From Sphingomonas sp. LaA6.9 (GTDB taxonomy: Bacteria; Pseudomonadota; Alphaproteobacteria; Sphingomonadales; Sphingomonadaceae), in assembly GCF_022601895.1 (NCBI RefSeq), contig NZ_JAKVIO010000037.1:1-40136 (forward strand): a stretch of 40,136 nucleotides of DNA. Reading direction: 5' to 3'. The notes beneath the pieces were generated by a model. It was not told the DNA's origin and did no database searches. It saw nothing but the letters and a program-made list of their open reading frames with translations. A program made the position numbers and the translations under genes. Shown piece after piece: positions 1 through 40,136 of this stretch; the first letter of the stretch is position 1, and each line of letters starts with the position of its first letter.

Positions 1-1065
1 GCGATCTTAACCCGCATCAATATGATTTCGCCGTTCACGACATTCGTGTTGATCGAGGTCAACCCCGGGGAACCACCCGTCTCCCATGGCATACGAATAG
101 CAGCAAACGCCGTCATATTAGCGGTACGATGCGCCTTTTGTGTCCTCAAACCCGTCATACGTTCATCTTTGTCGGCGCGGCTCCAAGGCCTGGCGACGAC
201 CTTTTGAATAGCAACTTTGCAGGCAGAAAAAGGGCAAATTGCCGTCCAGCCAGCGAAATGAATGAGATAGCACAATTCGTCGTAACCTAGATCAAGTGAA
301 CCGGCGTAAAGTGTTGTACAAGTAGCTGAGGCATGCGAGCAGACCCTGCGGCGCTAGTGATGTGGCCTCGTAACTATTTGGGCCCGCGGGAAGCGACCCC
401 CCGCGGGCCCCTTTCTGCGCTTCGAGCTTCGGCGTTACATCGTGCCTCATCCGCCGTATCAATTACCTGCTTCCATCGTGCAGCAGGACGGACCTGCAGG
501 CCGCCTCGTGCTATATTGGTGTCTCCAGTCCCCGCCATCGCGGCCGTTTCCAGATAAAATCTGATTCCTGAAGCCTGCCCTTTGTTCATTGCGAGGCGCG
601 CCTGTGACCGACCAGCATTTGGGACGTTGTCGCTCACAAGCCCGACGGTGAACGGCGACTTGCGGTAACCGCCGGGCAGGATCGCTGCGAGTAGCGGCGT
701 TTACTCTTAGGCACCCCATTGCCTGACAGCTCGAAACAATGCTGCCGCGCCGTCGCCGCGGCTCGCACTCCATTACTCTGCGCAAGGCAGTCGATATGGC
801 CCGGGGCCCAACTTCTACGCAGTGAAGCTCTTGTTGATAATCCTCTGTCCGAAGGTGAACCTAGGTCACATGTCGAGCAGCATTATTCGTGGGAGGAGCA
901 AACTGGCGCCGCAAAATTATGGCGATGTTGTGAGAGAAGGGTTTCGTGACAGTCCGTGCCCCACACGCGCCGGCTGACCATACCTTCAAGGAGCGGGCTG
1001 CCATGCCCAAGGGTTCTAGTAGGGTGAAGGCAATTTCGCCATCAGAGAAATTTCCAGGAGCCTAT
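1..1065. other. Gene-poor region with no supported CDS
   Basis: No reading frame here has convincing protein character. Candidate frames are short, lack a ribosome binding site and are rich in Arg, Ser and Ala as expected for antisense noise. A minus-strand frame opening at about position 116 and running off the left edge (begins MTAFAAIRMPWETGG) could be the end of a neighbouring gene, but no family was recognised. The stretch also holds a perfect GC-rich hairpin, listed separately, and an 11-bp palindrome (GCGGTAACCGC, 662-672). Confidence 0.5.
380..410. terminator. Orphan GC-rich hairpin, terminator-like
   Basis: An 11-bp perfect inverted repeat, GGGCCCGCGGG at 380-390 and CCCGCGGGCCC at 400-410, encloses a 9-nt loop. 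On the plus strand it is followed by CTTTCTG, a short pyrimidine stretch, so it could terminate rightward transcription. No protein gene ends just upstream. It may close a small RNA or a gene lying off the left edge. It has no long U-tract, so termination is inferred from stem strength only. Confidence 0.5.
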
Positions 1066-1599
1066 ATGAACCCAGTTGTATCTGCTGTTTTTGACAGCAA
1101 CGCCGATGCCGAACAGGCCGTCACGGAGCTTCGCAACGCGGGTGTTCCCGACACGGCTTTATCGGTGATCGCTCGCCACGAAGGTGCGAGCGGGGATTAT
1201 GGCGATGTGGAGACGCACGAGGTAAAGGATAAAGGAGAAGGTGCTCTCAAGGGTGCCATTGCGGGTGGAACGATCGGTGCATTGCTTGGCATTGCCGCGC
1301 TCGCCATCCCGGGGGTCGGCCCCCTCGCGGCGGCTGGTGCGATCGCAGCGAGTGCCGTTCCCGAAGCGGCAGCAATCGGCGCTGGCGCTGGTGCGTTAAC
1401 CGGTGGTCTGGCCGGACTGCTCACAAAGCACGGTGTAAGCGAGGAGGACGCGCGATATTATGAGTCGCGTATTCACGAAGGCGGCGTTTTCGTTTCGGTC
1501 GACACGGGTGTTGGGAGAATTGACGCCGAAACCGCGCAGAACATTCTTTATGGTGCTGGCGGGCATAATGTATCACGCGCCAAAGCAACCCAGGTTTAA
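1066..1599 (+). CDS. General stress protein 17M-like domain protein
   Basis: A 177-residue protein. The first roughly 50 residues (NPVVSAVFDSNADAEQAV, then a stretch ending in VIAR) resemble the small alpha/beta domain of general stress protein 17M/YflT-like proteins. A long Gly/Ala-rich hydrophobic segment (about residues 60-130) follows, resembling glycine-zipper membrane regions. The C-terminal part (EEDARYYESRIHEGGVFVSV) is a second small domain common in these proteins. CAGGAG lies six bases before the ATG at 1066, and the recognisable domain begins there. An upstream ATG at 1003, also preceded by AAGGAG, would add 21 residues. The gene stands alone. Its role is unknown; a stress or envelope role is only inferred from the family. 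Confidence 0.7.
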   Translation: MNPVVSAVFDSNADAEQAVTELRNAGVPDTALSVIARHEGASGDYGDVETHEVKDKGEGALKGAIAGGTIGALLGIAALAIPGVGPLAAAGAIAASAVPEAAAIGAGAGALTGGLAGLLTKHGVSEEDARYYESRIHEGGVFVSVDTGVGRIDAETAQNILYGAGGHNVSRAKATQV

Positions 1600-2000
1600 T
1601 CGGCCTCTGGAGAGATAGGAGCGCTACTCTCTGGAGGCAGCTCTCCTATCGCCGGGGTCGGAATTGTGCTGACAACTTGCCCTTGCAGCGCGACCGAGGG
1701 ACTGAGCGACCGACTATTACCTATTTACAAAACACTTCCGAAATCGGCCGCGTGGTAATATTCGCGTCCACACTAATGCACCGCGCGACTTTATCGCCGG
1801 ACTCTTCGATTATGTTGCACAGCGTATGCGCTGAAGGGGCACGCGCAGCAATGACGCTGAGTCTGATGCCGGGCGTCGCACGCCTCTCCGCTTGAATGCA
1901 CCCGACACCGGCTTGTTTCCGCGGGGACCGCTGCTCGACGCGTGGTACGCCATCATGCCGCGAAGTCGGTGCGCGGATTTCACAGCTGGCCCCTCCACAG
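1600..2000. other. Intergenic, nothing recognised beyond a hairpin
   Basis: Apart from the inverted repeat at its left end, nothing was recognised in this stretch between a rightward gene and a leftward gene that converge here. Short open frames on both strands have no ribosome binding site and no family resemblance. Confidence 0.5.
1614..1650. terminator. Inverted repeat just after the stress-type gene
   Basis: GATAGGAG (1614-1621) and CTCCTATC (1643-1650) form an 8-bp stem. The 21-base loop contains further short complementary stretches, and CTCTGGAG occurs twice nearby. It lies 15 bases after the stop codon of the preceding gene. No U-tract follows, so a termination role is likely only from its position. 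Confidence 0.35.
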
Positions 2001-2522
2001 TTAAACGTCATAACGGTGAAGAAACTTTCTCAACATCATCCAGCGTTCGAGCTTGAGCCCGTAAGCGAGGGGATAGGCCGGGCTGCTCGACGGCAGATCG
2101 AGGAGTATCCAGCGATCCGATGCGACCGCTTGTCTCCCTATGCGAGCGGCGGTCGTGCCGTTGAAGGCAAGTGCGTAGAGCGATGGCAATGCGTTCCCCA
2201 GCGCTTCCAGATCGCTCGACCTTTCAAGTTGGATTCTGGCGTCGAGACTGCCCTTGCGATGGGCCTGCGCGACGGTGTCCCACAGTCCCACACCTTGGTC
2301 CAGGCAAGTGCTCAGCCTGTCAGAATAGGACAAGTCTGCAAGCGGAATCTCCATGACGTCACCAAGCAGTCGCCAGAATTGGTTGCGCGGGTTGGCATAA
2401 TATTGACCTGCGCGTAACGATTCCTCGCCTGGGAGACTACCCAGGATGAGAAGCCGGGTGCGTCCGTCGACGACGGGATTGAAACATGTCTTGTGACTGT
2501 CGCTGGGCGGGGGATCAGCCAT
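2001..2522 (-). CDS. DNA-deoxyinosine glycosylase (UDG family 6)
   Basis: A 173-residue base-excision repair enzyme of the UDG superfamily, family 6 (hypoxanthine-DNA glycosylase type). It should remove deaminated bases such as hypoxanthine from DNA. Visible motifs are GSLPG at 28-32, YYANPRNQFWRL at about 41-52, and the substrate-loop motif LPSSSPA at about 143-149. The length fits the family. The frame stays open for 52 codons upstream, but that extension is low-complexity and the family core begins at FNPVVDGRTRLL, so the internal ATG at 2522 was chosen. It has no strong Shine-Dalgarno, which leaves the start uncertain. The gene stands alone and converges with the stress-type gene. Confidence 0.85.
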   Translation of the reverse strand: MADPPPSDSHKTCFNPVVDGRTRLLILGSLPGEESLRAGQYYANPRNQFWRLLGDVMEIPLADLSYSDRLSTCLDQGVGLWDTVAQAHRKGSLDARIQLERSSDLEALGNALPSLYALAFNGTTAARIGRQAVASDRWILLDLPSSSPAYPLAYGLKLERWMMLRKFLHRYDV

Positions 2523-2724
2523 TGAAACTGCTTGGCATGTCGATGCGCTCACTGTCGCGTCCATTTTTTCAGGCGGATGCGCAGATGAAGGGGGCTTTGA
2601 CCCTTCGCGTCTGGTTGAATCTGGATCATCCCCGCGCCGCAACGGCAGAGCAAATACGCAAGCTTGCAAGAGACGCACAGCAGTGCTTGTAACGATGTGG
2701 CCTCTCAGGCCAGTTTCAATCCCT

Positions 2725-3078
2725 CCTCGTTTATAATGGTGGTGAGCGCCTTGCGCTCGAACGCGACCTCCATCATCGAATTTCGCGGCACTGGTTTTGG
2801 GCGCCCGGAACGCCGCTCAGGATTTGGCGACTGGCTCAAGACCAAGATTGTTGAGGCACATGGCGTTGACATCGGCCTGCTTGCCGAGAAGTTTCACGTC
2901 AATCGCCAGGCTTTGGGGGCTGTCCTGAACGGACGCTCGGCGCTTTGCGCCAACACCGCGATCCGGTCGAGAGGGCGTTCGGTGTAAAGGCCGAGAAGCT
3001 CGTGCGAATGCAGTTTTGCCCATGATTTGGTGAGGGGGCGCGGGCACAGACGATTATCAAGGTCGAACGGATCCTCGA
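2725..3078 (+). pseudogene. Decayed HigA-type XRE antitoxin
   Basis: One frame encodes FGDWLKTKIVEAHGVDIG and then VNRQALGAVLNGRSAL, which is the helix-turn-helix core of HigA-family antitoxins. That frame ends early at AIRSRGRSV. Just before the stop, a second frame continues the family pattern with VERAFGVKAEKLVRMQF (about 2967-3017). A third frame then gives AHDLVR and ARAQTIIKVERI up to about 3078. At least two or three frameshifts are therefore needed to restore the protein. The HigA family usually continues as IEKAFG, then L-RMQ, then a short basic tail, which matches these pieces in order. No HigB toxin frame is visible alongside. The 5' boundary is approximate. Confidence 0.7.
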
Positions 3079-3373
3079 GGGGGCATGGCGCTGGCCTGGG
3101 GGCAACCTGACGATGCTCGACTTGTGGCTCGCCAGCAGAGCGATCGGCTTGCGCCATGCCCATTCGTCGTCTCCACAGAACCGGGCTTCTAAGAATAAGT
3201 TTATGGAGGCTATTTCGCCGCAACTCCAGCGAATGCCGTGCTCAGAGACAACCGTGACAGCCCCGGATTGAACTCGCCGTGCAGGTCGGTGTCGGCATTG
3301 AGATGGCCGGCGAGCTGCGAGCGCCGAGCTAATATTGTCGGAAACAAGGACAAGCTCGCGATGGCGATCCTGC

Positions 3374-4129
3374 TCATGGATGCTTGAGTCGCGTTTCGAC
3401 GCGCATCAGCGACACCGCCGTCCGGCGCGGCTGGGTCAGCATGAAATGGGCGGCGACCGCAATATCCTCGGCGCGCAGCATCACATGTTCGTTGATCAAT
3501 TTGACTTGGTCTTCAGGGCCAAATTCCGGATACTGAAAATCTGCACCGGTGAAGCCGGGCTCGATGAGGCCCACCTTGATGTCCTCGTCGGCGAGTTCCT
3601 GCCGCAGCGACACGGCAAATCCTTCGATTCCCGATTTCGCCGCGACATAGATCGACGCCCCTCCCTTGCGTGAAACCGCCGACATCGAACCGATCAAGAT
3701 GATATCGCTGCCCGCCTGCATCCGCTCCGCTGCTGCCTGCGCGGTGGCCAGATAGGCGGTGAAATCGGCGGCGATCTGATAGCGCATCGTCTGCTCGTCG
3801 GTCCCGGCCATAGCTTCGGCAGGAACGGCGGCATTGACCACGGCGATGTCGAGCCCGCCGAGATATCCATCGGCTTTGGCGAAGAAATGCTCGAGATCTT
3901 CAGCGAGCGTCAGATCGACGGCAACTCCGTCGCCCTCGCCCACTTCACGTATCCGCTCGAGGGCGTCCATCAGATGCGCGGGATTACGCCCGCAGATGAA
4001 GACCTTGGCACCGTAACTCGCCAACAGGACGGCGATGGCTCGGCCAATGCCGGTCGTACCACCGGTAACAACGGTGCGTCGCCCTTCGAGGCTTGGCTGT
4101 TGAGTATGGGCGTCCGCCAGGTCAGTCAT
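3374..4129 (-). CDS. Short-chain dehydrogenase/reductase, 251 aa
   Basis: A classical NAD(P)-dependent SDR. The cofactor motif TGGTTGIG is at 22-29, NAA at 99-101, the catalytic Ser near 148 (GSMSA), and YVAAK places Tyr161 and Lys165. AGGAAG precedes the ATG at 4129. It is the last gene of a leftward series that starts at 8610 and contains two related SDRs. All three end in a similar pattern (V-x-LRIEP or V-x-RVET), pointing to duplication and divergence. The substrate is unknown. The context of a GH130-type enzyme, a lactonase remnant and an alcohol dehydrogenase remnant suggests a sugar or polyol, which is inference only. Confidence 0.85.
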   Translation of the reverse strand: MTDLADAHTQQPSLEGRRTVVTGGTTGIGRAIAVLLASYGAKVFICGRNPAHLMDALERIREVGEGDGVAVDLTLAEDLEHFFAKADGYLGGLDIAVVNAAVPAEAMAGTDEQTMRYQIAADFTAYLATAQAAAERMQAGSDIILIGSMSAVSRKGGASIYVAAKSGIEGFAVSLRQELADEDIKVGLIEPGFTGADFQYPEFGPEDQVKLINEHVMLRAEDIAVAAHFMLTQPRRTAVSLMRVETRLKHP

Positions 4130-4227
4130 CGTACTTCCTTTTCCACTTTCCCCGGTGAGGGGCAAACGTGCGGTACGCGGCGGAGTTCTACCAATAGCCA
4201 GCAATTTTTCGCCGGGTTGCGTTGCCG

Positions 4228-4983
4228 CTACACGATCTTCTGAACCAGCGGCTCTATCCGTAGCGTGACTACATCCACCCCAGGACCGCGCGTGGCAGCA
4301 AACAGAATGGCGTCGGCCACCTCCTCAGGCGGTAGCAGTCTACTCTCCCTCACGAGCCGCGCGCGTTCCTCGATGGAGAAGGGCTGCATTGCAGAGTCGA
4401 TTGCTCCAGGTTCAACCAAGGTTATCCTGATGTCATGGGGGATCAGTTCCTTGCGGAGAGTTTCCGCAAAAGCGGCGACGCCCCCCTTGGAAGCGTTGTA
4501 GACACTCTCGCCTACCGCCTTGATATGGACGCTGATCGACCCGACCAGGATGATTATGCCATGCTTGATGCCGGCCGCCCGCATCCGCTCGATGGCGCCC
4601 TGGCTACAGGCAACGTAGCTGACCAAATTGCTCTCGATAACATAGCGCCAGTCGGGCTCGGACATATCCATGAGCGGTCCCGAGCCGACGCCGGCGCAGG
4701 CGACAAGTATGTCGAGGCCGCCGAGCCACGTGTCGACGCGGTCGAACATACGTGCGAGTCCACTGCTATTGGCGAGGTCAGCGGTCACTGAGTCAATGCG
4801 CGCGTTCGAGACTGACGCGCGCACCGCTTCAACCGCGCATCGCAATTCCAGCTCTTCGCGATCTGCAATCAGGACAGTTGCACCCGCGGCGACCATGCGC
4901 GAGGCAACGGCACGGCCGACCCCGCCCGCGCCACCCGTAACAAGAACGCGCTTGCCTTGTAGGTTGGATGGCGCTGACGACAT
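4228..4983 (-). CDS. Short-chain dehydrogenase/reductase, 251 aa
   Basis: An SDR with TGGAGGVG at 16-23, catalytic Ser149 (GSIS) and the pair Tyr162/Lys166 (YNASK). The usual NNAG element reads ACAG at 95-98. CAGGAG lies eight bases before the ATG at 4983. It is clearly paralogous to the SDR at 5645-6382: both have DWRYV, then AVGESVY, AFAETLRKE and a terminal LRIEPxxQK. Between the two paralogues lie remnants of a lactonase and an alcohol dehydrogenase, so the operon was once longer. The substrate is not known. Confidence 0.85.
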   Translation of the reverse strand: MSSAPSNLQGKRVLVTGGAGGVGRAVASRMVAAGATVLIADREELELRCAVEAVRASVSNARIDSVTADLANSSGLARMFDRVDTWLGGLDILVACAGVGSGPLMDMSEPDWRYVIESNLVSYVACSQGAIERMRAAGIKHGIIILVGSISVHIKAVGESVYNASKGGVAAFAETLRKELIPHDIRITLVEPGAIDSAMQPFSIEERARLVRESRLLPPEEVADAILFAATRGPGVDVVTLRIEPLVQKIV

Positions 4984-5005
4984 ATCGTTCTCCTGCTTGG
5001 AAAGG

Positions 5006-5233
5006 TCAGCCCGCCAGCGGCGAGGCCGCCGCTGGCCCGACTGGCACAGATGCGGCGCCTGCAGCTCGGAGCACTCCATCAAGCGGCGTCAATGTGCCGT
5101 CCGATTTCAGTGCGAAGAACGTGACGTTCATTGCGTCTTCGTTGACGAGTACGAGCAGCCGCTCGGACTCCAGCAGCGCCAAGGCTCGGGGGGAGGCGCC
5201 TCCGCTTGGCACCAACTGAAGAAGGTGCGTCAT
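5006..5233 (-). pseudogene. 3' remnant of a beta-propeller lactonase
   Basis: A 75-codon frame matches only the last blades of a seven-bladed beta-propeller lactonase (6-phosphogluconolactonase/YbhE type): SPRALALLESERLLVLVNE, then NVTFFALKSDGTLTPL. Family members are about 350 residues, so around four fifths of the gene is missing at the 5' side. The apparent ATG at 5233 directly follows the TGA of the alcohol dehydrogenase remnant, which suggests a deletion junction close by. It probably encodes nothing functional. The ancestral product would have hydrolysed a sugar lactone made by a neighbouring dehydrogenase. Confidence 0.6.
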
Positions 5234-5640
5234 TCACGTGATCGAAATTGCAACAAACACGGCGGCGGCTTTCGCTGAGGCATCGGCCGTCTTGAACGCT
5301 TCGGTGATCTGGTCCAGCTCAAGCGGTGCTTAATCAAACTCTTCTCGTCGAGTTTGCCCCGCAATGCCAATCGCTCGAGCACCGTAGCTTGCTCGGGACA
5401 AATGTTACGCAAGGCGACGCTTGGCCTGGGCATGATTTTAGATTCGAACAACTGAATGCGCTGCCAGTCCAGCGGCATCGCCAACCCACCAGCGTCGTAT
5501 CCGCCCACGACCACAACCTTATAGCCGCGCGGCATGAGTTTGTTTCCAAGCGGCCGCGACTGCATCGATGTCCGCCCCGTGCACGCGGCGGTAGCCTTAT
5601 GCCTGCCCTCGCTGGTCTTGAGCGCGGCTTTCATCCGCTT
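5234..5640 (-). pseudogene. Frameshifted 3' remnant of a zinc alcohol dehydrogenase
   Basis: One frame carries GYKVVVVGGYDAGGLAMPL, then ERLALRGKLDEKSLIKHR, the cofactor-domain end of a medium-chain zinc alcohol dehydrogenase. Near 5325 the frame is lost, and another frame resumes the family C-terminus with LELDQITEAFKTADAS and AAAVFVAIS, ending at TGA 5234-5236. A one-base deletion explains the break. The N-terminal catalytic domain is absent and the upstream 40 codons do not match the family. It sits between two intact SDR paralogues and is a remnant of the original operon. The 5' limit is approximate. Confidence 0.7.
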
Positions 5641-5644
5641 TCCG

Positions 5645-6382
5645 TCAGCTCGTTTTTTGCATGCGCGGTTCGATCCGCAGTCCGACGACGTCCGCGTGCC
5701 GGGATCGGGTCAACGTGAACAGGATCGCCTCAGCGACTTCCTCGGCGTAGAGCATCTCGTCGTTGGCAATCGCCTGCCGCTTCGCCTCTTCGCTACATTC
5801 CTGCATCGGCGTTGCGACTGATCCGGGCTGAATGACGCTCACCAGGATATTCTTCGGCGCCACTTCCTTGCGCAGCGTTTCGGCGAACGCCTTCACGCCG
5901 GCCTTGGTCCCGGCATAGACGCTTTCGCCGACAGCCTTGATTTCGCTGGAGATCGATCCAACGAATAACAGGTGTCCAGATCCCTGTTTCTCCATGCGCA
6001 GGATCGCCCCACGGGCGCTAGCAAGATAGCCGGTGAAGTTGGTGTCAACCACATAGCGCCAATCATCGTCGGCCATCTCGTGGATAGGCTGCGCGCCGAG
6101 CGCTGCATTGGCAACGAGCACGTCGATTCCGCCGAGCCTTTCATCAACCGCCGCGAACACCTCGTCGATGCCCTCCCGCGTCGCAGCGTCGGCAATCAGG
6201 CCTTCGATACTACCGCGTCCAATACGGGCGCTGGCCATTGCGTCGGCCAGCTCCCTCTCGTGACGCCCGAAAGTGAGCACCCGTGAGCCTTCGCGCACGA
6301 GCAGCGCGACCGTCGCGCGCCCGATCCCCGTGGTGCCCCCTGTCACCAGGATACGCTTGCCGTCCAGATTGGTTGGACGCAC
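5645..6382 (-). CDS. Short-chain dehydrogenase/reductase, 245 aa
   Basis: An SDR with TGGTTGIG at 14-21, NAA at 92-94, Ser143 (GSIS), and Tyr156/Lys160 (YAGTK). Two starts compete: a TTG at 6388 whose bases overlap the TGA of the upstream gene, and a GTG at 6382. A GGAG sequence ends immediately before the TTG but lies six bases before the GTG, so the GTG is preferred. Either way it overlaps or abuts the 741-residue gene and is probably translationally coupled to it. That physical link suggests the two products act together. It is paralogous to the SDR at 4228-4983. The substrate is unknown. Confidence 0.85.
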   Translation of the reverse strand: MRPTNLDGKRILVTGGTTGIGRATVALLVREGSRVLTFGRHERELADAMASARIGRGSIEGLIADAATREGIDEVFAAVDERLGGIDVLVANAALGAQPIHEMADDDWRYVVDTNFTGYLASARGAILRMEKQGSGHLLFVGSISSEIKAVGESVYAGTKAGVKAFAETLRKEVAPKNILVSVIQPGSVATPMQECSEEAKRQAIANDEMLYAEEVAEAILFTLTRSRHADVVGLRIEPRMQKTS

Positions 6383-6384
6383 GC

Positions 6385-8610
6385 TCAACTCCAGGTCAGC
6401 ACGAAGCGGCCGTTGGCTGGCACGCGGAAGTCAACACGGTCGCCAGACTTATGATGCGCGCGAAGCACATCACCGCCTACCGTGGTAATCTTGATCTTGC
6501 CGAACTTGCGCCGCTTCAGCCGCACAAGGCTGACGCCCGCCGTGCAGGTTTCCCCGCCATCGAGCGTTACTGTGAGCGCATTCTCGGCCGTGCGCTCCAT
6601 CGCTCGCACGAAGTGGTCGCAGTACAGGCGGAACGGTGAACGCTCGACATGGTGAAAGGCGCGTGTGGCGAAGATGAACGCCGCGCCGGCGCCGTAGACT
6701 TCCTGACCGACCTGGCCTGCAGGCTGGCCATCGGGATAAAGATCTTCCAGCGGGAAGGACAGCTTACGATTGATATATCCATTATTCGCGCGCTGCTCAC
6801 ACGCCAGTGCCTCGGGAGGCAGCGCGTCCGGATAATAGTACCAGGCTCGGTCGAGGGCATATTTACAATATTCGGCGACCAGCATGCGCACGGCCGGTTC
6901 AAGGTCGGGGCCGCTGTCGTCCAGATAGCGCTCGAATGCTGCAAACGAGTCAAAACACTCGTAAATCGCCATATAGGGCGCGTCCTGCAAACAGGTGACG
7001 CCCAGAAAATTGCGGTAATGGACCGCCAGCTCGATCTTGCTCTCCCAGATCTCGCAATTGTGGAAAAAGCTGCCCAGATACACGTAGCTTTGTTCGAGAT
7101 AGACGTCGTCATTGGTGATCCGCCACAGCCGCATGCAAGCGGCCGCGCCCCAGGCCGTGAGATTGGCCTGGTAATTGATGTTGAACCGCAATCCCATCGC
7201 AGCATCGATCGCTGCCCGCGCTTCGTCCAGGTAACGTTTGTCGTCGGTCAGTTCGAATGCCTGGAGCATGACCCAGGCATAGATGCCCCCAACGTCAGTC
7301 TGGCCGCGGCCGTCGGCCCCGGCGACATCCGTGATGATTGAAAAATCGGTAATCTTGTACTGAACCGGCCACTTGTATTTGAAGTGGTGCGCAGACTTGA
7401 TCGCGAAATCGATCGACTTCATCAGCAGCTTGCGCGCATCCTCATCCCCGTCGAGCGCGAGTATCCCCAGGTTGAGCATCGGGTGATAGAGGTACCAGCT
7501 GTCAACGGCATCCGCGTCCTTGTCTTCGCCGACATTAGGAAGATAGCGCCGCAACGATTTGAGCCTGGGATCGTAAAACTTCTCAAGTCCCGCTTTGAAT
7601 TCTGCTTCGAGCGGGTGAGGCTTGCCGAACCATTTGCCCCAGTCGTGGATCGCCGTGACCAGCGACATCTGAACCATGATATCGGGATATTCGGCTGCCG
7701 TGTAGGGATGGATATACCGATGGCCATAATGCGTGATTGTGGCTTCCCGAGCATTATCGAGGTCATGCAGCGTGCGCTCGCAGCGCTCGACCCAATCACG
7801 ATAGTCGGTGTGCGGCAGGTCAAGCATCTTGTAGGCGACACCGAGCATCTGGAGGAACTGGCGGGCCGACTCGCGCTCATGTGGCGGCGCCTCGTGGCGA
7901 AACACGAGGATAGCATCGGACAACGTAATCTGTTCGCCTGGCTTCAACGCATTGCTCGATAGGTCTGCAGTCTGATCGGTCGTGGGGGGAAGATGGCCGA
8001 GTTCGGGCCATACACCGCCCACCACGCCGTCCGGTTTCGTCTTGGTCGCGCGGTAATAATCGTTCATCGCGGTCAGGTTTTGAAAATAGAGGACGTTGCC
8101 AAACGCGGGTTCCTCGATCCGGAAATAGACGATGCCGCAATTGAGACCTCGCTGCACGGCTTCAACCGTGCCAGACGCACCGAGCGGGTCGTCTTTCGCG
8201 TCGAGAGGATATAGATCTCTGGGCACGAACGGTATCAGCAGCGGTGCGGCGGGCGTGAAACGCACGGTCATACGAAGAAACTCGAGCGCCTCGCCGCCGG
8301 GCAAGAAACAGACATCATGTTCGCCCAGTGCGCTCGAAATGGTGATGCGCGCCATCTCTCGCGACGAGGACTTCAACTTCGTGCACTCGAAGCCGGTCGG
8401 AATATAGGCCGCGCGCAGCGCCAGCCCGCCTTTTCCGTCGCGCCGGATCAGCGCCCACAATGAGTCCGCACTGGTTACCAGTTCGACTTCGAGCTCTCCC
8501 AGCCCAAATCGGCCAAGCGTCCTGGCCGAGCCATCCCGGAGCGCATCGCGCAAGCCAAGCACATACGAGCTGATTCCAGCGGACTCGGTATCGACCGTCA
8601 ACGTAGTCAT
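6385..8610 (-). CDS. Large uncharacterised protein, possibly six-hairpin glycosidase-like
   Basis: A 741-residue protein that could not be placed in a named family. No signal peptide or membrane segment is visible, so it should be cytoplasmic. The first roughly 270 residues look beta-rich. The middle (about 280-670) is helical and full of Trp, Tyr and His (AIHDWGKWFGKPHPLE, DSWYLYHPMLNLGILAL, GGIYAWVMLQAFEL), a pattern reminiscent of alpha/alpha-barrel carbohydrate enzymes. The last 50 residues are again beta-rich. The ATG at 8610 has only a weak ribosome binding site. It overlaps the following SDR and diverges from an alpha/beta hydrolase and a GH130-type gene. A role in glycoside or uronate metabolism is inference from this context. 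Confidence 0.6.
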   Translation of the reverse strand: MTTLTVDTESAGISSYVLGLRDALRDGSARTLGRFGLGELEVELVTSADSLWALIRRDGKGGLALRAAYIPTGFECTKLKSSSREMARITISSALGEHDVCFLPGGEALEFLRMTVRFTPAAPLLIPFVPRDLYPLDAKDDPLGASGTVEAVQRGLNCGIVYFRIEEPAFGNVLYFQNLTAMNDYYRATKTKPDGVVGGVWPELGHLPPTTDQTADLSSNALKPGEQITLSDAILVFRHEAPPHERESARQFLQMLGVAYKMLDLPHTDYRDWVERCERTLHDLDNAREATITHYGHRYIHPYTAAEYPDIMVQMSLVTAIHDWGKWFGKPHPLEAEFKAGLEKFYDPRLKSLRRYLPNVGEDKDADAVDSWYLYHPMLNLGILALDGDEDARKLLMKSIDFAIKSAHHFKYKWPVQYKITDFSIITDVAGADGRGQTDVGGIYAWVMLQAFELTDDKRYLDEARAAIDAAMGLRFNINYQANLTAWGAAACMRLWRITNDDVYLEQSYVYLGSFFHNCEIWESKIELAVHYRNFLGVTCLQDAPYMAIYECFDSFAAFERYLDDSGPDLEPAVRMLVAEYCKYALDRAWYYYPDALPPEALACEQRANNGYINRKLSFPLEDLYPDGQPAGQVGQEVYGAGAAFIFATRAFHHVERSPFRLYCDHFVRAMERTAENALTVTLDGGETCTAGVSLVRLKRRKFGKIKITTVGGDVLRAHHKSGDRVDFRVPANGRFVLTWS

Positions 8611-9019
8611 GTGTGTTGCATCTCTGGATGATCAGGCGCAGCAGCCCCGGGTCTCTTGTCAACCGGGCTTGCGGCGCGATGTTCCGCGACGAGTGGCGAA
8701 GTTGACTTGGATCAGTATGATTCCGGGTGCCCGTGAAACGCTAATCTCTCCCGGCAACCTTAGCTCCACGTGGCGAAGCTGCAGCATCGCACGGTCATCC
8801 GCGCCCAGAGGCCGACCTTAACGGCAAGCGTGATTGGAAAAGCGGGTGCTGACGAAGGCGATCGCGTCGGCACGCTCGCGTGTTGGTGGCATATCCTCGA
8901 TGCCGTTTACGTAAGCGGCCTATGGTTGCCGCGACCCCGGCGCCAATGGCGCTGGAAGCGAGTAAAAGAATGTCTTGCTGCCCCGCAACTTGTTGCAGCG
9001 CACAATCGTTCTGCCCGAC
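8611..9019. other. Divergent intergenic region
   Basis: About 409 bases separate the leftward 741-residue gene from the rightward alpha/beta hydrolase, so promoters for both should lie here. No operator with clear symmetry was found and no regulator gene is adjacent. A minus-strand frame ending near 8663 (contains LRHVELRLPGEISVSRAPG) has some protein-like character but no start and no recognised family. It may be a gene remnant or noise. Confidence 0.4.
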
Positions 9020-10072
9020 ATGGATGACAAACATGATCAACGGGACGAGGTTCAGGCCTTGAGGCAAACTGCTTGGCGGAGTTGGACCCTGGGAGGAAGC
9101 GCGATCGCGCTTGCCGGCGCAGCGCTGTTCAACCGGAGTCGAAGCAAAAAGGCTGAACGCGACAGGCCGCCTATCGGGGATTTTGTTGAAGTCGACGGGG
9201 TTCGGCTTCACTATCTCGATCGAGGTTCGGGGCCCCCGCTCGTGCTGTTGCACGGAAATGGCGCAACAATCGAAGATTATTTATTAAGCGGCCTCATCGA
9301 CGAAGCAGCGGCCCATTATCGGGTGATAGCGTTCGATCGGCCCGGCTTCGGGTACAGCGAACGGCCACGATCCACGATCTGGAGTCCCTCCGCGCAAGCC
9401 GAGCTGATCTTTAAGGCGCTGATGCAGCTCGATGTGGAACGGCCGATAGTTCTCGGCCATAGCTGGGGGACGCTGGCAGCGCTGGCAATGGCGCTGGATC
9501 ATCCGGAGGAAATTGCGGCGCTCGTCCTGCTGGCGGGATATTATTTTCCTACGGCACGGCCCGATGCGGCCCTTCTCTCGCCGCCCGCCATCCCCGTGAT
9601 TGGCGATATCTTGAGATATACCGTGTCGCCATTGGCCGGGAGGGTCATGGCGCCCACGATGTTTGCATCCATGTTCTCGCCGGATGTTGTGCCGGCAAAT
9701 ATCGGCCAATGGCCGCTGGACATGGCTCTCCGTCCGTCGCAGATCCGTGCCGCGGCAGCCGACACCGCCTTGATGATCCCCGCGGCCTCCGAGCTATCAG
9801 AGCGCTATGGGGAGCTGTCGCTGCCCATCATCATCGTCGGTGGCGTTGGTGACAAGATTGCGCATTTCAGTGATCAATCGGCTGCGCTGCACGGTACGAT
9901 TGCCAGCAGCGAACTGGTGACTGTGGCCGGCGCTGGGCATATGGTGCATTATACAGCACCCGAAAGAGTGATGGTCGCCATCGACCGGGCGCGCACGCTT
10001 GGCTCGGGGGGCGCGAATACGCGGGCCGAGGATGATCTTGTCCACCCCCCGGGGAGTTCAGCCATCTTATGA
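9020..10072 (+). CDS. Membrane-anchored alpha/beta hydrolase
   Basis: A 350-residue alpha/beta-hydrolase. An N-terminal hydrophobic stretch (about 21-37, WTLGGSAIALAGAALF) should anchor it in the inner membrane. The oxyanion-hole motif HGNGA is at 78-82, the nucleophile Ser148 in GHSWG, the probable acid Asp278 in GVGDK and His307 in GAGHM. All triad residues are present. The start is taken as the ATG at 9020. No good ribosome binding site is visible, and a TTG at 8975 is possible. Its stop overlaps the ATG of the GH130-type gene (ATGA), so the two are co-translated. The family includes esterases, epoxide hydrolases and haloalkane dehalogenases; the substrate is not known. Confidence 0.8.
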   Translation: MDDKHDQRDEVQALRQTAWRSWTLGGSAIALAGAALFNRSRSKKAERDRPPIGDFVEVDGVRLHYLDRGSGPPLVLLHGNGATIEDYLLSGLIDEAAAHYRVIAFDRPGFGYSERPRSTIWSPSAQAELIFKALMQLDVERPIVLGHSWGTLAALAMALDHPEEIAALVLLAGYYFPTARPDAALLSPPAIPVIGDILRYTVSPLAGRVMAPTMFASMFSPDVVPANIGQWPLDMALRPSQIRAAAADTALMIPAASELSERYGELSLPIIIVGGVGDKIAHFSDQSAALHGTIASSELVTVAGAGHMVHYTAPERVMVAIDRARTLGSGGANTRAEDDLVHPPGSSAIL

Positions 10073-11301
10073 GCCAAGGCGACGGTCAGGAAAGTAAGGC
10101 CAGACCAGATACGAGCGCGACGGCCGATCCCGGAGGGTCGAATCAAGACGCGGCTCGATCATCCATAACCCGTTTCGCCATGGACCGGCTGGTCCTCGTC
10201 CCGGACGATATCGATCTGTCGCGCTCTCCGCTGGCCGATCATCTCAACGCGGAAACCTACGTGCTCGGCGCATTCAATCCGGGGCTAACCGTGCTGGCCA
10301 ACGGCAATCTCCTGATGATGGTGCGGGTGGCGGAGGCCCTACGCGAACCCGTCCGCGACGGACATATCCACGCAATCCGCTGGGAATCAAACAAGAATGG
10401 CGGGCGATATGTGCTCGATGCCTGGCCGCTAGGGCATGCCGACACGGCCGACCCTCGAAAGTTTGCCCTGCGCGGCGGCGGCTGGAAGATCATGGCGCTG
10501 ACCTCCTTGTCCTGGCTTCTGCCAGTGGAGCTCACACCAGATGGCCTCGAAATCGTCGCGATCCACTATGACCGGGCGATCGCCCCGTCCCATGATTTCC
10601 AGTGTTATGGAATCGAGGATGCCCGCATCAGCCGCGTTGGGGGCCGGTACCTCATGACCAGCTGCTCGGTCAGCCCCGAACGTCACTCGACAACCCTCTA
10701 CAGTTCACCCAACGGCCTCGACTGGAGCTTCGAGGACATCGTGCTCGATCACCAGAACAAGGACATGCTGATCTTCGAGGGCCTGATCGATCACCATTAC
10801 TGGGCGCAAACCCGCCCCTTGGGTAATCTTTATTTCGCGTATCCCCCGGGAAGCGAGTGGCGTGCCGGCCCCTCGATTAACTTGGCGCTGTCTCCCGACG
10901 GGCATTTCTGGAAGCCCTATCACAAACCCGGGATCCGTCCCCGCGCCGGAACCCTCGCGACGGCGCGCATGGGCGGCGGTACGCCCCCGATCCTGACCGA
11001 GGATGGCTGGCTGACCCTTTGGCACGGCGTGGAGCCCAAGGAGATCGTCGGCATATACCGGACTTACTGGTCGCTTCTAGACAAAAATGATCCAAGCATT
11101 CTGCTCCGGGGCGAACGCGAACCGCTGCTCGAAGCAAATCCCGAACTCACCCGGCCGATCGAGCATCAGCTCTATGTGCGCGACGTGGTCTTCACCACGG
11201 GGATTGCCGACCGTGGCGACCATTATGTCGTCGCGTCGGGCGAAGCCGACCTAGCATGCCGGATAACCCACATTCCAAAATCCCGGTTTGAACAGGCCTG
11301 A
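10069..11301 (+). CDS. GH130-type glycosidase or phosphorylase
   Basis: A 410-residue protein with the look of glycoside hydrolase family 130 (five-bladed beta-propeller mannoside phosphorylases and hydrolases). The family hallmark around the catalytic Asp is seen as CYGIEDARIS at about 179-188. Other propeller-like segments are NPGLTVLANGNLLMMVRVAE and GGGTPPILTEDGWLTLWHG. There is no signal peptide, so it should act in the cytoplasm. The first 37 residues are polar and low-complexity, and an ATG at residue 38 (MDRLVLVPDD) could be the real start. It overlaps the upstream hydrolase by four bases. Whether it uses phosphate or water cannot be told from this sequence. Confidence 0.7.
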   Translation: MSQGDGQESKARPDTSATADPGGSNQDAARSSITRFAMDRLVLVPDDIDLSRSPLADHLNAETYVLGAFNPGLTVLANGNLLMMVRVAEALREPVRDGHIHAIRWESNKNGGRYVLDAWPLGHADTADPRKFALRGGGWKIMALTSLSWLLPVELTPDGLEIVAIHYDRAIAPSHDFQCYGIEDARISRVGGRYLMTSCSVSPERHSTTLYSSPNGLDWSFEDIVLDHQNKDMLIFEGLIDHHYWAQTRPLGNLYFAYPPGSEWRAGPSINLALSPDGHFWKPYHKPGIRPRAGTLATARMGGGTPPILTEDGWLTLWHGVEPKEIVGIYRTYWSLLDKNDPSILLRGEREPLLEANPELTRPIEHQLYVRDVVFTTGIADRGDHYVVASGEADLACRITHIPKSRFEQA

Positions 11302-11978
11302 TGTTACGGCGGCAGGTTGGCGAGCAGCACCTTTCGTCGTCTTTGGGCGCAGTTGGCGGCGCGAACGGAAAATCAGAATGCCATTTCTGTGGCTGCCGAT
11401 TTTCTGAAGACACATGGGCAGGAACCCCACAGTCTCTGCAGGCAACAGCCAGAAAGTACTGGTGTTATGTCCGGGCCCGCCGACATCCCAGTCAATCAGG
11501 ACCCATTTTCCGCTTCATGAAAGCTGCACTCCGTTCACGAAGTGTGGAATGACGGTTGTTCGAAGGCGACCCGCCCGGCGAGTCCGGGACATTTTGATAA
11601 CCGACACTGAAAATCGAGAACTGCATCTGCATTTTGGTAAAGTGCCATGATTCCTCTGAAAAACGTGAAAATTCGCGCTCTCGCGAAATCGGGCCATCCG
11701 GCCTATCCCGATACCGTCGTCCAAAAGCCAAGCGTCAGCACCGCCGCCTTGCCGACCTCTGATGGCGCATCGCGGGCGATGTAAGTGGGATCGATCAGCC
11801 GGAGCAACATGTGTCATGATTTGTGTCATCGTTTCGCTTCACGATCGACTTTTCGTTCAATCAAAGCACAAAAAATCCGCAGATTTCTGCGACTTTCGGG
11901 AGGCATCAAAAGAGGCCTCCGAACCGGCCGGGCGATTTGCAATCCGCGGCTGTTCATGCGGTTCTTCAGTCTCAGCTT
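11302..11978. other. Long non-coding stretch without recognised gene
   Basis: This stretch before the receptor terminator carries no supported CDS. Frames on both strands are short and unlike proteins. It includes a small inverted repeat (TTCGCG-CTCT-CGCGAA, 11672-11687) and a tandem TGTGTCAT pair 12 bases apart (11810 and 11822). The mixture of short frames and repeats suggests degraded accessory DNA. Confidence 0.4.
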
Positions 11979-12014
11979 GGAAGGAGGAGCGAAGGGACTA
12001 GCGCTCCTCCTTCC
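11979..12014. terminator. Strong 13-bp hairpin after the zinc receptor gene
   Basis: GGAAGGAGGAGCG (11979-11991) pairs perfectly with CGCTCCTCCTTCC (12002-12014) around a 10-base loop. It starts about 20 bases downstream of the receptor stop codon (receptor on the minus strand), the expected place for a terminator. No U-tract follows on either strand, so it may act bidirectionally or simply protect the 3' end. Confidence 0.65.
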
Positions 12015-12035
12015 CTCGACTATCGCCAGTCCTTG

Positions 12036-14075
12036 TCAGAACGCCGTGCGCAGGCCGAACGTGAAGTTCCGGCCGCGCAAAGGCGATGCGTCCTTGATGA
12101 ACGAAGCGTGGTTGAAGGCGAGATCGTTCGTCAGGTTCGTCGCACGTACGAACAGTTCGGCATTAGCTTTCGGCCCGAGGTCGAGCCTGTAGGCCACCGT
12201 TGCGTTGACCATGTCATAGCCGGACGTGGGAGTTTCGAACGAGGCAATCTTGCCCTGCTCGAAGACATGGTAATATTCGATGTCGGCCGAGAATGGTCCC
12301 CATTTGCCGTCGGCGCGAGCGCCAAGACGGCCCGCGGGAATACGCGGCAGGTTGCCGAGATTATTCTTCAGTTTCGCCCGCACATAGTCACCGAAGATGG
12401 AAGCACCGAAATCAGGCGCGAACTGATGCCGCATTTCACCGTCGATGCCGGTAAAGTTCGCATCCGCGGCCGTGTAGCGAATGAGGCGGAAGTCCTCGAA
12501 CCGATCGAGCGTGTTCGCAAAGATGTAATTGTCGAAATCCTGATGATAGGCGCCAATCGTGAAAGTCGTGCCGCCCGCCCTCTTCCGGAAGGTGAGGTCT
12601 ATCGACTTGTCCGTTTCCTTGCCCAGCGTCGCCGTGCCCAGTTCATAGGTGTTGGTGGCGAGGTGGATGCCCCGCGCGTAGAGTTCCTGGACGTTTGGTG
12701 CGCGCTGCGAACGGGCGAGCGACAATGCCAGGGAATAGTCGTTGCCGATGTCCCACACGGCCGCGCCCGAAATAGAGAAGGGCCGGTGGCTGACCTCACG
12801 ATTGCGCGTGGTCTCGATCTTTTGCCATTCCTGCCGTGCGGCGAGTTCGAACCTCACGGCGCCGGCTTGCAAGGTCTCGATCAGGAACAGCGCGGTGTTG
12901 CGCGTTTCGCTTTCGGGGAGGAACGCTTCTGTGCCGAGCGCGCTGAACTGGCTTTCCGAATGCTGGACGCCGAACACGCCGCGCAGCCCGCCGATCGGCT
13001 TGTGGGTGAGCTCGAAGCGGATGTCGTGCGCCTCGTTCCTGAACGTGGTGGCGACCTCGTCCTCCTCAATCTCGTCATGCCCATAGTCGGTGAACGACAT
13101 ACGGAACTTGAGCTTCTCGAAGCCCGGTAACGGATCGCCATATTCGCTGCGGATGTCAAAGCGCTCGCTCCGCAGTTTCACGAATGGCACTTCGTCATGC
13201 TCGTGATCATGGTCGTGATCGTGACCTGCCTCATCGTGATCATGTGCGCCGCAGTGGAGGCTGGAGCCATGCGGGTGGCAGGATTCATATTCGTGATTGT
13301 GGCCGGGCAGACCGTATTCGCTGCGCTGTCGCGTATACGCGACACCCAGATAGCCATCGGGGCCGATCCACGATCCGCCCACACTGAATGTGGAGGTGTC
13401 ATTATAGGAGCCATCGACGTGACGCTGCCCGTATTTTCCCGGCACACGATAGTCGTTCGAGCTGCGATGGACGCCCTCGGCATGGAAGGCGAACGGACCT
13501 GCGCCTGCGGTGATCCCGCCCACCAGCGACCGTTCATCATCTGCGGTTCCGAGGCGCCCCTCCGCCACCCCGGAGAAACCATCTTCGGGAAGTGCGGTCG
13601 GCACCTTGTCGTCGAGCAGATTGATTGCGCCACCGATCGCCCCTCCGCCATATAGCAGGGCAGCGGGACCGCGCAGCACTTCGATGCCACGCAGCAGCAG
13701 AGGCTCGGTGGTGATCGCATGGTCGGGCGAGATCGTTGAGGCGTCCTGAATGTTTGCACCATCGGACAGCGCCTGGACACGCGGCGCAGTCTGGCCCCGA
13801 ACGACAGGACGGCTCGCACCGCCACCAAAATTATCGACGTTGATGCCCGGCTGGCCAGCGAGAGTATCGCCAAGTGTCGCCTGGCGCCGATGCACCAGCT
13901 CGTCTCCTGATAGCGTCACGACCGGCGTGGCGGTCTCATCCGCCTCCTGATCCAGTCCCGTGGCCGTGACTATAATATCGTTCTCGCTGGTGCTGCCAGC
14001 CTGCTCGGCGAAGGCGGCGGTCGGAATGACGGCCGAGATTGAGACCGCGGACAGCAGCAATACCCGAATTTTCAC
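12036..14075 (-). CDS. znuD: ZnuD-like TonB-dependent zinc receptor
   Basis: A 679-residue outer-membrane receptor. It has a signal peptide (MKIRVLLLSAVSISAV, cleavage after AFA near 23), a TonB box (DIIVTATG at 33-40), a plug domain with VLRGPAALLYGGGAIGG, and a barrel ending in a terminal Phe (FTFGLRTAF). A His/Asp-rich extracellular loop (about 259-294, with HDHDHDHEHDE) marks it as the ZnuD zinc-uptake type. Translation starts at a GTG (14075) preceded by AAGGGG. A Zur-type palindrome lies about 40 bases upstream, so it should be induced by zinc shortage. No periplasmic or ABC zinc transporter gene is adjacent. Confidence 0.9.
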   Translation of the reverse strand: MKIRVLLLSAVSISAVIPTAAFAEQAGSTSENDIIVTATGLDQEADETATPVVTLSGDELVHRRQATLGDTLAGQPGINVDNFGGGASRPVVRGQTAPRVQALSDGANIQDASTISPDHAITTEPLLLRGIEVLRGPAALLYGGGAIGGAINLLDDKVPTALPEDGFSGVAEGRLGTADDERSLVGGITAGAGPFAFHAEGVHRSSNDYRVPGKYGQRHVDGSYNDTSTFSVGGSWIGPDGYLGVAYTRQRSEYGLPGHNHEYESCHPHGSSLHCGAHDHDEAGHDHDHDHEHDEVPFVKLRSERFDIRSEYGDPLPGFEKLKFRMSFTDYGHDEIEEDEVATTFRNEAHDIRFELTHKPIGGLRGVFGVQHSESQFSALGTEAFLPESETRNTALFLIETLQAGAVRFELAARQEWQKIETTRNREVSHRPFSISGAAVWDIGNDYSLALSLARSQRAPNVQELYARGIHLATNTYELGTATLGKETDKSIDLTFRKRAGGTTFTIGAYHQDFDNYIFANTLDRFEDFRLIRYTAADANFTGIDGEMRHQFAPDFGASIFGDYVRAKLKNNLGNLPRIPAGRLGARADGKWGPFSADIEYYHVFEQGKIASFETPTSGYDMVNATVAYRLDLGPKANAELFVRATNLTNDLAFNHASFIKDASPLRGRNFTFGLRTAF

Positions 14076-14115
14076 GATAAACCCCTTTTGCGTTTAGAGA
14101 CATCGCGGCCATTAA

Positions 14116-14133
14116 GTTACGTTATAACATTAC
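14116..14133 (-). promoter_or_regulatory. Zur-type operator upstream of znuD
   Basis: The 18-mer GTTACGTTATAACATTAC is an imperfect palindrome around GTTATAAC and matches the general form of Zur boxes (Zn-responsive Fur-family repressor). It lies about 40 bases upstream of the zinc receptor start codon, where a repressor would cover the promoter. Confidence 0.75.
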
Positions 14134-14693
14134 GCAATAGACAGAAAGCGCTGCCGGGACGTGTTGGGTTACGCCTCGATATCTGCCACGCTGGTCTCAA
14201 GCGCGCGCCAGCATGCTGAGCTGGCCGTCGCTCGGACAGATCTCGAACGCCACCATCAGCTTTCACCATTTTCGATTTGCGCCCGATGATCGGGCCGAGG
14301 CGCCCTCCGGCGACGAGCGTCCTGCCTTAGCTTCTACGTGCCCGGCACACGTCGCTTCAGCTGTAATCAAAGGGGTTCAGAACGAAAGCCGAAGCCTTGC
14401 TTCGGCATTCAATTGGGCCGGTATCGGCGACGAACCAACACGCGTTGCCAATCATGGCTCTGAATCGGTGAAAAGAGCCCTAAGACCTTGCGCCATTCCT
14501 ATTCGGTCTCGACATCGAGAAAAAGCGGCAGTGGCATTGGCCCGGCGTGAAGCTGCCAATGCCGAGCAGCATGATTCGAATTCTCGACTTAGGGTCTAAG
14601 AGATGATCGATTCCGCGCGGAAACGGCCAGAGTGTGCGATTATGGCGAGCCAGAGTGCATTTCAGCTATTGGCTTGAGCGAGGTGCCGAGTGG
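14134..14693. other. Intergenic, possible outer-membrane protein tail
   Basis: No intact gene is present. On the minus strand, just before a TGA at 14377-14379, one frame reads VGSSPIPAQLNAEARLRLSF. The terminal Phe and alternating pattern resemble the last strand of an outer-membrane beta-barrel, but the frame is interrupted by a stop a few codons upstream. The same bases form an 8-bp hairpin (GCCGAAGC at 14388-14395 with GCTTCGGC at 14399-14406). On the minus strand it is followed by TTTCGTT, so it could also be a weak terminator. Confidence 0.35.
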
Positions 14694-15578
14694 TCAATGA
14701 CCGACGCCCAACTGGATTTTCAGGAAGCGGGCAATGTCATCGAGGGCGTCCCGCGACGCCCGCAGCAGGGAGAAGCTCGACGGAAAGACGTGCACCATTC
14801 CTTGCCACACATGCACCTCGACGTCTCCACCGGCCGCCGCAAGACGACGTCCATATTGCACCGAGTCATCGAGAAGGATCTCGTCCTCGCCCACGTGGAT
14901 TCTGACTGGCGGGAGACCGCTCAGCTTCGCATACAGAGGCGAGGCGCGAGGATCCAAAGGGTCTGCTGCGCCAAGATAGATTGCCGCTGTCTCAGCGAGC
15001 GCGTCCCTGGTGGACAGCGGATCCACCTCCGCACGCGATTCCATCGAGGCGCTGCTCAGGGCCAGATCCGTCCAGGGCGACATCGCGATAGTTCCAACCA
15101 ACGCCTGCGCACTATCATTATGGGACGCGCCCACGACCAGCGATTGCAGCGCGAGGGCCAACCCACCGCCTGCAGAATCCCCGGCAAGGGCGATGCGGCC
15201 ATAACCCAGTGACTGAAGACCGCGATAAACCGCCTCAGCATCCTCGACGGCCGCTGGGAACGGCCTTTCAGGTGCGAGGCCATAATCGGCCACGAACACC
15301 GTGACCTTCGCGCGGGTTGCTATCTGGCCCACAAAATGCCGGTAGGCCGATGCCGATCCGACCATATAGGCGCCGCCATGCAGGTACAGGACGACCGCAC
15401 GTTCGGCAGCAGCATGCGGCCGACACCACCAGCCCGGCACGCCACCAATCTCGGCCGCCTCATAGACCATGTCGACCGCCGCAGGCCTCGATTCCATCAG
15501 CTGATCAAACCAATCGCGCGCAGCAGGGCCGGTTACGCCTCCTTTGACGGGCGCCATCATCTCGCGCATCTCCGCCAT
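14694..15578 (-). CDS. HSL-family (GDXG) esterase, alpha/beta hydrolase
   Basis: A 294-residue lipase/esterase of the hormone-sensitive-lipase family. HGGA at 67-70 is the oxyanion hole, GDSAGG at 133-138 carries the nucleophile Ser135, an acidic residue in GEDEILLDD (about 231-238) is the charge-relay acid, and His263 (GMVHVF) completes the triad. No signal peptide is visible, so it is cytoplasmic. A GTG two codons upstream (15584) is an equally possible start. It is followed upstream on the same strand, after about 120 bases, by the NmrA-like gene. The family hydrolyses short-chain esters; the natural substrate is unknown. Confidence 0.85.
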   Translation of the reverse strand: MAEMREMMAPVKGGVTGPAARDWFDQLMESRPAAVDMVYEAAEIGGVPGWWCRPHAAAERAVVLYLHGGAYMVGSASAYRHFVGQIATRAKVTVFVADYGLAPERPFPAAVEDAEAVYRGLQSLGYGRIALAGDSAGGGLALALQSLVVGASHNDSAQALVGTIAMSPWTDLALSSASMESRAEVDPLSTRDALAETAAIYLGAADPLDPRASPLYAKLSGLPPVRIHVGEDEILLDDSVQYGRRLAAAGGDVEVHVWQGMVHVFPSSFSLLRASRDALDDIARFLKIQLGVGH

Positions 15579-15702
15579 CGGCACGCGATCATCGGGATAA
15601 AACGCGTGGGTAATGAGGACATGCTCAATTCGCCCTTCAGCGGAGGTTCTTGCGATCGAAATGCTATGGATCGAGGTCTGGTCGCGCGGGTCCGTTGCCT
15701 TC

Positions 15703-16581
15703 TCAGCCCGGCTGCAGCTGCTGAGCCGTCTCTTCGGCGAATTCCCGATAGGATCGGAGCGGCCGGTCGAGCATTTTGGTCAGCCGGCTTGTATCGGCAA
15801 CGCTCGCGACCATGCCGTCCTGCTGGAAACGCTCCGTCATCAGGCGCATGTCGTACGCCATCCAATCGGGAGCGAACGCCTTCATGTTCTGTTCGAACGC
15901 CGCGCTGTCATCCCCGCCATAAGCGATTTCGCGATTGAGAACTTCGGACCAGAGTCGCGCGAGTTGAGCGCCATTAAGTACGTCCGGCCCAACAACGTTC
16001 ACGACTTCGCCCGGAAGCGGCGTAGAGGACCGTTCGCGGCGCAGCAGCTCCAGAGCAGCCACCTCGGCAATGTCGCGCGTGTCGACCATGGACAGTCCGA
16101 TGCTGCCAACCGGCATCGGGTAGACGCCGTAGCCTGCAATGACGTCTTTGATGGTGATGTCATTCTGGATGAAATAGGCGGGACGCAGGATGGTCACAGG
16201 CAACTGGTACTGCTCGATCATGCGCTCCACAGTAAATTTGCCAGCGAAATGGGGCACATTTGTGTAGAGGTCGCTGTGGAATACCGAGAGGTAAACGATG
16301 CGCTCGATGTCCGCTGAGCGCGCCAGATTGAGCGCGATCAGCGCCTGGGTCACTTCATCCGGCGTAACCGCATTAAGCAGGAATAGCGTGCTTGCCATGG
16401 ACAGCGCGGAGCGCATCGACTCCACGTCGGTGAAATCGCCCTTGACGGCAGTCACACCTTCAGGGAACCGAGCCTTGTCGGGACTTCGCGTGAGTGCAAG
16501 CACGTCCGCTCCGCGCGTAGCAAGCTGGGCCACGACCTGGGAACCGATTGTCCCCGTACTACCCGTCACAAGAATCGCCAT
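15703..16581 (-). CDS. NmrA-like NAD(P)-binding protein
   Basis: A 292-residue atypical SDR of the NmrA/TMR group. The N-terminal Rossmann motif is TGSTGTIG at 6-13, followed by RSPDKARFPEGV and GDFTD. The middle has HFAGKFTVERMIE and PVTILRPAYFIQND, typical of NAD(P)H-dependent quinone reductase or redox-sensor members. The classical YxxxK catalytic motif is absent, as usual in this group. AGGGAG precedes the ATG at 16581. It diverges from the LysR regulator at 16686, which makes it the probable target of that regulator. Confidence 0.85.
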   Translation of the reverse strand: MAILVTGSTGTIGSQVVAQLATRGADVLALTRSPDKARFPEGVTAVKGDFTDVESMRSALSMASTLFLLNAVTPDEVTQALIALNLARSADIERIVYLSVFHSDLYTNVPHFAGKFTVERMIEQYQLPVTILRPAYFIQNDITIKDVIAGYGVYPMPVGSIGLSMVDTRDIAEVAALELLRRERSSTPLPGEVVNVVGPDVLNGAQLARLWSEVLNREIAYGGDDSAAFEQNMKAFAPDWMAYDMRLMTERFQQDGMVASVADTSRLTKMLDRPLRSYREFAEETAQQLQPG

Positions 16582-16653
16582 GTCGAAACTCCCTTGATGA
16601 TTTACATTCCCGGCAAATTTATCGTTTCATAATTGATCCAAAAGTACGAATAC

Positions 16654-16670
16654 TGAGACACCCCGTCTCA
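16654..16670. promoter_or_regulatory. Palindrome in the nmrA/lysR divergent promoter
   Basis: TGAGAC-ACCCC-GTCTCA is a perfect 6-bp inverted repeat with a 5-base spacer in the 104-base gap between the divergent NmrA-like and LysR genes, 16 bases before the regulator start. LysR proteins usually bind such interrupted dyads near their own promoter. It is a candidate operator; no second copy was found. Confidence 0.45.
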
Positions 16671-16685
16671 CGAATGGATCGATAA

Positions 16686-17597
16686 ATGGATTTGATTGCG
16701 CTTGAGGATTTCAACCTGGTCGCGTGGCATGGCGGCTTTGGGCGGGCCAGCCGCGCCGCCAATCGCCCCAAGGCAACTCTGTCTCGCAAAGTCCGCGAAC
16801 TGGAAGAAGATCTCGGCGTCAGACTCTTTGAGCGCAGTGCGCGCACATTGAAGCTCACGACCGAGGGACGCTTCCTCCACGAGCGCACCAGCGGTCTGCT
16901 TGCCGAAATTGAGCATGTTGCAGATTCCCTCGGAACGGGAGCGGACCAGCCGCGGGGCACGCTGCGCGTCAGCGTGCCCTTACTGTTTTCGCAGATCGCA
17001 ATGGGAAAGATCGCGGCAGGATTCATCGCGAACTTCCCGCAGGTGACCCTCGAGGTCACGGCCGAGGACCGCGCAGTGGATCTGGTCGATGAGGGATATG
17101 ACGTCGTGATACGCGTCAATCCGTCCCCCACCGAGGAACTGGTGGGAAGATGCTTCCTCCACGACGAAATGCTGGTGGTGGCCGCGCCCGGATTTGCCAG
17201 ACCTTCGGCAAAGCGCCGGGACAAGGCGCCCCTGCCCGTACAAGCCGTGGTCCTGACGGCAACATCGGGGCAGGCATTTTGGCGCATCAACAGTGACCGA
17301 GGCGGCGAAGTTCTGGCACCGCAGTCCACGCTTCGACTGTCCTCCCTCGTCATGGTACGCGACGCCGTTCGCGCTGGGGCGGGCGCTGGCATGCTGCCCA
17401 AATCGATGGTCATGTCCGACATCGCCGCCGGCCGCCTGACCAATTGGGGCCAGGTATCAGGAACGAACACCGAAATCTGGGCGCTTTACACGTCACGCCG
17501 GCTGCTCAGCTCGAAGGTGTCTGCATTTGTGCAGTGCTTGCTGAAGACATTTCCCAATGGCTCCAGCCAAGAACTCGCGGCAATGCTCGCCGGCTGA
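16686..17597 (+). CDS. LysR-family transcriptional regulator
   Basis: A 303-residue LTTR. The N-terminal winged helix-turn-helix (about 1-60, with GFGRASRAANRPKATLSRKV) is followed by RELEEDLGVRLFER and LTTEG, standard for the family. A periplasmic-binding-like effector domain (about 90-295, beginning GTLRVSVPLLF) follows. The helix sequence with KATLSRKVRELE is typical of the subgroup that controls divergent oxidoreductase genes. It diverges from the NmrA-like gene and converges with the alpha-hydroxy-acid oxidase gene, 39 bases away. The effector is unknown. Confidence 0.9.
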   Translation: MDLIALEDFNLVAWHGGFGRASRAANRPKATLSRKVRELEEDLGVRLFERSARTLKLTTEGRFLHERTSGLLAEIEHVADSLGTGADQPRGTLRVSVPLLFSQIAMGKIAAGFIANFPQVTLEVTAEDRAVDLVDEGYDVVIRVNPSPTEELVGRCFLHDEMLVVAAPGFARPSAKRRDKAPLPVQAVVLTATSGQAFWRINSDRGGEVLAPQSTLRLSSLVMVRDAVRAGAGAGMLPKSMVMSDIAAGRLTNWGQVSGTNTEIWALYTSRRLLSSKVSAFVQCLLKTFPNGSSQELAAMLAG

Positions 17598-17636
17598 TAT
17601 CCCCCGCCCCCAAGGCCGCCGCGACGGGCCCAAGCG

Positions 17637-18788
17637 TCACGCACGCCGACGCACAAAATCACGGTTCAATTCCGAGATCGATTGCACACCCAGCAGGACC
17701 ATGTCGCGCCTGAGGCTAGTGGTGAAAAGATCCAGCGCACGCGTGACCCCCTGCTGTCCACCAGCCGCCAGCCCGTAGAGATAAGGGCGCGCAAAACTCA
17801 CGGCGCGCGCGCCCAGTGCCAGGGATTTCAGGATGTCGGTGCTGCGACGAATGCCGCCATCGACGATCAGCTCGGCGGCATCGCCAACCTTGTCGGCAAT
17901 GGGCGGCAGCATGTCGATCGGGGCAGGCGAAGCGTCCAGCTGGCGACCTCCGTGATTGGATATGGCGATAGCGTTGAACCCTGTGGACACGGCCTTTGCC
18001 GCATCGTCTGTATCGACCACCCCCTTGATGACCGACGGTCCATTCCATTCACCCAGGAGCCATTCAGCATCTCTCCAGTTGAATCCCGCGTGGAGCTGCC
18101 CGGCCACAAATGCTGCGAGGCTGATCGCGGGTGTGTCGGCCGAAAGATTCGCATATCTGATCGCCGGACCCATCAGGTAATCCGCCGTCCAGCGCGGTGC
18201 CCGAAGCGCGTGCCAGATTTGCGCGGGGGTGATCTTGGGCGGAATCGTGAAACGGTTGTGCAAATCCCGTTCGCGATTGCCCGTGATCGGCATATCCACG
18301 GTCAGGATCAACGCCTCGAACCCGGACATCCGTGCGCGCGCCAGCATCTCCTTTACGAGGCCCCGATCCTTCCAGACATAGAGCTGGAACCATTTGGGGC
18401 CTGAAGTCAGTCTGCCGATTTCCTCGATGGACACCGTCGACAGTGTCGACAGGCTGTAAATCGTCCCGAACTCGCTCGCAGCTCGTGCAACCGCCCGCTC
18501 ACCTTGTGTGTGGAACAGCCGGTTTCCCGCCGAAGGTGAGATGATGAAGGGTATGTCGATCTTTCGCCCGAGGAGCGTTGTCGATGTATCGACCTGGTCG
18601 ACTCCGGTCAGAACCCGGTGCACCAGATCATAGCCTGAAAATTGATGCCCATTGTTGCGCATCGCAGCCTCATCGTCAGCGGCGCCATCGATATAGTCGA
18701 ACACCATCCGGTGAGCGCGCTTCCGTGCGGCGATGCGGAGATCTTCGATATTATGACAATGCGTCAGCATGTTCAGTCGCCGTTCCAT
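17637..18788 (-). CDS. FMN-dependent alpha-hydroxy-acid oxidase/dehydrogenase
   Basis: A 383-residue enzyme of the LldD / mandelate dehydrogenase / glycolate oxidase family, oxidising an (S)-2-hydroxy acid to the 2-oxo acid with FMN. Family residues visible are Tyr32 (FDYIDGAADD), Tyr137 (WFQLYVWKDRG), Asp165 and Arg172 (TVDMPITGNRERD), Lys255 (VIKG), catalytic His279 and Arg282 (SNHGGRQLD), then the FMN phosphate site VDGGIRRSTDILK. The frame is open much further upstream, but the family N-terminus begins near LTHCHNIEDL, so the ATG at 18788 was chosen; 18770 is possible. It lies 35 bases after a SnoaL-like gene on the same strand. The substrate may be mandelate-like; this is inference. Confidence 0.88.
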   Translation of the reverse strand: MERRLNMLTHCHNIEDLRIAARKRAHRMVFDYIDGAADDEAAMRNNGHQFSGYDLVHRVLTGVDQVDTSTTLLGRKIDIPFIISPSAGNRLFHTQGERAVARAASEFGTIYSLSTLSTVSIEEIGRLTSGPKWFQLYVWKDRGLVKEMLARARMSGFEALILTVDMPITGNRERDLHNRFTIPPKITPAQIWHALRAPRWTADYLMGPAIRYANLSADTPAISLAAFVAGQLHAGFNWRDAEWLLGEWNGPSVIKGVVDTDDAAKAVSTGFNAIAISNHGGRQLDASPAPIDMLPPIADKVGDAAELIVDGGIRRSTDILKSLALGARAVSFARPYLYGLAAGGQQGVTRALDLFTTSLRRDMVLLGVQSISELNRDFVRRRA

Positions 18789-18823
18789 TGAGCCGAGCCG
18801 TGAGCGAACCCGTGCGAGCGCGC

Positions 18824-19243
18824 TCAGGCAGCGGTCTTCGCCCAGGGATAAAATCCGACGGTCTGCCCACAATAGTCGGGGTCGATATAGATACGGACCC
18901 GACTGATCAGGTCCCCCTGGAACTCGAAGATCGTGCAAAAGCGCCCGGCGCAACCACCGTCCGGCGCCCAGCTGTGGCCACTCACCAGGGCGCCCGAACT
19001 TTCCCCTTCGATGCACACCCGATTCCCGACCGTCATGCAGACAAAGGAATCCTGATCGTGGCTGATCCCGGTCAGATATTTCCCAAGATCAAGGAACAAC
19101 GGCATCAGCTCGGCCTTTCCACGCGCGACGCCCCATTTGGGATACATCAGTTCGATATCGTCGGTCACAAACGGGGAAATGTCCCCTTGCGCGTCGACTG
19201 TGCGCAGCAGCGCCCGCGCTACCGCTTCCTTGTCCAGGGCCAT
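18824..19243 (-). CDS. SnoaL-like (NTF2-fold) protein
   Basis: A 139-residue protein with the small cone-shaped NTF2/SnoaL fold pattern: an N-terminal helix (LDKEAVARALLRTVDAQGD), then PFVTDDIELMYPKWGVARGK and strands ending in FEFQGDLISRVRIYIDP. Such proteins act as isomerases, cyclases, dehydratases or small subunits of oxygenases; the function here is not fixed by sequence. AGGAAG precedes the ATG at 19243. It is first in a leftward unit with the alpha-hydroxy-acid oxidase and diverges from the extradiol dioxygenase gene. The conserved island operator lies between the two. A second SnoaL-like gene at 28108 sits in an analogous divergent position. Confidence 0.75.
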   Translation of the reverse strand: MALDKEAVARALLRTVDAQGDISPFVTDDIELMYPKWGVARGKAELMPLFLDLGKYLTGISHDQDSFVCMTVGNRVCIEGESSGALVSGHSWAPDGGCAGRFCTIFEFQGDLISRVRIYIDPDYCGQTVGFYPWAKTAA

Positions 19244-19330
19244 GCTGCTTCCTCTCCTTTTCGACAGGTTCCACCCATTCTTGCCTAACCCTGACAGGGT
19301 GTGAACTTGTCCAATGTCACTACATGGTTC

Positions 19331-19358
19331 ATTCATGATTGACAAATGCATTCATTAA
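19331..19358 (+). promoter_or_regulatory. Island operator copy 1 (ATTCAY direct repeat)
   Basis: ATTCAT at 19331 and ATTCATTAA at 19350 are exactly 19 bases apart. This is one of five copies of the same arrangement. It lies between the divergent SnoaL-like gene and the extradiol dioxygenase gene. A TTGACA (19339-19344) lies inside it, so binding could affect a -35 element. Proposed binder: the IclR protein encoded at 35780-36568. Confidence 0.7.
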
Positions 19359-19532
19359 TACGTAAATCCGGCCTCAACAAGGAGAGGGTGACGGGGACGC
19401 GGCGAATTGCGTCTCTTGTCGAGACATCCGGGCAAGCTCTCGCGGGCTTGTGCCCGAGTTCGCCTGGCGCTGCCCGTCGTTCTCTCGTCCGTCGAAACGG
19501 CATTTTGCCCCGTGATAAATGGAGCGAACGGA

Positions 19533-20447
19533 ATGACATTTTCCTTCCGTCACAAGCGGCTCGGATATTTGCTGCTCGAGGTCTCGGACATCGAGCAGTC
19601 GACCCAGTTCGCGACCGACGTGTTCGGGCTCGATCTCGTGACTGAAGACAAGGATGGTGCCCGCTACTTCAGGGCGGGTGCATCGCACCACGACATCATT
19701 CTTGCGCCTGCGCAGCGCCCATCGCTGGCCCGCAGTTCCTGGGAACTGGAAAGTAGCGCTGAGCTCGAAGCCGCCTTTGGACATTTCGAGAGCCGAGGCT
19801 TTCAACCGTTATGGGTCAGCGATGCAGACTGCGCAGCGCTCAAGCTCGACCGTGCCTTCCGGATGATCGATCCGGTCCTGAGTGGAACGTGGGAATTCTT
19901 CGCTGGGATGACGACGATCCCGTCGCCGCGAAAGAATATGCTTACACAGTTTCAGGGCGGCAAGCACTTTGGTCTGTTTGTTCCGGACTGCCCGACAGCG
20001 ACCGACTTTCTCGTCAAAGAGATGGGGTTCCTTGTCTCCGACTATTTCGAGGGCAACCGCCTCTCGCTTCTGCGCGCATGGCCGAACCCCAATCATCACA
20101 GCGTTGCGCTGATCGAGACGCGCAGCAGCATCAAGCGGATGCATCACGTCGCATTCATGGTGAACGAGATCGACGACATCGGGCGGCTGTTCAATCGCGC
20201 ACAGCGCTTTGACGCACAGATCCAGTTCGGCATCGGCCGCCATCCGACGTCCGGAAGCATTCACCTCTACATCTACGGGCCAGACTATTTTGTCTGGGAA
20301 TATACGCTCGGGATGGAACAGTTCCCCGAAGCCGGTGCGCGCGAGGCCCGGCGCATGTCCTCCGCACCGGAAGACTTTGATCTCTGGGGCGCAATTCCCG
20401 ACGCGACCCACAAGGACGAACTCCCAGAACTCAAGGTCGCGCGGTAA
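19533..20447 (+). CDS. Two-domain extradiol ring-cleavage dioxygenase (VOC, type I)
   Basis: A 304-residue vicinal-oxygen-chelate protein with two repeated domains, like 2,3-dihydroxybiphenyl dioxygenase. The predicted Fe(II) ligands are His145 (GGKHFGLFV), His205 (MHHVAFMV) and Glu256 (YFVWEYTLG). Their spacing matches BphC (146, 210, 260), so it should be an active meta-cleavage enzyme acting on a catechol-type ring. GGAG lies eight bases before the ATG at 19533. Upstream in-frame codons are low-complexity and overlap the promoter. It stands as a single gene between two island operators. The substrate is not evident; the matching C-C hydrolase is at 29784. Confidence 0.85.
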   Translation: MTFSFRHKRLGYLLLEVSDIEQSTQFATDVFGLDLVTEDKDGARYFRAGASHHDIILAPAQRPSLARSSWELESSAELEAAFGHFESRGFQPLWVSDADCAALKLDRAFRMIDPVLSGTWEFFAGMTTIPSPRKNMLTQFQGGKHFGLFVPDCPTATDFLVKEMGFLVSDYFEGNRLSLLRAWPNPNHHSVALIETRSSIKRMHHVAFMVNEIDDIGRLFNRAQRFDAQIQFGIGRHPTSGSIHLYIYGPDYFVWEYTLGMEQFPEAGAREARRMSSAPEDFDLWGAIPDATHKDELPELKVAR

Positions 20448-20464
20448 CGACGCCCCCGCTCAAT

Positions 20465-20492
20465 ATTCACTATTGAATGATCCATTCACTAA
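20465..20492 (+). promoter_or_regulatory. Island operator copy 2 (ATTCAY direct repeat)
   Basis: ATTCAC at 20465 and ATTCACTAA at 20484, 19 bases apart, lie 131 bases before the TonB receptor start. The element also contains the dyad TGAATG-ATC-CATTCA. It should control the receptor-SDR-SDR-transporter unit. Confidence 0.7.
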
Positions 20493-20622
20493 GAGTAAAC
20501 GAATGTATATTCCGGCGTCGGCTCTCGTGGCTCGCGAAGGACAAAAATGCTTTTGGCGTCGGGCGTGTTGACCAGGGCCAATCGAGGATCTCGACAACGA
20601 GACGTGCATGGGGAGAGGTTGA

Positions 20623-22845
20623 ATGATGTCGCGAAAGATACTGTCGCCAAAGGGCGTTGCCCTTTTGCTTCCAATCGCCGGGCTGCCTGCAGCGGCGCAG
20701 GCCCAGGCTCAGGCTGAACCGCCTGCGCAGGTGCAGCCGGCAGAGGCCGCACAAGAGGTTCAGCAAACCGAGGCCGAAGGGCCGTCGGACGGCGGCCTGG
20801 CGGAAATCGTGGTCACGGCGCAAAAGCGCGCTGAAAATCTTCAGGACGTTCCCATTGCGGTAACCGCCCTGAGCGCGGACGCGCTTTCCGCCAAAGGGGT
20901 GGGATCGGTCATCGATCTCAACTCGGTGGTGCCCGGACTGTCCTACACAACCCAGGCCGCAGCCGCCTCGCCGCGTATCCGCGGTGTGGGTACCGCCATC
21001 GCGACGGGTGGTAACGAGAATGCGGTCTCGACCTATGTGGACGGTGTCTATTACGCCTCCGCACCCGCGTCGGTCCTCTCACTCAACAACATCGCCCAGA
21101 TTACGGTGCTCAAGGGTCCCCAGGGCACCCTGTTCGGCCGCAACGCAACAGGCGGCCTGATACAGATCACGACGCGCGATCCGGGACAGGATTTCGAAGG
21201 TCAGGCGAAACTGACCTACGGCAATCATGACACCTATGGCGGCGACCTTTATCTCAGTGGCGGCTTGACGACGGGGCTGGCGGCTGACCTCGCCGTCCAC
21301 TATCTGAACCAGAGCGATGGCTTTGGCACCAACCTGTTCAACGGGAAGGACGTCAACAAGTCGCGGGATTTCTCAGTGCGGTCGAAGTGGAAGGCAGAAC
21401 TGGGGAGCGACACGACCGCCACTGTCATCCTTGACTATACCGACTCCAAGTCGATCATTCCGGCCTATCGTCCTGTAACGGGCGTTCTGCCCATCACCGG
21501 CGTCCCCTTCACCGGCGGCAAGTTCGATGTGAACTCGAACGTTCAGCCACATTCCAAGGTCGAGCAATATGGCGGCTCGCTCGAGCTGAGGCATGATTTC
21601 GGCGACGTCGAACTCGTCAGCATCACGGCCTATCGGCATTCCGACTGGGATATCAGGTTCGACTCCGACTCGTTGCCGCAAGATCTGATCAATGCAGATA
21701 TTCTGCAGCTCGACCGGCAGTTCAGTCAGGAGCTGCAGCTTGTCTCGAATGGTTCAGGTCCGTTCAACTGGGTGCTCGGCGCCTATTATTTCAACGCCAG
21801 AGGCGGCTTCGAACCTGGCGTTGTCGCGGGTCCCGGACTCAATTTCGTGTCGACCATCGACACACGCCAGCGCACCAAATCATTCGCCGGCTTTGCTCAG
21901 GGGACCTATCGCTTCACGGATCAGACGTCGCTGACCCTGGGTGTACGCCTGACATCTGAAAAGAAATCGATCGAGGGGTCCGGCGATTTCTTCGTCATCA
22001 ACCCCGGCATTCACGTCCCGCAGGGCCCCTATGAGGCCAGCGACACCGTGACCAAGCCGACCTGGCGTATCGCGCTCGATCACAAATTGACCGACGACGT
22101 CATGATCTATGGGTCGTATAATCGCGGGTTCAAGAGCGGCGGCTTTGATCCGGCGAGCTCCGGCTCGGCTAAATCGTTCAAGCCCGAGGTGCTCGACGCG
22201 TTCGAGATCGGCCTGAAAAGCGAGTTCTTCGATCGGCGCGTGCGGCTCAACGGCGCGGCCTTCTACTACGACTATCGCGACATCCAGCTCAACACGTTCC
22301 AGAACGGCCTGCTAGCCATTTACAATGGCGATTCCGCCAAGATCTACGGTTTGGACCTTGATGCGACGGCGGTGCCGATCGATGGCCTGACACTCACAGC
22401 CGGCGTGTCGCTTCTCCATGGCCGCTATGGCGATTTCCCGATCACGCAGACGGCGCTCCTGCCGAACGGCGGTGTGACCGCGCTGCCGAACATCAGCGCG
22501 GACGGAAAGCGGCTCCAGAATGTCCCCGACTATCAGTTCAATGCCGGGTTCGACTACAAGATACCGCTCGACACGGGCAGCATCAGCCTGGCGGCGGACT
22601 TCTTCCACTCTGGCCGCTGGTACAGCACGCCTGAGAACCGACTGAACCAAAAGGCCTATTCGCTGGTCAACGGATCCATCGCCTGGTTTATTGACACCGA
22701 CGAGAAGTACAGTGTCAGGCTGTGGGGTCGAAATCTCTTCAACGTCGCCTATGCCGACCAGCTGACCACCCAGATTCCGATCACGGACTTTGTGACTATT
22801 GGGCGCGGGCGGACGTTTGGCGCCACGTTGGACATCAAATTCTGA
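20623..22845 (+). CDS. TonB-dependent receptor
   Basis: A 740-residue outer-membrane receptor of the sphingomonad catabolic type. It has an N-terminal signal (LSPKGVALLLPIAGLPAAAQA), a linker rich in Gln/Glu/Ala, a TonB box (EIVVTAQKR), a plug domain with DVPIAVTAL and VLKGPQGTLFGRNATGG, and a barrel ending in GATLDIKF. It probably imports the aromatic substrate of the island or a conjugate of it. GGGAGAGG precedes the start; ATG codons at 20623 and 20626 are both possible. The island operator lies upstream and two SDR genes and a transporter follow on the same strand. The ligand cannot be read from sequence. Confidence 0.9.
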   Translation: MMSRKILSPKGVALLLPIAGLPAAAQAQAQAEPPAQVQPAEAAQEVQQTEAEGPSDGGLAEIVVTAQKRAENLQDVPIAVTALSADALSAKGVGSVIDLNSVVPGLSYTTQAAAASPRIRGVGTAIATGGNENAVSTYVDGVYYASAPASVLSLNNIAQITVLKGPQGTLFGRNATGGLIQITTRDPGQDFEGQAKLTYGNHDTYGGDLYLSGGLTTGLAADLAVHYLNQSDGFGTNLFNGKDVNKSRDFSVRSKWKAELGSDTTATVILDYTDSKSIIPAYRPVTGVLPITGVPFTGGKFDVNSNVQPHSKVEQYGGSLELRHDFGDVELVSITAYRHSDWDIRFDSDSLPQDLINADILQLDRQFSQELQLVSNGSGPFNWVLGAYYFNARGGFEPGVVAGPGLNFVSTIDTRQRTKSFAGFAQGTYRFTDQTSLTLGVRLTSEKKSIEGSGDFFVINPGIHVPQGPYEASDTVTKPTWRIALDHKLTDDVMIYGSYNRGFKSGGFDPASSGSAKSFKPEVLDAFEIGLKSEFFDRRVRLNGAAFYYDYRDIQLNTFQNGLLAIYNGDSAKIYGLDLDATAVPIDGLTLTAGVSLLHGRYGDFPITQTALLPNGGVTALPNISADGKRLQNVPDYQFNAGFDYKIPLDTGSISLAADFFHSGRWYSTPENRLNQKAYSLVNGSIAWFIDTDEKYSVRLWGRNLFNVAYADQLTTQIPITDFVTIGRGRTFGATLDIKF

Positions 22846-22905
22846 ACCCGCTTGGGGGGAGATCATCTCGATCCTCCCCGAAAACCACCAGAACAGGAGT
22901 AAGGC

Positions 22906-23673
22906 GTGGCAAACGGGCGGCTGGCAGGAAAAGTCTGCATCATCACCGGGTCGGGTGGCAGCATGGGTCGGGCAGCCGCTCGGATGTTCGCCGCGCAAGG
23001 CGCACATGTCGTAGGTTGCGACGTCAACGCGCGCTCCGCACAGGAGACATACGAGCTTGTGGTGGCCGAGGGCGGATCGATGGCGTCGCTGCATCCGCTC
23101 GACCTGTCGGATGAGACGGGTGCCCAACGACTGGCCAAGTTCACGCTTGAGCGGTTTGGCAGAATCGACGTCCTCTACAACAATGGCGGCGCGGCGGAAT
23201 TTGCCTGGTTCATGGAAATGACCGCCGCGCAGTGGACGTTCACGCTCAAGCATGAGCTCGACATCATCTTCTTCGCGACCCAGTCTGTGTGGCCGCACAT
23301 GGTCTCAGGCGGCGGCGGGTCGATCATCAACATCGGCTCGGTGTCAGGAAAGCGCGCGTACAAGATGCTGCCCGCTGTGGCTCACGCAGCCGGCAAGGGC
23401 GGTGTTATCGCGATGACCAAGCATCTGGCAATGGAGGGCGGCGCTCACCAGATCCGCGTGAACTCGATTAGCCCTGGCCTCGTGCTGAGCGATGGGACAA
23501 GGCCGCTCCTCGAGGACCCGAACTGGTCTCGCACGATGCTTGACCGGCTCATGCTGGGTCGTCCTGGCGAGCCTGAGGACGTGATTCCGGCAGCAATCTA
23601 TCTGGCCTCGGATGAATCGCGGTGGGTCACCGGCGCCGACTTCGCGATCGACGGCGGCACCATGGCATGGTGA
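22906..23673 (+). CDS. SDR-family protein with His in place of catalytic Tyr
   Basis: A 255-residue SDR with TGSGGSMG at 14-21, NNGG at 92-95, Ser145 (NIGSVSG) and a C-terminal end (VTGADFAIDGGTMAW) typical of classical SDRs. The catalytic motif normally YxxxK reads HAAGK (His160, Lys164). A nearby Tyr152 is not correctly spaced. Activity may therefore be changed, or His may serve as the acid. Translation starts at a GTG (22906) after AGGAG. It is the second gene of the receptor unit, followed after 40 bases by another SDR. It probably acts on a pathway alcohol or dihydrodiol; this is inference. Confidence 0.85.
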   Translation: MANGRLAGKVCIITGSGGSMGRAAARMFAAQGAHVVGCDVNARSAQETYELVVAEGGSMASLHPLDLSDETGAQRLAKFTLERFGRIDVLYNNGGAAEFAWFMEMTAAQWTFTLKHELDIIFFATQSVWPHMVSGGGGSIINIGSVSGKRAYKMLPAVAHAAGKGGVIAMTKHLAMEGGAHQIRVNSISPGLVLSDGTRPLLEDPNWSRTMLDRLMLGRPGEPEDVIPAAIYLASDESRWVTGADFAIDGGTMAW

Positions 23674-23713
23674 TCGCCACCCGACGGACTTTGATTTCGC
23701 TGGAGGAACAGCA

Positions 23714-24457
23714 ATGAACATTGACGGCAAGACAGCGCTGGTCACAGGCGCAGCGGGCGGCATCGGTCGCGCGCTCGTGCTCGAGCTTCTCGACAACGGC
23801 GCCAGCAAGATCATCGCCTGCGACCTCGATCGAAAGCAGCTCAACGATATTGCGGCGCGCGACACGCGCGTCGTGCCGCAAGAGCTGGATGTGACGGATG
23901 AAGCCGAGGTGGCGCGGGTGGCGGCGGCACATGGCGACGTCGACCTCCTCATCAACTGCCACGGCATTGTCGTCCACGAAAACTATCTGGCGGCAGCGAC
24001 GCTCGGCGCCTTTCGCAAGGAAATGGACGTCAACTATTGGGGCCAGCTGCTTTTGTGCCGCGCCTTTGCGCCAGTTGTGAACCGCAATGCCGGCGGCGCA
24101 ATCGTCAACTTCCTCTCGCCGCTTGCCTTCGTGACCTTTCCTTTCTGTGCCGCTTATTGCGCCACCAAGGCCGCCTGTCGCGTGCTTACCGATGCCATGC
24201 GTGCCGAACTTGGCCCGAAGGGCGTACTCGTGATGGCGGTATGCCCGGGCACGATCGATACCGGAATGATGTCCAATCTCGACATTCCCAAAAGCCCTCC
24301 CGAAGGCGTCGCCAAGGCCGTTGTGGAAGGCTTGAGCTCGGATGAAACCGAAGTGTGGGCAGGCGAAGGCGCCCAAGACATGCGCCAGCGCCTGCGCGAC
24401 GATCCCGAGGCGCTTCAGGCCGAAGCCGCAAAATGGCTACGCCTCGAGCAGAATTGA
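23714..24457 (+). CDS. Short-chain dehydrogenase/reductase, 247 aa
   Basis: An SDR with TGAAGGIG at 11-18, Ser135 (FLSPLA), and Tyr148/Lys152 (YCATK). The element usually reading NNAG is NCHG at 80-83. GGAGG precedes the ATG at 23714. It is the third gene of the receptor unit. Unlike the preceding SDR, all catalytic residues are intact, so this one is the better candidate for the dehydrogenase step of the unit. The substrate is unknown. Confidence 0.88.
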   Translation: MNIDGKTALVTGAAGGIGRALVLELLDNGASKIIACDLDRKQLNDIAARDTRVVPQELDVTDEAEVARVAAAHGDVDLLINCHGIVVHENYLAAATLGAFRKEMDVNYWGQLLLCRAFAPVVNRNAGGAIVNFLSPLAFVTFPFCAAYCATKAACRVLTDAMRAELGPKGVLVMAVCPGTIDTGMMSNLDIPKSPPEGVAKAVVEGLSSDETEVWAGEGAQDMRQRLRDDPEALQAEAAKWLRLEQN

Positions 24458-24476
24458 CGCCCTCGAGCCGCGGGCA

Positions 24477-25715
24477 GTGCCCAGGGCCTACTCTTTCAGG
24501 AGCACGAAGCTGAGATCTCCAAGCTCGTCCGCGTCGTCAGTATCGGCCATCCTTGTCTGCGTGCTTGCAAACATGATGGACGGGTTCGATGTGATGGCCG
24601 TCGCCTTTGCCGGCCCTGCGATCGCGCGCGCGTGGACGGTTGACCATGTGACCCTTGGATGGCTCTTTGGTGCCGGTCTCGCCGGAATGACGCTTGGCGC
24701 GCTTTTCCTTGCTCCGCTCGCCGACCGCTTCGGGCGCCGTCCTGTGGCGATCAGCTGCCTTGCGGCCATGGCACTGGCGATGCTGGCTTCCGGCCTCGCC
24801 GCCAATATCGAGCAACTCATCGTCTTGCGGCTCATTACCGGCCTTGGTGTCGGCGGAATCCTCGCCACGCTGAATTCGGTGGTCGCCGAAGCCGCACGCC
24901 CTGAGCGCCGGAATCTCGCGATCAGCATTTTCACCGCGGGTTACCCTTTGGGCTCGATGGCTGGTGGAGCAATGGCGGTTGCCCTGATCGAACATTTCGG
25001 ATGGCAATCGATCTTCTTTATCGGGGGCGCCGGGACCGCCATCGTTTGCCTGCTGCACTGGATCTGGCTGCCCGAAGCCAATTGGGCCGGCATGGGAACC
25101 AAGCTGCCGATGAGCACCTTGTTGAAGGGCGACGCCTTGCCCCGCACATTGCTGATATCCGCCTCGTTCTTCCTTCACATGCTGAGCGTGTTCTTCGTCC
25201 TGAACTGGTCGCCGCGCCTGGTCGAGATGATGGGCTTTTCCGCTCAGATCGGCCTCACGACGACACTCATCATCAATCTTGGAGGGCTGGTCGGTGGTCT
25301 GGCTTACGGCCCTTTGGCCGATTGCTTCGGATGGCGCAGGGTGACCATGGCCTACTTCCTGGCCTTCAGCCCGGCTCTTGCGACCGTCGGAATGGCGCCG
25401 GGCTCGACCCATTTGCTGTTCATCATCGCGGCATGTGTCGGCCTGTTCCAGGGCGGCGCGATGACAAGCCTCTATGCGCTCGCGCCAATCCTCTTTGCGG
25501 ACCCGGTACGCGTAAGCGGCACGGGCCTTGCCATCGGAATTGGTCGTTGCGGCGGAATCCTCGGGCCGATCGCTGCCGGCTATCTCATCGCTGCCGGCTT
25601 GCCGGCCGAAAGCCTTTACCTGATGTGCGCGGCACTGCCCATCGGCGTCGCCATTCTCATTGCTGCACTTCGTCCCACAAATGAAGCCAAAGCGGGCGCT
25701 CGGGCCCTTGCATGA
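24477..25715 (+). CDS. AAHS-type MFS transporter for aromatic acids
   Basis: A 12-helix major facilitator protein of the aromatic acid:H+ symporter group. The helix-1 motif DGFDVMAVAF and the loop motif LADRFGRRPVA are visible. Helical segments run from about residue 23 to near the C-terminus. It should move an aromatic acid or a ring-derived acid across the inner membrane by proton symport. The start is uncertain: there is no ATG between the previous stop and the first helix, so a GTG at 24477 is proposed (412 residues). An AGGAG seven bases before a CTG at about 24511 is a second option. It is last in the receptor unit. Confidence 0.85.
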   Translation: MPRAYSFRSTKLRSPSSSASSVSAILVCVLANMMDGFDVMAVAFAGPAIARAWTVDHVTLGWLFGAGLAGMTLGALFLAPLADRFGRRPVAISCLAAMALAMLASGLAANIEQLIVLRLITGLGVGGILATLNSVVAEAARPERRNLAISIFTAGYPLGSMAGGAMAVALIEHFGWQSIFFIGGAGTAIVCLLHWIWLPEANWAGMGTKLPMSTLLKGDALPRTLLISASFFLHMLSVFFVLNWSPRLVEMMGFSAQIGLTTTLIINLGGLVGGLAYGPLADCFGWRRVTMAYFLAFSPALATVGMAPGSTHLLFIIAACVGLFQGGAMTSLYALAPILFADPVRVSGTGLAIGIGRCGGILGPIAAGYLIAAGLPAESLYLMCAALPIGVAILIAALRPTNEAKAGARALA

Positions 25716-25736
25716 TCCGGGCAGATGGCCTCGCGC

Positions 25737-26531
25737 CTAGCCGAGATGAAAGCCCGCCCTGCCAAGACCACCGATGTGAACCAAGACATCCATTCCCGGT
25801 GCGATCGGGACCATGGGGCCAAGCGCACCGGTCAGCACGATGTCGCCGGCCTTGAGGGGCTCGCCTCCGGCCACGAGAGCGCGTGCTGCCCATGCAGCGG
25901 CGGCCAGAGGATGCCCCAGGCACGCGGCACCGGCTCCAAGCGACGCGACCTTGCCATTAAGTTCGAGCACCATCCCGCAGCTGAACAGGTCCAGGCCGGT
26001 CAAGGCCTTGCGCTCCTTGCCCAGAACGAAAAAAGCAGACGAAGCATTGTCGGCGATCGTGTCGGCAAGGCTGATTTTCCAGTCCGCGATGCGGCTGTCG
26101 ACGATCTCGATGGCAGCTACCGCACATTCGGCGGCCGCGAGCATGTCCGCCGGGCTCGTCTCCTCGCCCGGCACGTCGCGTCCCAGGATGAGTGCGATCT
26201 CGCCTTCCGCGCGCGGTTGGATCAACCTTCGGGGCGAGAGATCGCCGCCATCCGCGACCCGCATGTCCTCGAACAGTACACCAAGATCGGGCGCCTCCGC
26301 GCCGAGCTGCCTCTGAATCGCCTCACCGGTCAGACCGACCTTGCGGCCAACAATGCGGCGCCCCTGGGTTTTCCAGAACGCCGTATTGGCATCCTGGATA
26401 GCGTATGCGGCCGCCACATCGTTCGGATGCAGGCCGTCGCGCAGCGGTGATATCGCCTCGCGTTCATAGGCATCACGCAGACGCCTGGCCAAAGCCTGGT
26501 GATCAGCGTTCAAGGGCAGCGCCTCACGCAT
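25737..26531 (-). CDS. 2-oxopent-4-enoate hydratase family protein
   Basis: A 264-residue member of the MhpD/XylJ/DmpE hydratase family (FAH superfamily). It should add water to 2-hydroxypenta-2,4-dienoate to give 4-hydroxy-2-oxovalerate after meta-cleavage. Family stretches are YAIQDANTAFWKTQGRRIVG, KVGLT, QPRAEGEIALILGRD (metal-binding Glu pair), AIEIVDSRIADWK and DIVLTGALGPMVPI. The start overlaps the end of the aldehyde dehydrogenase gene by eight bases, so they are co-translated. It converges with the transporter gene 21 bases away. A close relative, the decarboxylase DmpH/XylI type, cannot be excluded. Confidence 0.85.
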   Translation of the reverse strand: MREALPLNADHQALARRLRDAYEREAISPLRDGLHPNDVAAAYAIQDANTAFWKTQGRRIVGRKVGLTGEAIQRQLGAEAPDLGVLFEDMRVADGGDLSPRRLIQPRAEGEIALILGRDVPGEETSPADMLAAAECAVAAIEIVDSRIADWKISLADTIADNASSAFFVLGKERKALTGLDLFSCGMVLELNGKVASLGAGAACLGHPLAAAAWAARALVAGGEPLKAGDIVLTGALGPMVPIAPGMDVLVHIGGLGRAGFHLG

Positions 26532-27969
26532 AGCTGTAGGCCGTCTTCGTCTGTGTATAGAACTCGATCGCGGCAAAGCCCTGTTCACGCGCGCCGAAGC
26601 TCGACCTGCCCATACCGCCAAAGGGCACATGATAATCCACGCCGGCCGTGGGCAGATTGGTCATCACCATCCCTGCACGAACAGCTTTCTGGAAGTGACG
26701 GGCAAATTTGAGCGAGGACGTCACGATTCCCGCCGAAAGGCCAAAGTCCCCGGCATTTGCCGTGGCAAGGGCCTCGTCATAGTCCTTCACCCTGATCACG
26801 CTCGCCACTGGACCAAAGACTTCGAGCCGGTTGATCTCCATTTCCATCGCGGTCTCGCCAATCAACGCGGGTTCGACATACCAACCGGGATGGTCGCGCG
26901 TGATACGCGCGCCTCCCGCGACCAGGACACCCCCCTCGCCTTGCGCCCGCGCGATGAAGGCATAGCTCTGCTCCTGCTGGGCCTGGCTGGCGGCTGGGCC
27001 GATCTGCGTATCCGCCGAAAGCGCGTGCCCTACGCGTAGATTTCGCATCCTCTCAGCCATGGCGGCGATGAATTTGTCATGCACGCCCTCGGCAACGATC
27101 AAGCGGCTCGACGCTGTGCAGCGCTGCCCGGTACCGAAGAAAGCGCCATCAATCGCAACCGCGACGGCCCGGTCGAGGTCAGCATCGTCAAGGATCACCA
27201 GAGGGTTCTTGCCGCCCATTTCCAGCTGGAACCGAGCCTGCCGAGCCGCCGCGGCACTTGCCACCTGCAAGCCCACCGACTGCGAGCCGGTGAACGAAAC
27301 GCCGTCGATTCCGGGGTGCCGAACCAACGCGTCCCCGATCGACCCGGGCCCTATGACGAGGTTGAAAACACCCGAGGGGACCCCGGATTCAACCATGATC
27401 TCGGCGAGCGCGACCGCGATGGCGGGTGTAAGGCTCGCGGGTTTCATGACCACGGCATTTCCAAAGGCAAGGGCCGGCGCCGATTTCCACGCCGGGATGG
27501 CGATCGGGAAGTTCCAGGGTGTGATGAGCCCGATAACGCCCACCGCCTGGCGATAGGTCTGGATTTCGACACCCGGCCGCACGGAATCCAGATTCTGGCC
27601 ATGTCGCCGCAACGCCTCGCCAGCAAAATATTTAAAGATCCTCGCTGCACGCGAGACTTCGCCGATACCCTCAGCAAGCGTCTTGCCCTCTTCCCTGCTC
27701 AGCAATCGACCGAGCATGGGCGCGCGCGAAAGAAGGGTAGAGCCAATCCGGTCAAGGCAGTCAGCGCGCACCTCGGGCGATGCGGCCGCCCATGACGGGA
27801 ACGCGGCGCGCGCCGCGGACACGGCGTCTTCAAGATCGGCGAGAACACCGATTGGAGCGCGGGCCACCGTTTCGTCTGTGTCAGACGGATTGAAACGAGG
27901 CTGTCTCGCTTCGGACTTTCTCCACTCCCCCGCAATGAGATGCCGGAGATCGAGTATTCCTTCACCCAT
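26524..27969 (-). CDS. NAD(P)-dependent aldehyde dehydrogenase
   Basis: A 481-residue ALDH. Catalytic elements are complete: ITPWNFP with Asn153, FTGS at 226-229, general base Glu250 (LEMGGKN), nucleophile Cys284 (GQRCTAS) and EVFGPVAS. The overall pattern, including DDADLDRAVAVAIDGAFFGT, is closest to alpha-ketoglutarate-semialdehyde and related dehydrogenases rather than 2-hydroxymuconic-semialdehyde dehydrogenases; this is a judgement from memory. GGAG precedes the ATG at 27969. It is the middle gene of a leftward unit, SnoaL-like to ALDH to hydratase. It may oxidise an aldehyde released from the ring-cleavage product. Confidence 0.88.
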   Translation of the reverse strand: MGEGILDLRHLIAGEWRKSEARQPRFNPSDTDETVARAPIGVLADLEDAVSAARAAFPSWAAASPEVRADCLDRIGSTLLSRAPMLGRLLSREEGKTLAEGIGEVSRAARIFKYFAGEALRRHGQNLDSVRPGVEIQTYRQAVGVIGLITPWNFPIAIPAWKSAPALAFGNAVVMKPASLTPAIAVALAEIMVESGVPSGVFNLVIGPGSIGDALVRHPGIDGVSFTGSQSVGLQVASAAAARQARFQLEMGGKNPLVILDDADLDRAVAVAIDGAFFGTGQRCTASSRLIVAEGVHDKFIAAMAERMRNLRVGHALSADTQIGPAASQAQQEQSYAFIARAQGEGGVLVAGGARITRDHPGWYVEPALIGETAMEMEINRLEVFGPVASVIRVKDYDEALATANAGDFGLSAGIVTSSLKFARHFQKAVRAGMVMTNLPTAGVDYHVPFGGMGRSSFGAREQGFAAIEFYTQTKTAYSYA

Positions 27970-28107
27970 TGAATTCGCTCCATTGATTTTTTTCGCGCCG
28001 CAGCGGCTGCGCTAAAGAACATGTGTGTTGAAGTGCGGCAGCCTCGGGGCTGAGCGCCCCTCCAAAAAAGCGCTTGGCCACCGCACTCCGTCCGGCATCC
28101 GCCAGGC

Positions 28108-28575
28108 TCAAGCCGGTTGATCGACAGGAGCCGCCAAGGGATAGCCGCGTCCGACATAGTCGAAGCCGCCGAGCTCAAGCGTTTGCAACTCACCGTCCTG
28201 GGGCGACGCATAATAAGCGCGTATTTCCTTGATGCGGCCTTCAGGGCTGAAGATGTACCACTCGTCGCCCCGCAGGATGACGCCCGACTTCCGCTTGAAG
28301 TGCGTCCACTCGATGACCGCACGACGCGTCTCGGGATCGCAAATGACCTGATCGACGGTCCAATAGGAGCCCAGCCTCTCGACCGCCTCACTCCATTTAC
28401 GCCCGATCGTGTGAGCGTCTTTGAAGGGCCCCTCATACATCCCAGGTGGAAAATAATGGACGCCATCGGCTTCGAAAAATGCCGCGATCCTCTCGATGTC
28501 CCCCGAGTTGCAGGCATCGAAATAATCCCGAATCCATTGCTCCATTGCATCGCTGGTCAGTGGTGTCGCTGTCAC
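28108..28575 (-). CDS. SnoaL-like (NTF2-fold) protein
   Basis: A 155-residue protein of the NTF2/SnoaL fold: MEQWIRDYFDACNSGDIE, IAAFFEADGVHYFPPGMYEG, a Trp-rich strand (VIEWTHFKRKSGVILRGDEW) and FSPEGRIKEIRAYYASP. Such proteins are small isomerases, hydrolases or cyclases; the activity is not fixed. A GTG at 28575 preceded by AGGGAGAGAG was chosen; codons further upstream run into the promoter. It is the first gene of the SnoaL/ALDH/hydratase unit, about 140 bases ahead of the ALDH gene. It diverges from the FAH-family gene across the third copy of the island operator. Confidence 0.8.
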   Translation of the reverse strand: MTATPLTSDAMEQWIRDYFDACNSGDIERIAAFFEADGVHYFPPGMYEGPFKDAHTIGRKWSEAVERLGSYWTVDQVICDPETRRAVIEWTHFKRKSGVILRGDEWYIFSPEGRIKEIRAYYASPQDGELQTLELGGFDYVGRGYPLAAPVDQPA

Positions 28576-28726
28576 AACTCTCTCTCCCTTGCTTTCGTTC
28601 GGCACCGGTTGTGCGGAGCCGTGGAATGGGCACTGTGCCGCATCCCGGAAGCGGCGAAACGTCTTCGCAGGATGGGAAATCGCCTTCGGCGCGCCCACCC
28701 GATCCAATGCAATCGCCTGCCGGTAC

Positions 28727-28754
28727 ATTCACTATTCATGGTTGCATTCACTAT
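28727..28754 (+). promoter_or_regulatory. Island operator copy 3 (ATTCAY direct repeat)
   Basis: ATTCAC at 28727 and ATTCACTAT at 28746, 19 bases apart, with ATTCATGGTTGC between them. This is the best-conserved copy: its centre ATGGTTGC is shared with copy 4. It sits between the divergent SnoaL-like gene and the FAH-family gene, 120 bases before the latter. Confidence 0.75.
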
Positions 28755-28874
28755 ATGAGAACGCTACACACTCATCATGAAGAAGGCAACCATCCCCGAA
28801 CGTCAAATGATCGCCACACGATCAGGCGCCCTCGCCCGGCACGAAACCGACCTCGCATCGACAGGGAATCCACA

Positions 28875-29735
28875 ATGAAGTTGGTCAGCTTCAAGTCGCG
28901 CGCGACCACGGGCTATGGCGCCCTCGTTAATGGCGAGGTCGCAGTCCTCTCGGCACAGTTACCATTTCCGACGCTCAAAACCGCATTGCCCCACCTCGAC
29001 GAATTGCGTCGCGCCGTGGACAGCGCGCCGACACGCCTGGCGCTGTCGCAGCTGGAGCTGCTGCCCCCCATTCCCGATCCGGGCCGGATCATGTGCGTTG
29101 GCCGCAACTTCAAGAAGGCGATGCACCAGATGGGGCTCGACTTTCTGGAATACCCGGTCCTCTTCGCCCGCTTTCCACACTCAGTAGTCGGCCATGGCGA
29201 GGAAATTGTCAGGCCGACAGTGTCGGAACAGTTCGACTATGAAGGCGAACTCGCGGTCGTCATCGGACGAGCAGGACGTCATATTCGCGCCGAAGACGCG
29301 CTTGACCATGTTGCCGGCTATTGCTGCTTCAACGACGGCTCAATTCGCGACTATCAGCGGCACACGTCTCAGGACACGCCGGGCAAGAACTTCTGGCGTA
29401 GCGGTGCTGCCGGGCCATGGCTGACAACCGCTGACGAAATTGCTGATCCGACACGGCTCACGCTCACCACCAGGGTCAACGAAAAAATCGTGCAGCAGGC
29501 AACGCTCGACGACCTGCTCTTCGACGTCCCGCACGTAATCTCCTATCTCTCCGGCATCTACCCGCTGCAGCCCGGCGACATGATTGCGATGGGCACGCCG
29601 CTTGGCGTGGGCCTGAATGCAGACCCGCCGCGGTGGCTCAAGCCGGGCGACACAGTCAGCGTGGAAATCGACGGCATCGGAACACTGAGCAATCGCGTCG
29701 TGGACGAGGCCGGTCTCGATCTCGCTGCCGCCTGA
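28875..29735 (+). CDS. Fumarylacetoacetate hydrolase family protein
   Basis: A 286-residue FAH-fold enzyme. Metal ligands typical of the family are Glu123, Glu125 (FDYEGELAVVIG) and Asp154 (FNDGSIRDYQ). GRNFKKAM and MGTPLGVGL are further family motifs. The family contains acylpyruvate hydrolases, 2-hydroxyhepta-2,4-diene-1,7-dioate isomerases and lyases acting on 2-oxo-acid products of ring cleavage. AGGGA precedes the ATG at 28875. It is followed after 48 bases by the C-C hydrolase gene, forming a two-gene unit that ends at a clear terminator. A second, longer FAH protein lies at 34381. Confidence 0.88.
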   Translation: MKLVSFKSRATTGYGALVNGEVAVLSAQLPFPTLKTALPHLDELRRAVDSAPTRLALSQLELLPPIPDPGRIMCVGRNFKKAMHQMGLDFLEYPVLFARFPHSVVGHGEEIVRPTVSEQFDYEGELAVVIGRAGRHIRAEDALDHVAGYCCFNDGSIRDYQRHTSQDTPGKNFWRSGAAGPWLTTADEIADPTRLTLTTRVNEKIVQQATLDDLLFDVPHVISYLSGIYPLQPGDMIAMGTPLGVGLNADPPRWLKPGDTVSVEIDGIGTLSNRVVDEAGLDLAAA

Positions 29736-29783
29736 CCCAACCTCAATCACAAGAAAACCAGCAACAGATCCAGGAGAGATGAA

Positions 29784-30629
29784 ATGCAACAAGCGGTTGA
29801 CACCAGAATGCCTGAAATCGGGCAGTCGATCGAAGCCATGGGCCTGCAGACCAATTACCACGATGTCGGCACGGGCTCGCCGGTTGTCCTGATCCATGGC
29901 TCGGGGCCAGGCGTGAGCGCCTGGGCGAACTGGCGCCTTTCAATTCCGGAGCTCGCCCGGCATTCGCGCGTCATTGCTTATGATGTCGCCGGGTTTGGGT
30001 TCACCGAGCTCGATCCGAGCGCCAACTACACCATGGACTATTGGCTGACGCATCTCGTCTCGTTCCTGGATGCGATGGGCCTCAAAAAGGTCTCGTTTGT
30101 CGGAAATTCTTTCGGCGGAACGCTCGCTGCCCATTTCGCAGCGCGCTATCCCGAACGCACCTCGCGCCTGGCGATGATGGGCGCGAATATCCTGGCGCAC
30201 CCCATTACGCCCGCGCTCGATAATCTCGGCTGGGGATATGAACCCTCCGTGGAGATAATGCGCGAGCTGCTGAACACCTTTCCGTACAACAAGGCCCTGA
30301 TCACCGAGGCGCTTGTCGAGAACCGCTACAATGCCAGTACGCGTCCCGATTACCATAAGGCCTTCCGCGCGATGTTCCCGGCCCCCCGGCAGAACGTCGT
30401 GAATGCGATGGCGCTGAGCGAAGAACTGCTCGGCAGCATCCAGTGTGAAACACTGCTCATTCACGGTCGTGAAGATGCCTTTGTTCCTCTGGAAGTCAGC
30501 TTCCGGGCACAGGCGATCGTCCCGCGCGCGCAGCTCCATGTCTTTGGCCAATGTGGTCATTGGGTTCAGATCGAACGCGCGCGCGAATTCTGCGCTTTGC
30601 TGGAAACATTCCTCACCGGCGAGGAATGA
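29784..30629 (+). CDS. Meta-cleavage-product C-C hydrolase
   Basis: A 281-residue alpha/beta hydrolase of the DmpD/TodF/CumD/BphD group, which hydrolyses the C-C bond of the yellow extradiol cleavage product to 2-hydroxypenta-2,4-dienoate and an acid. Key motifs: HGSGPGVSAWANW from 38, nucleophile Ser109 (GNSFGG), Asp231 (GREDAFVP) and His259 (GQCGHWVQIE). The GPGVSAWANWR pattern is a group signature. AGGAGAG precedes the ATG at 29784. It is downstream of a FAH gene and upstream of a U-tract terminator. It pairs functionally with the extradiol dioxygenase at 19533 and the hydratase at 25737. Confidence 0.9.
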   Translation: MQQAVDTRMPEIGQSIEAMGLQTNYHDVGTGSPVVLIHGSGPGVSAWANWRLSIPELARHSRVIAYDVAGFGFTELDPSANYTMDYWLTHLVSFLDAMGLKKVSFVGNSFGGTLAAHFAARYPERTSRLAMMGANILAHPITPALDNLGWGYEPSVEIMRELLNTFPYNKALITEALVENRYNASTRPDYHKAFRAMFPAPRQNVVNAMALSEELLGSIQCETLLIHGREDAFVPLEVSFRAQAIVPRAQLHVFGQCGHWVQIERAREFCALLETFLTGEE

Positions 30630-30658
30630 CTCTGGATCCCGAGTGCCAGAACCCACTG

Positions 30659-30697
30659 GATCGCAAGCCCTTCGCCACCCAGCTTGCGATCTTTTTT
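30659..30697 (+). terminator. Rho-independent terminator
   Basis: GATCGCAAGC (30659-30668) and GCTTGCGATC (30682-30691) form a perfect 10-bp stem with a 13-base loop, followed by six T residues. It ends the FAH/C-C hydrolase unit 30 bases after its stop codon and separates it from the converging ferredoxin reductase gene. Confidence 0.9.
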
Positions 30698-30773
30698 GCG
30701 CACCTAACCGACCCATCTTCACACTTCATGGCGAATATGTGGGATTGGATCAGGAGCCGAAGCGACAGTGCCG

Positions 30774-32000
30774 CTAGGCGGTCAGGTCCTTCAACGGCCA
30801 CGTGATATCGGCCAGCTTCGCCTTGTCGGGCGACAACCGCCCGGTCACGAGCCTGCGCCCCTGCACATAGTCCCTGGTCGCATTGACGCAGTCGAGCGCC
30901 ACCACGCGCCCGTGCTTCAAGTAAATGACCGAGAAGGAGCGCTTCTCAGGATCGCCGCGGACAAGACATTCGTCGTGATCGATCGAAAGTCCGACGGTCT
31001 GGAGCCGAAGATCATATTGGTTGGACCAGAACCACGGCACCGCATGATAGGGCTGCGCATCGCCAAGGATCGCCTTGGCGACAACATTCGCCTGGTCAAT
31101 CGCATTCTGCACCGATTCGAGCCGGATGCGGGCACCGTCCGCGAAATCGTTCGCATGCGCTGCGCAGTCGCCGATCGCATAGATATCGGCGAGCGAAGTC
31201 TTGCAAAAGGGATCGACATCGACGCCGTTGCTCCCTGCGGCGCCTGCCGCGATTAGTGGCTCCACCGCGGGGATGATGCCGATGCCGATGATCACCATCT
31301 GCGCCCGGATCACTTCACCGCCTTGAATATGGACGCCGGAGACGCGGCCGCCCTCACCCGTGAATCCCACCGAACACGCGCCCAGCCGCACCTCCACGCC
31401 CTGCGCGCGGTGTTCAGCCTCGTAGAAGCGCGACAACGGCTCGCCCGCGACGCGCGCGAGCACACGCGGCAGCGCCTCCAGAACGGTCACTTTCTTGCCG
31501 AGCTTGTTGAGCACCGCCGCTGTCTCGAGCCCGATATAGCCGCCGCCAATCACCACGACGTCGCTGACCGTGTCGAGCTCTGCCATCATGCTGTCGGCGT
31601 CCGCCCTGGTGCGGACCACATGGAGGCCCTTCAGATCCGCACCCGCGCAATCGAGCCGGCGTGGACGCCCACCCGTTGCCCAGACGAGTTTGCCATAGCT
31701 GATCGCCTCACCGCTCGAGAGCACGACCTGTTTTGCTGACGGATCGACCTCGGCCACACGCTTTCCCGTCAACAGTTCGACCTTGCGGTCGGCCCAGAAT
31801 ACGGCAGGACGGATCAAGGTCCGCCCAAACGGCTTCTCGCCCGCAAGATATTCCTTGGATAGTGGCGGACGCTCATAAGGGATTTCGGGTTCATCGCCGA
31901 TGATCGCGACACTTCCTTCAAAGCCGTGTTGGCGCAGGCTGATCGCGATTTGCGCGCCCCCATGGCCCGCGCCAATAACGAGCACGTCAAATCTGGTCAT
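30774..32000 (-). CDS. Ferredoxin/rubredoxin NAD(+) reductase (BphA4-like)
   Basis: A 408-residue FAD protein that passes electrons from NADH to a ferredoxin for a Rieske oxygenase or P450. The FAD-binding GAGHGG is at 10-15, [12 protein letters not shown] at about 41-52, the NAD site IGGGYIGLE at 151-159 and the second FAD motif DIYAIGDCA at 272-280. It is the last gene of a leftward unit that begins at the FAH gene at 35337. Its likely partner is the 2Fe-2S ferredoxin at 36812, in the same regulon. No terminal oxygenase is present in this window. Confidence 0.9.
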
Positions 32001-32050
32001 GGCTTCGCCTCATCTGTGAAACAGGTCTCGCCGCGGTCCGGGGCGCGGCC

Positions 32051-32869
32051 TTATGCCAGGATGCGAGCTTTGCGGAGGTCGCCTGCTATGCGCGTTATTT
32101 GCGCCTCACCCTCCCGCAGCGAGTCCGCACTGGTGTGCACGGAATGATTGCCCAGGTGCAGCTCATGGGGATGCTTCACCGCTGAACCCAGGACAAAGCC
32201 AACTCCTTCCTCGCTGGTGATCGAAATCGCGCCGTTGCCTTCTTCGAAGATCAGGAGTTCACCGGTCGACGCCGGTTCGGTGCATTCCAGACTGCCGGAG
32301 TATACGGCCAGCCAGGCCACCTCATGGCCATCAGGCATTAGATAGTCCCAGCGCTCTCCGGGCTTCAGCCGAACGTCGAGATAGTTGATGCCCGCCGGAG
32401 CATCGATGGGACTGGCAGCAGAACCGAGTCGGCCGAGCAGAATCCTTGCGGGCCCTTGGTGGGGCACATCTTCGGCATCAAGATAGCGGCTCTCCGGCGC
32501 GCCCATTTCGCGTTCGGGCGGCAAGGCGACCCATAGCTGAAAACCACGAACTGGCTTTCCACCCGATGGTGCCCCCGTGTGCCAGACGCCCGAGCCCGCT
32601 GCCATCCATTCGACGCCCCCCGCTGCGAGCTGCCCCTTCACGCCCGTGGTTTCCTGATAGTCAACCTTGCCTTCCAGAATGAGGGTAACCGTGGCTATTC
32701 CTGAATGCGGGTGCCAGCGCATCGCGCCTTCAGGACCAGCGGGAATCTCGGCAAGGTCGAGAAATACGAACGGCTTGATGAGTTCGCCAAGGTCCGAGGG
32801 GCTGACCAGCCGCGTGATTGGTCCGCGCCTTGCCCCGCACGTGCGCGTGCGAATGTTGCGGGCCATCAT
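32051..32869 (-). CDS. Pirin-family cupin protein
   Basis: A 272-residue bicupin of the pirin family; some members show quercetin 2,3-dioxygenase activity. The N-terminal cupin has RWHPHSGIATVTLILEG with His53 and His55, and His97 in SGVWHTGAPS. In well-studied pirins the last ligand is Glu two residues after that His (H-x-E); here the position is Gly, so the metal site appears altered. The ATG at 32869 overlaps the TGA of the VOC gene (ATGA), giving translational coupling. It is the fourth gene of the FAH-SDR-VOC-pirin-reductase unit. The function in the pathway is unknown. Confidence 0.85.
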   Translation of the reverse strand: MMARNIRTRTCGARRGPITRLVSPSDLGELIKPFVFLDLAEIPAGPEGAMRWHPHSGIATVTLILEGKVDYQETTGVKGQLAAGGVEWMAAGSGVWHTGAPSGGKPVRGFQLWVALPPEREMGAPESRYLDAEDVPHQGPARILLGRLGSAASPIDAPAGINYLDVRLKPGERWDYLMPDGHEVAWLAVYSGSLECTEPASTGELLIFEEGNGAISITSEEGVGFVLGSAVKHPHELHLGNHSVHTSADSLREGEAQITRIAGDLRKARILA

Positions 32870-33360
32870 TTCGCCGCGTCGGTGGTGCCTGGAAACATTT
32901 CGCGGACATCCTTCACCGGGCCGGATTTGAGGTATCGCTCGAAGCGTTGCGTATAGCCGCCTTCGGGATTCGCCAGGATCTCCCACCAGTTGGCGTCGCG
33001 ATCGCGGAAATAGAAGGCATAGACGTCGTGCTGCAAAATGGGCCTGGTGATGGCCTTGAGCTGGAATTCTTCCTTATGCTCCACACAAAGCGCATGCGCG
33101 CGGTCGACGTCCTCCTTGGTCGCAACGTCGATGCCGTTGTGGTTGGTATAGGGCATGGGCTTACCCTTCGGGCCCTGCACCACGACATAGATGTGGTTTC
33201 CGCCAAGCCGGACCATGCCGGAGATCGGGCTGGTACGGACGAACTCGAACCCGAGAAACCGCTCATAGAATTCGATCGACTTGTCGATGTCATGAACTTC
33301 CAGCGTTCCGTGCGAAAGAAATTTAAGATCAAGAATTGGCTTGGGCTTGGTGTCGGACAT
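32866..33360 (-). CDS. Single-domain VOC (glyoxalase/extradiol-like) protein
   Basis: A 164-residue vicinal-oxygen-chelate protein. Candidate metal ligands are His17 (FLSHGTLEV), His74 (YTNHNGID), His111 (LQHDVYAFYF) and Glu127 (ANWWEIL). GGGAGG precedes the ATG at 33360. It overlaps the pirin gene by four bases. Single-domain VOC proteins include small extradiol dioxygenases, isomerases and binding proteins. In a ring-cleavage island a second dioxygenase or a semialdehyde-handling role is plausible, but sequence alone does not decide. Confidence 0.8.
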   Translation of the reverse strand: MSDTKPKPILDLKFLSHGTLEVHDIDKSIEFYERFLGFEFVRTSPISGMVRLGGNHIYVVVQGPKGKPMPYTNHNGIDVATKEDVDRAHALCVEHKEEFQLKAITRPILQHDVYAFYFRDRDANWWEILANPEGGYTQRFERYLKSGPVKDVREMFPGTTDAAK

Positions 33361-33411
33361 GGCAACCTCCCGGATTTGTCTTGATTGGCACATTATTCTG
33401 CGAGCGATCGT

Positions 33412-34158
33412 CTACCAGGGCAGCCTTGTTCCATCATGCGAGATGAACGAGCCGGTGCTGGCGAGATCGCTCGCCTCGATGGCCTTGATCATGTTGGCGA
33501 CGCTGGTTTCAGGCGTGAACATGCCGTCCTCGCCGCCCATTTCGGTTTTCACCCACCCCGGATTGACCGACAGGACAATCACGCCGCGTGCCTTCAGATC
33601 CGCGGCCAGGTTTCGAGCAATCATGTTGAGGGCGGCCTTTGTGGTGCGGTAGATATAAACGCCGCCGCCAGGCGGGAACGCATCCGGATCGCTCGCAGTG
33701 ATGCTTCCCATGATGCTGGAAATCATGACGATCTTCTTGACGGTACTCGCAAGCACGTTCGACAGAAGAGCCTCCGTGACACGCATCGGCCCGATCACGT
33801 TGACGTGGAACACCTGGCCCCAACCTTCATAGTCGATAGCCCCAAGCGCCTGCAGCGAAGATCTCGCGCCTTCGGAGAAGCTCACCGGTCGGTTGTCCAG
33901 AATGCCCGCATTATTGATCAACAGGTCGACCGGCACGCCGCCGAGGCGACTTGCCAGCGCGTCGACTGTGCTAAAATCGTCGATGTCGAGGGCATGCACC
34001 GTGAAGCGATCGGCCGCAGCATTCGCCAGTTCGGCCAGTTCGCCTGCCTGATCAGGCGATCGACAGCAGGCATGGACATGCCAGCCTTGCACTGAAAACT
34101 GCCGCGCAAACTCAAGGCCCAGGCCCCTGTTGGCTCCGGTGATCAGGACTGTCGCCAT
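33412..34158 (-). CDS. Short-chain dehydrogenase, C-factor-like
   Basis: A 248-residue SDR of the C-factor/sniffer-like group: TGANRGLG at 7-14, NNAG at 82-85, Ser147-Ser148 (MISSIMGS) and Tyr170/Lys174 (YRTTK), then VNPGWVKTEMGG. AGGAAA precedes the ATG at 34158. It is the second gene of the unit starting at 35337 and lies 222 bases after the FAH gene. A pathway carbonyl or alcohol is the likely substrate; nothing more specific can be read. Confidence 0.85.
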   Translation of the reverse strand: MATVLITGANRGLGLEFARQFSVQGWHVHACCRSPDQAGELAELANAAADRFTVHALDIDDFSTVDALASRLGGVPVDLLINNAGILDNRPVSFSEGARSSLQALGAIDYEGWGQVFHVNVIGPMRVTEALLSNVLASTVKKIVMISSIMGSITASDPDAFPPGGGVYIYRTTKAALNMIARNLAADLKARGVIVLSVNPGWVKTEMGGEDGMFTPETSVANMIKAIEASDLASTGSFISHDGTRLPW

Positions 34159-34380
34159 CGATTTTCCTATTGTTCCTTGCGGACGCGCGTGCGTGGTTGG
34201 GCATCGGATTGGTCGGGGGCGCCGACCTTGGGCGGGTTTGCAAGTCGGACGGAGACGTCGCGTCGCAACCCCGAGCGCGCAGCAGTGACAGGCCCCCTGG
34301 CCTGATCTTGCGCGGAATTTCGAACGTGCGTGCGGGTCGTCAGAAAATCGATCAGGTCAAAGGCGTCCCTGAGCAGCATG

Positions 34381-35337
34381 TTACTGCGAACGCTTCAGCA
34401 CATTGGACAATGTGCCCAGCCCCGTGATGGTAACCTCGACGGTATCGCCTTCCTTTAGGAAAACCGGCGGCTTCTTCGCTGCACCAACGCCGCCCGGCGT
34501 GCCTGTCGAAATGATGTCGCCAGGCACCAGCGCGTACCAGTAGGAAACATAGGAAACATAATGGGCGACGCTGAAGATCAGGTCATCCGTTCCTACGTCC
34601 TGGACGATTTCGCCGTTGACCCTGGTCGTCATACGCAACGCGTGCGGATCAGGAATTTCATCCGTGGTTACAAGATAGGGTCCGATTGGTGACAAGGTGG
34701 GATGCTGTTTGGCAGCAACATTGCGCCCCCAGGCGTCAAGCATTGCGGTGGGAACCGTCACCGCCTTCACCTCGGCGACATGGTCGCGTGCCGAAACGTC
34801 ATTGTGGACGGTATAGCCCGCAACATGGTTCAGCGCCTCCTCGACACTTACCGCATAGCAGGGTTTGCCGATTACGACGGCAAGTTCACCTTCATAGTCG
34901 AGCATCGTCGCCTGGTGGGGCGGCATGATCACGGGCTGGCGGTGGCCGCCGAGCGACCCAGCCGAGCAGAGAAACAGGATCGGGTGCGCGGGAACCGGAA
35001 CCCCGCCCATTTCCTCGAGATGCTGATGGTAGGAAGCGCCACATCCCATGAAATGCAAGGGATCAGAGACCGGCGCCGAAAACTGCGCGCCCGTCTCCGA
35101 CAAGAGCGCACCCATCGAACGGAGCTCTTCAGGGCTCGCCCCCTTGCCTGCCTCGAAATCGGTGACAACGGCGCGCAGCTGCTCGAGCCCGTCCGCTTGC
35201 GCCAATATGCCCTTCACCGTTGAGGGCAGCGCGCTGGCCGGGCCTGCGGGAATCAGCGACGGCACGAGCAGTTCCGCCTCACCTACCAGAACTGCTGCGC
35301 GAATTTGCGTGCCCAACACGATACTCGCAATTTTCAT
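34381..35337 (-). CDS. Fumarylacetoacetate hydrolase family protein (long form)
   Basis: A 318-residue FAH-fold enzyme. Ligands are Glu149, Glu151 (LDYEGELAVVIG) and Asp180 (VHNDVSARD); STGTPGGVGAA is a further motif. An extra N-terminal domain of about 90 residues distinguishes it from the shorter FAH protein at 28875. The ATG at 35337 follows GGAGAG; a TTG directly before it is not needed. It is first in the leftward unit FAH-SDR-VOC-pirin-ferredoxin reductase, 53 bases from the fourth island operator. The two FAH proteins probably handle different 2-oxo acid intermediates. Confidence 0.88.
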   Translation of the reverse strand: MKIASIVLGTQIRAAVLVGEAELLVPSLIPAGPASALPSTVKGILAQADGLEQLRAVVTDFEAGKGASPEELRSMGALLSETGAQFSAPVSDPLHFMGCGASYHQHLEEMGGVPVPAHPILFLCSAGSLGGHRQPVIMPPHQATMLDYEGELAVVIGKPCYAVSVEEALNHVAGYTVHNDVSARDHVAEVKAVTVPTAMLDAWGRNVAAKQHPTLSPIGPYLVTTDEIPDPHALRMTTRVNGEIVQDVGTDDLIFSVAHYVSYVSYWYALVPGDIISTGTPGGVGAAKKPPVFLKEGDTVEVTITGLGTLSNVLKRSQ

Positions 35338-35389
35338 CAATCGCTCTCCAGCACGTTCTATCGATTTGTCGCCACCCTACAATTCCACA

Positions 35390-35417
35390 TTAATATATGC
35401 AACCATCAATGGTGAAT
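35390..35417 (-). promoter_or_regulatory. Island operator copy 4 (ATTCAY direct repeat, minus strand)
   Basis: Read on the minus strand, ATTCACC begins at 35417 and ATATATTAA at 35398, again 19 bases apart, with ATTGATGGTTGC between. The second half-site deviates (ATATAT for ATTCAY). It points towards the FAH gene, starting 53 bases downstream, as the other copies point towards their catabolic genes. Confidence 0.65.
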
Positions 35418-35779
35418 TTCAAAAGGTCGACGTTGCCCTTCGGTTGATCGCCGCAAACTCACCCTTCTTCGGAACATCTGCGCAGACCGGCAACGACTTG
35501 GCATCCAGCCAGGCGCTCGCACGCGCGCGCGCTTTTTCGATCCCTGCGCTGGTGTTATCAGGTTGTCTTCGGACCGCCGCAGTCCCGGGGACGGATGTGA
35601 CCCATTTTTCCGCGCAGCGATTCGCGCCTGCCGCGTTGCTTGCGCCCACCTCAGCAGGGCGACGCGGCGCAAAAACTGGTCGGCAACCAGACAGCGGACG
35701 TCATCGCCCCCTCTCCCCCGGCCAGCAACAGATCCCACAAAGCGCAAAGCAGGCGTTCGACTGCCGAGGCCAGCAAAGA
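35418..35779. other. Intergenic, nothing recognised
   Basis: Between the fourth operator and the end of the IclR gene no protein-like frame, clear hairpin or repeat was found. Short minus-strand frames here (for example one ending KKGEFAAINRRATSTF) start at GTG without a ribosome binding site and match no family. Confidence 0.4.
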
Positions 35780-36568
35780 TCAGCCTTCAGTCAGTCCGTA
35801 TCCAAGCTCATAGGAAATCCGGCGCGCGGTTTCCTCCACGGCAGATATGACTTTCGCACTGCCCCGCCCCCGCAAGGCTTCGTGCGAAGCCAGCAGGCAG
35901 ATAACCGACGACAGATTTTCCTGCGCGTCAAAGACGGGCGCCGCGACTGCGTCGACACCGGCAATCAGGGCCGACGACAAGTGGACGGTTCTGGCGGCGC
36001 GGACTTCTTCCAGTTCGCGGTCCGAAAGCGATGGGGCGCCTGCATCCGCGCTGGCCATCTGCTTTTGTCGTTTGAGGACCGGCTGCGTCACCACGGGCGG
36101 CATATGCGCGAGGAACAAGCGACCAATTGCAGACTCGGTCAAGGGCATCGAACTGCCGACTCGCAGGTTCACCATCAGCGGGGCCGATCCATTTTCCCAG
36201 CGCACGAGGACAGGCCCTGAGTCACCCCAAATCGTAAGACAGACGGTATGCCCGGTCGTGTCCCGCAATAAGAGGAGGTGTTTGCTGGCGATCGCGAACG
36301 AATCCAGGCGCCCCATCGCTACAAGACCAAGGCGCCGGGCCGTTGGACCAAGATCGTAAAGACCATTTGGTCCGAACTGAATCAGCATGCCGCTGCGCAC
36401 GAAGCTGACAAGGTATCGATGGACTTTGCTGGGCGCCATGCCTGACGCTTCGCAAACCTGCTTGAGCGACATTGCCGAAGTGCTGCCCGCAAAAACGTCG
36501 AGCACCTTGATGCCGATTTCTACGGACTGAATTCCGGCTGACTGGGTTTTGCTGACACTCTCGACCAC
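35780..36568 (-). CDS. IclR-family transcriptional regulator
   Basis: A 262-residue IclR protein. The winged helix-turn-helix occupies about 15-75 (IKVLDVFAG, then SLKQVCEASGMAPSKVHRYL). The ligand-binding domain follows (LLRDTTGHTVCLTIWGDSG, then SAIGRLFLAHMPP and AVAAPVFDAQENLSSVICLLA). Translation starts at a GTG (36568) after AGGGAA. It diverges from the ferredoxin gene across the fifth operator copy, so autoregulation is likely. It is the only IclR protein here and lies inside the island, which makes it the best candidate to bind the five ATTCAY elements. Whether it activates or represses is unknown. Confidence 0.92.
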   Translation of the reverse strand: MVESVSKTQSAGIQSVEIGIKVLDVFAGSTSAMSLKQVCEASGMAPSKVHRYLVSFVRSGMLIQFGPNGLYDLGPTARRLGLVAMGRLDSFAIASKHLLLLRDTTGHTVCLTIWGDSGPVLVRWENGSAPLMVNLRVGSSMPLTESAIGRLFLAHMPPVVTQPVLKRQKQMASADAGAPSLSDRELEEVRAARTVHLSSALIAGVDAVAAPVFDAQENLSSVICLLASHEALRGRGSAKVISAVEETARRISYELGYGLTEG

Positions 36569-36715
36569 TGAATTTCCCTGATTGTTGGGGACGCTTCAAA
36601 TTGCGCATAGTTGCTAACACTTGATCGAAACTAGCGGACGATCACGGACGGGCAAGTGGCCTTTTCACGTGGCACTGCGACCTCCCTGCACCAGCCATTT
36701 ACCAACCCTTCTTAT

Positions 36716-36743
36716 ATTCACCAATATATATTGCATTCATAAT
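36716..36743 (+). promoter_or_regulatory. Island operator copy 5 (ATTCAY direct repeat)
   Basis: ATTCACCAA at 36716 and ATTCATAAT at 36735, 19 bases apart, lie between the divergent IclR and ferredoxin genes. An overlapping perfect dyad CATTCAT-AATAG-ATGAATG (36734-36752) extends to the right. The ferredoxin start is 69 bases downstream. Confidence 0.7.
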
Positions 36744-36811
36744 AGATGAATGTTAGCGCAGTCATAAACAACGACAGGCCCGCCAGTGCGGGTACAAAAG
36801 GTGACGCGAGG

Positions 36812-37132
36812 ATGCCCCTGATCAAATATGTTGCAGCGGATGGAACGGAACATGTCGTCGAAGCACCAGTCGGCGTCAGCGTGATGAAGGCGGCCGTCGA
36901 CAACGGCATCCCTGGCATTGAAGGAATCTGTGGCGGCCAATGCGCCTGCGCAACATGCCATTGCTTCATCGAAGACGCCTGGAGCGAACGGCTTCCACCC
37001 ATGGATGAACTCGAAGACGAGATGTTGGCCGAGACTCTGGTTCCGCGGCGCGCCGGGAGCCGCCTCGGCTGCCAGGTCGCCGTCAATTCACAGCTCGAAG
37101 GCCTGATCGTACACCTTCCGGAAAGCCAATAG
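36812..37132 (+). CDS. Adrenodoxin-type 2Fe-2S ferredoxin
   Basis: A 106-residue ferredoxin with cluster ligands Cys40, Cys46, Cys49 (CGGQCACATCH) and Cys88 (RLGCQV), the spacing of adrenodoxin/putidaredoxin-type proteins. Two extra Cys (44 and 51) flank the cluster. It would carry electrons from the reductase at 30774 to a P450 or Rieske oxygenase. An ATG 22 codons upstream (36746) lies inside the operator, so the ATG at 36812 is preferred; AAAGG lies about 10 bases before it. It opens the unit ferredoxin, AtaL-like, TetR, D-lactate dehydrogenase. Confidence 0.9.
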   Translation: MPLIKYVAADGTEHVVEAPVGVSVMKAAVDNGIPGIEGICGGQCACATCHCFIEDAWSERLPPMDELEDEMLAETLVPRRAGSRLGCQVAVNSQLEGLIVHLPESQ

Positions 37133-37168
37133 CCGCGGGCCGAACCCGATCAATATGAGGATAGTGCC

Positions 37169-37645
37169 ATGATTTATTCGACTGCCACCGTGCCCGTGAA
37201 TCCGGAAGGTGAAGCCGCACTCAGCCGCGCACAGATATGGAAGGGCCTGGTACTGAAGGCCCGCGACGCCCGACTTTTCCTGCCACCCGGCATCTGCACC
37301 AAGTGCGACGTCGTCGTCGAAGGGGATCGCTACATTGTCCGTGAGGCAACGATCCTGGGCGAGGAAGTCTCCGAAATCATCACCTTCGAGCCTGAATCCA
37401 AGGTGTCATTTCACCAGTTCACCGGACCGCGCGAGGGCGTGATCATCAACGAGCTGTTCGAGGATGAGGCCGGATCTCTGCAGCTCAAATTTTACTGCCT
37501 GCTGGGCCTGCGCAACGCCGAGTCTGGCGGGAAGGAAGAGCAGGAGGAACAGGCAATGATGGACAGTGAGGATCGCGGGTATAAACGCGCCTTGCTCTCT
37601 ACCCTTGCCCGCACCCGCGCTCTCGTGAGCGACGGAACGATCTGA
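37169..37645 (+). CDS. DUF1857/AtaL-like SRPBCC-fold protein
   Basis: A 158-residue protein resembling the AtaL-like (DUF1857) family of START/SRPBCC-fold proteins: LSRAQIWKGLVLKARDARLF, then CDVVVEGDRYIVREATILGE and IITFEPESKVSFHQFTGP. The C-terminal 45 residues are Glu-rich and helical. These proteins bind hydrophobic ligands; no catalytic motif is known to me. It follows the ferredoxin gene after 36 bases and precedes the TetR gene by 14 bases, so it is probably co-transcribed. A ligand-binding or hydration role in the pathway is a guess. Confidence 0.65.
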   Translation: MIYSTATVPVNPEGEAALSRAQIWKGLVLKARDARLFLPPGICTKCDVVVEGDRYIVREATILGEEVSEIITFEPESKVSFHQFTGPREGVIINELFEDEAGSLQLKFYCLLGLRNAESGGKEEQEEQAMMDSEDRGYKRALLSTLARTRALVSDGTI

Positions 37646-37659
37646 CGATCGACACGCGG

Positions 37660-38274
37660 ATGCAGCGAACAGCGAAAAGGCAGCGTGCGGCCGAGCGAAT
37701 TTGCGCGGTCGCGCGCGATCTCTTCTATCTGCGCGGCATCCGCGCAGTCAGTGTTGATGACATCGTCACCGAAGCGGGCATCACCAAGCCAACCCTGTAC
37801 CGCACCTTTGCATCCAAGGATGCTCTGGTGGCAGCTTGCCTGGAAGAAAATGCCACGGAAGATCGCGCTGCGTTAACGCGTATCGCCGCCTTATTGTCTC
37901 CTCCCGACGCGCAACTGCTCGCGATCGTCGGGCATTATGCAGCCAAGGCTGCCTCCCCCGATTTTCGCGGATGTGCGCTGAGCAACACCGCGATCGAACT
38001 GCATCAGCCCGCACACCCGGGGCACATTGTCCTTGAAGGCTCCAAACGCGAGATGCGCGCCCTGATCACGAGGATCGCCCGGCAGCTTACCTCAAAGGAT
38101 CCTGGCGCCCTCGCCGATGGCCTCATCCTGCTGATCGAGGGCACCATGGCCAGCCACCAGATATTTGGCGATCAAGGCCCCTCAACAGCCCTGACTGTAT
38201 CGGCCAGAGCCCTCATTGATTCCTATCGGCCGGCGGGACATGCTGACCGTCAGAGCAAAGTCCGGTGCCAGTGA
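37660..38274 (+). CDS. TetR-family transcriptional regulator
   Basis: A 204-residue TetR protein. The N-terminal helix-turn-helix (about 10-55) contains AARDLFYLRGIRAVSVDDIV and AGITKPTLYRTFASKDALV. The rest is the helical effector domain with FRGCALSNTAIELHQPAHPG. Its TGA directly abuts the ATG of the D-lactate dehydrogenase gene, so it is translationally coupled and may regulate that gene. The ribosome binding site is weak and the start is chosen by family alignment. Confidence 0.88.
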   Translation: MQRTAKRQRAAERICAVARDLFYLRGIRAVSVDDIVTEAGITKPTLYRTFASKDALVAACLEENATEDRAALTRIAALLSPPDAQLLAIVGHYAAKAASPDFRGCALSNTAIELHQPAHPGHIVLEGSKREMRALITRIARQLTSKDPGALADGLILLIEGTMASHQIFGDQGPSTALTVSARALIDSYRPAGHADRQSKVRCQ

Positions 38275-39987
38275 ATGAACGTCCCGAGGCGATCAAATTC
38301 GAGACACCAATTGCTTTCCGAGCTGACCGGGATCGTGGGGCGGAAGCACGTCCTGACCAGCGACCATCAAACGCGTCGTTTTCGCAAGGGATACCGGTTC
38401 GGTGACGGCGATGTCCTGGCAGTCGTGCGGCCAGGCAGTCTTGTCGAGCAATGGCGCGTTCTGCAAGCGTGTGTGGCGACCAACACCATCGTCATCATGC
38501 AGGCGGCCAATACCGGACTGACAGGTGGATCCACCCCGGACGGGGCCGGTTATGATCGCGATGTCGTCGTGATCAATACGCTCCGGATAGACCGGATTGA
38601 TCTCATCGACGAAGGACGGCAAGTGATTTGCCTGCCTGGCGCGACGCTTAACGATCTCGAAAAGCGGCTAAGGCCGGTCGATCGCGAACCGCATTCGGTG
38701 ATTGGTTCGTCCTGCGTCGGCGCAACGGTCATGGGAGGTATCTGCAACAATTCGGGTGGAGCATTGGTCAGGCGCGGCCCGGCTTACACCGAGCTTGCTC
38801 TGTTCGCGCAGCTCGACGAGATAGGTTCCTTACGGCTCATCAATCATCTGGGCGTGGATCTGGGCTCCGACCCCGAGACAATTCTCGGGCGCCTGGACCG
38901 CATGGATTATGCCGCAGAAAACATTGCGTTCGGCTGCGGCCACGCCTCGGATCATGCCTATGCAAATCAGGTGCGCGATGTGGAAGCCGACAGTCCGGCG
39001 CGATACAATGCCGATCCGCATCGACTGTACGAAGCCTCGGGCAGCGCCGGTAGACTGGCCGTATTCGCGGTTCGGCTCGACACCTTTCCCAGGGACGCGG
39101 AACGCAGGCTGTTCTACATCGGCACGAACGACCTCTCGACCCTCACGTGCTTGCGCCGGCACATTCTGACGTCGTTCGGTGCGCTTCCAGTTCTGGGGGA
39201 GTATCTTCACCGGGACGCATTCGATATCGCCGAAAAATACGGCAAGGACACCTTCTTCGCGATCTTGTGGCTCGGCGCGCATCGACTGCCGACGCTCTTT
39301 GCGTGGAAAAGCAGGTTCGACAGTTTTTTTGAGCGCTTCAGATTCCTCCCGACCCATGCGAGCGATCGGCTGCTGCAATGGGCCAGCACCTTCCTGCCGC
39401 GCCATTTGCCAAAAAGGCTCGATCACTTCCGATCCTTGTACGACCATCACCTGTTGCTGGAAGCGGCAGGCCCAGGAATTGAGGAGACACGCTCCTATCT
39501 CGCCGCACTCTTCGACAGCGCAGACGGGGCCTGTTTCGAGTGCACCGAGGTAGAGCGCGAGCGAGCATTGCTCCATCGATTTGTCACGGCCGGGGCGGCA
39601 ATCCGCTATCGCGCCATTCACTCTCGATCGGTCGAAGACATCATCGCCATCGACGTGGCATTGCGCCGAAACGACACAGACTGGTTCGAGAGCCTGCCTC
39701 GCGAGATCGACGAGTCCATCTGGCACAAGCTCTATTACGGACATTTTTTCTGCCACGTCTTCCATCAGGATTACGTGGTCCGCAAAGGCGCCGATTGTGC
39801 GGCAATCGAAGAAAGGATGCTCGCGCTGCTAGATCAGCGCGGTGCCGAATACCCGGCTGAGCACAATGTGGGACATCACTACACCGCCAAAGCAGACCTT
39901 GTCGCTCACTATCGGGCGCTTGATCCGTGCAACGCCTTCAATCCCGGAATTGGTCACACGACAAAAGTCGGCAAGTGGAACGAATAG
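38275..39987 (+). CDS. dld: Quinone-dependent D-lactate dehydrogenase
   Basis: A 570-residue FAD-linked oxidase of the membrane-associated Dld type, nearly the length of the E. coli enzyme. It oxidises D-lactate to pyruvate and passes electrons to quinone. The FAD-binding domain shows ANTGLTGGSTPDG, VICLPGATLNDLE, GSSCVGATVMGGICNNSGG and RRGPAYTELAL. The C-terminal half has the Dld-specific cap with HVFHQDYVVRKG and EHNVGHHY. It follows the TetR gene without a gap. D-lactate or a related 2-hydroxy acid could arise from the catabolic island, but that link is inference. Confidence 0.92.
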   Translation: MNVPRRSNSRHQLLSELTGIVGRKHVLTSDHQTRRFRKGYRFGDGDVLAVVRPGSLVEQWRVLQACVATNTIVIMQAANTGLTGGSTPDGAGYDRDVVVINTLRIDRIDLIDEGRQVICLPGATLNDLEKRLRPVDREPHSVIGSSCVGATVMGGICNNSGGALVRRGPAYTELALFAQLDEIGSLRLINHLGVDLGSDPETILGRLDRMDYAAENIAFGCGHASDHAYANQVRDVEADSPARYNADPHRLYEASGSAGRLAVFAVRLDTFPRDAERRLFYIGTNDLSTLTCLRRHILTSFGALPVLGEYLHRDAFDIAEKYGKDTFFAILWLGAHRLPTLFAWKSRFDSFFERFRFLPTHASDRLLQWASTFLPRHLPKRLDHFRSLYDHHLLLEAAGPGIEETRSYLAALFDSADGACFECTEVERERALLHRFVTAGAAIRYRAIHSRSVEDIIAIDVALRRNDTDWFESLPREIDESIWHKLYYGHFFCHVFHQDYVVRKGADCAAIEERMLALLDQRGAEYPAEHNVGHHYTAKADLVAHYRALDPCNAFNPGIGHTTKVGKWNE

Positions 39988-40057
39988 GCTTCTTTTCTGG
40001 TCCGCTGGTGCGTGCCAATCAATTTCTGGCATAGTTTCTGTCCGGGCGGGGCCCCAT

Positions 40058-40136
40058 CTATCTCAGCAGCACCAGTTCCTCGGCCATGCTCGGGTGGAGC
40101 GCCACGGTATCGTCCCAGGCCTGCTTGGTGAGCCCC
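40058..40136 (-). CDS. gor: Glutathione reductase, C-terminal end only
   Basis: The last 25 codons of a leftward gene entering from the right edge. The translation LTKQAWDDTVALHP, then SMAEELVLLR before a TAG, matches the C-terminus of glutathione-disulfide reductase (family pattern KxDFDxTVAxHPTxAEE), which carries the catalytic His-Glu pair (HP...EE). The rest lies outside the window. It converges with the D-lactate dehydrogenase gene about 70 bases away. Confidence 0.75.
   Translation of the reverse strand, partial: GLTKQAWDDTVALHPSMAEELVLLR

Follow-up and report, generated by a model that had tools for sequence, protein, structure and literature searches.

A tandem, quasi-palindromic element as the predicted operator of an IclR-family regulator in a meta-cleavage island of Sphingomonas sp. 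LaA6.9

The closest described counterparts of the element reported here are operators of IclR-family regulators. A comparative survey of this family (Suvorova and Gelfand, 2021; PMC8222616) predicts tandem sites in 94 orthologous groups, their centres separated by 18-22 nt, predicts three-box sites in 32 groups, and distinguishes a WTT-11-AAW subgroup. PheR of Sphingobium sp. SHPJ-2 is an IclR-family regulator of aromatic catabolism with a 44-bp protected region; the data given for it are consistent with cooperative binding, and TonB and receptor genes are raised in the deletion mutant (PMC13273656). Our search of the open-access literature, judged by title and the start of the abstract, found no description of the present island or its regulator in sphingomonads.

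We analyzed a 40,136-bp stretch of DNA (the window), of which about 17.6-40.0 kb is taken up by a catabolic island; because the window is a whole contig, the island may extend further. Its gene content (Table 1) suggests that a substituted catechol undergoes meta-cleavage. The best PDB match of the meta-cleavage-product hydrolase is 2-hydroxy-6-oxo-7-methylocta-2,4-dienoate hydrolase, further island products include an FMN-dependent dehydrogenase and a D-lactate-dehydrogenase-like protein, and the left SnoaL-like protein scores 24.5 bits, below the cut-off of 27. The regulator carries both IclR-family domains (PF09339, 47.3 bits against a cut-off of 22; PF01614, 64.9 bits against a cut-off of 24), and its PDB matches include IclR-family chains; on the model of the PcaR/PcaU/PobR subfamily (NCBIfam TIGR02431) it reaches 66 bits, where the cut-off is 284.75. 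Elsewhere in the window (3374-6388, minus strand), three ORFs resembling SDR dehydrogenases by eye lie outside the proposed regulon and have no element.

Table 1. Putative operator copies and island genes, in window coordinates
Feature	Position	Strand	Remarks
Putative operator copy 1	19331..19366	+	between SnoaL-like gene (minus) and extradiol dioxygenase (plus); exact match; dioxygenase-promoter sites in G127 and G380
Putative operator copy 2	20465..20500	+	gap between dioxygenase and TonB receptor; pattern match
Putative operator copy 3	28727..28762	+	between SnoaL_2-ALDH-hydratase (minus) and FAH1-alpha/beta hydrolase (plus); pattern match
Putative operator copy 4	35382..35417	-	upstream of FAH2-SDR-VOC-pirin-ferredoxin reductase; 2 mismatches
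Putative operator copy 5	36716..36751	+	between iclR (minus) and ferredoxin-AtaL gene (plus); pattern match
BphC/HpaD-like extradiol dioxygenase	19533..20447	+	
TonB-dependent receptor	20623..22845	+	
Two SDR dehydrogenases and MFS transporter	22906..25715	+	
2-oxopent-4-enoate-hydratase-like protein, aldehyde dehydrogenase, SnoaL_2 protein	25737..28575	-	
FAH1 and meta-cleavage-product hydrolase	28869..30629	+	
Ferredoxin reductase, pirin, VOC protein, SDR, FAH2	30774..35337	-	
IclR-family regulator, proposed binder	35780..36568	-	PF09339 and PF01614
2Fe-2S ferredoxin and AtaL-domain protein	36812..37645	+	
TetR-like protein	37660..38274		

The initial annotation of this DNA had described five copies of an ATTCAY-N13-ATTCAY element, and both their positions and their 19-bp register are correct in all five. 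That every copy holds two ATTCAY halves is true of four; in copy 4 the first half is ATTCAC and the second has decayed to ATATAT. A whole-genome pattern search found exact ATTCAY-N13-ATTCAY four times in 4.39 Mb, every time within the window (4 forward, 0 reverse; reversed-pattern control, 0). Allowing up to 3 mismatches, the 27-bp pattern ATTCAYNATTNANNNWTGCATTCAYTA matched the genome at the same five sites (with 0, 0, 1, 2 and 3 mismatches) and its control at none; because the pattern was built from these sites, their own match is by construction, and the informative part is that there are no further matches. The earlier remark that other gene starts lack a copy thus holds genome-wide at this stringency. 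Within the window, a loose 25-mer at up to 3 mismatches was found 47 times against 62.25 expected, showing no enrichment. Because this loose search lies at chance level, the weight of the case is carried by exactness and genome-wide rarity.

All five sites fall between likely gene starts. From the first base of the element (position 0) to the likely start, the distance is 202 nt for the dioxygenase, 158-161 nt for the receptor, 142 nt for FAH1 (whose start was taken from translation only), 80 nt for FAH2 and 96 nt for the ferredoxin. Mechanical ORFs with earlier starts overlap copy 1 or copy 3 (18824-19351 and 28108-28728, both minus; 28446-29735, plus), and later starts were adopted for the genes whose ORFs enter these two sites.

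We then looked for the regulator in other genomes. Scoring up to 6 candidates in each of 396 other genomes of the family, we identified an IclR orthologue above 50% identity in two of them, G380 (69%) and G127 (58%). A search of 396 genomes of the order at E <=1e-50 returned the genome's own protein and that of G127 only (2 matches), a search of 367 genomes of the class at E <=1e-55 returned its own only (1 match), and no orthologue was found at E <=1e-55 in 12 other genus-mates of G127 or 13 of G380; the family, order and class sets were sampled from larger groups, so more orthologues may exist. In both G380 and G127 the iclR gene sits in a syntenic related island that carries the element, and the three proteins have the same helix-turn-helix stretch, MAPSKVHRYL, with nearly identical surroundings. 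Across the 397 family genomes, own genome included, the 27-bp pattern (up to 3 mismatches) gave 18 matches in 12 genomes, none in the other 385, and 1 match with its reversed control. Nine of the 18 belong to the LaA6.9 genome and the two with an orthologue above 50% identity (G380 and G127); the other nine occur singly in nine further genomes, all at 3 mismatches.

A PWM covering positions 0-29 and built from the five window sites found three sites in G380 (scores in descending order, 26.9, 20.9 and 19.4) and five in G127 (37.9, 36.3, 30.5, 21.9 and 12.8). Listed by place rather than by score, those of G380 are at the dioxygenase, FAH2 and the iclR/AtaL gap, and those of G127 in the iclR/ferredoxin gap, at FAH2, at the dioxygenase, in the SnoaL_2/hydrolase gap and at a SnoaL_4 gene, with opposite-strand matches at one site merged into one. 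Seven of these eight lie at orthologous promoters or gaps, which brings the collection to 13 sites over three genomes; the SnoaL_4 site is without an orthologous site in the window. A G127 site at 34607 of the joined stretch corresponds to copy 3; copy 4 has counterparts upstream of FAH2 in G380 and, weakly, in G127, and copy 5 in the iclR divergent gap of both genomes; for the gap that holds copy 2, no counterpart site was found in either. Shuffling each stretch five times gave top scores of 5.6-8.7 for G380 and of 12.1, 12.7, 13.1, 13.5 and 17.0 for G127. The FAH2 site of G127, at 12.8, is below the best match in three of the five shuffles and was kept on account of its place, and two extra matches in G380 (9.5 at 12325 and 9.2 at 14801), slightly above the best shuffle of 8.7, were left out of the count. 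Of the two regulators among the 24 window proteins compared, IclR and a TetR-like protein, IclR alone has counterparts in both other islands, in a comparison that started from the window proteins.

Two neighbors of these related islands may be recorded here. In G127, beyond the ferredoxin, a large protein with POR, TPP-binding and DUF6537 domains (L037 13149-16583, minus) resembles 2-oxoacid:ferredoxin oxidoreductase and is a possible ferredoxin partner. In G380, the conserved island has at its side a second and distant IclR gene (24%) with another FAH-family gene adjoining it (L035 12418-13296 and 13398-14240).

The dioxygenase was found in 19 genomes at E <=1e-40, six of which (own included) encode a protein at least 57% identical. 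Three of the six carry this IclR and the motif, and among the genomes searched only these three have the IclR/element system. The others (G011, G036 and G212; dioxygenase 57-60%) have no close IclR orthologue and no match to the 27-bp pattern at 3 mismatches. Using a PWM made from the 13 sites, which themselves score 34.9-51.9 on it, we found no match of at least 8 in the 36.5-37 kb around the dioxygenase in G011 and G036; in G212 the best match over the same span scores 13.1 against 9.1 for its best shuffle. Plasmid relatives of the dioxygenase, 180 records, are all below 60% identity, the best among the matches listed being 38.4%. Because the motif accompanies a close IclR orthologue and not the dioxygenase alone, IclR is its probable binder.

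Across the 13 sites, conservation extends from position -2 to about 36, a block of ~36-38 bp, and most flanking columns are near 0 bits (position 59, at 0.84, is an exception). T1, T2, C3, T20, A23, A26, A33 and A34 are invariant, the last two lying outside both the motif first described and the five-site PWM used for site finding. The initial annotation had called the operator tandem rather than palindromic, an opposition that these sites do not bear out. They are most symmetric as an inverted repeat about position 17.5 (4.96; next-best centre, 2.55), and this coexists with a direct repeat at 19, the best offset among 5-31 (4.61; next, 3.54 at offset 7); the right-hand inverted box, with A33 and A34 in 13/13 sites, had been missed. 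In permutations of the columns, which leave the relatedness of the 13 sites in place, neither the palindrome score (4.89; permuted mean 1.06, sd 0.87) nor the direct-repeat score (4.86; permuted mean 0.88, sd 0.87) was reached in any of 20,000. Overall, the element combines a 36-bp quasi-palindrome with a 19-bp direct repeat; individual sites are imperfect, with 6 to 13 of 20 possible pairs complementary. A three-box, PcaU-like reading was dropped for a four-box one after symmetry and offset scoring of the 13 sites.

The element may be read as four boxes of alternating direction: A (0-7, ATTCAYyA), M (9-16, weak), B (19-26, ATTCAYTA) and C (28-35), which ends GAAT-like with the invariant AA. 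A/M and B/C would then be two 17-bp pseudo-palindromes with centres 19 bp apart, an offset within the 18-22 bp of tandem IclR operators. Set against WTT-11-AAW, boxes B/C have T20 and the AA at 33-34 in 13/13 sites and T21 in 11/13, and boxes A/M lack a conserved AA at 14-15. The IclR group 1 core YCRY...RYGR does not appear, since position 4 is A (12/13) where C is expected and position 5 is C/T where the core has R. Promoter-like columns are present at T16 (12/13), G17 (11/13), T38 (8/13) and A39 (10/13).

Judged from these patterns, the five elements are very probably operators of the IclR protein, each bound by two dimers (a tetramer) and likely serving repression. Genome-wide rarity, retention of the sites at orthologous promoters of two other genera, and the lack of convincing sites around the three dioxygenase orthologues without a close IclR support the original proposal of a single regulon with IclR as binder. 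Pseudo-palindromes with centres 19 bp apart most likely seat the two dimers side by side on one DNA face. Overlap of the operator with the promoter is possible (TTG-like at 15-17, TA at 38-39), although the -35/-10 assignments are weak, and such an overlap suggests repression by blocking RNA polymerase. Binding of a substrate or ring-cleavage intermediate to the C-terminal domain of IclR would then relieve this repression. The regulon, with operons of presumed extent, would span uptake (receptor, MFS), ring cleavage, hydrolysis, FAH and aldehyde steps and electron transfer, and probably includes iclR itself, because all three genomes have a site in the gap between iclR and its divergent neighbor.

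Tentatively, IclR could instead bind the element and mainly activate, in the manner of PcaU and PobR, with box A upstream and contact to RNA polymerase at the -35 region. All 13 sites, read on their better-scoring strand, face a gene of catabolic or SnoaL type, conservation is highest in the direct-repeat boxes A and B, and PcaU needs an external direct half-site for binding (PMC8222616). However, conservation continues beyond the presumed -35 and into the -35/-10 spacer, ending near position 36, and this favors steric repression as far as the weak promoter assignment allows. We consider it rather doubtful that the four-box operator is orientation-dependent, with the direct-repeat boxes giving specificity, the inner box decayed, and a tetramer reading head-to-tail so that only one of two divergent promoters is controlled. 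Binding by a different protein, whether the TetR-like one or one encoded elsewhere, seems improbable: the TetR-like gene does belong to the island, but its product has no match at E <=1e-5 in the 38- and 39-kb stretches of the G380 and G127 islands, and the motif tracks IclR rather than the dioxygenase and has an IclR-typical layout. There is very little to recommend reading the element as a motif of the core promoter or of a sigma factor, or as a dispersed repeat, with no regulator of its own; possible promoter overlap would suit this reading, but five copies in the genome, a 36-bp two-fold symmetry and absence from 385 of 397 family genomes argue against it. Chance likeness of AT-rich intergenic DNA, to which the loose 25-mer count would be congenial, is contradicted by the exact copies, by the genome and family pattern searches and by recurrence at orthologous promoters in other genera, and can be set aside.

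More distant paralogues of IclR offer a further, suggestive comparison. In named genomes, a single-protein query for IclR relatives had 0/139 candidate stretches confirmed, and an alignment query gave nine IclR loci, one in Sphingomonas sp. Root710 and the other eight 36-41% identical. Run on 35 distant-paralogue loci, a symmetrised PWM had its best match above all 20 shuffles in 10 (L008, L016, L022, L027, L059, L060, L061, L062, L064 and L065), with identical best matches at L061 and L062; this is suggestive only of homologous operators there. Near-palindromic 36-bp blocks occur near paralogous IclR genes (about 36-39%) at L059 10770-10805, L064 9226-9261 and L061/L062 7651-7686, some of them in aromatic-degradation-like loci, for example in Novosphingobium naphthalenivorans, and are possibly operators of like general layout.

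With IclR as the predicted repressor, a meta-cleavage island in sphingomonads gains a probable regulator, operator and target list, and its inducer, as well as biosensor use, become testable. A clean footprint conserved across three genera also shows how a pattern read as tandem can be a tandem pair of pseudo-palindromes. The local IclR regulon appears to be new; the operator is probably largely family-typical, and its layout has already been described, as a prediction, in PMC8222616. As in the tandem palindromic operators of that survey, two pseudo-palindromes stand 19 bp centre-to-centre, the regulator lies beside its targets and B/C fits the WTT-11-AAW spacing; by contrast, the present sequence is of CAY type instead of the YCRY core, and its left palindrome is degenerate, so that the direct repeat dominates. 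It shares with the three-box operators of PcaU, PobR and HmgR the combination of a palindrome and a further, directly oriented half-site, but its half-site differs from that of PcaU (GTTCG-type; PMC8222616), and the protein itself falls far under the cut-off for PcaR/PcaU/PobR. Like PheR, it is an IclR-family regulator of aromatic catabolism in a sphingomonad, whereas the essential core of PheR is GCAACG and its 44-bp sequence, compared by eye, has no evident likeness to the element (PMC13273656).
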